Below are positions 1 to 64,000 of a stretch of DNA of 64,000 nt, piece after piece. Source of the DNA: Telopea speciosissima (lineage: Eukaryota; Streptophyta; Magnoliopsida; Proteales; Proteaceae); the NCBI RefSeq assembly GCF_018873765.1, contig NC_057925.1:62985970-63049969 (forward strand). The letters are read 5' to 3'. The notes under the pieces were generated by a model. The model worked only from the letters and a program-made list of their open reading frames with translations. It had not been told where the DNA came from and made no database searches. Positions within the stretch are counted from its first letter, which is position 1. Each line of letters begins with the position of its first letter. The position numbers and the translations under genes were made by a program.

Positions 1-1462
1 GCGAGGATGGTAGAGTACTAATACGGGATGCAGACATTTGGAAGAGATGGGGTGATTATTTTTACAATCTACTAAATGGAGCTACCTTACCTGATAGGAT
101 GGATTCAGAAGTGGAGAGGAATAGTCTTGAAGCCAACACACGTCATGGATTTCTACAACAAGTTGGCGAGGCCAAAGTTAAAGAAGCCCTACAAAAGATG
201 AAGGTAGGCAAAACACCGGGACCGGATGAGATCCCAATTGACGAATGGAAGAGCTTAGGAGTATGGGGGGTATCTTGGCTAACCAAGCTGTTTAACAAGA
301 TTTTGAGTACAAGGAAAATTCCAAATGATTGGAGGAGAAGCACTGTAATTCCAATCTATAAGAACAAATGTGATATCTAGAACTGCAATAACTATAGAGG
401 CATTAAACTAATGAGTCTCATTACCATGAAATTATGGGGGAAAATCGTTGAAGCTCACCTAAGAAGAAACTGATATATTAAAGAACCAATTTGGTTTAAT
501 GCTAGGGAGATTCACCACAGAAGCTATTTACCTTCTAAGGAGGCTTATGGAAATTATTAGAGCTTACAAAAGGAATCTGTATATGGTCTACATCGACCTA
601 GAAAAGGCCTATGATAGAGTTCCTAGAGAGCTCATTTAGAATGTCCTAAGGAAGAGAAGGAACTCAAGTAACTATGTGGATATAATTAAGGACATATAAG
701 AGGGTGCGGTGACAAGTGTCAAAACTGCAGAGGGCCAAAGTAGTGAATTCCCAATTACAATTGGGTTACAGCAAGGATCAGCTCTAAGCCCTTATTTCTT
801 TGCACTCATCAAGGATGATTTAACCAGGCACATCCAAGATGAGGTCCCTTGGTGTATGCTTTTTGCTGATGATATTGTTTTGATAGACGAGACAGTAGCA
901 GGGATTAATGCGAAGCTGGAATTATGGAGATCTTGCTTGGAATCAGGAGGTTTTAAATTAAGAAGAACAAAGACATACTATATGATGTGTAACTCCAATC
1001 AAACCAGGAGAAGCGATGAAATGGTAAAACTCGAGGAGCGAAAGCTACCACATAGTGAATGCTTTAGGTACCTGAGGTAAACCATTAACAAAGAGGGTGA
1101 TATAAAGGATGATATTTCCCACAGAATTAAAGTAGGATGGATGAAATGGAGAGGTGCTTTAGGAGTTTTATATGACAAACGCATGCCTATTAAGCTTAAG
1201 GGGAAATTCTACAAGACAGTAATAAGACCAACAATGATTTATGGGGCGGAATGTTGGGCCGTCAAGAAGAGTAATATTGATAAGATGAGCATAGCGGAAA
1301 TGAGGATGTTGAGGAGAATGTGCGGCAAGACCAGGAGAGATAGAGTAAGGAATGATTGTATTAGAACTGAATTAGGAGTTGCACCAATCCAGGACAAGCT
1401 CTGGCCTCCGTAAGAGCCGTTTGAGGTGGTATGGTCATGTCCAACGGAGACCCATGGATGCA
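1..1462 (+). pseudogene. RTE-type LINE reverse transcriptase, decayed
   Basis: Plant RTE-clade LINE ORF2 remnant entering from the left edge. Three frame segments (99-380, 709-1080, 1141-1413) read in order as finger/palm and C-terminal parts of a reverse transcriptase: KVGKTPGPDEIP, then the catalytic FADDIVLIDE at about 865, then the conserved tail YGAECWAVKK. They are separated by stops and frameshifts (for example TAG at 378-380), so it cannot be expressed. The same family recurs at 5602-24088, 56300-57015 and 57270-59710, where the (CAA)n tail typical of RTE is visible. This copy stops at 1470, where a hAT-like repeat begins. Family call is firm; the 5' limit lies outside the window. Confidence 0.9.
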
Positions 1463-1470
1463 CCAGTAAG

Positions 1471-1860
1471 CATAGTTCGAGAACTCGCGAGATCTCGGTT
1501 TTCTATGAGGTCGAGACGAGACGTAATATGAGTTTAAAAAATGCACTATCTCAGGTAACTCAAGATCTCGACCCGAGAATTTGGGTCAACCCAGATCTCA
1601 ACCCATCTTATGTTAAAAAAGTGCCATATCTTGAGCTGTCTCGAGATATCTCGACCGAGAGGCTGTTCCACTTCTACTGAGTTCCATTTTGGTATATAGA
1701 CACCTATCTATGCAAACCTTCTTATGTTATAAAAGTGCCATATCTCAAGCTGTCTTGAGATATCTCGACCAAGAGGCTGTTCCACTTCTACTGAGACTGC
1801 CATTTTGGTATACAGGCACCTATTTATGCAAACCTTGGTATACAGACACAGGACAGACAC
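1471..1860. mobile_element. hAT-like GAGATCTC-family repeat, one end
   Basis: Starts CATAGTTCGAGAACTCGCGA, matching the left end of the complete copy at 56632-56983, and like that copy it sits inside an RTE LINE. The interior is rich in GAGATCTCG, CGAGATATCTCG and CTCGACC words. I could not find a matching right terminus or the repeat of the flanking octamer CCAGTAAG (1463-1470), so this copy is truncated or rearranged. The right limit is approximate. Confidence 0.6.
1607..1836. repeat. 114-bp tandem duplication
   Basis: Two adjacent copies (1607-1720 and 1721-1836) share AAAGTGCCATATCT, GAGATATCTCGACC, GAGGCTGTTCCACTTCTACT and TTTTGGTATA in the same order with a few substitutions. A third partial copy may begin at about 1833. 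The array lies within the GAGATCTC-family repeat. Confidence 0.85.
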
Positions 1861-1908
1861 TTAAATATGCCTAATATCATTTAAGTAAATGTTTTTGTAT
1901 TTCTATTT

Positions 1909-2351
1909 CATTTACTTAAGATATTATTCATAAATAAGCAAATACCCCCCTATTTGAATCCAATAAAAATAGTTAAAAAATAAAATTCCAAAAGGAAAAA
2001 AATCAACCCCCCAGTTCAAGAACAAAAACTGGATTTTCTGTGGTAGATGCAATTTTCAACTTTCTAATGCTGGGGTTTTTCTCAAATCTAAAAATTCCAT
2101 AAATCTTAATATAGTAAAACATTGTTAAAAACCAAAAGTGAGGTAAAATATTCATTTTTTTTTTGTCCAAACAAATATTTTCATTCAGAGCAATTTTGAC
2201 AGAACTCGCGCACACCAAATTATGTTTGACCAGTACATAACTCCTTCAATATAAATCAGATTTAAGCAATCTTTGACCGGTACATAACTATTTTTATTGG
2301 ATTAAAAAAGGGGGGTATTTGCTTATTTATGAATAATATCTTAAGTAAATG
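1909..2351. mobile_element. MITE with about 62-bp terminal inverted repeats
   Basis: The left end CATTTACTTAAGATATTATT, continuing through CATAAATAAGCAAATACCCC to about 1971, is repeated inverted at 2289-2351 with almost no mismatch. The 443-bp interior is AT-rich and has no credible coding frame. A direct repeat of TTTGACC(A/G)GTACATAACT is present near 2225 and 2272. No clear TSD was seen, so the superfamily is open. Confidence 0.85.
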
Positions 2352-2379
2352 AGTTTTATTGGAAGGTTCATGGCCACCC

Positions 2380-3447
2380 TACCAACTCCAGTGGACGTGG
2401 TCGTTCCAACTAGGCTCATGCTTACCACATTGAGGCATCTGACTCTGCACCTTCCAGTACCAGTTCCTCTCTTTCCCAAGATGAACTCCTTACCCTTCGG
2501 TGTTTGATGACCAAGCTAGAGCTTGTCTCTGTCTTCTGCCAGTTTTGCATCTGCCTTAGCCACTTCTAATTCCAACTTTGCATGTTCAGGTATCCCAGTC
2601 GGTGATCATTTTGCATCAGCCATATCTCATCCTTAGATAATTGATTCCGGTGCCATTGATCACATGACTGGTTCTGCAAGTTTTTTTTTCAGTATGCGCT
2701 CCCTGTTCTGGTAAAGAGAGGGTTCAGGTTGTCGATGGTTCTCTCTCCTTTGTTTTTGGAAAGGGATCTACTCATTGTTCCCCTACCTTATCCTTATTTT
2801 TTGTTTTGCATATCCCTAATTTTTCTACCAACGTTTTGTCCATTTGTAGTCTCACTGCCAACATGAACTGTAAAGTCACTTTCTATCCTTCTCATTGTGT
2901 TTTTCAGGATCTGGTGACAAAGAAAACGATTGGCTATGGTAGAATACAAGGTGATCTGTATCTGCTAGAGGATGGTCTTTCTTCCGTGTATGCAATCTCT
3001 GGTCAAGCTGATCAGATGAATTCTCCTTCACCTGCCCTTATCTAAGTTACATCATTGGCATCGGCGTTTGGGCCACCCCCTATTGGGACTTTAGGTAGAG
3101 TTTTTCCTACTTTATTTAAGCAATGTAATCGAGTGATTTCTTTTGTGAGGCTTGTATTTTAGCTAAGAAAACTTGAACATTTTATTCTAGTTTGATTAAT
3201 AAAAGTGCTACTCCCTTTGCTTTGATTTACTCTGATGTATGGGGCGCTGCCCGTTGTGTCTCTATCTTTGGCTACCATTGGTTCGTAACCTTTATAGATT
3301 GTCATACACGGACTACCTGGATTTATTTGATGCGCCACAAAAGTGAGGTCTTTAAGTGTTTCCCAACTCTTTAATTGTATGGTTCAGACGCAGTTCAATG
3401 CCTACCATTCAGGTCTTCATAGTGACAATGGCAAGGAATATTTAATG
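2380..3447 (+). pseudogene. Ty1-copia fragment: gag end, protease, integrase start
   Basis: Decayed copia polyprotein. The protease motif IIDSGAIDHMTG is at about 2638-2675. The spacer after it (2806-3045) reads NVLSICSLTANMNCKVTFYP, then a GAG-pre-integrase HHWHRRLGHPP at 3050. The integrase core start SDVWGAARC with TFIDCHTRTTWIYLM lies at 3230-3335 and HSDNGKEY at 3417-3440. Frames are broken between the parts, and the element ends abruptly at about 3447. Confidence 0.85.
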
Positions 3448-4860
3448 TCCCAAATCTGAATAGGGTCTTAGTCACTACTCTCATGAACGCCGACCCAAAA
3501 GGTCACAAATAAACATGTAAAAGTAGTAGCAAAAGTCCCAGTATCGCATATAACACAGCGGAAGCATTAGATATTAGATAACGATTCAAGTCAAGTATAT
3601 CCACTGGTGGCAATTAACTACAAAAGCATACAACAAAAATATTGTTTAAGCCGTCCATACAATTATATACATCTCATAAACACTTCTCTCAGTCCAAAAC
3701 TCTGGAGCTGTATAAGTCTCCATACCTGTCTCTTCATCTGAAAACATCAATATATAGGGGGATGAGGTAATGCCTAGTGAGGTGTATATGTTCATATACA
3801 TACAAGCAATCAGAAATACAGTAAATGAGATAGAAGCATAACTGACAAATCATAGAATTTCATTCTTTATTTAACTAGGTCAAGCTTTGGCTATTTAGTG
3901 AACTACCGAAGTGCACAAATAGTTGAGGGTGGTAGTCGACCTCGTATCATTATTCAACTCGAATCCCAGATGCTGCAGCCCTGGGGAGGATGATATGGTG
4001 AGCATTACAGATGCGCCTACTCCATGTATCTAGACACTGAGAGCACTGGGGAGGATCAGCATTTGGCATTAACATTACACTAGACTTGTCTAATCCATGT
4101 ATCCAAACACCAGGAGCACTAGGGAGGACAAACTCTAGCTCAAAAATCTTCCTAGTCTTGCCTACTCCATGTTTCCAGACACCAGGAGCACTGGGGAGGG
4201 CAAGCACTAGCATCATGTAGGCCATGTCTTCACCTTATTCCAGACACCAGGAGCACTAGGATGGACACGGTCCAACTCTCTTCTCTTTAAGGCCCTCATT
4301 CAGTACATAACCCCCTACTGGATAGGGGCGGTAGCCACAGGGTTTCTAACTTCATTACCATTAACCATTTCATAATTTCCTTTTCTTATATTCATCTACC
4401 TTCATTTCTTTCATTCTCCTTCTTTTTCTTCCATTCCATATTCCTTTATTACTTTCATTTAACATCATATAACATGTCATTCCCATAAAAGTTGTAAATC
4501 ATCCATGTCATATACTGAGAGGTCAACATACATTCTAGCATACTTGACATTTCAGCATTACATATTCATCATTACATATCTTGCATATCCAAGCGTCCAT
4601 GTACTATCATTTAACCATCAAACAGTACATTCATGAAAAGCTTTCATTCCTTTACACATCACAAGTACATTTTCATTCATAAATCATAGTATTTTGCAAT
4701 CATATAGCATAACCATGAATTCCACGCAATAAAATGCATAAACATTTCTTCGTCATTGATTAAAGTATTGTTTCAATTCAAGCATACATGTGTTACTTTC
4801 AACCTAGCATAGCACACTTCATGAACATTTACATTGCCTCATACCATTCATTATTAACCA
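3448..4860. mobile_element. Probable LTR of a Gypsy-type element (fragment)
   Basis: No coding frame of note. Layout resembles the solo LTR at 8102-11658: a (C)CGACCC start region, then CAGCGGAAGCA, then a stretch near TCATCTGAAAA followed by a GGTAATGCC- or GGTATACC-like segment. I infer a related long LTR, probably minus strand. No TSD or matching second LTR was found. It contains the tandem array at 4013-4262. Confidence 0.4.
4013..4262. repeat. Four imperfect tandem copies, about 65-75 bp each
   Basis: The core TCCATGT-TCCAGACACCAGGAGCACT followed by GGGGAGGA occurs near 4021, 4092, 4166 and 4224, always in the same orientation with variable spacers. The last copy has lost the first half. 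It lies in the LTR-like region. Confidence 0.8.
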
Positions 4861-4861
4861 T

Positions 4862-5408
4862 CAAATGCATTGACAGTTGGAGAGAGCCCGCCACACAGTG
4901 AAGCTATGGCGAGGGATATGGCTCGCAAACCAAACCAGCTTGTGGTAGGGGCATAGGGACCCACGAGTTCTGATGAACTCCTAGGTAGAACTGAAAAGGC
5001 CTGATGAAGATACAGCCTAAACCACGTTGTCACCTCTACCATGAGGCCTGCTGCCTAAGGGAGGCAAGGCACTCCAGACATCAGCAAGCAGCAAAGAGGA
5101 AAGAAACGGGGGGCCCAAGCGCCATGATGAATGATATCTGCAACCATAGATTGTTTACAAAGGCCCATATTGTAGATAGCTCTGCACTAATCGGGTATAT
5201 GAGGACTCCCATATGGTGCCAATGATCTAGCCAAAGGGAGGTGGAGGAACCAACATCAATTTGGTTAGAAATAGCTCTAAGAGTAAGAGGCCGAAATTTG
5301 AGGATTTTGCGCCAGACCCAGGATACATCCGAAATGGAGGGAGTAGTCAAAATAAAAATCATTACGGAGAAGTCCCGAGTAGACCTACTCAACCTAAATG
5401 CTTTTCTT
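4862..5408 (-). pseudogene. L1-type LINE fragment (zf-RVT region)
   Basis: On the minus strand 5392-5081 reads SDVSWVWRKILKFRPLTLRA then SLWLDHWHHMGV, and about 4990-4865 reads KLVWFASHIPRHSFTVWRAL. These match the L1 tails at 9618-10620 and 14867-16299 in order. Both ends are cut and no poly(A) remains. Frames are broken. Confidence 0.8.
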
Positions 5409-5431
5409 CTTAGGTACCAATACTATCTGGG

Positions 5432-5601
5432 CAAGGTTTTAAGTATCCTTCCGTATCCACCAATACTAACCGATATGTAGCGTATCTTTAAGGTTCCGAT
5501 ACAATACCTAAAAAAAATTTGGAATTAGTACATGTAAGACACCTCAGCCTTTATATATAATCAATCGTTGTCTCATCATACTTTGTTCTCCTTTTCATAC
5601 A
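5432..5601. mobile_element. hAT-like GATAC-family MITE, left half
   Basis: Begins CAAGGTTTTAAGTATCC and holds many GTATCC/GATAC words (5449-5510). The other half is at 24106-24290, ending with GATACTTTAAACCTTC, the inverted counterpart. An RTE LINE splits it. Net length without the LINE is about 355 bp, close to the 352-bp GAGATCTC-family MITE. An 8-bp TSD is not clear (flanks TATCTGGG and CCATGGGT). Confidence 0.65.
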
Positions 5602-8101
5602 ACAACAACAACAACAACTCAGCCTTAACCCAACTAAATGGGGCCGGCTACATGGGTCCTTGCCATCCAATCAACTCTATCCGAATTCATACTTGATAAA
5701 AGGTCTAAGCTATGCATGTCTTTCCTCACCACTTCTCCTAAGGCCATTTTAGATCTACCCTTGGCTCTTTTAGTTCCTTCAATCTGAATCAAATCACTCC
5801 TCCGTACTGGAGCATCCAAAGGCTTCCGTTGCATCGCAATGCCACCTCAAACGACTTTCTCGTAGCGTATCATGTATCGGAGCTACTCCCAAACCAGTTC
5901 TAATATGATCATTCCTTACTCCATCTTTCCTAGTTTTACCACTCATCCATCTCAACATCCTCATCTCCACTACACTGAGTTCATCTATATGATGCTTCTT
6001 AAATCTTAACTACCCAACATTCCGCACCATACATCATAGCCGGTCATATGACTGTCCTATAAAATTTTTCTTTTAAGTTTTAAAGGAATACATCAATCAC
6101 ACAACACTCCAGACCCTCTCCACTTCATCCATCCTATTTTAATTCTCTGTGAGGTGTAAAACACCATCCCCTAAATCACCTCCTTTATTTACGATTGAGC
6201 CAAGTTACTTAAAATAATCACTTTGGGGAATCTCCCTCTTATCAATTTTCACCACCTCATTATCCGTCCTAGTGTAACCAAAGTTACACGCCATATACTC
6301 CATCTTCGTTCTACTTATCTTAAAATCTTTTGATTCCAAAGTTGATCTCCATAACTCTAACTTGGCGTTTATCCCTGCTTTTATCTCATCCACCAAAACA
6401 ATGCCGTCAGCAAAAAGCATACACCAAGGAACCTCATCTTGAATTTCTCTGGTTAAATTATCCATGATACGCGCAAACAAATATGAGCTTAAAACTGATC
6501 CTTGATGTAATCCAATTGTAATTGAGAATTCACTACCTTGGCCCCCCATAGTTCTTACACTCGTCACCGCACGATCATACATACCTTTAATTGTGTCCAC
6601 ATATTTACTGGAAACACTTCTCTTCTCTAGTATTTGCCAGATTAACTCTCTAGGGACTCAGTCATAAGATTTTTCTAGATCAATATAGACCATATGGAGA
6701 TCCTTCTTGCACTCTCTAAATCTTTCCATTAGTCTCCAATTAGGTAAATACCTTCCGCCGTGGATCTTCCTGGCAGAAAACCAAATTTTCTCCGTAATAG
6801 TAGTTTCTTGACTCAAGTAGGTTCAATGTCCCTCTCCCATAATTTCATAGTACGACTCAGTAGTTTTATGCCTCTATAGTTATTGCAGCACTGAATATCA
6901 CTTTTATTTTTATAAATCGGAACCAAGATGCTTCTCCTCCATTCATCTGGCATTTTCCTTGTGCTAATAAGCTTATTCCAACGCTCTTTCACCCTTCTAT
7001 TGGGGTCTCATCCGGGCCTTGTGCCTTGGCTACTTTCATCCTCCTTAAAGCTTCTTTTACTTCAGACACCCTAATTCTTCGTATATATCTACAACGTGTG
7101 GTGTCTTGATGGATAATGCAGTCCTCTGGAACACTATTACTCGAAGTGTCTTCAGTTAGTAGGTTGCAGAAATAGCCTTCCCATTTCTTCTTATTGTCCT
7201 CATACCTTATTAGTACTTTACCATCTTCACTTGTAACACATCTAACATGGTCGAGATCTCTACTCTTCCTTAGTTCCTTTCCCTCACTTTAGCTATCTTA
7301 TAAATAGTTTTTTCCCCTTCCTTAGTGCTTAGATTGTTATAAAGATCTTTATATTTCTTCACCCTTGCTTTTCCCACAATTTTCTTAGCTTTAGTTCTAT
7401 CAAATTTATACCTTTGTTGATCCTCTACATCCTTAGTCCTTTACCATGTCTTAAAACTAGTTTTTTTAGTCTTAATGGTTGTTTGAAACTCATCATCCCA
7501 CTATTAAGTCTCTCTAGAGGAATGACATTTTCCTTTCGATTCGCCTAGGACATCTTTAGTAACCTTCTTAATACAAATAGTCATCTTATTCCACATCATA
7601 TTAGTATCTACCTCAATGTCTCACTTTCCTTGTTTGACCACTTCATTAGTAAATAATTTCAAAGTATCTCCTTTTAAGCTCCACCACCTAATCCTAGGTC
7701 AAATAAGCTCACCTTTCTTACGATTCTGTACGGTGAGATACATATCCATGACCACTAACCTATGTTGTGCGGTTAGGATCTCCCCTGGTATAACCTTACA
7801 GTCCTTACATAACAATCTATCGGACCTTCTAGTTAGGAAGAAATCTATTTGGCTACTATGATGTCCACTTTTGAAGGGAACTAAATGCTCCTCTTTCTTT
7901 TCAAAGTATTTACAACGGTTAAATCATAAGCCAGAGCAAAATCCAAAATTGAGATCCCCTCCTCATTCCTCTCTCCAAAACCATATCCTCCATGTATACC
8001 TTCATAGCCTCTACGATCATTCCCAACATGTCCATTCAGATCACCCCTTATATAATCTTTTCACCTTAACGAAAACCTTGCACTAATCCATCCTTGTGTT
8101 C
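5602..8101 (-). mobile_element. RTE-clade LINE, 3' part (reverse transcriptase)
   Basis: Minus-strand LINE. Its 3' tail appears on the plus strand as (AAC)n at 5601-5618, then CTCAGCC and AACCCAACTAAATGGGG. The RT (about 6205-6600) has FADGIVLVDE in place of FADD, so the catalytic Asp pair is damaged. The endonuclease-RT linker follows to 8101. The LINE is interrupted there and resumes at 23764. A 17-bp TSD (5585-5601 and 24089-24105, GTTCTCCTTTTCATACA) proves that both parts are one insertion. Many stops; inactive. Confidence 0.9.
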
Positions 8102-11100
8102 TATCACACCCCGACCCGGTTTATAAGGGCCAAGTGTGATTGGATGTCTCTGATATCCAGCCAGCCCACCAGGATCGCAAGTGCAGTACCCTATTCACAA
8201 TCATATTCACAAATACAGAATTTAAATGCAGCGGAAGCAATTTAAATATAGAATTAAGGTAGCAATAAAGGAAAACTAGTGATAAGCTGTTATATATATG
8301 AAAGAGAATTGAGTTACAAGATTGTTCCACACAGCAGTAATTTAAAACAAAAAGACTTATCTACACAAGTCTATGTACAAAAGTGGTATAACAAAAGAAG
8401 GAGGAAGCCTAGTCTGGCAGGCAGCTCAAGAGAAAGCACAGTCATCGCACGAGCATGAAGCATCGTGCTCCACCACGAGAGGAGTATCAACTCCGAGAGC
8501 TAAAGGAGTGTCCTGAGGAGAAGAGACTCCCACAGAAACACCAGAAACAGCAGCAATATCATCTGAAAAATAAGGTATACCACAGGGGTGAGCTCCACTG
8601 AGCCCATTAAGGATAAGCATGCAAACACATACAAATAGTCCATGATGAATGCCCTAAACAAGCATGCTCTTAACATGGATACTAGGTCACATGAGGTATA
8701 AGTACTACTGTAATAGAATGCTAGCTTCGGTCTCGGAAACACATAACCAGACGTTGGTCATCCGAGCGAAAATATTCTACTACGGTGGAGACCCGGCAGC
8801 TCCGGCATCATACATCTGACGCTAACGGACCCCCAGTGACTAACCCTACTGTTTATTCCCACACCTGAGTGTTCTACGGTAACATGGGACAGTGAATGAC
8901 ATTCCGGAATCATCCCTTCGGACCTACTACGGGTTATCCAACACCTTTCCCCTGTTGGTAAGGGACGTAGTACTGGACAATGCAAATCCTAACCATATGT
9001 AGTCTACATGATGGCATATGTATCAGATAGAATAATTGTAAGTTAACCAGTATTTCATCATCATTCATACAATTCCAAAGTAAAGTAACAATGCAATGCA
9101 GTATGCCGATGCATCCTAATTCACATGTAACTAGTGCAAAGAACCAAAAGCTATAAAACTACATGAATCTGAGTATTATTCAGGATGCGTGTCATGGCAT
9201 ACACAACAAGGATCCAATTAAGTCAATAAACACACAAATTAAGTCAAAATTCCCTTACCTGATATGATAGACTAATCTAGGCTAGCAAAACTCCAACAGT
9301 CCAGACAAAACACTTAAGAACAGATTTACACAATCCTAAAATAACACAAAACATCATAGATTAGGATTAGGAATAGTCCTAGGTCAAAACCCAAGCATTG
9401 AGGGGCAAATTGGGGTAAAAACACTGAACCGGATTCAGAGCCCAGGCCCTAAGATCGACCGGTTGCAGGCCTGCAACTCCATCCGGTCCAAAAGTCAGAA
9501 TTGGGGCTTTTGTTTGTAACCCCTGGATCTTGACATGCAAGGTCCCAATTCCATGATTTAAACCTATTCTAAGGCGGGTCAACCCAATCTAATAATTTAA
9601 TTTCAAAAACCAATATTTTTTTTTGGATGAATAAAAAATTTAATTACGAAGAAAAAAGAGGGAATATACAAGCCCAAGGGCAACAAAGCCTAACTAGGGA
9701 CTTGTTAGGGCGCAAAATAGATGTAGGGAGGCCCCAGGAGACAACAATGAGCCTGTTCCTTGGGGAATCCTTCACATCACAAAGGGGGAGGGAGCTAACT
9801 TTAGATGAAACATAAACAAAGATGGCCTTCCAAATCGTGTCGAAGGAGCGGGAGTTGGATGTCCACCTTCTAAGATTGCGTTCCATCCAAATGTGGGAGA
9901 TGGTGGCACAAAAGGCAATCTTGCCAACCGAGTCGCAAATCGATTTCCCTCCGAAAGTCATGTCAATCCAAATCCATTCCCGGCTGAGGGGAAGAGGAAT
10001 GCGCCGACCAGGCCAACAATGGCGAAGGACACGGGACCAGATGGAGGAGGCAAAGGGGCAAGTGAAGAATAGGTGATCAACATCTTCAGTCCCATTCCAA
10101 CAGAGACAGCAGTTGGGATGGACCTGAATATGCCGATAAATAAGGAAGGCTTGGGTAGGAAGGCAGCTAGCAAGGGCACGCCAGGCGATGAGGCTATGGC
10201 GAGGTATGTGACCACGAAACCAAATAACTCTATGCCAAGGACAAGGGGTCCCTCTATGTCTAACCAAATCCCAAGCGGAGTGAGAGCTGAATCTGCCCGA
10301 TTGGGATGGGAGCCACAAGATGGTGTCGCCTCTCCCACGATGCCCAGGGGGGATGGGGGGGAGGGAGCTCCAAAGGTCGGCAAGGGGGGGAGGGGAGGTG
10401 GGGGGACCAAGAGCCTAAGGTAATGATGGCAGCAACATGGGCAAATCTGTCCAATCCAGAGGAGTAAATATCTCTGGAGCTCACAATAGAAGAGAGGATC
10501 CCAGAGGGGTGCCACTTGTCAAGCCAAAGTAAGGAGGTCGTACCATCACCAATCCTACACGAAATGGCATCCTTGGCTAAATGTCTCATCTGCAGAATTC
10601 TACGCCAAACCCATGAGGCTAAAACCAATATTAATTTGGGGGTTTTAAGAGATTAACCCTAATTAGCAATTTAGGGTTCATAAATTGGAAAATTCAGCTA
10701 GGAATTGGGTTCCTAAGATGCAACTTTTAGGACACAGCCACAGCTGAACCCAAATTTGGTTCAATATAGGGTTTATATGCTGAAATTGGTCTAATAAACA
10801 TAAAATTTCTAAGATTTAATGGCTGATTAGGGTTTAGGGGTTAATTAGGACTGAAGGTTGGAGAAGAACAAGATTGGAAGAGTAGAAATTAGGGCCTACC
10901 TGAGTACAGCAGTGAAATCAGTGTGTAAACAGCTTTGAAATATGCAGCAAAGTGTCCAATTGAACTCCAAAGCTCCAATTTCACGTGTAGAATCAAAGCC
11001 CCATGGATAGCCCTCTCTTTTCCCTTCTTCTTCTCCTCTTTTCTCCTTCCTTCTACTTTCTCCTCTAAGCTTTCTTAAGGCTGATCGATTCTTATGTTTT

Positions 11101-11658
11101 GAGATTTATGAATAGTGTAATGACTTAGATATATATAGTTTGTTAACTAAGGATTGTTTGTTTTAATTAACCAAAATCCATTTTCTAAATTGATTAGAAT
11201 TAATTACTTAATTAGTTTCTTCTAACTATAAAATGATGTCATATGACATCAGGGGAAATCCCAACACGGGTAACTACTGAGAACTGGATTTCCCACTGGG
11301 GATGTGGGTCCCACAGAGGTAAATTACTAATCTACCCCTATAAACTCTAATTGATCAACATAATACAATATACATTAGAATAAATTAGTACTTACAGTAG
11401 ATCTAGGAGATAGAAAGGTTCTGCATGCTATCAAGCCAGTAGAGCCGACACAGGTAGCTCTGGTGCAAGGTACCAGCAGGGTCATCAGACTCCAGAATAG
11501 CAAACTGAGAAGATTCCCTGGAATCCTCCATAGGTGTGTCGAGGAGTTGATCCGCATCCTCTACTAATGCAGCCCACAGCATCGAGGCAACCATGGACAC
11601 AAAACTAGAACCTGAAATCACACAAGTTCCAAAGATCAAATTTACAGTGGTTTTCACA
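8102..11658 (-). mobile_element. Solo LTR (about 2.5 kb), split by an L1
   Basis: Bounded by the TSD TGTTC (8097-8101 and 11659-11663) inside the RTE LINE. In minus orientation it starts TGTGAAAACC and ends GGTCGGGGTGTGATA (ATA probably from ACA). The terminal GGGTGTGACA resembles Tekay-type Gypsy LTRs; that is inference. Removing the L1 (9618-10620) leaves about 2,540 bp. No internal retroelement domain is present, so it is a solo LTR. An open minus-strand stretch at 11403-11640 has no recognisable domain. Confidence 0.7.
9618..10620 (-). mobile_element. 5'-truncated L1 LINE insertion, zf-RVT domain
   Basis: Inserted in the solo LTR with a 12-bp TSD AAAACCAATATT (9606-9617 and 10621-10632). 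On the minus strand it ends in poly(A) (T run 9618-9624). The frame 10318-9644 (224 codons) has the reverse-transcriptase zinc-binding pattern CCLCWNGTEDVDHLFFTC and the L1 tail PRNRLIVVSWGLP. A frameshift separates it from the part reading SWVWRRILQMR near 10620-10560. The 5' end is truncated, as usual for L1. Confidence 0.9.
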
Positions 11659-11738
11659 TGTTCCCTGTAAAACAATATGAGAAAATGAAAGAGAAAAACA
11701 AAGAAAACCGAGAGAGAGAGGAAGATGATGTGCAACTC

Positions 11739-13464
11739 TGTAAAACCTAACACGATGCAAAGAAGAATGGAAATCGCAAACACGATCACACAATGCGCAC
11801 AAAGATTTATGTGGTTCGGCAAGGTTGCCTACGTCTACGGTGAGATGAGATCTGTTTCACTATCAATGGCAAATAGGGTTACAGTCGTTCGTTCCTCACA
11901 CCTCTCTCAGATTTTCAATACAGAGAAAGAACTCTTGCTACAAATTTATAGCGAAACCCTATACAGGAAATTTATCAAAAAACCCATATTGCCCCCGGAA
12001 GCTCCACACAGCAGTCCATCATCAGAAGTCAAGCCACCAAAACCTCAACAATCTCCACCTTGGCTTGAATTCTGACCAGCCACCTTGAAGATAAGTTGTA
12101 GATGCCTCCATCTCCTCCTGTACCTTCCGAAAGAAAGATACAACACCACACCCCACAAACATCCGGGGTGCACCCTCACTCTATCAACAATGAGTGATGT
12201 TGATCAAGTCCAAGCAGTGCTCGAACTTCTCTGTGGTAACCGGCTTGGTAAACATATCTGCAGGATTGTTATCTGTATGAATTTTCCTCAAGTGAATGCT
12301 GCCTTCTGACACAACCTCCCTGATCTTATGAAATCTCACATCAATATGCTTTGTGAAACACCTGATTCTTTGCAAGATGGATGGCACTCTGACTGTCGCA
12401 GTGTAGCACCGTACCTCCTTGCTCCAACCCCAACGTACGAACCAATCCAGTCAACCAAACTCCTTCCTTGGCTGCCTCAACCACTGCCATGTACTCTGCC
12501 TCTGTAGTAGACAATGCAACTATAGACTGAAGCATCGCCCTCCACGAGATGGGTCCACCATCAAATGTAAACCCATAACCTGTAGTAGACCTCCTCCTGT
12601 CTAAACCACCAGGATAATCAGAATCTACATATCATGCCAACTCTGTGTAACTTCCCTTACCACTGAACATAATACCCAAACCTGTAGTCTTGCTCCGATA
12701 TCTAAAGATCCACTTAATTGCATTCCAATGCTCCTTCCCTGGATTACTCATGTATCGACTAACAACGCTGACTGCATGAGACAAATCTGGCCCACTACAT
12801 ACCATAGCATACACGAGGCTCCCAACTGCGCTGGCATAGGGAACCAGAGACATCTGCTCCCCCTACTCATGTGTTGTAGGGCATTGCTTTTCAGATAACT
12901 TGAAGTGGCTACCTAATAGAGTGCCAGCCGATTTAGCCTTTTCCATGTTGAAACGGTTCAACACCTTTTCAACATATCTCTTCTGAGTTACCCAAAGGTT
13001 ACCTACACTTCTATCTCCAAGGATTTCCATGCCAAGGATCTTTTTAGCAGCACCAAGATCCTTCGTATCAAATTCAGCACTCAACAAAGACTTTAGAGAG
13101 ATAACATCATATTTATTCTTGGCAGTAATGAGCATGTCATCAACATAAAGCATCAAAAGAATAATGAAATTATCACCTAACACTTTATAAGACACACAAC
13201 AGTCATACTCACTTCTTATGTAGCCAATCTGCACCATGTAGGAGTTAAAGCGTTTGTACCACTGCTTAGGGGATTGCTTAAGACCATAAAACGACCTCTT
13301 AAGCAGACAAACATGATCTTCCTGTCCCTGCTCCATGTAATCTGTTCCTCCAAGTCCCCATGAAGAAACGATGTCTTTACATCAAGCTGTTCAAGCTCAA
13401 AATCAAACATAGCTACCAAAGCAAGTGAAACCCGAATAGAAGTCAAGACACCAAAACCTCAACA
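11739..13464 (-). mobile_element. Internally deleted Ty1-copia nested in the 3' LTR
   Basis: Inserted in the outer copia LTR with TSD CAACTC (11733-11738 and 13465-13470). Its 3' LTR (11739-12050) starts TGTTGAGG and ends TTTTACA, contains TATAAATTTG and a GTAGACGTAGGC segment, and is preceded by a polypurine tract. RNase H is at 12535-12184 (STTEAEYMAV, HCDSQSAIHLAKN) and RT at 13446-12632 (DVKTSFLHGDL, MLYVDDMLI). Only the first 27 bp of the 5' LTR survive (13438-13464), joined directly to RT, so everything from the rest of the 5' LTR to mid-RT is deleted. Confidence 0.9.
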
Positions 13465-13595
13465 CAACTCGGGAGTCATACCTTGTATGTGATCTCCCAC
13501 AAGTCTTCAATATATATTATCACTAAGGGCATAACAGGAAGAGAAAATTAAAAAAATAAATAACAAACTATACCTAAACTACCCTTCTCACCCAT

Positions 13596-13626
13596 CTCGG
13601 TATTAGCACCAGGCGCTAATACCGAG
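13596..13626. promoter_or_regulatory. Perfect hairpin near the copia LTR start
   Basis: CTCGGTATTAGC and GCTAATACCGAG form a 12-bp perfect stem around a 7-base loop, about 22 bp from the LTR terminus. The other LTR keeps it at 23706-23736 with one mismatch. A role is not known; it could be structural in the transcript or a binding site. Confidence 0.6.
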
Positions 13627-13841
13627 ACTTACATTAATATCAATAACAATCCCCCTCAAGCTCGAGCATAGATGTTAACCATGCCCAACTTGTTACAAAT
13701 ATAATCCACTCTTGCACTCCCCAAAGACTTCGTAAATACATCTGCAAGTTGCTCTCATGTACGAACATGACAAGGAGAAATCAGCCCTTGTTGCAACTTT
13801 TCTCAAACAAAATGACTGTCAATCTCAATGTGTTTAGTTCT

Positions 13842-14856
13842 TTAATAAAACACACGATTTGAAGCAATGTGGACAGCAGCTTGATTATCACACCATAGTT
13901 GCATCGGAGAATCATCAATGAAGCCAAGTTCAGCCAATAACTGTTTCACCCACATTAACTCACAAGTAGCATGTGTCATAGCCCTATACTTTGACTCTGC
14001 ACCGGAACGAACAACTACTGTCTGTTTCTTACTCTTCCAGGACACCAAGTTCCCTCCAACAAATGTACAAGAACCTATAGTCGATTGTCGATCTTCTGTC
14101 AACCAGAGATCCTGTCTAATGAGCATCAGAAAAACCCTCTATCCGCCTCACTATAGAGGACACCACATCCAAGAGCCTTTTAAGGTAACACAAGATACGC
14201 ACAACTACCTCCCAGTGAGATGTCCGAGGAGCAGATAAGAACTGACTCACCACACTAACAGGAAAGGCAATGTCAGGCCAAGTCACTATTAGATAATTCG
14301 ATTTCCTAACTAGCCTCTGATACTTCTCAGGATCACCTAAAATATCACCATCATCAGCCATAAGCTTTAAATTGGGATCCATGGGAGTATCTAGAGGTTT
14401 AGAACCCAACATCCCTATCTCTGAAAGAAGATTAAAAACATACTTTCGTTGTGACAGCGAAATCCCTTTCTTCGACTGAGCCACTTCCGTACCCAAGAAA
14501 TACTTCAACTTCCTTAGATCCTTGGCCTGAAATTTCTTCTGCAAATGTACCTTCAAGTTCTCAATACCAAGAATATCATCTCCTGGAATAACTATATCAT
14601 CTACATAAACCACAAGGAATATTTTCCCTGCAGCAGAACGACGGAAAAATACTAAATGATCACTACTACACCGTGTCAACCCAAATTCTAACACAACTTC
14701 AGTGAACCGACCAAACCAAGTCCGAGGGGACTGTTTCAGCCCATACAATGACTTCTTGAGCTTACAAACCAGACCAGACTCCCCCTGAGCAACAAACCCA
14801 GGAGGTTGCTCCATATAAACCTCTTCATGCAAATCCCCATGCAAAAAGGCATTCTT
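13842..14856 (-). pseudogene. Outer copia RT C-terminal half and RNase H
   Basis: Minus frames 14844-14116 and 14126-13842. RT motifs are MHGDLHEEVYMEQPPGF, KLKKSLYGLKQSPRTWF and the catalytic LVVYVDDIVIPG; RNase H motifs are STIGSCTFVGGNLVSWKSKK, ESKYRAM and LWCDNQAAVHIASN. A frame break separates RT from RNase H. The N-terminal half of RT continues at 16300-16860 across the L1 insertion, which interrupts the codons of LLDVKNAFLHG. Confidence 0.9.
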
Positions 14857-14866
14857 AACATCTAAC

Positions 14867-16299
14867 CAATATTTAGGCCTCCCATTAATTCCAACCAGAT
14901 TATCGGCCCATCATTGCACTCCCATGTTGGATCTTATCAGGAAACGTCTTCAACTGTGGAAAGGCAAGCTTCTCTCTTATGCGGGTCGCTTGGTTCTCAT
15001 CAAGTCTGTGTTACAAGCTTCCTATAACTACTGGTCTGGAATATATGGACTGTCCTCTTTCCTCTGGAAAGGCTCTGATTCCTCAAGATTTCTTCGTCCA
15101 ACTAGTTGGGCCTCAGTTTGTCTTCCTCCTGCAGAAGGTGGTTTGGGTATTAGAAGGATCAAGGAGGTGAATTCAGCTGGCATCATCAAGTTGATTTGGA
15201 AAATTGCTTCTAGAAAGAAAAGTATTTAGGTGGATTGGATTTATTCGGGGCTGCTCCGATCGGATTCCATTTGGACTGTCTCTATCTCCTCAGATGCTTC
15301 TTGGGTTTGGCGCAACATTCTGACTTCTCGCCCCCTTGTCCTCGGATCCATTCACTCTCACATTGGTGATGAAAACTCCACTTCCTTGTGGCTGGATCAT
15401 TGACACCCCATGGGAATTCTCCTCCAACAAGTCACCTCAAGCACTATCTATGGCTCTGGGTTACCTAGAAATACTTTGGTGGCTGATATCATTGATGCTA
15501 ATGGCTGGGGCCCCACCATCTGGAACCTTTTGCCCACTATTCAAAGAAGACCCTTGCTTAGGGGTGACTGTGTTATGTGGGTGCCAAATACTTCGGGTTC
15601 CTTCAGCTCCAAAGCTGCTTGGGATCTCATTCGGATGCGCCAACCTCTTGCCCCCTGGAGGAAGCTTGTCTGGTTCAAACATCATATTCACCGGCACTAC
15701 TTCACGGTTTGGCGAGTCTTCTCTAACTGCCTTCCAACGCAATCCTTTCTTCGGCATCGACACATCTCTGTCCCCCCTTCTTGTGGTCTATGTTGGAATG
15801 GGGTTGAGGATTCCAATCATCTTTTTTTTTATTGCCCCTTCTCTTGATCCATCTGGAAAGGTATTCTTGCTAAATGCTGGCCAAGAAATCGCCGGATTCT
15901 TCCTTTTGATAGAGAGCGGCTTTGGGTTGATATGACTTTTGGAGGTTCTTCTCTTTGTGATGTGGTCGGAAGGTGCACTGCGATCAATCATATTTGGATG
16001 GAGCGAAATTTACTGAAATGGACTACCAAATCCCGATCTCTAAACCAGATTTGGAACTCCGTCACCTTTGAAATTAAAACCAAACTCAATTTGGTTGCTC
16101 CCTCCTCTTGTAAGGACACCCCAAGGAACAGGCTCATTGTTGTCTCCTGGGGTCTTTCCTCTATCTCCCTCGCAGCTGTGGGCTCTTCTGTTTGAGTCTT
16201 TTGGCTTTTGCTCCCTGTTTTGTTTTCTTCTTTTTCCCTCCTATTTGAGGGTTATTGTTCTTCTTTCCTTTGGTAATGAATTTATTATTCACAAAAAAA
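14867..16299 (+). mobile_element. 5'-truncated L1 LINE inside the copia RT
   Basis: Bounded by TSD AACATCTAAC (14857-14866 and 16300-16309), with a short poly(A) at 16292-16299. Plus-strand frames read KRLQLWKGKLLSYAGRLVLI (RT C-terminus), then zf-RVT with CGLCWNGVEDSNHLFFYC at about 15782-15835, then PRNRLIVVSWGL near 16122. Several stops interrupt it. It is in the opposite orientation to the copia host and is the same family as 9618-10620. Confidence 0.92.
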
Positions 16300-17700
16300 A
16301 ACATCTAACAAATGCAAAGGCCAATGATAAGTAGCAGCAAGGGAAATCAAAATGCGAACAGAAGCAAGTTTCGCCACAAGAGAAAAAATATTCAAGTAAT
16401 CCACACCATATACTTGGCCATAACCCTTCGCCACAAGACGGGCCTTCAAACAGGCCAAGGATCCATCAAGGTTAACTTTCACAACATACACCCAACGACA
16501 ACCAATAGCAGATTTACCTGAGGGTAAGGGAACAAGATCCTAAGTTTGATCCAACGCCAACAGTTCCTCATTCATAGCAGCCCTCCAACCAGGATTAGAC
16601 AATGCCTCTGCGACAAACTTAGGAATAGGATGATTTTCAATGGTATGTAAACAAGCATGAAAGATGGAAGACAAACCAGCATACGACACAAAGTTAGAAA
16701 TGGGGTGTTGGGTACAACTCCGAACACCCTTGCAAAGAGCAATACGAATATCACGATTAGAGGAAGCTTCCAAAGAAGAAGTAGTACCTATTGCAGGATC
16801 AGCTGGCGAACAAGTAGATGGAGCGAAGCAGCCGAAACGGGGGGAGCCCATACTATCCATTGGTGACGTTGGAACACAATAAGAGGAGATGCCGGTGATA
16901 ATGCAGTCTGTGGAATTGAGTTAACAAAAGACTGAACAACATAAATGGGAAGATCAAACATGGTAAAAGAAGAGGCATCATACGGAGAAGATTCAAAGAA
17001 GGAAACATCAGCGGTAACAAAGTATTTCTGTAAGTCAAAGGAGTAACAACGATAACCCTTTTGTGTGCCGAAATAACCAACGAAAAGACACATAAGAGCT
17101 TTAGGATCCAACTTTGAAACACCAGGACGATGATCACGAATGAAGCAAACAGTACAAACACCCGTGGTGGTAATACAAACAAAGGCATAGAAGGAAATAA
17201 CAAAGAAAAAGGGATACCACTACGTAAAACAGAGGAAGGCAAGCGGTTAATAAGGTAACACACAGTCAAAACAGCATCTGCCGAAAAAAATTTAGGCGCT
17301 TTCATCTCAAACAAAAGAGACCGAGTGACTTCCATTAGATGTCTATTCTTCCTCTCGGCCACACCATTTTGTTGTAGAGTGTCGGCACAAAAGGATTGAT
17401 GAATTATACCACGTTGAACCATCAATTCAGCAAAGGGGGCAGAAAAATACTCCTTAACATTATCACTATGAAGAATACGCAAAGGAGTCTGAAACTGAGT
17501 ATTAACTTCATTCACAAAAGCACAAAAGATGGAAAATAACTTCGAAAACCCTAGAATAGTCATCAACAAAGGTAATAAAATAAAGAAAACCCAACTTCAG
17601 CACGACAAGATAAGGACCCCATAAATCTAAATGAACTAAAGAAAAAGGTTGGTCAAACCGTTTATTGACTCTAGGAGGATAACTCACACAGTGAAGTTTC
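16300..17700 (-). pseudogene. Outer copia integrase and RT N-terminus
   Basis: Frames 17569-16853, 16860-16540 and 16491-16285. The integrase core part reads TQFQTPLRILHSDNVKEYFS (DN in place of the usual DNG), then QQNGVAERKNRHLMEVTRSL with the catalytic Glu context. It is followed by the FVGYFGTQKGYRCY segment and the RT start KARLVAKGYGQVYGVDY. Frames are broken in several places. Confidence 0.88.
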
Positions 17701-18250
17701 CCAAACTAACAAGACTCACAATTCACTAGAAAATGAACGAAAACAACTATCTAGAGCTTCAAACTCTCCAATGAAGGATGACCCAAACGATAATGAATCT
17801 GGTGAGGTGACGCCACACTGGAAGACGCCATAGATGCAGTGTCCTCAAGTACATATAGCCCCCCGATTCACGACCTCTACCAACCATCTTCTTCGTCGTA
17901 AGATCCTAAAACACACAAGAGTCCGAGAAAAAGGTTACTGAACAATTATAGGTTTTGGTAAACCTATTAATAGACAAGAGATTAAAAGGAAAGTCAGGTA
18001 AATAAAGGACTGAAGATAAGGACAAAGAAGATGTAACATGAACAATACCAGTACCAGTATCAGTCGCTTTAGCTAAGGAACCATCAGCTAAAGTAACACT
18101 AGACGATGATTTTTGGGAGGAAAATATACCTGAGACACCAGTCATATGATCCGAAGCCCTTGAATCAATAATCCAGAGACGAGAAGTAGCACCCGAAAGA
18201 CATGCAGTGGTATTACCTGTCTAAACAAAGGTGGCAGTTGGAGGCTAGGA
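17701..18250 (-). pseudogene. Outer copia protease region
   Basis: Minus strand: WIIDSRASDHMTGVSGIF around 18180-18115, where the usual catalytic DSGA reads DSRA, so the protease is probably dead. SVLYLPDFPFNLLSI and SVTFFSDSCVF follow (frame 18145-17906). The GAG-pre-integrase piece reads HYRLGHPSL near 17800. Confidence 0.85.
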
Positions 18251-18322
18251 TGACTAAGAAATTTGAAACTGGGTAAAATGACCATACTCCTCATTAGACA
18301 TCTTCATGGTCTTACCCTCAGG

Positions 18323-19239
18323 CTATGGAGATGTAGAAATAGCAGACTCAATAGTAGTAGCAGAATTGGCAAAATGTTGTTGAGGTGGTTTGCCATTAAG
18401 TTTCCAACAAAAACATTGGATATGTCCTGGGCGACCACAATGATGACAAGTCTTCACCGAACTGGAACTATCAGAAGCACCCTGAGTACCCAAAGTAGGT
18501 GGTTTACCAGAACCATCCCCACGTCCACGACTGCCACCACTATTATTATTACCACCATTACCAGCCGCACTATTGGGCCCACGGTTGGGTGGAAAAGAGG
18601 CCAAAGCTGATGTGTCAACTGGAGTAGTACTCTCATGAGAAACACGTAGAACCCTGGAAAATGTTTCGGACAGTGGGACTACTTTGTCACCACCAAGAAT
18701 TTGGGAAGGGACTGAATCAAACTCCTTCCCAAGTCCTCCCAAAAATCCCATAACAACGAGCTGCTCCTGCTAACATTACATTTGTTCCACATTAGAAGTA
18801 ATAGGAAGTAGAGAGTTTAGTTCCTCATACATCCTCTTGAAATCAGCAAAGTATTGGGTCAAAGGACGACCCTTTCGATCAGCCCTATAGAACTCTTGAA
18901 TCAGATCATAAATGCAAGAAAGATCGTTCTGTCCAAAGCACAGAACATTAAGGTACTCCCACAACTCCTTGACAGTGTCAATGAGTGTCACCAAATCTAC
19001 AATTTGGTTCTCCATAGAATTCAGCATTTGTCCCAAGAGTTTAGCATCAACAGCATCCCATAATGGGTCATCATCAGGTCTAATCTTAAATAAGTGATCC
19101 TGATGATCACGTCTAGTCAAAACCAACTTCACAATTTTCTTCCATTGTTGAAAGTTGGTGACCCCTCCAATTTCTTTTTAATAATACGATTGGAGGAAGA
19201 GAAAACTTCAGTCATCACAGTCTTTGAATTGTCAGACAT
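18323..19239 (-). pseudogene. Outer copia gag (UBN2-like) with zinc knuckle
   Basis: Putative start ATG at 19239 (MSDNSKTVMTEVFSSSN). After a frameshift near 19150 the frame 19132-18776 reads KLVLTRRDHQDHLFKI and ENQIVDLVTLIDTVKELWEY, the UBN2 fold of copia gag. The frame 18751-18323 carries a glycine/asparagine-rich linker and the knuckle CHHCGRPGHIQCFC. Stops and shifts break the frame. Confidence 0.88.
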
Positions 19240-19413
19240 TATTCACAGCCAATCGATGGAGGAAAATTGCAAAATACAGGATGCGAAAAATCTGGCAAAT
19301 TCGATCCTCAAAAACTCTGACAAAAATCGATTTTGACAGAAACCCTGACAAAAATCGATCGCAAAAGTAGGTGATCCACACAAAACTCTGCTGCCACAGT
19401 AGCTTCCGAAAAG

Positions 19414-22400
19414 CAAGGTTCTAAAACTCGGTCTCGACCAGGTCGAGTTTTCCGAGATCTCGAGATCTCGGCGAGACAGTGTTTTTTTTTATGTTTCGGT
19501 GAGCACATGGCCATAGTTGGCTCTGAAACTTTAAGGTAAGCTTGTTTTAGGCTTAATAAACATATTTAAAGGTTCAAATTGAAGAGAGAAAAAAAAAATC
19601 ACCCAATTTGGTATGTTAGATTTGCACCCTTAGTTGGCAGTAAAGGTCTAACCCTTAATGTAATATTGCCTATTCTACACATTGTTTGAATGATATGAGA
19701 CATAATTGGCAAGTAAAACAAGTAAATTATGCACATAATTTTGAATAATTATTTAAGAAATAGTTAAAGACTTAAAGTTTCTACTACAAACCACAAGATA
19801 CAATGAAGTGTTTGATGAGCACATTTATGTGTGAAATAACATACATTTTACCACATTGGACAGAGTTACTTCGGTGCTTTCTTGTGCTTTTCAGGTTTTA
19901 GGTGAATTCTTGTGAAAATGGAGCAAAAGATGCTAAGAATAGCCGAAAGCGCCCAGGAGTTGAGAAAATCAAGTTTGGATCAAGCACTGAAAGAATCACG
20001 CCAATCAATCAAATTTGAATGTGATTACAGTGGGCCCCTTAGCATAATTTTGAGGTGTTAATAGTATGGATGCGTAGCACTTCGAGTCAGCTTCGCAACA
20101 CTTCAAACGGCACTTGATTCCGAGTTGAAACGAAGAAGTTACGGTCGTTTCCGTGGACAGGGGTTTATTTGTAATTATTGACAGTCGGCCGGGGACAGTA
20201 AAATGGAAGTTTGGATTCCAGGGGCCTTAGTGCAATTATCAGAAGTTATCTTTCTGTCAGCCGAAAGATTCCATTTGGAAGAATCTGGAGCAGTCCAACT
20301 TCAACTTGAGATATCTTGGGCTCCCGAACTCCAAATTGGACGAAATTTGTGTCTATTTTGGGTGATTTTTCGTAAGGAATACAACAGTGAGGCCCATATA
20401 AGAATCCCATGCTCCACATTTTTTGAAGGACAGATTTGACATTTCATTAATTGTGAGTGAAATCCTAGTCATCACCCTTGCTCTCTCTCTCCTCCAACTT
20501 TTCAAGGGCACTTTTGGAATTCTACTTGGGATAGATTTCTTTTGAAAAATATTCTCTCATCCATAGAAGGTTGAAAAGTCAAAGATGCCTTGATCTCATT
20601 TCTTGGAGAAGACACCTACAAAGAAAAGGAAGCACAAGTTAGAATTAGAAAGTTACTTTTTGATAAATAGAAGGTTTATGTAGCTAGGATTTTTATCTCT
20701 CTTAGTTACTATTTTTCTCTTTTTTCTTGGGATTCAAGTAGTGTAAAGAAGGAAGGAGAAGAGAATCTCTTAGGGAATATTTCTCCTACCTCTTCTCTCT
20801 TCCCTCTTCTCCTCTCCCCCCTATAAATACCCCTTGCCCTTTGGGTTGTAACTAGTTAATTTTTAAGTTAGTTCTAGTTCAGTTTTTAAGTTAGTTATAG
20901 TTTAGTTTTAATTCAGTTTTTAGTTCAATTAATTAGTGAAATTTCTTCTTCTCTTCTTCTAGTTTTTGGCTTTCTAAGTTCTAGTTTGATTTCAAGCTTT
21001 CAATTCCATGGTTGTAATGCTTTTGATTCATGCTTTAATTTTATGTCTTCAATATGGTTGTAATAATTCTAGTTTAGTTTCAAGCTTTTTAGTCTAAGTT
21101 CCTAAGTTGATGACAAGACTTGGAGATTTAGAAGAGGAAGCCATGCAAGGTTTGCTCAAGTATCCAGGTTTTTACTCTCTAAACTCTTAAACTCATTCTC
21201 CCTTTCTTCCATCTTATTCTTCTTCTTCTCCCTCTATTTCTTTTATTTTTTTATGTGGTTGTGGTGTGTGGCTGCAATTTATCCCTTCCAATCCGTGTTA
21301 GTTTGATAGGTTAGATGGATATGTGTTAGGACGCCAATTTAATTCATGCCAATTTAATTCGTTAAATGCTTGTGAGTTAGGATGTGTTAATTTGTTAGTT
21401 TAATTAGTTTAATTTAACACTTTAATTTGGTTCACTTTGCATTACTTTAAAGTGAGTAAAATAGGGTGGCGTATATCTCCTCGTGTTCGACCCGTAGCTA
21501 CGATTGACCCGTACGCTTACGGTATTAATTTAACTCAAACAGTGTTCACAATGCATATTACATAGACACCCAACCTAAGTACAATGAATAATACATAAGT
21601 CATAGACACCTTACTACCCTAGTAATGTAGTCCTAGGTAGGAGTAATCCCACTAGGAACCAGGGTAATAGGGTCACACACACAAGCTGGCTGATTGGGTT
21701 AGGGTTTAGTAATTTAGGGTAAAACTAGGGTTAGGGTTGGATATTGGGAAAGGGGTTTATAGGGTATTAATGGGCTGGTCTAGAGGGCTATTATGGTATT
21801 AAAAAGTTAGGGTTTGGATGAGTTTTGAAATTATGCAATTTTGGGCAAAATTGAATTTTAGGTCAAAATTAGGGTTAAAGTTAGGTTTAGGGTAGGGTTG
21901 CCTTATATGGTAATGATAGGCAGGTATAGGGAAGTCTAATGGTATAGGTTTTATGATGTTTGAGTGAATGGAAGTAGGTTAGATGAGTTGGACAGCAAGA
22001 TAAGGTTATTTGAGACAATTCCTAATGGAGGTAGGAGAAGGAGATTCTAGGGTTTAGGGTGGTGGGGGTCTGATGAAACTTGGATCGAGTGTCAATAATG
22101 ATGTAAGGGATCTATGCTGAAAGTTTGGTTTGAAACTGATGGACAGATTTGAAGCTATGGAGGAATCCTAGTTAGGGTAGGAGTGAGAAGAAGGTTGTTT
22201 AAACAAAGTTCAAATTCAAACTTACTGGATTTGAAGAGATCTTCAATGGCAGCAGCATTGAAGATGAACAATGGGGTCTCTCGATCTTCACGATGCAAGG
22301 AGATAAGTAGCAGTCCTCCCGATCTTCACGATGCAAGGAGTCGATTGGAGATCCACCAATCCCTTCCACCTTGATAAACCCACAAGGATGCAACACTTTC

Positions 22401-23108
22401 AAGGAGCAACAGCAGCAACAAAGGCAGCAAGCATAAAGCTGAGTTTTATTAATCAAATTCGTGTTCAATACTGGCCTCCCTTACAAACTCATATAGAATA
22501 CTCAATATAGACTTAGACACTAAAAAGGAAAGGCCTAACTCAATCCTTAACCTATTAGCTAACTTAAAATGACTAGAAACCTGAAATACACTCAAAATAG
22601 AGTCCTAATCCAGCCCAACTAAACAACTAAAAGAAAAACTAATAAAATCACTTAAATTGAACCATTGGTTGAACATGTTCAATTTAAAACACCAAATAAA
22701 AAACTAAGTATGGGAGCTAATCCCGTATGCAACCTATTTACCCATATTTTAGGCCCATAAAAGTGGCCTATTACATTAGAAACCCATGGGATCAAAGGCC
22801 CAACATGTATGTAACCCAACCATAGACTTATTCCTAATAAAAGAAGCTCAGTTTGGTGATAAATCTGCATCACCTAGTCTTCCACGTCTTAACCCCCAAG
22901 TCCCAACAATACAATACTATGACTCTATGAGTACTGAGGAGGTCGAGATTCTCGAAATATTGGAGACTTCACCAAGATTTCTCCGAGATTCTCGAAATAT
23001 TCGAAATCTTGGTCGAGTTTTCACATTTGTTTGTTTCGTATAATAACTCGTCTAGAGAAGCTCGAGTTTCTCGAGTTTTCCGAGATCTCGCCGAGATTTT
23101 GAACTATG
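19414..23108. mobile_element. hAT-like GAGATCTC-family element, long copy
   Basis: Inserted in the copia 5' untranslated region with an 8-bp TSD, CCGAAAAG/TCGAAAAG (19406-19413 and 23109-23116, one mismatch). The left end CAAGGTTCTAAAACTCGG and right end CCGAGATTTTGAACTATG are imperfect inverted repeats, identical in type to the 352-bp copy at 56632-56983. Both end regions are full of GAGATCTC, TCTCGAGA and CTCGAG words (19425-19485, 22935-23105). A solo LTR (19813-21541) lies inside. The remaining interior shows no transposase frame. Degenerate TTAGGG/TTTAGGG runs (about 21695-21900) and a 40-bp direct repeat with CGATCTTCACGATGCAAGGA (22280, 22320) are present. Confidence 0.75.
19813..21541 (+). 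mobile_element. Solo LTR (1.73 kb)
   Basis: Starts TGATGAGCACATTTATGTGT and ends TTAACTCAAACA, flanked by a perfect 5-bp TSD GTGTT (19808-19812 and 21542-21546). A TATA box, CCTATAAATACCCC, is at about 20820, followed by T-rich sequence and GTTCGACCCGTAGCTACG near the end. Style is Gypsy-like (Athila/Tat-type LTRs often carry such a GTTCGACCC segment); that assignment is inference. No internal coding part is present. Confidence 0.8.
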
Positions 23109-23486
23109 TCGAAAAGTCCAACACACTCCAAAAACTCCAGCCAGTAAAAGAGAGTCCAAAAAAATCAAACAAAAAAAATCGATTTGTCACCCGGGGAAAA
23201 AATTGATCTCAAAACCTTGACAAGTGTTGCCAATTTTTGTTCTTCAGCTTCCAATGCAATCTTCACTCCATCAATCACCCACAAACACAAAGAGAGACCT
23301 AGTTCTTAATTTAGAACATGACTAGTCTCTAAACAGTCCCAAAACACAGCACAAGGTGCTGCACCCCTTCAAACAAAAAATAGGACAAACCACAAAACCT
23401 TCAACTTTGCACGAACACTTCAATTCCAATAGTAGGCTTAAGAAAAGAAAAGAAGACAACAAAAGAGAGCTGTAACAGTGCCTATA

Positions 23487-23498
23487 GCTCTGATACCA
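23487..23498 (-). other. Primer-binding site, tRNA-Met type
   Basis: Minus strand TGGTATCAGAGC directly after the 5' LTR, the standard copia primer site complementary to initiator tRNA-Met. Confidence 0.9.
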
Positions 23499-23758
23499 AG
23501 TAAAACAATATGAGAAAAAGAAAGAGAAAAACAGAGGAAACCGAAAGAGAGAGAGAGAGACAGAGGAAGATGATGTGCAATTCGGGAGTCACACCTTGCG
23601 GGTGATCTCCCACAAATCTTCAATATATACTATCACTAAGGGCATAACAGGAAAAAAAATAAAATATAAATAACAACTTATACCTAAACTACCCTTCTCA
23701 CCCATCTTGGTATTAGCACCAGGCGCTAATACCGAGACTTACATTAACATCAATAACA
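23499..23758 (-). repeat. 5' LTR of the outer copia
   Basis: 260 bp, collinear with the split 3' LTR (11666-11738, 13465-13648): shared ACAATATGAGAAAA, GATGATGTGCAA, GGGAGTCA, CTAAGGGCATAACAGGAA and the terminal hairpin. The last base before the primer site is mutated (ACT for ACA). Confidence 0.9.
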
Positions 23759-23763
23759 TTCCC

Positions 23764-24088
23764 AAAATTGTAATTTACTACTTTCATCCAATCCTACTTG
23801 AGGTGCGTAAGCTAATTATATTGACAACCTCTTTCTCCAACACAAGCTTGATGGATATAATCCTATCTCCGAATATTTTAACATCCACCACATCATACTT
23901 TAAATCTTTATCCACTACTATGCCCACTCCACTTCTATTACTTTTATCCCCCATATATCATAGTTTAAAGTCATCCAACTCCTTAGCTTTTTTACCCTTC
24001 CATCTAGTCTCTTGAATACAGGCTATGTTAATCCTTCTCCTCCTCAAGTCCTCATAACATCTATCAATTCTGAACTCTCACCTGTTAA
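23764..24088 (-). mobile_element. RTE LINE, 5' part (endonuclease)
   Basis: Continuation of the LINE at 5602-8101. The minus strand reads IACIQETRWKGKKAKELDDF, then SGVGIVVDKDLKYDVVDVK, then AYAPQVGLDESSKLQFWE, all from the AP-endonuclease domain. The last residues run directly into the sequence resuming at 8101 (GAACACAAGGATGG). The 5' end is truncated just before the catalytic N-terminus. It is followed by the 17-bp TSD at 24089-24105. Confidence 0.9.
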
Positions 24089-24105
24089 GTTCTCCTTTTC
24101 ATACA

Positions 24106-24290
24106 TGATATATTTTACATATTACCTATTTATAGTGTTTTATGCTTCATCACTGTATTTTGCATATTCTAAGCATTGCCATACGTTTCTTGACCATTCT
24201 CATACATATCTTTACGTATCTTGCATCTCTCCGATACGATAGGATACGTCTCTTAAAATCACCCTTCCAATACCGATACTTTAAACCTTC
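24106..24290. mobile_element. hAT-like GATAC-family MITE, right half
   Basis: Resumes the MITE begun at 5432. It contains TACGTATC, CGATACGATAGGATACG and CCGATACTTT words, and ends ACTTTAAACCTTC, the inverted counterpart of the left end. Confidence 0.6.
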
Positions 24291-24294
24291 CCAT

Positions 24295-24655
24295 GGGTCT
24301 GGTCCACTTATGTAGGAACATGGACCTGACCCCTTAGGTTCCTACGGCTGTATTTCTGGCACAAGAACCTGTCTACATCATAACCGAGAGAGAGAGAGTA
24401 CAATAGGAGAAAAAGGGGGAGATCCTAGGTCACGATTGGGTTATGGAGATCCTAGGTCACGATAGGATTCAGAATTAACCCAATCGTGCCCTAGGCCCAC
24501 AACTTATATTAAAACTAGAAACCCACTTCGAGTCAAATTACAACCAAAGTAAATAATCCTAACTAACAATGACTTAACTAGACTTATCACAAACTAACTC
24601 TAAGAGTAACCTTAATGATACAACAAAGACTCCCACTCCCTCTCACACTACAACA
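24295..24655 (-). mobile_element. Possible copia LTR fragment
   Basis: The minus strand from 24655 begins TGTTGTAGTGTGAGAGGGAG, a style seen in copia LTRs. A 27-bp tandem duplication with GAGATCCTAGGTCACGAT occurs at 24419 and 24446. No partner LTR or TSD was found, so this is weak. Confidence 0.3.
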
Positions 24656-27600
24656 CCCTCTTATGGTACGATTTAACAGTAATCATACAAGTCATTGACT
24701 GAAAAATCCACATGATGCAATTATGCAATTTACATAAATAGTGCTCATTATGTTTTTAGAAGAAAACAGATCCAGCAGCTATGATTTTGTGAATGTGGAT
24801 AGTGCTTCATAATTTGAACAACCTAGAGAATAATAAATGGTTAAAATAGTTTATAACATGGCATTATTACAAAGAAAATATGTAAGCATCACCATTGGAG
24901 AGCATGACAACAACCTATATCCATATTCATGATCACTATGCATTTGTATCCAACAATCATTCTATTAGTAATTATCAAAGCATTAAATGCTGGCTGTTAG
25001 TATTGCACGGATTCAGACATAGAATCCAGATCCTGACCTGTAGATGGCCATAACTATTGCAAACTGAAAGAAGATGGATTCAAAAACTTAGTTGTTTTGC
25101 CAACTTTCAGATAACACTTAATATTTTGGACCACTAATAAGGGAGGAAACAGCTGGACATGGGTATGTCTATTTATAACTAATTCTCTCTTTCAGAAGTT
25201 TTGGAATGAGAAACTTCTTTAGTTGTTGCTGATTGGATATGTAGCAGAACTTAATGAAGTGTGCACAAAGATCAAGATTGAATCTAGTAAGTTGATCTGA
25301 TTTTCCTTTGTTGAAGTATATCAAGATCATAAGGAGTAGAGGATATCTCGATTAGAAAATTCCATATTCTAGTCGAGATTCCTCTCCTCCTCATGTGTCT
25401 CTTCTATTTTATATTTATGTTTCCTAGTCCTAGTTGGAGTCCCTAGTTCTAGTCCTAGTTCCTTTTCAAGTTATTTTCTATTTTCCTATAGTAATGTGAA
25501 GTCCTAGTATGATTAGGAATTCCCTCTCCTGCTGTAATCTTTTAGTATAAATATAAACTAGGTGAGGGAGATTGTCAAGTTCGACATTTCTCTTCTCTTC
25601 CCAATCTTCTTCTCTCATGCTCAGTTCTGGTTTCTGTTTAGTGTGCTTTGCTACATCCTTCATTCTTCTTCTCCTATTATTTTTCTCTCTAACTTCATTG
25701 GCGGTATCTTAAGAATTCCAAAAAAGTGCAGCCTTGATTTCTCTCACTTTTCCAAACCCTAATCTCTCCCCTTCACAAAACCACTGTGGCCCTACAGTAA
25801 TCGACCCTTCTAATTAGACACATCCCTCTCTGGCCAAAGCACAAGATATTCAATAAAAGAATGTATGCTAAAAATCAGGCAGCGCCAATCTTCCTCATCC
25901 TCTATGATGAATAAAGATGGATAAATGATCTGCAAGTTCCCTCTAGTCCAGTTGGGGCACCAAAAATCTCTCCAGTAGCTTTTAATGTGGAAATGAATTT
26001 ATTCCTCCTCCCTATCACAAATATTTGGATGAATCATCAACTTTATTTTGACCACATAACAAAGTGAACCAAGTTGATGTTTGTGATTTCTTTTCTATTT
26101 TAAAAAAGTTTAAATAAAAATCATATTAGTCTCCAGCTTTCAATGAAGTGGAATGGGAAAATAGAAGTTTGTAGCCAACACCTATTAGTTTGAAGGAGGC
26201 TTAATTGACTTGTTGTAAGAATCTTACTCAAGATATGAATTACTAAATAAGTGGTGAAAGCTCTCAACAAACATTACAAGTTAGCACAAATGAACAATAT
26301 ATACAAAGTATGATCAGTTACACAAAAGCCAGACAGAAAATGAAAAGGCACTGATCAAGCAATCCCAATGATCTCAACACACAGCATAGACAGAAATCCT
26401 TAGGGATTAAGAACCAAAAGAAAAGTAGACTCTTTACTCAGTCAACCACATCCTAGAAAAAGCAGTTTTTGTCCACGGAGACCCAGTAATTAAGATCTTT
26501 CCAAGCAGAACATAGACATAAAATATAATGAGTTCATTCCATAGGATAAGACCTAGACAGCTGGAAGCTTTTACTAGCCACACAAGGATGAGCTCCAATG
26601 GTGTGTGAGGTGCAAGGCAAAGCATCCCAAGAAGAAACACACACACACACACACTAATGTGAAGAGTAGGGAGAGAAAAGGAAAAAAGGAACCGAAATGA
26701 TAATGAACAAGCAGTTTGGCAATTAATGACTGAACAGTTTACTACTTGCTACACAAGATAGTCATATTGTGAAAGAACTTCAAAGCACTAGAAGCATGGA
26801 CCTAGAAAGCGAGTGAAATATTAAAAGACTCAGTTCAAGAGTAGTAGGAAATTATTTAGGGAGATGACAAAGAACTTAAGAAACTTTTTGTAGTTCCTGT
26901 TGGAGATGTGAATATCAGAAGTATGGTTTCTCTTGGCGAGGGCTTCAAGTTTTAAAGCATGTTTATATGTCCAGCTCCTATTGGTGGAATGTGACTTTCA
27001 GAACTGCATGGGGATCTAAAATTAGGTTTCCATATATGGTCTATCAATCGGACATGTTATCTGACTGCACTATTGTTTCCACTCACAACCTGAGCTGTGG
27101 AAGTATAAAAATTTTCTTGCACCAAAACCAAAGCAAATGGAGCCCCTCCCCCATACACACACACAAAAATTCATAATTCAATGCAATAATGTTTCGCATA
27201 TGCACCCACAGACAACCATGACCCACCAATCTCCCAACAAACCCAATCCACAGAATTTGATTATTGAACAAAAATTTACAGACCTCACCAAAATGCCAAA
27301 AGGCTGCAGTACTGAGGAAGTGCACTAAATCAGGCCTTTTAACCCATAGGGTTCACAACAAAAATTTTGAAATTAGGTTCCAAAAGGATTTCCTTAGTAT
27401 GAATATTGAAATACCCCCCCCTGCGATGTTGTACACTTACACTCCAACTATTTCATATATAGTTGAAACTCTATAACCTAGTTAAAATTCCTCACATAAT
27501 TCACCTCCACCTTGGACAAATTGTCAAACTATGCTGTAAACAAAATCATAGTTCATTTAAGAGCACCAGTATTCCCATGCAACCATAAAACTAATTATGA

Positions 27601-27860
27601 TGCAAGATCCTGTCTAGTTCAATACCTCTTTAACATTATAGGCAAAATTATTTGATACACAGCAATTACAAGTGCTCCAAAGTACGACCATTTGAATAAA
27701 ACCATAACAGCCACACTAATTAACTTTACAGGGAATATTAACAACTTGTGAAATGATAGATTCCATAATCTAAAATCAATGTTTAGTATATAAACAACTT
27801 CTGTAGGAGGATGAACAATACTGATTGAGATAGGTAGACAGAAAGAAAGTATATGTTGAC
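24656..27860. other. No gene recognised; one promoter-like LTR stretch
   Basis: AT-rich sequence without a credible frame. Between about 25315 and 25800 there are LTR-like traits: CTAGTCCTAGTT repeats, AGTATAAATATAAAC at 25534-25548, then a C/T-rich downstream stretch. A (CA)n run lies at 26638-26654. If the gene at 27865-28538 keeps its remaining exons in place, they would be expected here or farther left; I could not find them. Confidence 0.5.
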
Positions 27861-27864
27861 GCAC

Positions 27865-28538
27865 CATATCTGGTCGGAGAAGAGAATGAACCACGAGACA
27901 TCTAGCAGGATAGCACAGCAAAGAAGAACAGCGTACGTCCGGCCAAGGCTCTGGCTGCTACTTTCAATTGCAACAAGGGCAAATAATGCTATTGCCAAAT
28001 TGATCAGCAAGACGCCATTGTACATTGCGCCGAGAGATCCAACCAACGCGCAGCCGATCTAAGATAGACACAGAATCCCCAACTTCAATCCAACAAGAGT
28101 TAAAAAAAAAAATGAACAACTAAAATCAAATTACAAAATAACAGAGCAATAAGCAGAATCCTCTAAAATTATCATATGTAAAGAAAAAGGGGGGTGGGGG
28201 TGGGGGGAGGAGCCAGAAACTAAAGTTCAACTATAAAACAAACGGAAACTGGATTAGGATCAAAATGAAACTGTGTGGGTCAGTGTAGAGGGAGATCACT
28301 ATGAAAGCAATATCAAGATAGAGAAAAAGATAGCAAAACGAAAAGTCCAGACTACAGAACCCAAAAATTCACCAATTAAAAAGGAAAAGGAAACTAAAGC
28401 ATTAACTGATATTTAAAATAAATTAAAAAAAAAAAGGCATACTTGAATGTATATGAGAATAACAGCAATGGTTTGAATCTTATCGTAATCCCGAAGCCAA
28501 GATCGAAACCGTGTTTGGAAAGAAAAATAGAGCATCAT
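27865..28538 (-). CDS. Membrane protein, AGTRAP-like, two exons (partial)
   Basis: Two exons of a plant gene that looks single-copy here. Exon 1 (28538-28443) starts MMLYFSFQTRFRSWLRDYDK and ends at ATTCAA|GTATGC. Exon 2 (28058-27865) follows a CTTAG acceptor and ends ATATG|GTGCGT. Joined in phase 0 they read LIYIQ-IGCALVGSLGAMYNG, then VLLINLAIALFALVAIESSS and LGRTYAVLLCCAILLDVSWF. The result is about 96 residues with three hydrophobic segments. Family memory places this with small plant transmembrane proteins similar to the angiotensin-receptor-associated (AGTRAP) family; role unknown. Exon 2 ends in phase 2, so at least one more exon (starting with one base to complete a Trp or Cys codon) is expected, but none was seen within 3 kb. 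The gene may be broken, or its next intron may contain the transposon nest. Confidence 0.55.
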
Positions 28539-28680
28539 AAAAGGGGAATTTGGTTTTCCAGCCAACGAATCAAGGGAGTAGAAGTTAGGGGAGGACCTCC
28601 CCCGCCCGCTACATTGGGTACCTAATACATTGAGTCAGAAATCTCTGAGATTTTTTAAACGGAGACACAGAGATAGAGAT

Positions 28681-28702
28681 AGAGAGAGAGAGAGAGAGAG
28701 AG
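28681..28702. repeat. (AG)n microsatellite
   Basis: Eleven AG units upstream of the two-exon membrane-protein gene. Confidence 0.95.
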
Positions 28703-28949
28703 ACAGGAATGTCCTTCTGGATTCTGCTGCACTTTTGTTATTGGAAAAAATCTTCTTGTTACTTATCACGATACCCATCGTACCGATGATGCATTGTGAT
28801 TTGTAACCTATGTTCTCATTATATCACGTGGAACGTGAATTCCGCGAAACTGTCTTGAAATTTTTAAATGTTTAATTTGTTATAAGGCTTATATTAATTA
28901 AGCTGAAATTTCAACAAACGACAATAGGGTTATTCTGGGAACGAAATAT

Positions 28950-30771
28950 GGAAAATTTACATATACCACCCCTGAGGTTTGATGAAAAGATATTTTCACC
29001 CCTCAGTTTTGGAAAATTCTGCGTACCCCCTTGAGGTTTGCAAGCGGTAACAAATAAGACCATTCCGTCAGTTCATAATTAACACTGTTAAAATGAAGGG
29101 GTAAAGTTACAAACTACCCCTTTAAGAAAAAAAAAACCTGCAACTCATCTTTCCCAAATCGATTGGGGAAGATGAATTGCAAGTATCCTTGTAGGGAACA
29201 AAAACTCAGATTTTTGTCACTCATCTCTCAAGTCTCATCACTGATCATCAATATCCAATCCCATCATCATCTTCTTCCACACTCAACAAAATCACCTCTC
29301 ACAACTTGAAATGGAATCAAAATCAAACCCAACTCCAAGTTCAAAGACCCCATCTCCCTGCAACTACAGCCTTAAAAACCACAGCAGATCCTTCTCCTCG
29401 TGTCGAAACCCTTCTGCAGGCTAAAGCCATGACACTCTCCGCCAATGCCGATTCCTCATCTCTCTCCTTCCTTAAGAACAACAACCGCTATCACTAGCAG
29501 ATTCAACAGAAGCAGCAAATCGATATGGAAAAGAAACAGAGTAAAACAGAGAAGGGGAAAGAGAGAGATAAGGTAATAGAACCCAGAGAAAGAGATGAGC
29601 CGAGAAGGTCGTCAGTCTCCCTCCATAGCGCTAGGAGAAAATCCTTCTGTGATTCCCAGATGGAGTTGGGTGAGTTCTTCTCCACCGTTGGCGTGAAGAT
29701 TGTGGCCGTCGACATGCCACCGTTTATGCAGATCCATGCCGTGACTTGTGCTCGGAAAACATACGATGGCCTTGATAAGTGCACTTCCAAGACACTAGCC
29801 TTTACTCTCAAGAAGGTAAGGAATCTAACATGCAAAGAGATTTCGATTTTTTTCTGGTTTTCAGTAGAAATGTGTGAGAATCCCAGGAAGATGTTAGGCG
29901 AAGATGAAGTGAGATGAAGAGAGAAAAAACAAAACTCCTCCAAACCCCAAAAATCTAAGGTTGATGAGAATCCCAGGAACAATCGATGAGTTCATCGGAA
30001 GGGTGATTGTTCATCTGAAACTACCCCATTTCAAGAATAGAAGCAAGAAATTGTGTAGAGGTTGACGTTTCACAGGTGCAGTGGCCATGGTTTTACTCTT
30101 TACCTTTGGAGGAATTTGTTGTCGTTGAAGCGTTTTGATTGTTTTTGTTGCTGTCCTTCTCTCCCAATCCGTAAAAAATCCAAGGTTCATTCTTGAACCA
30201 CAAATCCAGTTTTCATATTCTTCTTATGTCAATGGAATATATTAGTATATTAATGTATGCGCCAATGTTATAATAGAGGTTGGGGTTGGGTGGTCACAGT
30301 CTAATATCAGATCTGGCGGCAAGTTATGAACCACTCTGGTTTATAGCTTTGGTTCTCTAAATGGGAGAGGGTTTCAGATCTCTGCTTTGGGGGTTTGATT
30401 CATATGTGAAGGAACAATCTATGCCCTAACTTTCATCCAATGATGGCTTGTCGGTATTCAAAATTAATCAGTCCAATAGTGCCACAGGTTGCTGAAAAAT
30501 AAAGTGAACAATAGCAAAGAACTTAAAAGGATACATGCAACTCATCTTCCCCCAAACGATTTGGGGAAGATGAGTTACAGGTTTTTTTTTTTTTTTACAA
30601 GGGCAATTTTATCAGTTCACTTTAAATTTTTAACAGTGTTAGTCATGAACTAACGGAATGGGCTTATTTGTTACCATTTGCAAACCTCAAGGGGGTACGC
30701 AGAATTTTCCAAAATTGGAGGGTGAAAATATCCTTTCGTCAAACCTCAGGGGTGGTATGTGTAAATTTCAC
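28950..30771. mobile_element. Pack-MULE-like element 1 (dynein light chain piece)
   Basis: 1,822 bp bounded by a perfect 9-bp TSD ACGAAATAT (28941-28949 and 30772-30780), the hallmark size for Mutator elements. Long terminal inverted repeats of about 230 bp: 28950-29180 matches the complement of 30540-30771, with shared CCACCCCTGAGGTTTG, AACACTGTTA and CAACTCATCTT. No transposase is present. The interior carries a captured gene piece (29306-29917). Confidence 0.92.
29525..29917 (+). pseudogene. Captured dynein light chain exon
   Basis: The frame MEKKQSKTEKGKERDKVIEP... leads into GVKIVAVDMPPFMQIHAVTC and ARKTYDGLDKCTSKTLAFTL, the N-terminal half of a plant LC8-type dynein light chain (motor accessory / hub protein). 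The homology stops at LKK exactly where CAAGAAG|GTAAGG forms a splice donor at 29815/29816. Beyond it the reading frame runs on as intron (VRNLTCKEIS...) to a stop. So exon 1 plus intron start were copied at the DNA level, and the C-terminal target-binding half is absent. A separate frame at 29306-29497 lies upstream. Whether it is transcribed cannot be seen. Confidence 0.75.
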
Positions 30772-30831
30772 ACGAAATATTAACCTCATCATGTTTACCC
30801 AAAAAAACCTTCATCATTGTTATAAAAATAA

Positions 30832-32402
30832 GTGTTTTTAACAAATGCCCCCTAAAAAAACTCATTTGTCCAAATGCCCCTTGCAATTTTTCTAATTATA
30901 AACTCCCCCTTACTTTAAAAATAGTGTAGCACTTTGGTCCAGTCCGTTAGTCTAGAACATTAGAGGTTAGTTTTAGGGGACTTGATGACCAAAATGCCTT
31001 TATGATAAAAATCAATTAAACTTAAAGAATAAAGTGACCAAATCATCCTCCCCAAATAGTTTAGGATTTGAAATTGAAATTTTTTTCCCCAAATCGTTTA
31101 GGGTTTGAATCCATTTGGAGAGCAAGAGATCAATCCAGAAAATAATTCAGAAAACTGTCAGTCCGCCGCAAAGGAATCTGGTATTTCTTATATCCCAAAT
31201 TCCCAATACCACTTCCTCCTACACTAGGGGTGCCCAACGTTTTTAATTCGCGATTCCCGATCACTGATCCGTGATGTGGACAACGAGTTTCAGATTTCTA
31301 CTCGCCTTCTTCTTCCTTTTGGGTATTGTAAAGTTTTTCCCACTTTCCAAATTTCCTTTTTTTTTTTTTTTTTAAATTCCTTTTGGTTTCAAGTTCTTGG
31401 AATTACAAATAATATGTTCTCATACCGACTTTCTAGAGGTGAATGCTTCCCTTCCATTTATTATTATCATCATCTATGTCGTCCCTTTCAAAGATCGAGC
31501 ATGACTCTTCACGATAGAGAGAGAGAGAATGAAAGAATTCTGAGCAGAAATGGACCTTGAGTGTGATCTAATCTACCGTATAATACCATAGGGAAAAAAA
31601 AGTAGAAAATTCCCTGATACATGCTTGATGATCCCTCCGATTGAAGGTAAAAAGGGCAGTCGATGCTTCAGAGACATGAATCACAGTCAAAATGGACAAA
31701 AATTCAAAGCCTTCCATTAAATTTTCAAATAATGAAGAAGAAAGAGAACTATCCTAATCACATGTTTTCGATAAAATTATTTCCAGGACTATCTAATAAA
31801 AAAACCAGGCATTTTCCGTTATATAAACGGTTGTTATAAATCAAAAGAGGTGAGGGCAGAAAGAACATCGTCGTCAAAGTTCCAGAGCTCCAACGGAGCG
31901 CCACCAACTACGTTTTCTTGTGCGGCATTCTCATTCGCTACCACGGACCGCTTATCTCCCCCATCCAACTATGGAATCTGATAGAACTCCATGTACGTCT
32001 CGAATGCCATTAGCTCCTCCGACAGCCTCTGTAATTCATTTCCCCCCCCCCCCCCCCACAACTGCCCATATAGGATGGAAATTGATTATCTGATCTCTTG
32101 CTTTCCAAATGGGTTCAAACCTTAAACGGTTTGGGAAAAAAAATTTCAGTTCCAAACCCTAAACTATTTGGAGAAGATGAAGGCAATTTGGTCAGTTTAT
32201 TTTTTAATTTTGGTTTTTTTTTTATTATCATAAAGGGCATTTTGGTCATTAAATCCTCAAAAACTAACTTCTAACGTCCCAGACTAAGGGACTGGACCAA
32301 AGTGCTACACTATTTTGAAAGTAAGGGGAATTTGTAATTCGAAAAGTTGTAGGGAGGCAATTGGACAAATAGGCATTTTTAGGGGGCATTTGTTAAAAAC
32401 CC
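30832..32402. mobile_element. Pack-MULE-like element 2 (ERF piece)
   Basis: 1,571 bp with a perfect 9-bp TSD TAAAAATAA (30823-30831 and 32403-32411). Terminal inverted repeats are about 300 bp: the left arm GTGTTTTTAACAAATGCCCC... to about 31130 matches the complement of 32090-32402, with shared TAGTGTAGCACTTTGGTCCA and CAAACCCTAAA-type segments. No transposase is present. A poly(C) run lies at 32042-32057. The interior carries a captured gene piece on the minus strand. Confidence 0.9.
31834..32037 (-). pseudogene. Captured ERF group VII-like C-terminus
   Basis: The minus strand reads LQRLSEELMAFETYMEFYQI-P-stop-LDGG, then QENVVGGAPLELWNFDDDVL, then SALTSFDL and a TAA stop at 31836-31834. 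The run of acidic and aromatic residues ending LW-FDD resembles the C-terminal activation region of plant group VII ethylene-response factors (RAP2.2/RAP2.12-like). That comparison is from memory and needs a search. An in-frame TAG replaces the expected Tyr after QIP. The AP2 DNA-binding domain is absent, so no function is expected. Confidence 0.5.
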
Positions 32403-33739
32403 TAAAAATAAAATGTCATAACTCTCATAAATGGAAAAAAAAACAAAAGGTTAATTTCATGGACACCCCTGTAAGTATACAATATATCACGGATATACCA
32501 AACTTTTGAAAAATATCATAAACTATCTTTATTTTATGTTTTTATTTCAATCTAGTCCACTCCGTTAGGGCTATGCAGTTAAATTGCTTTTAATTCTTTT
32601 ATAATGCTAAAATTACCCTTATTTCATGTTTTTTCCCTTCTTTCCGTTAGGTCTATGCAGTTAAGTTGCTTTTAATTCCAACAATGAATAGGACAAGTCT
32701 GGAGTTGCCTTTCATTTCGAGTTGTTGAGGCCGGTGCAGTTACTCTTATTAGTTTGTTTTGGATACTTGGTGCTTAGAAATAGAGATATACTGCACTTAC
32801 TTTTGAAAGGTCACCACAGTTGTTGCACCTTGAGCTTTAAATTCTCGCTGTTTCGCTGTTAGGCCAGTTTTCATTTAAATCTTAATTATTTTCTTATTCC
32901 AGTTCGTATTGATCAAGGATCAAACTTAAGAGTTTAGTTGAATTCTACTTAGATAAATCAAACATATTGCATACGGATGCGCCTTTTTTTTTTACATTTG
33001 TAGTTCTTGATTGAAATTTTTAGGTTTGAATGATGTAGTTTGTTTTAGCTCAATCGAATCGAATGTGCTGTAGGAATGATTCATGTTTAATGAACCACGC
33101 TCTTCCTATAATTTCTTTTCCTTTTGATTGTATATATCCGCACTGTTAAATTATTTATAAGTCTGAATGTTTGTAGTTTTATGGTTTTCGGGAATTTAAT
33201 TTTCATAAGCATTTATTTGGGTTCTAGAAGCCTGATGGTTTCTGAGAAAGGACAATAAGCCATTAACATTAGTTGGAATCACAGGCTGGAAGATGAATCA
33301 TAAAATTCACTTCCTCTTCATTTGGAACCATTGCCTTTGCCAAGGGAGACACTTTGCACATTCCCCACTGTGGGTACCATCTTAAGGATTGCTGGGTCTC
33401 CAGGCTATATATGGAAAGCTTGGCCAACATTTTCAAGGTTGTAGCCAATGGGTGAGACTCCATAACATAAGTTGTCGATCGAGCATGGTCAGGGTTGTGG
33501 CTTGGTATTCTGATGCCTACTTCTAATTAAGCTCGATCCGGTCTTTGTCAAACAAGGATGACTTTGTAATTCAGCATCAAAGGTATTCGGTTCTTGTGAT
33601 TTATATATTGTAAAACTCTTCTAGCGTTCTTTGGTATTATGATGTTGCCTGCCTGAATTATGAATTAGGGATTATAATGATCGATCGATTATCAACTTAT
33701 GGTCGTGTGCCTTTGTTGAGCTATCAATGTCCTCAGATT

Positions 33740-33784
<45 letters not shown>

Positions 33785-36232
33785 TTTATACCAGTACATG
33801 TGCATTTAATTTTATCTATGATTGTATATTCCTTTTTATGCCTATTTACTTATTTATTTTCTCTCTCAGTGACAAATTATGAAGAAGAATGTGCGACTTT
33901 GATGGATCTTCTCACTTCTTCAGAGGTCATGTATCATTTCGGTTAATATTCTTACTCCAATATATAGTTCTTATTGTACGATCTTGATATATATAATCTT
34001 GTTGGTAATTATTGTAGGGTGGCATTGTTATAAAATTCGATATATAGCGTGTGTGCTTTCCTTTTAAAGGATATGATTGAATCAGTCTAAAACTTACATA
34101 GATTGGGGGTATTGTTTTTCTTTTCAAGTTGTTGAATGAATGTTTTAATTATTAGAACATGATATTAACACATTCCCCTTCCGTTTATGCATGAGCAGAT
34201 GTCTCATACTTCTAGTGGTATTTATTTACAGGTGACGGCCGGATATATTCAAGTGTGTGGTTCGCGTGGTAGCTGCAGACCCCTGGAAAATTGAGGACTT
34301 CTGTACGTCCTCCTGGTGGGATGCATGAATATATAGGATCAGATTTACGTAGCTTGGAGGACCCAACTGCAAGAATTCATGCTTATCTAGATGTATATAT
34401 ATATGCTAAGGAAGGGGCCGGGTAAAACCTTTTTGCTTTTTCTAACTCCATATCTACAATTCATTAATTCATAATCATTTTCCACTTTTGATGTTTCTTG
34501 TAGGACGACAATCTTTTTGGTGGTAAACCCCCTGTGGATGTACTGACAAGAAACATGAACAATTTACTTGCATGGTATAACTGAAAATGAAAATAGTGAG
34601 AATTAATAATAACGAAAATGCTCCAAGAAATCCTCCTTGGATAGAATGTTGCATAAAATGTTATCATCGGGATAAAAATAACCCTTGGGGAAGTAGATGT
34701 AGAAGATTTCAGATCTTTGGAACTAATTAAGCTTATTGCATAAGACATTAGGAGACTGACTACAGGTCAGTATTTTATCTTTGGTTTTTTATAGTATGTC
34801 TTCAAAACATGGAACAAATGGTACAATAACTGACATTATAATTTAATGTGTTATTTACGAGTTTTACTCCTCTGAGTTTTTTGTAAGTGCAGGGAATGTT
34901 TTTGTCATCTGTCTATTTCAAATACTGTTTCTCATCGGGTGTAACTTTCAGAGATGCTTGCAATCATGTAAATTTTTTAGGTTTTTTCAGTTGAACTCTT
35001 GAGTGAACAGCTCATAACTTGATGTGGCTTCCAGGAAACTTCTACCCCATGCCATCTTTAATTATATTTTTTTAGGGGGTTGAGATTTCTAACTTTTTTT
35101 TTTTTTTTTTAATTGTTTGGATAAGAAAGCATTTGTTAAACAAACCCGCAAAACCCTAACCTTCCCCAGGTGAAGTTGGGATTCGATCCCAATTCGTGGC
35201 TATAACCAATCACTGCCTTTTACACCAGCTGCATTAGTTGGCACCTTGCCCAGTCCCGGATTTGTGGCCATGCGTATTGAATTTGGCAAAATATAGGTTG
35301 AGTTGTTTGTGTTCTCTTATAATGTGTTATCATGTCCATGTCAACCTAGAAATGGAAGAATAAGAGCAAATCATGTTGGGATTTAGGTTGACACGATTAC
35401 TTTTTGGGTCATGTTGAGATTGGATAGCTTTTGACCTAACACAAATTTGACAAGGTAGAAACACAATGCTGTCGAATCCGTTGCTTGGTGAGGCTCTTTT
35501 CCAGTTACTAAATGGAGGTCCAGTGATTGGAGAGGATCATGAGCCACCCCTCTTTTGTCTATGATGAAGGAATCATAATGAGATATAAAATGGGATTAGT
35601 AACTCATTGAGGGGGGAAAAAAAACCCGTAGAATATGACACTACTAGTTATTATCCAAGCATTGAATTGAACGACTGTTGTAGGCTCTGAATGACGAGGC
35701 CATCCGATGAAGTGAAGTGGGGTTGTGGAGCTGTTCAAAGCGTTCCCCCTGCAATCATGTGGGTTTTAGGTAGTGCTTCATCTCCATCAGCTCGTGTCTT
35801 CTGCTTTGAGCTGCTAGGGGGAGCTCGGTCTCACCGTACAATGAAGATTGCCAGCAGTTGGAGCCCTTTGTCCATTCTGCGAGGTGGCCAATGATTGCAT
35901 GGCCTCTACCAAGCAAGTGAATCAATTAATCCTTTGTCCATTCTTGCTAATATTGGTTTCTCAATTGATTTATTGATTTTGAACGTATTATTTTGTGGAC
36001 CGAGTTTTGCTCCACTCACGGTGACGGGAGAGGACAGGAATGGGTATTGGGAGGGTATTTTGGAACATACAAAAATTGAAGGAGGGGTTTGTGAACCCTA
36101 GGATGGTGGGTAAGGTGAACTACCTTCTATGGGTGGAGGAAAACTTTGTCCTTATTTTCTTTATTTCCGTGTAATTTCGTATTCTTTAAAGGTGCTATTG
36201 ATCGTTGTATCTTGTATGATGGAGAACTTTGA
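32403..36232. other. No gene recognised
   Basis: AT-rich sequence. A repeated CCGTTAGG-CTATGCAGTTAA segment occurs at about 32562 and 32646. The frames at 33677-33946 and 35691-36101 have no recognised domain. A degenerate GGATTCGATCCC at 35170 recalls a tRNA B box without an A box. Intron or intergenic DNA is most likely. Confidence 0.5.
33745..33781. repeat. (TC)n microsatellite
   Basis: About 18 TC units. Confidence 0.95.
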
Positions 36233-36241
36233 TTTTATTTA

Positions 36242-37890
36242 AGGTAAATTACATGTCACCCCCTGATTTTCAATTGAAACTCAGATCATCCCCTGATTTT
36301 TGAAAAAACTCAAATCACCCCCTGGTTTAGACCCCAATATGAAAAATTTGTCCCTAACATTAGTTTTATGCTGTTAAGTGATGATGTCAGCCAGTTAAAT
36401 AAATTTAAATTCCTAAATTACCCTTGACCAGTGTTGATTTACTATTTTACCCTTGAAACCCCAAATTCATCCTCCTCACACCTGCAACTCAATCTCAAGC
36501 AAAGTTCACTGGAGAGAAGAAAAGGCAGAAGTTTCATCCCAAGTGACAATAAAAACCTCAGCAAGAAGCTTTATCCCCTTGATTCCCATCTCTTTTAAAA
36601 CCAACTTAAACCCACTCTGTCTCTATCTGTACCTCTTTCTCATTCAAAAACTTTCTTTTAACTTATCTCTGCATTCATGGCGTCTTTTATCTCCTTGCTC
36701 TTCTTTATCACTGTTTACGTGACATGCCTCTCCCTTTCATCTTTAGAGATTGTTCTAGCTCTGAGTCACTCTCTCTCAAAAACCCAATTTAAGTTTAACC
36801 ATACCCACCAGCTCCTCAAATCCTCCTTTGTTCATTCAACCACCAGGTTCTGCAACCACCATCATCATCATGGACACCTCCACCGCCGCCAAATCTCTCT
36901 CCCTCTCTCTCCTGGTAGCGACTACACTCTCCTTTTCTCTTGGCTCCGACCCAATTCAAACCATATTCCTTTACATGGACACCAGTAGCGACCTAGTCTG
37001 GTTCCCTTGCTCCCCTTTTGAATGCATTCTCTGCGATGGCAAATACGACACCTCCGTCACCACCACTCCTCCTAACATCTCTTCCTCTGCTTTCGTCGCT
37101 GCAACTCCCCTGTCTGCTCCGTCGTCCACTCATCCCTCCCCTCCTCTGACCTCTATGCCATCTCTCGCTACCCTTTGGAAACCATCGAAATCTCCGATTG
37201 CTCTTCTTTCGCTTGCCCACCTTTCTACTATGCTTTTATTGTACTTTATGTTCGATCTCTCTATTTGACTGAACTCATTTGCAGGTTTTTTCTAGTCTGA
37301 AAGTGCAATAAGAAGAGCCCCTTTGGGATTCTTATCTGCGGAGGAGTTCTACGAACGAAACTCCGTCTCTCACTACTCTCAGCCAACGCTAGAGGCATGA
37401 AGCTCTTCACCCAATCCTAGATCCCTCTCCCAACCAACAACATCTTGGGTATAGTTGTCGTCGTCTACGGTTATACCGACGAAACAAGCTGGTTCGTACA
37501 GCTCAACTCCATCCTCTTGGAAGAAAAAGGGAAGAAACGAAATAATTTTAAAAAAAATTAATAAAAATAAAAAAAGATTTGGTTGTACAGGTTTTCCCCT
37601 TCAAGCTGGTTCGTTGAATCTTCAACTTTCCCCACGAAGTGCGTCAACAGCGGTGGCGTGGCGGTGCTACGAGCGGAATGTTGTAGGAAAGGGGTGGGGT
37701 ATTTTAGGTTGAAGATGAAGGAAGGGTAGTATTGTAAATTTAGTTCTAATGTTTTAGTACAAGGGTAAAATAGTCCTTTCACACCAATAACTAACATCGT
37801 TACTGTAGAGGGGGTGATTTAAGTTTTTTCAAAAACTAGGGGACGATCTGAGTTTCGATTGAAAACCAGGGGGTGATGTGTAATTTACCC
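36242..37890. mobile_element. Pack-MULE-like element 3 (aspartyl protease piece)
   Basis: The ends AGGTAAATTACATGTCACCC and (complement of the right end) GGGTAAATTACACATCACCC are inverted repeats of about 65 bp. The flanking nonamers TTTTATTTA and TTTTATTAT agree at 7 of 9. Subterminal sequences differ between the arms. The interior carries an aspartyl protease fragment. A sibling without cargo starts ten bases to the right (37900). Confidence 0.82.
36677..37263 (+). pseudogene. Captured aspartyl protease N-terminus (A1/nepenthesin type)
   Basis: Starts MASFISLLFFITVYVTCLSL, a signal-peptide-like stretch. After a frame break near 36930 it reads SFSLGSDPIQTIFLYMDTSS, then DLVWFPCSPFECILCDGKYD, the first catalytic region of plant atypical A1 proteases (At4g16563-like by memory). 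The catalytic DTGSD reads DTSSD. A second shift near 37095 moves to RRCNSPVCSVVHSSLPSSDL and then SDCSSFACPPFYYAF. The second catalytic Asp is absent. A non-functional partial copy; broken fragments may continue to about 37540. Confidence 0.75.
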
Positions 37891-37899
37891 TTTTATTAT

Positions 37900-39185
37900 C
37901 ACCCCCTGGTTTTCAATCGAAACTCAGATCGTCCCCTAGTTTTTGAAAAAACTTAAATCACCCCTTGGTTTAGACCCCAATATGACAAATTAGTCCCTAA
38001 TGTTAGTTTTATGCCGTTAAGTGATGATGTCACCCAGTCAAATAAATTTAAATCCCTAAACTACCCTTTAGCAGTTTATTGTAAATTTATTTCTAATGTT
38101 TTAGTACAAGGGTTAAATAGTCCTTTCACACCAATAACTAACAGCAGAATAACATCGTTACTGTAGAGTAAGGGTGTCAATTGGGACGGTTCCAGGTATT
38201 TGGGGCGGGACGGTACCGGTACCGGTACCGGTACCAAAAGTGCCAATCCCAGTACCGTCCCATTTAGTTAACGGGACCAAACCTAGATCCTAGTCCCAAT
38301 TACTAGCCGGACGGGACAGTACCGGTTCTTAAACGGTTCTAGGCACTGTAGAAAAAAGGAGAAGAAGTTTAATTGTTTCTAACAAGGCGGGTTTATTAGT
38401 ATTGTGGAATTTTTTCACTATCATGAAATCTAAGTTGTCTACTGCTTTTTATAAAGCAACTTAAATTATGAAATCATAGTTTTACTTCTTCAAACTCCCT
38501 AAGATCACATGTAATAAGCTTCTCATTTTTTTAAATCTTGAGAAATCCTACACAATGGAAGAATCCCGTTGTGTTTTTCCTCTTGGACTTTCCCAGACAA
38601 AACTCTATTTATCACACGTCACATGGTAGTATGGTACGAAGTACGAAGTGCAAAAAGGAAGAACCTGGTAGATGTAGTTGGTCGAGGGAGGAGGGAGGAG
38701 GGAGGAGGGAGTAGAACTGTAACAGGTTCTGTGAGGAGAGACTTCAAGCTATGGCTGTTGACATATTGTTCCTCTTCATATTCAAAAGGCAATTAGTGAA
38801 CCCCTAATGAGTCGTAATTCTAATACCCTTTCTTTATTATTTTTTTTTTTAAAAAGATCTTATATACTCTTTCTTTTTAAGCGGTACTAGTAGTTTCGGT
38901 ACCATCCGATACCTAATTGGTATTTCGGTACTGGTACCGTTGGGAGTCCCGTCCCAGAACCGTCCCATCCCATTTATCATTCAGTACCAAAATCAGATAC
39001 CAGTACCGTCCCATTTACTAATGGGACGGTCCGGTACCGGGTTTTAGCGGGACGGTATTGGGACGGTTCCCGGTTCCGGTCCCAAATTGACACCCTTACT
39101 GTAGAGGGGGTGATTTGAGTTTTTTCAAAAACTAGGGGTGATCTGAGTTTTGTTTGAAAATCAGGGGGTGACGTGTAATTTACCC
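37900..39185. mobile_element. Empty sibling of element 3, holding a hAT element
   Basis: The left arm (37900-38168) repeats element 3's left arm (CACCCCCTGGTTTTC..., GACCCCAATATGA, AGTGATGATGTCA) and then jumps directly to element 3's right subterminal sequence (TCTAATGTTTTAGTACAAGG, CACACCAATAACTAAC, ATCGTTACTGTAGAG). The right end 39107-39185 matches element 3's right end. Net length is about 350 bp with no cargo. The first 12 or so bases of the left terminus are missing. A hAT element (38169-39098) interrupts it. Confidence 0.8.
38169..39098. mobile_element. hAT-type element rich in GGTACC
   Basis: 930 bp with a perfect 8-bp TSD CTGTAGAG (38161-38168 and 39099-39106). Termini TAAGGGTGTCAATTGGGACG and, inverted, TAAGGGTGTCAATTTGGGAC are classic plant hAT ends. 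Both ends carry GGGACGG, GGTACC and CCGGTACCG words, including a perfect (GGTACC)4 at 38212-38235. No transposase frame. Confidence 0.9.
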
Positions 39186-39310
39186 TATTATATTTTTTGT
39201 TTTTTTTTTTTGTTTGTTACAAGAAACCCATTACCATTAGTAGTACCCGAATTTGCTCTTTCTTTACATCTCGAGGGGGTGTGGGAGGTGGTGGGTGGGG
39301 GGAGAGAATT

Positions 39311-39478
39311 TTTATCCTCTCAATTACATTGCCCGTACTTGACGTCAAGTACATCTAATAGAGGGAGGTGGACCCCACCTCGGGCAGTGTGTTCGGGCAG
39401 GGGGTAGGATAGTCATTTTTGCCTCCTCTGTTAGATGTACTTGACGTCAAGTACAGGCAGTGTAATTGAGAGGATAAA
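39311..39478. mobile_element. Foldback MITE with long arms
   Basis: Two arms of about 55 bp (39311-39365 and 39423-39478) are inverted copies: TTTATCCTCTCAATTACA, then the 18-bp perfect palindrome GTACTTGACGTCAAGTAC (39335-39352 and again 39437-39454), then ATCTAA-AGAGG. No clear TSD. Confidence 0.8.
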
Positions 39479-39880
39479 GATCCGTGGGGGAGAGGGTCAC
39501 CTCGTGGGTCTCGCCTTGCACTTATGCTGCAAAAGAAATATTTTTTTTTTTGGGGGGGGGGGGGGGAGGGGGCGGCGGAATATACTACATTCAAAAATGT
39601 AGATCTAGTAGTTCAGAAGTGAGATAATATAATTTTTTTTCTTCACTTTGCAGACAGATCCTTTTAGTTCTGTCTAGTTGCAAGTATGGAGGGAAGGTTG
39701 CAAGTAAAATGAAGGATAGATAGAGAAGTGACGTATAAAATTTTTATCATGTTTGGTAAGGGAGAAAGAACGCTGCTTGGTTGCATGGGTGGTGAATATT
39801 CTACGCAGCTGCTTTTAAAGCCATTGGATTAGAATATTTTGATAACTACCATTGGATCTAAATCAAGCATAAATTTTTTA

Positions 39881-40035
39881 TTTCTCCCTTGCACATTTGG
39901 GCGATTGATCATACATTTATCTTCTTTCTTTGTATCTTGTAGCTTTACTTGTATTCCACGGGAGATTAACAGCGTGGCTGACTCCTTGGCTAGGAGGGCA
40001 CCATTGTTAACATGCACGACTGATTGGCCCATTAA
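39881..40035 (+). pseudogene. Isolated L1 RNase H fragment
   Basis: Closely matches 41497-41655 of the adjacent L1: CTTTACTTGTATTCCA, GGGAGATTAACAGCGTGGCT and the frame FTCIPREINSVADSLARRA. It is flanked by near-identical 17-20-bp repeats, AATCAAGCATAAATTTTTTA (39861) and AATCAAGCATCCAATTTTTT (40034). It has no poly(A). Confidence 0.7.
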
Positions 40036-40055
40036 TCAAGCATCCAATTTTTTCT

Positions 40056-41750
40056 AGGGTGATACTAATGGACGGCCTAAATTACATTGGATATCTTGGG
40101 AGCGGCTATGTTTATCAAATGAGAATGGTGGTTTGGGTTATCGTGACCCTACACTTCACAATAGTACTTTACTATCAAAGACTGCATGGTGCTTATGGTT
40201 TGATCCCAATAGTCTTTTGTTTCATTTTTTAAAGGCTATCTACTTACCTCATACTGATTTTTGAGGGCCTCAACTGGTCATCGTCCTAGTTGAGGATGGA
40301 GAAGCATTATGGAGGGGAAGCGGATCTTGTGTGCTAGTCTATGTTGGAGGGTTGGTGATGGTGCCAATATTGATATTTGGCATGATATTTGGGTGCCAAC
40401 ATTGAAGGATTACAAAGTCTCTACAACTCCAACAGATTTATCATGGCTTTCGAAGGTTTTTGATCTTATTGATCAGACTAATAGAACTTGGCGCTATGAT
40501 CTGCTGCAAACCTATTTTAACGATGCTGAAATCTATGCGATCATGAAGATTAATCTATCTATCTTTCCTCAAACGGACAAATTGGAATGGATGAGGAGTA
40601 AGAATGGTGTATTTTCAGTACAAAGTGCCTATCATCTCCTCTCTAATAAGGAGTATGATAATTGTTTATTGGGTGCAACTTCTTCTAGATTACATTCTTG
40701 GAGTTCAATAGACTCAAGTGTTTGGAAAACCATTTGGAGTTGTAGAACCATACCCAAGATACAACGGTTTTTATGGAGGGCTTGTGCCTCTGGCCTAGCA
40801 ACTGGAGATGCTCTTGCAAGACGTAATGTAAATGTTGATCCACTATGTGGTCGATGTGGTGATCGAGAAACTATCTCACATATTCTCTTGGGTTGTCCTT
40901 ATGCCAAAGTGGTATGGTTTGGATGTCCTCTGGGTTCTATCTCGCCAACCATTTGTCATCTTTCGATTTCTGATTGGATTTCAGGTTGGAAATCTTTTTC
41001 CACTAGGGGGAAAAAGGAGTGCAGATCATTGATAACCCTTTCCAGTTTTATTTGCTGGTTTTTATGGTTATCACGTAATGATATGGTGTTTGGGCGAAAG
41101 GTTTGGCATCCCAATGAAGTTATTGCTGCTTCAGAGAAGGCGTTCCAGGAGTACATGCTTGTTCAAATTGCTGCTGGTTCATCTAATACTATATCGACAC
41201 ATCTAGTATCACACCAATGGATAGCACCCCATGTTGATTATGTTAAATGTAACTGTGATGCTAGTTTATCCTCAGTTACAAACAAATCTGGAGTTGGATA
41301 TATTTGCAGAGATCACTGTGGTACGCCTTTATTTGCCTTCTCAAGTCCAATATTCTTTTCAAATGTATTGGTTGGTGAGGCTATTGCAGTTCGGATGGCG
41401 ATGTTGGAGTTGATCTCAAATGATTATACTCATGTCATGATTGAGACAGTTAATCTGAATCTGGTTACGTATGTTACAAGTGGTGGTGGAACTTCTCCCT
41501 TACACATTCGGGCGATTGTTGAAGATATCATACATTTATCTTCTCTCTTTGTATCTTGTAGCTTTACTTGTATTCCATGGGAGATTAACAGCGTGGCTGA
41601 CTCCCTGGCTAGGAGGGCACTGTCGTTAACATGCACGATTGATTGGCCCATTTCCACTCCATGGTTGCATGAGATGTGTTCATTCTTCCCGCCATGAGTT
41701 TGCATGTTTTATCCTAATACATTGATTCTTGTATACCCTAAAAAAAAAAG
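40056..41750 (+). mobile_element. 5'-truncated L1 LINE with poly(A)
   Basis: Reads NGRPKLHWISWERLCLSNEN then GGLGYRDPTLHNSTLLSKTA (RT C-terminus), a stop near 40263, then the long frame 40309-41697. The 3' end is a poly(A) at 41740-41749. AAGCATTAATTT follows, an imperfect match to AAGCATCCAATTT just before the element, so a TSD is plausible. Confidence 0.85.
40309..41697 (+). CDS. L1 LINE zf-RVT and RNase H polypeptide, 462 codons
   Basis: Intact open frame of the L1 3' half. Residues 140-205 are the reverse-transcriptase zinc-binding domain (TIPKIQRFLWRACASGLATG, then Cys180-x2-Cys183, His191, Cys196). Residues about 312-445 are a plant LINE RNase H domain (KCNCDASLSS with its first Asp; IPWEINSVADSLARRA at the end). 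The polymerase core and endonuclease are missing upstream, so it cannot retrotranspose alone. A domesticated RNase H gene is possible but there is no sign of its own promoter; the simple explanation is a young truncated insertion. Confidence 0.8.
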   Translation: MEGKRILCASLCWRVGDGANIDIWHDIWVPTLKDYKVSTTPTDLSWLSKVFDLIDQTNRTWRYDLLQTYFNDAEIYAIMKINLSIFPQTDKLEWMRSKNGVFSVQSAYHLLSNKEYDNCLLGATSSRLHSWSSIDSSVWKTIWSCRTIPKIQRFLWRACASGLATGDALARRNVNVDPLCGRCGDRETISHILLGCPYAKVVWFGCPLGSISPTICHLSISDWISGWKSFSTRGKKECRSLITLSSFICWFLWLSRNDMVFGRKVWHPNEVIAASEKAFQEYMLVQIAAGSSNTISTHLVSHQWIAPHVDYVKCNCDASLSSVTNKSGVGYICRDHCGTPLFAFSSPIFFSNVLVGEAIAVRMAMLELISNDYTHVMIETVNLNLVTYVTSGGGTSPLHIRAIVEDIIHLSSLFVSCSFTCIPWEINSVADSLARRALSLTCTIDWPISTPWLHEMCSFFPP

Positions 41751-42650
41751 CATTAATTTAATAATAAAATACTAAAAGAAGGTAAATTTTGAATCAACAT
41801 AATATTTGTATAGAAAGATTCATTTAACAAGTAACCAGTATGGTAGGGCCCACATCAGCTACCCTTTTTTCTTCTTCTTGGTCGTGAGCACCACCGCCTC
41901 AGCCTCTTTTTACTCCCAACGCTGCCCCATCCTTTGCAACCCCACCCCATCCATCTTCTTCAGCCGCGCCCATGGATATCATAGGCTCATGCATCTTATA
42001 CAACCCCGCCCCATCCCCTTCTTCCTCCCACCTCATCCTCTACAACCGCCCCACCCCCATCCCCATCATTTCTCCTTACTTTTTGACATCCATCAACCAT
42101 TCCATTACAATGACAGGCTACAAGCTACGGTGAAAGAACACATCCTTCGTTGTGGGTGGAGGGAAACCACCTCCAAACATTAATCATTAATCAAGTTCAA
42201 TTTCAATTTCTCCTCATTTTTTATTGGAACTTTATTTGAGATTAATATTTTTAATGTATCCTTATTTTAGAGTTGAACCTATTGGTAATGTAATACAGGA
42301 AGTGTTGAAAGAACAACGAAGAGTACTTGGTAGTTGGTAGCTACTCCGAGTATCCAAGTCATTCCCCATTTTCCAACCGTCAAAATGATTGAGCAAGAAG
42401 TTCAAATGGCGTAAAATTTTATTTAATACACAAGTGAATCGCAGGCTTCCTGAGTGTTGGGTTTACTTTGTTCCTTTCCTTACTGTAACTCCTCCTGTTT
42501 TTCCTGCATTGTTTATCATCTCGATCCATTTGTTCTAGTACTAACCATGTCAAGTGTTATGACAAGAAGAGATCGTGTTCGCGGTTGCTATGGCGCACCG
42601 CCTGGTGATGAAAACCTTGTTCTTCCTATCTTGTCACCCAAAGAATAGGA
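41751..42650. other. No gene recognised
   Basis: C-rich repetitive stretches (CCCCACCCC-like words, 41925-42080) and AT-rich DNA. The frame 41806-42183 is low-complexity and not credible. Confidence 0.5.
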
Positions 42651-42660
42651 GATTGGAGTG

Positions 42661-42863
42661 GACGAAATTTTGCTGCTACACTTGTAGCAGGAATCAGGGC
42701 TGGCAGCCAAGGAAATGAAATCTTAAAGGGTATTTTATAAAATACTAAAACCTAGGAGGGTATTTATGAACCCAAAGGGGGAAGTGAATTATTCCATTTC
42801 CTTGGCTGCTGGCCCTGTAGCAAAATCATTCCTGCTACAAGTGTAGCAGCAAAAATTTTTTCG
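42661..42863. mobile_element. Small MITE, TIR with CTGCTACACTTGTAGCAG
   Basis: About 70-bp inverted ends: the left end GACGAAATTTTGCTGCTACA continues through GGCAGCCAAGGAAATG and is repeated inverted at 42800-42863. Flanking nonamers ATTGGAGTG and ACTGGAATA agree at 6 of 9. It is related to the shorter copy at 47433-47555. Confidence 0.75.
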
Positions 42864-43303
42864 ACTGGAATAGTGTTTGCTCCTCTTATTCAGTATGGGA
42901 TTCCAACGACTTTCTTCTTCGATCCTCTTACCATATGAGTTTTCATATCATATCATTGGTTTAATATGGTATCAAAGCCTAAACACGATCTTGGGTTTTC
43001 CTATTCCCAATCTCCATTCTCCTTCTTCCACCTTCATCACCACCATGGCCGAATCAACCCAAGCTTCATCGATCTCCACCGCTCAGATTTCTGTCCACTC
43101 TCCATACTATCTCGATCCATTCATCTGATCAACCGGGTACTCCACTTGTAACCCCGGTTCTTGAAGGTGATAATTTTCCAACATGGCATAGAGCCATGCT
43201 CATGGCACTTGAAGCGAAGAACAAATTGCAGTTTCTTGATGGAACTCTACCAAAGCCTACGCCTACCGATCCTGACCATCCTTACTAGATTCGTTGCAAC
43301 AGC

Positions 43304-43894
43304 ATGGCACGCTCATGGATTGTTCACTCCATTGTCCCCACCATCGCCCACAACATCCTGTGGATCAATTCTGCTAGGGATGCATGGCTAAATCTTCATG
43401 ACCGATTCTCCCAAAAGAACGCCCCTCGGATCTATGAAATCCGCCGTTCAATCTCTACATTGAGTCAAGGTCATGACTCTATTTTAGCTTATTACACCAA
43501 GCTGAAAAACCTGTGTGATGAACTCTCATCCTATCGATCTATGCCAACATGTACTTGTGGAACTGCAGCCACGATCCTTGGCTTCTTTGAATCCGATGGT
43601 TTAATGGACTTTCTACAGGGTCTTAATGACTCATATGCTGTTGTCCGCAGCCAAATCCTCTTAATGGATCCACTCCCTACCGTGGCCAAAGTTTATTCCT
43701 TGTTGCTGCAAGAAGAGCGCCAACGATCGATCCATTCGATCTCTGCTCCAACTATTGAACACGTTGCCATGGTTGCTGGTTCATCAAAGAGTAACTCTCA
43801 ACGTCCTAAGCTGACATATCATTGTGATTTTTGTGGCAAAGATGGTCACTCCGAGAGTCGATGTTTCAAGAAACATGGCTTCCCTGATGGCTAA
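43304..43894 (+). pseudogene. Copia gag, UBN2 domain with zinc knuckle
   Basis: 196 codons: WIVHSIVPTIAHNILWINSA, RDAWLNLHDRFSQKNAPRIY and LMDFLQGLNDSYAVVRSQIL form the UBN2 gag fold. CDFCGKDGHSESRC near the end is the CCHC zinc knuckle. The true start lies upstream in another frame (MAESTQASSISTAQISVHSP at 43045), separated by a stop near 43126. Confidence 0.88.
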
Positions 43895-44129
43895 AGCTCT
43901 AGGCCACCCTCAAAGAGCACCAACAACCATGGCACCACTCTTCAACGTGGTTCCAATAAGCCACCTCACCATTCTGCAGTAGCAGCATCAGGACTGATTT
44001 CTGCCACAGCACCAACCTTGACTGCTGATCAAATTAATCAACTTTTGGCTTTACTCCCTGTTGGTAATCCCCATCCTCTCGTATACCTTGCAGGTAAATT
44101 ATGTCTAGCTTCTGCATTCGGTTCAACCC

Positions 44130-45669
44130 CTTAGATCATTGATTCCGGGGCAACCAATCACATATCTTGTGATTTATCATTTTTCTCTAATATTTCCACA
44201 CCTATCCATGCACTTCCCATTACTTTGCCTAATGGTGACCAAACCCCTGTTGTTCATACTGGAAACATTTGTTTATCATCCTCTTTGACCCTAGAAAATG
44301 TCCTTCATGTTCCCAGTTTTCATTTTAATTTGCTATCCATTCCAAAAATCACTTCCACGGCTTCTTGTGAAGTTATTTTTACTAATAATTCCTGTCTTTT
44401 TCAGGACCCTCGATCGAAGAGGATTATTGTGACGGGTAAACGACATGGTAATCTTTATTACTTGGACACCCCAAACCCATCTGTTGCTGCCGATTGCTCT
44501 TCTTTGGACCTATGGCATTGTCGCCTAGCCACCTGGGCTCTTCTGTTATTTCTTCCTTAAAACTTTTGGACTCTACTATTTCTTTTAAAAATATTTGTCC
44601 ATGTACAATTTGCCCTTTGGCAAAACAGCGTCGTTTATCATTTCCTCTTAGTACTATTTCTACATATTCTTCTTTTGATATGATCCATCTTGATGTTTGG
44701 GGACCCTATCGAACACCCTCTTTATCAAGGGCACGATACTTTCTAACTATTGTTGATGACTTTACAAGAAGTACATGGCTCTATCTAATGCAAACAAAGG
44801 ATGAGGTTCCACACCTACTTCAATCCTTTTTTGCTATGATAATTACTCAATTTGGGGTACAAATCAAAGTCATTAGATCCGATTAGGGAACTGAGTTTTT
44901 TAACACTCAAAATTTCCAATTTTTACAAAAGCTTGGAGTTGTCCACCAATCCAGTTGCATTTCCACCCCTCAACAAAATGGAGTGGTGGAATGCAAACAC
45001 AGACACCTTTTGAATGTAGCCTGCGCCTTGCGTTTTCAAGCCAACCTACCATTAAAATTTTGGGGAGATTGTGTCCTCACCACCACACATCTTATAAACC
45101 GTTTGCCTACACCTGTGTTACATGGAAAGACACCATTTGATTTGTTATATGGAAAAACCCTAACTTTTTCACACCTCCGTGTTTTTGGATGCTTATGCTT
45201 TGCTAGGAATACCAATATTCAACACAAGTTTGACAAAAGAGCTTCTCCAGGGGTTTTTCTTGGTTACGCATATGGGCAAAAAGGGTACCGAATTTATGAC
45301 AAAACAAATGGCAAAATTTTGGTGTCTAGAGATGTTGTCTTCCATGAACAAATTTTCCCCTTTCAAACACTTAAGGATAACTCCCAAGCTTTTGTTCGTC
45401 CCCTGTTACCAACCCAAACCGGAGATGATTTTGACATACCATTTGACACGGTTCCTCCAACACCTACCCCGGCAGCACCTATACCCACCATCGAACCCGT
45501 GGGCATTTCTACTCCACCAATTAAAGAAGAAAATTCAGTTCCCCAACCTAAACGTTCTACACGGTCTCGAGGACCGCCCAAGTATCTCAAAGATTACCAA
45601 TGTTCGTTTCCCCAGTCTCAATTACCCTCTTTGGTGATGGCCCAAGGTATTTCTCACCCACTCCATTAA
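44130..45669 (+). pseudogene. Copia protease and integrase
   Basis: Protease IIDSGATNHISC at about 44136 keeps its catalytic Asp. After a frameshift at 44515 the integrase reads KNICPCTICPLAKQRRLSFP (zinc part), HLDVWGPYRTP (first Asp) and TIVDDFTRSTWLYLMQTKDE; a TAG interrupts before [25 protein letters not shown] follows. The frame 44983-45669 continues through [16 protein letters not shown] to a Pro-rich linker. Confidence 0.88.
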
Positions 45670-45873
45670 TTTTTACAATACAATCGTTTTTCTTCCAATC
45701 ATGTTGCTTTTCTAACATCTTTAGCTAGCATTACCGAACCTGCAACCTTTGCTGAGGCAATGAAAATCCAACAATGGAGAGATGCCATGCAAATGAAAAT
45801 CCAACAGTGGAGAGATGCCATGCAAGCAGAAATTGGGGCCTTAGCAGAGAACAATACATAGTCACTTGTCCCT

Positions 45874-46716
45874 TTGCCCCATGGAAAAAAACCAATTGGA
45901 TCAAAATGGGTGTTCAAAATTAAGTGCCATTCTGATGGCTCAATCGAGCGGTACAAGGCTCGTCTTGTAGCAAAAGGTTATAATCAGGTGGAGGGCATTG
46001 ACTATCATGACACATTTGCCCCTGTGGTGAAACTTGTTACAGTACGCACTCTGATTGCCCTGGCCGCCATACAAGGATGGTCACTACATCAAATGGACGT
46101 GCATAATGCATTCTTGCATGGTGATTTAAATGAAGATGTCTATATGACACCAGCGCCTGGTTATCGACGAAAGGGGGAGAATCTTGTTTGCAAACTACAC
46201 AAGTCCCTATATGGTTTAAAACAAACCTCATGTCAATGGTTTTCAAAATTTTCAAGTGCCCTGCTACAATTTGGCTTTTCCCAATCTCAAGCTGATCACT
46301 CACTATTTGTTCTCCGGCGACAAGATGCAATGGTATATATAGTGCTCTATGTGGATGATATAATCATCACCGGCACTGAGTTTTCTTTGATCGATGAAGT
46401 GAAAGCCTTCCTATTTCAAAACTTTCGAATCTTGAAGTATTTTTTGGGTGTTGAAGTGGCCCGCTCATCAAAGGGCATCTATCTCTCACAGCGGAAGTAT
46501 ATCTTGGACATTCTCAGTGATTCTGGGCTCACCGGTACTAGGCCAGCCACAACACCAATGGAGCAAAATTTGCACTTAACAGATACAACTGGAGATTTAC
46601 TACCCGATCCATCATTGTATCGTCGCCTTGTCGGCCGCTTGATATACCTCACCGTTACCCGCCCTGATATTGATCAAACGGTCAATATTCTAAGCCAATT
46701 GATTCTTTATCTGTAA
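45874..46716 (+). pseudogene. Copia reverse transcriptase
   Basis: 280 codons, open: KKPIGSKWVFKIKCHSDGSI, ERYKARLVAKGYNQVEGIDY, HQMDVHNAFLHGDLNEDVYM, SLYGLKQTSCQWF and the catalytic YIVLYVDDIIITG. It ends at TRPDIDQTVNILSQL, before RNase H. The polymerase motifs are intact, but the upstream TAG at 45859 and the missing RNase H argue against function. Confidence 0.9.
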
Positions 46717-46720
46717 CAGC

Positions 46721-47432
46721 TAATCTTAGGAGCTAATTAGGGAGTCAATTATCCTAGTCATTGATATGAAAACTCATATGGTAAGAGATCCCAAACAATA
46801 TGTACCGAGGGGCCGGAGTGACTCACAAGGACTATGTTGTACTGCTTCACGTACCCTTTCAAGGATAGGAAGGACGTCGTTGCCATCGAGCCTCTGATCT
46901 CCATGGGCGTTGAAGAAGGCTTGTTCTCCAGTCTGAGGTCGATTACCATCGTTCAGTGGTTCACGTTCCTTGATCAGTTCCTAAAGATTTGTGCCACTGT
47001 GGTCCTCAGAACCAATTCTAAGAAGAATTAATTTTTCTTTCGAATTCAAAGTTTTAACCAGAGCTTTTGCAAGGAAACAACAAAGGGAAAACAGGAGGTG
47101 GGGCAGTGTGGCAAAGGATGGGGCACAGTTGTAGAAGATGGTTTTTGGGGGGCGGGGGGGAGAAGGGGGTGAGGTAATGGGGCCAGACGCGTACGCAAGT
47201 GCAAACCTGAAGCCCAACTCCCATTCATTATTTTTGAAGGAGGCTGTCAAGTTATTAGCATCTTCCTCCATATTATGTATATACATGTACCAATAGTTGG
47301 GACAGCGCCAGATGCAAGAAAAAAGAATGGAAAGAATGAATGAATTTATATTTTTTTGGGTAAAAAGAAAGAATGAATGAATGAATGAAATTGAAGGGAG
47401 ACAAAAATATGGACCTCACTCACTCCGAAGGG
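46721..47432. other. Rearranged LTR-like DNA and unassigned sequence
   Basis: GATATGAAAACTCATATGGTAAGAG at 46765-46789 is the inverse of the copia LTR end at 42921-42945. The plus frame 46834-47031 (MLYCFTYPFKDRKDVVAIEP) has no recognised family. A GAATGAAT-type short repeat lies near 47370. Confidence 0.4.
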
Positions 47433-47555
47433 GATGAAATTTTGCAACTACGAGGCTTGCATCCAAAGAAATGGGATATGAACCCAAAGGGAAAGAGAAT
47501 TATTCCATTTCCTTGGTACCAGCCTTGTAACAGCAAATTTTTATTTTTTTTTCCA
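47433..47555. mobile_element. Small MITE, second copy of the 42661 family
   Basis: Shares GAACCCAAAGGG, GAATTATTCCATTTCCTTGG and the end AGCAAATTTTT with 42661-42863 but is internally shorter (123 bp). Flanked by TCCGAAGGG and TCCGAAGAG (8 of 9), a Mutator-size TSD. Confidence 0.7.
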
Positions 47556-47676
47556 TCCGAAGAGACTCCGACCGCATGCTTCGATCGTACGTGGACATAT
47601 GGCCGAAATTCTTGGGGCAGTGAAAAACGTTCCACCTCTGAATGAATGAAAAGCTCACAACCAAGCAAAGGGCCGG

Positions 47677-47679
<3 letters not shown>

Positions 47680-47761
<82 letters not shown>
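47680..47761. repeat. Long (CT)n microsatellite
   Basis: About 40 uninterrupted CT units, 300 bp upstream of the universal stress protein start codon. Confidence 0.97.
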
Positions 47762-47763
<2 letters not shown>

Positions 47764-47940
47764 CTATCTCTCTTTATAGTACTCTCATCATCGACCAGAG
47801 TCGAGAGCGCAAGCCCAAGAGAGACTAAATAAATAAAACGGCAACCTCGTGCATGTGGCCTCCTTAAACAGAGCTGCACAACGTTAACGCAGGTTAGGAA
47901 GGTGAGTGAGTACGTACGTAGTGTTACCAAGAAGAGAAGT

Positions 47941-47973
<33 letters not shown>
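47941..47973. repeat. (AGC)11 microsatellite in a probable 5' leader
   Basis: Eleven AGC units, 90 bp before the start codon of the stress-protein gene. Confidence 0.95.
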
Positions 47974-47975
<2 letters not shown>

Positions 47976-48060
47976 GCTGAAGAGAAGAGTACGTAAAGAA
48001 GAGATTTTAATCAGATCAAAATTAATATAAAAAAAACAGAAAGAGATCGAGAGAGGGGAT

Positions 48061-48978
48061 ATGGCTGGAGAGTCGAGCGCGGGGGGAAGCAGTTGTTCAT
48101 CGGGGGAGCTGGCGGAGATGAATAATAAAAATAATAATAATAATGGGAAGAAAAAAGTGGTTGTGGTGGGAGTGGACGACAGCAAGGAAAGCTTTTACTC
48201 GCTGGAATGGACAGTGGAGAATCTGCCAATGTTGAGAAAGGATATCCAGGTTGATGATCATCAGTCGTCGTCGGCCGCCTTGTTCAAGCTGATCCTGGTA
48301 CACGTGAAGGTCCCAGCAGTCTCAATCCTCAGGTTTTCTGGGCCAGGATTTGGTGATGTCCTTCCTCGGATTGAAGCCGATCTCAAGAACACTGCTTCCA
48401 TTGTTACTGACAAGGTCAAGGACTTCTGCAACCAAAAATTGGTATAACACCACAGACAAACTGATGATCGATCACTAATAAATATATATATATATCTTAG
48501 AATTGATTGAATTGCATGCATTTTTAATTAATTGGTATATAGCTAGCTAGCTCATGATATAAATTCTGTCTCTTTCGACTTCCGAATATACGTAGATAAC
48601 GGATTATGAAGTGGAAGTATGGGAAGGAGATGCACGGAATGTGCTGTGTGAGGCCGTGGAGAAGCACCGTGCTGACATTCTTGTTGTGGGGAGCCATGGC
48701 TATGGTATCTTCAAAAGGTAATTAATTTTTACTTTTACTTCACTTAATAATAATAAGATGATGATGATGATGATCAGTTCATCAATTGCAAGTTATCTAT
48801 ATATATATATATATACTGCGCCCATGCATGTTTCTAATTGTTTCTATCTCCTTCTTCTTGTTGTTGTTGTTGTTGGCATGGTTGCAGAGCTATTCTTGGG
48901 AGTGTGAGCGACTACTGTGCGCATCATGCTCATTGCAGTGTGATGATCGTGAAGAAAACCAGCAATACTAATAATTAA
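48061..48978 (+). CDS. Universal stress protein A-like protein, three exons
   Basis: Exons 48061-48441, 48596-48717 and 48888-48978, with donors TTG|GTATAA and AAAAG|GTAATT and acceptors ACGTAG|ATAACG and TTGCAG|AGCTAT. The spliced product is 197 residues. A Ser/Asn-rich N-terminal tail (1-30) precedes the USP fold: VVVVGVDDSKES at 33-44 (first strand), ILVHVKVPAV at 78-87, and the nucleotide-binding signature Gly159-x2-Gly162-x9-Gly172-Ser173 within VGSHGYGIFKRAILGSVSDY, then CSVMIVKK. This keeps the ATP-binding pattern of the ATP-type USP subfamily. Plant USPs of this kind respond to stress and hormone cues; the exact role is unknown. It has intact signals and sits upstream of and convergent with the TRM-like gene. 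A (CT)n tract and (AGC)11 lie in the promoter/leader. Confidence 0.93.
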
Positions 48979-51085
48979 GCAGTGAAGTATATATATGATC
49001 CAGCGATCGATATCCATGCATGAATTAATGCATGCATCTCTCTTTCTCTCTCTCCTTCCAATCTTTACTTCCAAATTAAATAGTACCTATTTATGTATGT
49101 ATATGGATTATGTATTAATAATGATGCAAAGGGATCTCGATCATCTCCTTCTTTCTTTCTCTCTCTCTCTCTCTATCTCTGGTTGTATTCCCGTTTATTG
49201 TGAATTGTAGTGCTATTCAAAATTAAAAATATATTACTTAGCGGTGTGCATGCATGTGAAATGTGAGGGTCGTTGTCCGGCCCTATATATAAGCTGGTAT
49301 TTATCAATGATTGATCATTCCATCACCTTCCCAGGCCCCCTCCCTCCTCCGGATCCAACTCCTCTACTTTCGCTTGCCTGGTATTACTGTGCGCCCTCAC
49401 ACACAAGCACCGTAGAAAGTATCGCCTTACCCCCGCTCGGGCAAGGCACTTGGGTAGGGGTAAGGCAATACTTTCCGCCTTGCTTGTGCGTGAGGCGCAC
49501 ACAACAGTAGGGACAGGCGGAAGTAGAGGAGTCGAATTGCCCTCCCCTTCTCCCCCCAACCCCCCCCAAAAAAAAAAAAAATTTATCTTCTTGTGGTACA
49601 TCAAAATTCACAAACAGCTTCTTTATTTTTTCTAACAAAATAAATAGGAAAAAATATTCTTGCACCATGGGTGGGTGAAGGAAAACTACACCCATCTAGA
49701 GTTATAAACGCTCTATCTACATTAAATAGAGAATGGAACATCTGCACATACAGGTGAACATACATGCCAAAGTAACCACTTGTCCTTTTTGTTTTTCCAT
49801 TAATATACCTTTGATCCTTGTAAACGAAAAACATGGGACAAGGGGTTACCTATCCCACGTACATGCACCTGCAAAGCAAAATGCAATCAAACTCATACCA
49901 AATTTTATGAAGCCTTTCATAATTACCGCATAGCGGTTCAATTGGGGTTTAAATATTTATAGTCAAAATTTCAGACAAAATGACATCATCCCCATATGTC
50001 ATTATATAAATTTGAAAGAAGGGAAAAAAAAAAAAAAAAAGATATAAAAATGTTTAAGGAATAAGTTCAACAAGATTAATAAAAAAAAAATCAGGAAATG
50101 GAGTCCATACATGGTGGATAGATTATCAATTAGGTGTAGGCGCTTTCCAGAGGTGGAATCTTCTACTTCTTCCTATTTGACCCGAAATGTATCCATTGAT
50201 CTTTGACGAGTAATTTATCTTAAAATCAAATTAATTGTCAATCTATCAAATCATGGGTGTTGTACCTCGATTTAGAAAAATTGATTAATATGATATAGAA
50301 CTCCTAATCTTAACTTGTGACACTTTTTATCCCAAACAAACAAACAAGGAGAAAGAAGAGAAATCGTAGAATCCAGCAAATATATATAATTGCTGAGAGA
50401 GAGGCGATGAGGCTTTAGTTTTGCTTGGATAAAATGATTTTTCTTTCTAACTTCCAGAGGGACTCTTTTCTCTGCTTGATGGAAATACTCCCTTGGGAGT
50501 TGGAATTGGAACTCTTTGTTTTTTTATTGGGGGGGAGGGGAGTAAAATCATAACAACATTTGGCAAAAAAAGAATAGACTACAATCACGGTTAACAGATC
50601 CATCAGCCAAAGCGGAGACTGTCATCTCTGTTACGGCAAGAAAAATGATCAAGAATACAATACTTCCTCAGTCCCAGGAAACATTTCTGCTTTCTCTAAT
50701 TTCTTTTTGAAACTTTATATTGATAAAAACCATCGATTCCAGCCAGACAACCTAGCTAGTTTTGCAGAGAAAAATTACCCAGTATGTTATGTTACTCTCT
50801 AGGAAAGATAACAAGCAGCTACGACTCTAGGACACAGGACATCACCAAATTGATTCACACACTACTATATATTTGTATTATTTAATTATTTTTCATGAGA
50901 ATTGATACAAACTAATTTTTATCTAGACAGTAGGAAATTGAAAGATAAATTACCTATTACCCTTAGCTCGGTTAATTATATCCTTAATTTTTTTAATCAT
51001 CTACAGTTAAGACTGTAGGTAGGGAACTAAAAAAAATATTATTCTCAACCCGTTTTAGTAAGTAGAGTGGAGATCCTCAACTATA
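48979..51085. other. Intergenic DNA between convergent genes
   Basis: AT-rich and holds both 3' untranslated regions: the stress-protein end with CT-rich runs (49035-49180) and the TRM-like gene end. It contains the foldback element at 49354-49537. No credible frame. Confidence 0.6.
49354..49537. mobile_element. Foldback element, arms of about 80 bp
   Basis: Left arm 49354-49435 (CCAACTCCTCTACTTTCGCT, then ACTGTGCGCC, CACAAGCA, GAAAGTATCGCCTTACCCC) is repeated inverted at 49456-49537 with several mismatches. The loop is short. No clear TSD. Confidence 0.75.
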
Positions 51086-51994
51086 CTATACTAATACTCT
51101 ACTATTGTGAACATCTACAATAGATCCTTCCAACCCCGACCACCCCTTTCGTCTTGCGTGCTCCACTGCAATCGGCTTCATAACACCGTAACCACCAGTT
51201 GTATTTGAGCCCGACAATGCTATCCCTCTCCCAAACCTCCTGCAACCACTGTTGGTACCAATAACAAGCCGCCTCCTGTTCTCCAATTCTTGTCTTTCAG
51301 CTCTCCTAAGATTTTCCCTCCTCTTAATGGTGGAATTCAGAGTTAGTTTCTCTTTCCTGCATTTACCGCTACCAATTGTGACTGGCATGGCTTCCAGGCC
51401 CATCAGCTTGGCTACCACGCCTGGTTCGCACCAAAGCACGCTTTCTCCAGCTATTGTTTGGGGTAACCCGGGAGTTCTCTCCAAATCTATTAAATCAGCA
51501 AAGCCATCCTTCTCCCTGATCAGTCTAATACCATTGCTACTGCAAACCGAATTTCTCCCACCCCTAGCCAAGGGAGCCAAGTTGTTCTGGAATGAAGATC
51601 GATACATGGCATCCCTCCCATCCACAGAGAACCGAGGGTACTGATTCAACGCATTCCTTGCAGAACGTAGAATGTCAGAGTTGTTAACACATGACATTCT
51701 ACGTTGACACACATCAAAGTCATCAAGCTTTGCCTTCCTTGTAGCCTCCTCTTCTAACTCCAGCTGCAAGATCATCTCCTCCAGGGTTAGTGGCCTATCT
51801 TCCAAATTAATGCCCTCCCGGAAGGCAGAGCTAATAATGGATGGGGACACTATGCAGGAGGACGAAGAATCACATTCAACCTTGTTTTGGTTGAGTGTCG
51901 ATGCAGAACCAACCCCATTGCAGAAGCTTCTGAAGCCTTTTTTCATCTTGGCTCCCAGAGAGTTCTTGAGGAGAAAGAAAGATGGGTCTTTCAT
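51086..51994 (-). CDS. TRM-like protein with VARLMGL-type motif
   Basis: Single-exon gene, 302 residues, ATG at 51994. It carries LEEMILQLELEEE at residues 71-83, the signature of the plant DUF3741 family, and VVAKLMGLEAMP at 193-204, a version of the VARLMGL motif of TRM/LONGIFOLIA-type proteins, which bind or recruit TON1-like factors to cortical microtubules. The Lys-rich stretch IKRRENLRRAERQELENRRR follows, probably helical. Most TRMs are longer (600-1000 residues), so this is a short member resembling single-exon VARLMGL proteins of unknown role. The short N-terminus MKDPSFFLLKNSLGAKMKKG begins the frame; the start is the first ATG of the open frame. Convergent with the stress-protein gene. 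Confidence 0.85.
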   Translation of the reverse strand: MKDPSFFLLKNSLGAKMKKGFRSFCNGVGSASTLNQNKVECDSSSSCIVSPSIISSAFREGINLEDRPLTLEEMILQLELEEEATRKAKLDDFDVCQRRMSCVNNSDILRSARNALNQYPRFSVDGRDAMYRSSFQNNLAPLARGGRNSVCSSNGIRLIREKDGFADLIDLERTPGLPQTIAGESVLWCEPGVVAKLMGLEAMPVTIGSGKCRKEKLTLNSTIKRRENLRRAERQELENRRRLVIGTNSGCRRFGRGIALSGSNTTGGYGVMKPIAVEHARRKGWSGLEGSIVDVHNSRVLV

Positions 51995-52883
51995 GGGGTG
52001 GAGGACCGTCGTGTGTTGTTGTTACTTGTTACTGAATGAGAGAACAACAAGAGGAAATGGGCGTGAGCCGTGAGGAAGAGAAATGAGTGCAGAAGGGAAG
52101 TAAAGAAAAACAAAACAAAAAAGAAGCAAGGATGGATGGATGACAAAATGGAACGTGAATCGAGTGAATGGAGAGGCGAGAATTCAGTGCTACACCCTTA
52201 AAAGCATTCACGAGTTAACACTACCACCATCTGATCAGAGTCACACTCACACGCCGCTTAAACTCTACAATTATTTAGCCAACTAAAGTCTTTGCCACTT
52301 GTCTCCCATCACATCCATTCCAGGTGATGATCGTCACTTTTTAAGTTTAGGGGATCACAATCAATCAATCAATCCCTGAAAAAGAAGGAAAAAAAAAAAG
52401 AAGATTTGACCATCCATATTTCCTTAGGTAGATAGATAGATGGATCGATGCATATATGCATCACTGCAATTGAACGTTTATACGTGACACAGTAAGGATG
52501 GAACGCTCTTCTCACAATCCAAAACCTCAAAAAAAAAATTTTATTTAAGACTCAAGAAACCATATTCTGGACAACCGGCAAAAAGTATATTTCGAGTTAT
52601 TTCATTCAAACAAAACCTTCAGCTTAAGCACAAAAATGGTGCCGAGTCTGACACCAAAGATTAAATCTCATCTAGCCAGCCAACGTATCAACGGAGGTCA
52701 TAAAAACAGCCAACAATTCATCAATCCTAAAGCAGAGATTTAGTCCCACAAGCACGTTATATCACTAAAAGCTTAAGCACAGAAATGGTAAAATATTCTT
52801 CTACCAAAAAAAAATGGTAAAATATTCTACTAGTACCAGTTCACGGTGTTTTACACAAAACGGGAGATGTGAAAAATGATCCA
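51995..52883. other. Upstream region of the TRM-like gene
   Basis: Contains GATGGATGGATGAC-type and GATAGATAGATGG short repeats. CAAAGATTAAATCTC and AAAGCTTAAGCAC-like words suggest old repeats near 52610-52800. No coding frame recognised. Confidence 0.4.
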
Positions 52884-52892
52884 AAATTAATA

Positions 52893-54382
52893 GGGAAATT
52901 TACGTCAATCATCCCTGGGTTTCAAACAATTACTTCTACCAGTCCTAGAATTTCATCTATTTCATAAACTTTCCCTGTATTTTGAAAGATTTTTACAAAT
53001 GTAACTCTATCGTTAAATGAGTACAGTTAAGTGATGATGTCATCGTCCAAATATTAACTAAATGTTCATAATACCCTTAATGAAGGTATTTTTATATTTT
53101 TACCCCTAGCCCTAACCCATTAATTTCTCTCCCCTCTCTCACTCCTTCCTCTCGCTGCCAGAGTCCCCTGCTATTGCCGGAGTAACTAGACAACGATGAA
53201 GTGTAAAACCTCTTCCATTATTTTCTTTGGATCGAAAAGCTTAGTTGGTGGGTTGAAATTTCTCCTTTTTTTCTCAGGTTGAACTAGGGTTTCAATAGAG
53301 ATAACTAGGGTTTCAACAGGAGCTCAAATGAGTTACAAATCAAGGTTGATATGAGTATTGAACTGATCCTTAACTTGGCTGAAGAATAATTGCAATATTT
53401 CCTTTGTTTGTGCTGATCAATACCTGTAACTTCTTCAGATCTGATTCTACGTTTTCGTCCCCCCCCCCCTCTCTTCCCCCCAAGTTTCTTCACTTTTCGA
53501 TTAGCTTAAAGTCTTGTGGGTTGATCAGTACTTAGACCAACAACCATGTCTCGAAGGATAGGAAATCTTGCCAGACGCATTGCAGACAGTGGTAGTATTC
53601 CATTTGTGAACTCATTGAATCAGAAATCACGCTCTTCACCTTTGCTGTCAATTGGGCTCGTCCTTGTGGTATTCTTATTTATGCTTTCTGTTCTCTGTAA
53701 TTCTACTTTAATTTTCTTGCAATATTTCTCTGTAGATAATTATCTTCATGGACTTACAATTGTGAGAAAGTCATTACATATCAAGGTTTATCTTTCTAAA
53801 TATCCAGTGCCAACAAGAATTCACTTGGGATAATAACGATTTCTTCAATTACTCCAGATCTAATATCTAGTTTTTGCTGATTGTTTGGGACTTTTATAAA
53901 GCTGGTTGAATTTGATTTTGGCCTGGTCTAAACCCTTGAGTTGCTGAAATTTGAGATCTCCAGCGAATCCCCTGCTATTACCGGAAAAATAGATGGTTGC
54001 AGTAGTGCAAGCTAGACAACGGTTGGGTTGGGTGATTTCATCAAAGGGTTGGGGCTGGGATTATGTGAACAAGGTCTAGGGGTGATGCAAGGTATGGCTT
54101 GGTGTTCAAAGGCTAGGGCTCGGGCGTTGCAAAGTTAATTGTGGTGTGCCTTGCAGACGGGCCGCAAGAGATCTGCAAACAGGGTGGCAGGGCTGATGTG
54201 CTGATGGAGCCAATGGGGCTGTTGTCCAAAGGTGAGGGCAGAGTTGGAGCAGGGAGCAAAATTATAATTTCCTTCTAAAACTAACAGAATTAGTACTCAA
54301 TGGTACAAAAATAATTTTTGAATTTCCAAGGATGGTAGACATAATTGTTTGAAACCCTAGGGGTGCTAGATGTAAATTTTCC
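52893..54382. mobile_element. Pack-MULE-like element 4 (CGR2/3-like piece)
   Basis: 1,490 bp with a perfect 9-bp TSD AAATTAATA (52884-52892 and 54383-54391). The ends GGGAAATTTACGTCAATCAT and, inverted, GGAAAATTTACATCTAGCAC belong to the same style as elements 1 and 3; the shared inner stretch GGGTTTCAAACAATTA gives a terminal repeat of about 70 bp. No transposase. A captured gene start lies at 53546. Confidence 0.9.
53546..53668 (+). pseudogene. Captured CGR2/3-like N-terminus
   Basis: Reads MSRRIGNLARRIADSGSIPF then VNSLNQKSRSSPLLSIGLVL, the cytosolic tail and start of the membrane anchor of plant CGR2/CGR3-type Golgi proteins (pectin methylation) as I remember them. Homology ends at LVLV, where CTTGTG|GTATTC offers a donor, and the frame runs on as apparent intron to 53833. 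The catalytic domain is absent. Probably exon 1 captured at the DNA level. Confidence 0.55.
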
Positions 54383-54678
54383 AAATTAATATAAAACCAA
54401 ATCCAATTTTTTTTGGAATTGGGAGCTTTTATATATATTTTTCTTAAAGGGGGGGAGGGCTGGGGAAGGGGAATGAGCATGACCATGAAGCGCACCACAG
54501 TCCACAGCTATTATTGATTTAAACAGATGAATGTACACAGGGTGTTACCTCTTTGTGGCTCCAAGGACGGAGGAATGACCAATGCGTGGGGGCACAAAGG
54601 TGATAAGGCAAAAACCAGTACGCATATTGTTGTACAGAAAATTAATTCTACCAACGGACTCCCAATTCCTAATAGCAA

Positions 54679-57600
54679 CTACTTTCTCAAGGATCGAAAG
54701 GATCTGAAGCGTCCCCCAGAAACCTGATTTGAAGATGATGAACCGGTTTTATGGAACCCCTTCATACCAAAGAAATCTTTCCCTGTACTCCCTTTAAACA
54801 TAAAGTGTTTCTTCAGTTGGTTCTTAATCAATGAACCACTTCGACGCGATACCGATTGAGTCTGGTTTCTCCTAAAACCACCCTCAAAATGGTCCAAGGA
54901 TTGGGTGCCATTTTTATCTCCTGGTGCATCAGAAATTACAACCCCTTGGTTTCTCCAAACTGACCTTAAAGCCATTTGCATTGGCTCCGAAACTGATGGA
55001 GACTCTTCCACTGCATCAATAGTCTTCAGGCACACAGGACAAGGAGGATCGTGAATCTGGCTCTTTGGTGTTGTCTGCTCTAGGCATTCCGCATGGAAGA
55101 TATGAGCGCAATGCAGTACACCAGCAATTGGCATGTCACAACCTCTGACAATTCGGTAGGAACTCCACGGGGATTTCTGCCACAGAAGTCTTCCACACAA
55201 CTCACAATTATGATTGCCTGCAGAGTGTTGACGCAATCTTTCATTCTCCAAATTTACATGCTCTGATACATCAAAGCCATCTTCATCGAAGCTCATGTCA
55301 AAACTGCTCGCATTACTGAACCTGAAACCTTCTCTCCTGGAATTCGTGCTGGGTTCTGGTGAAGCGTCCATCTTCTGGAGTTCAGTGATGTTCTTGTGGA
55401 ACTTAAGACTTGGACTGTTATCAGGCCAGTGAGATGGTGAGACCCTACTTTCACCAGGTGCCAACTTACTAATGCTGCTTGTATCGGCAGAACAAAAGCC
55501 CTCACTACCTGACACTGGATTGTGAAATACTAATGGGTAAACAGGTTTTGATATAAAAGGACGCCGACTTGAGAAATGGCGGTAGGGTAAGGACATAGGT
55601 TGTTTGTTAGTAGATTCCAATTGGCTGGACTCAGAAAGTGAGGATGGGGACCCCAAACTGTGGGATGCTGCCGATGCTTCAGCACCAAATCGCCTCTGCA
55701 ATTAAAGTAGGGAACAGTGAAATTGCTCAGTAACACCACTCAAGGTAAGACAAAAGCACATGTGTAGTTGAAACAGGAACTTACCTCAGCAGAGTGAGGA
55801 AACAGAGGAAGTTCAGTCCTTGACCCTGATCATAATAAAAGAACTCTTAAAATCAATACTGTGATGAAAGAAATAACAATGAAATTGCTGAATTTGACCC
55901 TAAAAATCATATGATGACAATTTGATGCATCAAAATGAGCCTCAAAGAAAATTTTCCACACGACTCCAAAAGGATGCAAAAGAATAAGAACTAGCAACAA
56001 AACAAAAGCAGAAACAACTTGAAAGAGAAGGAATACAAATTAAGATCAGCCCATATTAAACTAAAAGCCTCTTATTAGTTGGAGCAAACTTTCCAACACT
56101 AAGTCTGCAACAAAGTAAACATATTTGTTTCAATACAAGCTACATATACCTTGTCCAATTGCATAATTTCCAGGCAAATTACAAAGTCGGAAAAAACTGA
56201 CTGAAAGTAAGAAGAATGAAGAAATGAGTGATGAGAAGTGAGAAATGAGAAATGAGAAATGACAATAAGAGGAAAGAGGCACAGCTTAGGAAGTCAGGAA
56301 AATCTCAGCTAAATGGGGTCGGCAACATGGATCATTGCCCTCCAATAGGCTCTATCCAAGGTCATATTTGGTACAAGACCTAGACTATGCATGTCATTCC
56401 TTACAACCTCTCCTATGGTCATTTTAGGCTTGCCCCTAACTCTTTTAGTTCCTTCAATCTGGATCAGATCATTCCTCTTACTGGAGCGTCCCCAGGCCAC
56501 CATTGAACATGGCCATACCACCTCAACGACATTCTCGAAGCATGTCATTAATTGGGGCAATTCCCAAATCAGCTCTAATATGTTCATTCCTTACTTTATC
56601 CTTTCTAGTTTTGCCGCACAGCCATCTTAACCATAGTACGAGAACTCGCGAGATCTCACCGAGTTTCTCGGTTTTTGGAAAAGCTGAGACGAGACTGCCT
56701 GCTAGTCTCAAAAGTGCAATATCTCGGCAAGATCTCGGATCTCGGTTTGGATCTCGGTTTCGACCCATTTTTTTAACCCACCTACCACTTAAATACCTTA
56801 TCTAACTCGACATATCTCGGTGAGATCTCAGGTCTCGGGTCCAAATCTCGGGTTGACCCAAAGTTGAGGCTTTAAGTTGGAAAAAAAAAATGCACCAACT
56901 CGGCAAGATCTCGGCGAGATCTCGACCCATCTCGGTTTTTCCAAGAGCCGAGTTGGTACCGAGACCCGAGTTTTAGAACCTTGATATTAACATCCTCATC
57001 TCTGCTTTTCCAAAACTTCAATCAATATCTATAAAACCGACTAAACAGCAAATCAGAAAATAATTTATACAAAGATCATTTCCCGAAGGAAAAAGCAGCA
57101 ACAGTTCCCAACCACATGGGGGGAGAGAGAGCACCATGGAAATAAGTAACAAACTGATGGTGTTCTTTTGATTTATTATAGCTAAGAAACCATAAGCCAA
57201 CAACAAAGGTGCTATATACCTTATTTTTCCATTTCTCTTCACCCTGTCTTTTGTAATTATTAAGATGCAGCAACAACAACAACAACAACAAACTCAGCCT
57301 TATCCCAACTTAATGGGGTCGGCTACTTGGATCCAATCAAACAAAGTAGGTAAAAACTGAGAAGTGAAAGAGAAGAATGGGAAATGACATGAGAAGTGAA
57401 AAATGAAAAATGACAAATGAACAAAGGAAAATAAAAGAAAAGTGAAAGAGGAAAGAGGCACAGCCCAGCAACTCAGGAGAATCTCAGCTAAATAGGGTCT
57501 ACTATATGGACCCTTGCACTCCAATGTACCACTCTATCATACATGTCACGAGACAGAGACTATGCATGTTCTTTCTCACAACTTCTCCTATGGTCATTTT

Positions 57601-60600
57601 AGGCCTTCCCCTTGCTCTTTTAGCTCCTTCAATTGGAAATTGGAATATATCACTCCTCCTTACTAGGGTGTCTCTAGGCCTCCGTTGAACATGACCAAAC
57701 CACCTCAGACGACTCTCTCGGAGCTTGTCATTGATCGGAGCAACTCCCAAATCAGTTCTGATACGATCATTCCTTACTTTATCCTTCCTTGTTTTTCCAC
57801 ACATCCATTTTAATATCCTCATCTCTGCCACACAAAGCTTCTCAATATGACACTTCTTAACTGCCCAACATTTTGCCCCATACATTATAACCGGTCAAAC
57901 AATAGTCCTATAGAACTTTCCTTTAAGCTTTAAAAGAATACGTCGATCATACAACACTCTGGATGCACCTCTCCACTTTAACCATCCCACTTTAATTCTC
58001 TGTGAGACATCATCTTCTATGTCACCTTCGTTATTAATGATTGACCCCAATATCTAACATAGTCACTTTGCGGTATCTCTCTTTCCTTAATTCGCACCAT
58101 GTCAAAATCCATCATAGTGTGACTAAAATTACACATCAAATACTCCATCTTTGTTCTACTAATCTTAAAACCTCTTGTTTCCAGGGTTGATCTCCATAGC
58201 TCTAACTTAGCATATTAATCCCTGCTTTTGTCTCATCCACCAAAAAAATATCATCGGCAAAGAGCATACACCACAGAACCTCATCTTGAATGCTCTTGGT
58301 TAGGTCGTCCATGATAAGCATGAAAAGATAAGGACTTAAGACTGATCCCTAATGTAGCCCAATCGTAATTGGGAATTCCTTGCCCCAACCTCCCACAGAT
58401 CTCACACTAGTCACCACGTCCTCATACATATCTTTTATTATATCCACATATTTACTCGATACCCCTCTTTACTAGAACTTGTCAGATTAAATTTCTATGG
58501 ACTCGGTCATAGGCTTTTTCTAGGTCAATAAAGACCATATGGAGATCCTTCTTGCTATCTCTATATCTTTCCATGAGCCTCCTCAATAAGTAGATAGCTT
58601 CAATCATGGATCTACCTAACATAAAGCCAAATTGGTTTACCGAGATATGGGTCTCTCTTCTTAAACGAGCTTCAATAATCTTCTCCCAAAGTTTCATAGT
58701 GTGACTCATAAGCTTAATGCTTTTATAGTTATTGCAGCTTTGGATATCACCTTTATTCTTATAGATAGGAACTACATTGCTTGTCCTCCAATCATCTGAT
58801 ACCTTCCTTGTGTTCATAATCCTGTTAAACAGATTGGTTAACCAATAAACCCTACAACTTCCAAGGGTTTTCCACACTTCTATCGGATCTCATCTAGGCC
58901 TGGAGTCTTGCCTACTTTCATCTTTCTTAATGCTTCTTTAACTTCCGCCATACTAATCTTTCTTACATATCTATGTCGTGTGATGTCTTGAAGAAATATG
59001 TAATTGTCTGGATCATTTCTACTCAACCTATCTCCAATTAGAAGTTCACAAATATACTCATCCCATTTCTTCACGATGTCCTTATCTCTTACCAACACTC
59101 TTCCATCTTTACTCTTGATGCACCTCACTTGATCAAAACTTCTACTCTTCCTTTCTCTCATATTAGCTATCTTAAATATAGCTTTTTCCCCTTCTTTACT
59201 GCTTAGGTTGGTATAAAGACCCTCATATTTCTTCGCCTTTGCCATCCCCACAATCTTCTTATCTTCGTTTCTGGCATCATAATACCTCTTTTTATCCTCT
59301 TAATGTTTAGTCCTTTTTTGGTCTTAATGGCTGTTTGGACCTCGATGTTACACCACCAAGTCTCCCTAGGGGCCTGACAACAACCCTTCGCTTCCCCTAA
59401 TTCATCTGTGGCAACCCTATTAATACAGGTCATCATCTCATTCCACATCACATTGGTGTCTCCCTCAAAGTCCCACTTTCCTTGTTCGACCACATTATCA
59501 ATAAATGTCTTCAGGAAGTCCCCTTTTAATCTCCACCACCTTATCTTAGGATATATAGGTTCCCTCCTCCGCTTCTATGCACTGAGGCACATATCTAGGA
59601 CTACCAATCTATGTTGGGTGGTTAGGCTCTCCCCAAGGTTACAGTCCTTACACACCATTCTGTCTGTCCTTCTTGTTAGGAAGAAGTCAATTTGACTGTT
59701 ATGAATCCCACTTTTGTAATTATTAAGATGCACTTATGTATATTTTATACCCATTCCCATCTCCTAAATCACTCCTACCTTTTTCTAAAATCCAGAATTA
59801 GTACATGACTGTGGGCAGTTAAGCACACTCTAAGGAACTCGTCTTCAAGTTCAAATCATCATGTTAAGCTACTGCATGGGTACAAGCACGAGCAGAAGTT
59901 ATTGCCCAACACTGTTTAGCTTGGTCGAATGATTTATTGAGGCAAATGACAGTTCTGCACTTTGCCGCTCATAAACCATGATTGTCACCTAGCAATGCCA
60001 GTATACCACATCAAGAAGTGATCTCAGATGAAGAGACTGACACTTGTAAAAATGTGCAGCAGTTCTGCCTGACTTTTTAATTTAAGTTTAAGTCCTGCCT
60101 CTATGACATACCCATGCAATGTGCATGTTCAATGAGATAACTGGTCATCTAGTCAAAGATAAGAGATCACAGAGGGTCTTTGAAGCATCTGTAGCATAAT
60201 AACTGGCATATATTCATATTCCCCTTCCCAAAATGAGAGAGAGAGAGAGAGAGCAAAAAATGTGAAGAAGAAATTTCCCATATCCAAGCAAGATTTGTGA
60301 CCAGCGAGTAGTAGACAAATGGTGAGTCTGTCTTAAATATTATATCAATAGCAGTGACTTTATCAAAAAACATAAGCCCACATACTTTGTTGCACTTCAT
60401 AATTCATACTAGTCTCAATAATAAATTAGCAACAGAATTTATTGTCTAACTACTCAGGTATTAGGTAATCCTCAACAACATGTTATGCATGGACACATGA
60501 AAGATACACAGAGTTTAGGGCCCAATGTTGTCCACATGAAAGATACACACAGTTTAGTGCCCAATGTTTCAGTGATCCCAACAAAATAAATCTCAAGGGC

Positions 60601-63600
60601 CTAAATCAATCCAGTCACTAATTTGGAAATTGGAAGGACTCAAAAGCCCAATAGTTATCGCGTGTTAGCAACAACAAATTAAATGAAAAATAATCTGCCA
60701 CATTTGATGGTATAGACCCCTCAGGTTTCTTACAATTTCAGATTACCTTCTCTCAACCTTCTTGAAACCACATGCCTCCCTTGGGCTGCTAAACTGAGAC
60801 GATATTAATTAAACATGTAGTTCGATTTCCCACAAGTTGTGTCATAATACAATACCCCCATTTATAGCTGTGATAAAAACCAAAAGTGGCACTGAGTTCA
60901 TGTCAATATGAACCCAACGATGGGGAATGGATTTTTCCTCTTCCTTTTTATTATTTGGAAATATAAGGGCATTTTTTTGTCCTTGGAAAATGTTTAAGCT
61001 CCCATCAACTGGTCCAAGCTTGTTGAGGGTAATTCTGAGTTTTAATAATGTGTTTGTGTGAGTAAGTGCTCGATTTATCTTAACTGTATAGTCACCTAAC
61101 AGGAGGAACCTAATTACAATATGTCAGAAGTTCCTAAGGAGATCAAGATCATTTAAGATAAGTTCAGGTAAGTATCTCAAGTTGTTACAAACCTGAGGGG
61201 TCTAGGTGTTTGCCTTTTTTTTTAAATCATGTTTCATGTGTGCCATTTAGAATTTGTATTGGTTTTCATTTGCTCAATTATCTTAACTGTATGGTCACCT
61301 AACAGGAGGAACTTAATACAATGCGTCAGAAGCTCCTAAGGAGGTCAAGATCATTTAAGAAAGTTCAGGTAAGTATCTCCAGTTCTCACAAACCTGAGAG
61401 GGCCTAGGTGTAATTACCTTTATTTATTTATTTTTATCATGTGCGTCATTCAGAGTTTTATTGATTTTCATTTTTTCCTTTTTTTTCACCACAAATGGTT
61501 AAGAGTTAGCCCCCGACTCTTCTTCCAGTTTTAACGCTTCAACATGTGATACTTAAGTAATTCAATTATCTTACTAAAAGGTTAATGTTACTGGATTTGC
61601 TATGTTACCATTTGAGTTTTCAAGGTTCAAAACCCTAACATGAGCCATTTAGTAGGAGACACAACCAAAGTAACTTCTACAAGTAAATCAGAAGATAAGG
61701 TTATACATGCATAGATGAGTCATCTCTCCTTTGGTCAAGTTATCAACTAGCTACCAGTCAACCTTGACTGAACTAGTCAGAAGGTTATACATGCATAGAT
61801 GAGTCAGTGAGTCACCTCTCCTTTAGTAAAGTTATCAACTAGCTACCAGTCAATCTGGACTGAACTAGTCAGCAGCTTAGCATGCATAAAAGCAAGCAAT
61901 AAGATCTTAACACCACAGCAATCAACTAATCATTACCTAGGAAACATTTAAAAAACCTTTCTAGGATTTTTTCTTATTATTTACTCATTCCTAAATTCTA
62001 TTCTTCTCAATTTTTCTTATTTTAATTAATTCATTAAAGATTGCACACTCGTCAGATTCAAGGCCCATCCCCCAAGGCATTCACCTCACAATTACATCAA
62101 GCTAAACAATTATCTCAAGCCTCCTGGAAACAGTCAAAGAAACATGTAGCAAATAGCCTTATACATGAGTCAGAGAGACAATCTTTTCCAAGACCCACCT
62201 AATGGCAACAAATACGAAAATTAGTGAACACCGTGACAAGAATAGTTCAGGTTCTGAACTGATGAAATTATTGACCAGTAAACTTTATTCGTCTCACTAT
62301 TAATTGTTTACAAACTTTAATTAAAGATGCAACATCCATATAATAAGTTAGCTGACCTGGAGAACTTTGACGCTTAACCTAAAGTATATTCTTTTCAGGA
62401 CTAATTTATCACCAGAACTGCATTGACAGTCCAACAAGTGGATCACAAGAACATAGTTGTCACGTCGTCACGGTGATCCAAGTCAGTGGAGGGGTGTCAT
62501 GTCGATATATCGACATGTCGCCCGCCATGGCGATAATATCGACCATGTTTTATTTTTTATTTTCTCTATTTTTAATGTCATTTAGTATGCTATAATATAT
62601 ACCCTATAACATCAAAAATTAACATGAAAGGGTACTACTAATCTACTATGGTTTAATTCATGAAAGTGTAATATCCATTAATGTATATGAAATCATGGAT
62701 TATCAAATAATTGATAGCAATAGTCTTGCTGATAATAAAGTTGAAAAATCATGAGAGTTGATATATGATTCATATGAAAGTGACTACAAAAGTAACATAA
62801 CAAAAAAACAATTACAAGAACGTAATTTGTATTGAGTGAATAAAGCTAATATACAACCCATCTAAATAAAATAAAAAAAATTGCTAATGTGAATATGTGA
62901 TTGTGTATTAGTGTTTTCTGTTTGATGTTTTTTTAATTTTTTTTTATGTTAAGGAAAAAGCATTAAAATAAAAAATGGTCTAAAACATTATTGTTAAAAA
63001 ATTAAGTTTTATAATTTGAAACAACCATGTCGCCCAATATGGCCATATGTCGTGGTATGGAATCCATGGCGGCGCCATGGCGATGACATGGAAGCCATAT
63101 TGGTCGACATTCTTACATCATCCATATCGGTGGTCGATATGCCCACTTCTCCAGCAATATGACACCATGGCGCCACCATGGCGTCGATATGGCGACGCCA
63201 TGACAACTATGCACAAGAATACCATGATATCCGAGAGATATATCCTCAGCAACAAGATGGAAAATCATTGGAGAACACATTTTAAACTGAAAAAGTCACA
63301 GAAAGAACTGATAACAACACCACGTCTATTTAAAGACCAGACAAGCTTAGATTACCTCCCACAGAAGAGGTAGAAGACACGCCAAAGTTGAGTTTCTGCA
63401 CTGGTGGCGTCCACTGAGGGGCCTGGAAATTTTCAGGCGGGCTTTCAAAATAAGAAAGCACACCATCAGACACAGAGTGGTGATGATTGGAATACTGGTC
63501 ACTACTCACCCTGCTTCTGCTTTCTCTATTATTTGAGGATAATGATGAATCGTATCGTGGAGCTCCATGGGACCCAAGAGGTAAACCATCCGACTGGAAT

Positions 63601-63746
63601 CTAGAATCCCAGCTCCTTGAGGGAGGAGGAGAAAAGCTTGAGTTTGTCCGCCAAAGAGGTTCACCAGGATCCATGAAAGAGCCCCTTCTTCCTGCATTTG
63701 AGTTTGCTCCATGTGGCCCGGCGGCCACACAACAAAGGGCACCCGT
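54679..63746 (-). CDS. RING-H2 zinc-finger protein (probable E3 ligase), 5' exon outside
   Basis: Exons visible: about 63746-63356, 55825-55785 (41 bp) and 55695-54679, joined in frame ([36 protein letters not shown]). Upstream, the window ends in GTAAGTAC (minus, 64000-63993), a splice donor, so exon 1 lies just outside; the exon entering here begins near [13 protein letters not shown]. Exon 2 has [19 protein letters not shown]; the last exon has the RING-H2: CELC, then [10 protein letters not shown] (Cys-x-His-x2-His-x2-Cys), then CPVC. A basic C-terminus ends FRSFRSLRK. Such proteins usually act as ubiquitin ligases; the substrate is unknown. The 7.5-kb intron 2 (55826-63355) is loaded with transposons. 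Splice sites and frames are intact, so the gene is probably functional. Confidence 0.88.
56300..57015 (-). mobile_element. RTE LINE 3' fragment in the RING intron
   Basis: The minus strand reads [20 protein letters not shown] (56490-56390) and [20 protein letters not shown] (56620-56560), the end of RTE ORF2. The GAGATCTC-family MITE splits it; it resumes as CATCCTCATCTCTGC at 56991. No (CAA)n tail. Confidence 0.85.
56632..56983. mobile_element. hAT-like GAGATCTC-family MITE, complete
   Basis: 352 bp within the RTE LINE, with an 8-bp TSD ATCTTAAC/ATATTAAC (56624-56631 and 56984-56991, one mismatch). Ends CATAGTACGAGAACTCG and, inverted, CAAGGTTCTAAAACTCGGGT. The exact word GAGATCTC occurs near 56650, 56822 and 56917, with many one-off variants (AAGATCTCGG, GGATCTCGG). 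The best reference copy for the family. Confidence 0.85.
57270..59710 (-). mobile_element. 5'-truncated RTE-clade LINE
   Basis: 2,441 bp with a perfect 22-bp TSD (57248-57269 and 59711-59732, beginning CTTTTGTAATTATTAAGATG). The 3' tail (CAA)n lies at 57270-57291 on the plus strand. Frames on the minus strand: 59493-59203, 59251-58880 ([12 protein letters not shown]), 58877-58482 ([34 protein letters not shown]) and 57885-57502 ([20 protein letters not shown]). The FADD region near 58250 is frameshifted. Inactive; it sits in the intron of the RING gene in the same orientation. Confidence 0.93.
60234..60253. repeat. (GA)n microsatellite
   Basis: Ten GA units in the RING intron. Confidence 0.9.
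60494..60570. repeat. 39-bp tandem duplication
   Basis: CACATGAAAGATACACA, then GTTTAG-GCCCAATGTT occurs twice in tandem (60494, 60533) in RING intron 2. Confidence 0.85.
61077..61480 (+). repeat. 203-bp tandem duplication of an exon-like segment
   Basis: Unit 1 is 61077-61279, unit 2 61280 to about 61480. Each contains CACCTAACAG|GAGGAAC... ...AAGTTCAG|GTAAGTATCT, that is a plus-strand acceptor, a short insert and a consensus donor. In unit 2 the insert (61306-61368) is 63 bp and open, reading [21 protein letters not shown]. In unit 1 (61103-61167) it is 65 bp and frame-broken. I do not recognise the peptide. It lies antisense in the RING intron. Confidence 0.75.
61697..61872. repeat. 84-bp tandem duplication
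   Basis: AAGGTTATACATGCATAGAT, then GAGTCA, CTCTCCTTT, TTATCAACTAGCTACCAGTC, ACTGAACTAGTCAG, present twice in tandem (61697, 61781). Confidence 0.88.
62452..63211. mobile_element. hAT-like MITE rich in CCATGG and CGATATCG words
   Basis: 760 bp in the RING intron with a perfect 8-bp TSD CACAAGAA (62444-62451 and 63212-63219). Ends CATAGTTGTCACGTCG and, inverted, CATAGTTGTCATGGCG. Near both ends: the 20-bp perfect palindrome CATGTCGATATATCGACATG (62498-62517), GCCATGGCGATAATATCGAC, ATGGCGGCGCCATGGCGATG and ACCATGGCGCCACCATGGCG. The middle (62540-63020) is AT-rich with no transposase. Confidence 0.9.
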
Positions 63747-64000
63747 CTTAGCTAATTTTTTTAGAAGCAGCAGTTAAGAAGTGCTGTTGTCCAAGGGACC
63801 AATAAGTTTTACGGACCCAACTGTGCAAGTTAAGCAATTTCCAAGTTCACCAGAAATCTGTAAAGAAGCAATTATTCCCCAACACAAGCAAGTGTCGTTA
63901 CACAGTTACACCTACAGTCTAATAGCCAGATGTGTCACTTTTTAAATCCAATTTCCAGCTTCTATCTTCCGGAACGGCTACTTTTGTCACTGGTACTTAC

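Follow-up and report, generated by a model that had tools for sequence, protein, structure and literature searches.

Gene-capturing Mutator-like elements in a 64-kb window of the Telopea speciosissima genome and their traceable donor genes

How do pieces of several different plant genes come to lie between the inverted termini of transposable elements, and can the genes that gave them still be found? This question is raised by a 64-kb stretch of the Telopea speciosissima genome (C10:62985970-63049969 of the 822.9-Mb assembly), the whole of which was analysed and is referred to here as the window. A sequence-only reading of this DNA had proposed four elements with terminal inverted repeats (TIRs) and target site duplications (TSDs) of Mutator size, three of them with perfect 9-bp duplications. 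Each was thought to hold a piece of a different gene, namely a dynein light chain, an ERF, an aspartyl protease and a CGR2/3-like gene. These elements are named E1, E2, E4a and E5, respectively.

The ends of the elements were considered before their contents. A check of the coordinates confirmed that E1 (28950-30771), E2 (30832-32402) and E5 (52893-54382) each possess inverted termini and a perfect 9-bp TSD, which is ACGAAATAT in E1 (28941-28949, right copy 30772-30780), TAAAAATAA in E2 (30823-30831 and 32403-32411) and AAATTAATA in E5 (52884-52892 and 54383-54391). The window was further scanned for perfect, non-homopolymer 9-bp direct repeats flanking 30-nt termini with an inverted match of at least 21/30, for elements of 120-6000 bp. 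The scan recovered E1, E2 and E5 and nothing else, and it found no element in any of 30 Markov-shuffled windows. The fourth element, E4a (36240-37889), has GGTAAATTAC ends and no perfect TSD at its ends in the window. Four near-full-length relatives of it, with 88-89% identity, are present in the genome, so that the E4a type amounts to five copies in all. The TSD is perfect in two of the four (L080, TTATTTTTA; L082, TTAAACTTT) and matches at 8/9 in L083, and none was found in L081. The 9-11 bp TSD by which MULEs are recognised is, therefore, present in E1, E2 and E5, while the E4 type shows it in two of four relatives and not in the window copy. The proposed set of four elements was thus borne out, with a decayed duplication in E4a.

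The TIRs are of unequal length. They align over 246 columns at 85% in E1 and over 311 at 84% in E2, which puts both in the long-TIR subgroup (100-500 bp). E4, taken as 36240-39187, and E5 lie outside this subgroup, with 84 columns at 90% and 64 at 80%. MULEs with short, less similar TIRs are also recognised in the available text of one account (PMC3903597), and the length bears on the subgroup rather than on the status as a MULE. When the termini of E1, E4 and E5 were compared with each other, 15 of 16 scores, in the range 17-28, were higher than anything reached in 100 shuffles (null maxima 14-18); only the left end of E4a against the right end of E5 fell short (16, with a null maximum of 17). 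The termini of E2, of the type GGGTTTTTAAC, are unlike the others, bar one marginal case (E2 left against E5 left, 20 against a null maximum of 18), and E2 is of a different TIR family. The earlier suggestion that three of the four have their ends in common stands as a short terminal resemblance, but not as membership of one family.

As for the contents, the fragments by themselves matched Dynein_light (E=0.0096) and TAXi_N (E=9.8e-5) in Pfam, both under the curated cut-off. The ERF and CGR pieces alone gave nothing meaningful in Pfam, and a PDB search with two fragments returned nothing significant. Since these fragment-level matches were weak, the donors were sought as DNA in the same genome, and a donor was located on another contig for each of the four elements. 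An absence of protein matches had been named beforehand as speaking against gene capture; it was partly seen for the fragments alone, but the DNA donors overrule it. The names CGR2/3 and ERF group VII are those of the sequence-only reading; Pfam backs AP2 and, weakly, a methyltransferase.

E1 is an 1822-bp element with TIRs of ~245 nt (28953-29193 and 30524-30768). Its first captured piece (29258-29877, plus strand) comes from a dynein light chain gene and covers the 5' part of that gene, its exon 1 and the beginning of an intron. The donor is C3:9953289-9953906 (95%, 588/620 columns), and the next exon of this gene gives Dynein_light at E=2.9e-18. The captured sequence continues from the exon into the intron and then ends at a sharp breakpoint. 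A second piece of 372 nt (29903-30274) matches an unlinked genomic locus, C1:19310573-19310948, at 90%, and it is followed by a subterminal module (30265-30540) that is common to other members of the family. Two further full copies of E1 are found on C6 (interior 97%) and C5 (interior 95%), each with a TSD matching at 8/9. E1 thus occupies three sites, and the TSD is different at each and perfect at one of them.

In E2, the captured piece (31426-32040, minus strand) holds the 3' flank of an ERF/AP2 gene and approximately 190 nt from the end of its frame, placed antisense in the element. It matches C4:68548224-68548852 at 83%, where a donor frame of 242 aa carries an AP2 domain (E=7.4e-14). A second copy of E2 exists on C9, split into two parts ~4.3 kb apart. 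It was also observed that a 159-nt stretch of E2 (31888-32046), mostly from the ERF region, occurs at 92% in three loci (L065, L066 and L067) that contain E4-type sequence as well. It may thus be that two TIR families picked up the same gene end, or that one passed it to the other.

The TIRs of E4a measure 81 nt at 90%. Between them, at 36531-37235 on the plus strand, an aspartyl protease gene is represented by its 5' end and N-terminal part, with a shifted frame. The captured stretch ends at a sharp breakpoint. Its donor, C1:70895337-70896034 (92%, 648/709 columns), has an open frame of 545 aa with TAXi_N, TAXi_C and Asp domains. E4a is abutted by E4b (~37899-39187), an element with the same TIR type that lacks ~15 nt of its left end and shows no clean TSD. 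The facing TIRs of the two form a near-perfect palindrome at 37811-37964, with 67-nt arms that are 100% complementary and a 20-nt spacer. The TIRs of E4a itself are only 90% alike, which suggests late copying or conversion at the junction. No TSD was found around the outer TIRs of the pair, and E4a and E4b together are accordingly not classed as a multiple-TIR MULE.

E5 has short, diverged TIRs. Its captured piece (53435-53751, plus strand) comes from the CGR2/3-like gene, of which it holds exon 1 and the sequence preceding the ATG. The donor is C5:13590296-13590564, with 92% over 265 nt and 277/322 columns over a longer stretch; a frame of the donor that lies further downstream matches Methyltransf_11 at E=9.4e-4, just under the cut-off. 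One older relative, on C2, resembles E5 along its length at 76%. A frame on the minus strand at 51086-51994 carries a VARLMGL motif, and E5 begins (52893) ~0.9 kb upstream of where this frame starts. Placement in the 5' flank of genes is often described for Mutator elements.

What kind of elements are these? In E1, E2, E4a and E5, the interior holds a piece of a host gene with a parent copy elsewhere, and movement as a unit after capture is evident for E1 and the E4a type. It may be argued that MULEs were inserted by chance next to gene pieces that had arisen as ordinary retrocopies or segmental duplicates, as retroelements are abundant in both the window and the genome. However, the intron sequence in the E1 piece means that it is no retrocopy. 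Moreover, the pieces are enclosed in TIR-TSD units, and for E1 and E4a the piece and its unit are found together again at unlinked sites that have TSDs of their own. An origin as chance neighbours is hence hardly credible. The intron sequence of E1, together with the sharp breakpoints of E1 and E4a, those examined, points to capture at the DNA level. We are thus highly confident that the window contains at least four Pack-MULEs, the interiors of which were copied at the DNA level from unlinked host genes and subsequently moved as units.

The question then extends to the rest of the genome. The end pattern of the E1 type has 249 forward and 263 reverse exact matches (512) in 823 Mb, as compared with 1 and 0 for a control pattern, and the rough density is ~0.3 element-equivalents per Mb. 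A first look gave unconfirmed candidates numbering 2405 for the E1 TIR, 2744 for the interior of E4a, 356 for that of E5 and 15 for that of E2. One hundred of the 512 matches were listed, and 48 of these can be joined into 24 forward-reverse pairs, which lie on C1 and C2 and were all analysed. At a fixed offset, the 9-bp flanks are identical in 14 pairs (one of them a homopolymer), differ by one mismatch in five (two of them homopolymer runs) and by two to four in the remaining five. When the ends of different elements were paired instead, 4 identical and 14 one-mismatch flanks were seen among 552. The only wide-spaced pair among the matches listed (L073/L074, C2:32359159-32371646) is a 12-kb member on C2; it holds an LTR retrotransposon, which is of the gypsy type by eye.

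Frames of at least 72 aa were scanned with Pfam in 23 of the 24 members, chosen by their paired ends only; the 12-kb member was left out. A host-gene domain at E<=0.001 was detected in 11 of the 23, of which 10 exceeded the curated cut-off, and the other 12 gave none. The domains are EF-hand (L022, below the cut-off), Peptidase_C97 (L024), CRAL_TRIO_N (L025 and L026), Kelch (L029), HSP20 (L030), Mlo (L035), Glyco_hydro_17 (L036), DUF641 (L040) and Gpi16 (L075 and L076), so that eight different host genes are represented above the cut-off. As controls, 20 stretches with a length of 1.85 kb were taken from C1-C3 at round coordinates. Two, or at most three, of these carry a host domain: an SDR (L043), a PGG (L047) and one ankyrin match that was left unplaced; the other families in the control stretches are retroelement domains or have E above 0.001. 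In Fisher's test of members against controls, 9 and 8 of 20 gave p values of 0.031 and 0.065, and 11 and 10 of 23 gave 0.009-0.054; these values are too favourable, since the sample includes three pairs of members that are each copies of a single element (L025/L026, L023/L037 and L031/L035) and one pair with the same gene (L075/L076), which takes away their independence.

The interiors were also compared with one another, in 24 elements comprising the first 20 E1-type pairs along with E1, E2, E4 and E5. A common interior of at least 80 bp was found in 12 of the 276 pairs of elements, three of them at full length. These pairs involve 11 of the 20 E1-type members and none of E1, E2, E4 and E5. 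The same non-genic filler in every copy, the other outcome that was to speak against capture, was therefore not what was seen. The 10 frames examined in the window elements contained no transposase, and none was found in the 122 ORFs of 20 members, where 17 Pfam families were matched at E<=0.01, or in 18 ORFs of three more members.

How are such interiors put together? Eight of them (E1, E2, E4a, E5, L025, L028, L033 and L036) were searched against the whole genome, and seven have stretches that match other loci in the way that a donor or a paralogue would. In this search, L028 showed no clear donor, only copies, two relatives at 73-75% and short terminal matches. Four of the eight (E1, L025, L036 and L033) join stretches with different best-matching places. 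In L025, query positions 22-1011 correspond at 90% to a CRAL-TRIO gene on C4, the donor frame of which was typed by Pfam, and positions 1011-1371 also occur alone, in three places with 93-95% identity and in others with less. By DNA match only, positions 1-656 of L036 go to a locus on C5 at 94%, while positions 713-1051 stand alone at six places, all starting at 713 or 714; likewise, by DNA match only, positions 1-243 and 263-641 of L033 match different loci. The occurrence of modules alone and with constant boundaries suggests a stepwise assembly. Counting the query, full or nearly full interiors are present 5 times for L025, 7 for L036, 6 for L028 and 12 for L033. The interior copies of L033 at its 11 further places are up to 98% identical, suggesting recent amplification. 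It is possible, and we put it forward tentatively while leaning somewhat against it, that one MULE TIR family is specialised in capture, in which roughly half of the members, or more, carry host-gene pieces and are built stepwise from reusable modules that pass from one element to another.

By what route might host DNA enter such elements? The ends, the duplications and the several copies at different sites are observed. A MULE transposase, presumably supplied in trans, would cut at the TIRs, and insertion would produce the 9-bp target duplication. Template switching in the course of repair or replication would be the most plausible way for host DNA to come in between the ends, because the breakpoints are sharp, the unlinked donors are still present and an intron was retained. 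The captured piece would then be copied and recombined further, probably in this order, with some members coming to join two or more places. As for the source of the transposase, which the sequence-only reading had suggested might be a single one for three of the four elements, PF10551 has at least 150 matches in this genome (150 of 828 candidates were scored), many in long open frames. Among the matches listed, 17 on C1 and 15 on C2, none is closer than 29 kb to any E1-type end listed. No autonomous element with E1-type ends was found among 100 of the 512 ends listed and 150 of the 828 candidates scored.

A different route to the same Pack-MULEs is the fusion of neighbouring insertions, which are then mobilised as one without template switching, a model described for Pack-TYPE elements in the available part of PMC8903248. 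That E4a and E4b abut and that E1 and E2 are 60 bp apart would agree with it. Nevertheless, the donors remain in place at unlinked sites, and when each element was compared by BLAST with its donor and ~1.5 kb on each side of it (L012, L062, L084 and L091), the search returned the captured stretch and none of the element's own TIRs. Fusion is, therefore, considered unlikely as the source of the pieces, and template switching is retained as the preferred route. A further proposal concerns the fate of the pieces rather than their entry, namely that at least one captured frame encodes a functional fusion protein under selection. The 130-aa frame of E1 does read through the dynein exon, and the L025-type copies give a dN/dS of 0.43-0.60 against their donor, a value that includes the constrained donor branch. 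However, neither of the other two E1 copies keeps this frame intact, as stops or an indel interrupt it, and the protease frame is shifted in E4a. In the five L025-type copies, a common 1-nt deletion and one or two stops interrupt the donor frame, and dN/dS between the copies is 0.70-1.06. On account of these stops, frameshifts and ratios, a functional fusion protein is not supported and seems very improbable. The captured pieces examined look like near-neutral passengers that decay like non-coding DNA.

The elements share much with known systems. As described in the portions available of PMC3903597 and PMC8277862, the Pack-MULEs of rice and maize are similarly non-autonomous, carry pieces of host genes from donors that are often unlinked and are in some cases multicopy with distinct TSDs. 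The available text of PMC3903597 gives 2,924 Pack-MULEs against about 32,000 MULEs in rice and 276 against 12,900 in maize; these counts cover all families under other criteria, so that they are not directly comparable with the 11 of 23 seen here in one TIR family (PMC3903597). E4a and E4b set two related TIRs side by side, as do multiple-long-TIR MULEs in the accessible part of PMC3310237; in contrast to those, the inner TIRs of E4a and E4b point towards one another, and the pair showed no TSD in common (PMC3310237). Acquired interior DNA and composite members are likewise features of Pack-TYPE elements that arise from adjacent insertions, as far as these are set out in the part consulted of PMC8903248; the present elements differ in having unlinked donors that remain in place.

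The capture of host-gene pieces by MULEs is a known phenomenon, and it is the traceable originals and the apparently high share of carriers that stand out here. A narrow literature search on Proteaceae together with Mutator or transposable elements, judged by title, returned nothing on the subject. In the available part of a review, the step by which unlinked genes are acquired is left open (PMC13317346). In the present case, capture events with both donor and product in hand are available in a Proteaceae genome. Because the breakpoints are sharp, the donors are unlinked and some elements have stretches from several places, these events provide a usable test bed for the acquisition of genes by DNA transposons. 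If the E1-type family is indeed specialised in capture, it would constitute a combinatorial system that shuffles gene ends.
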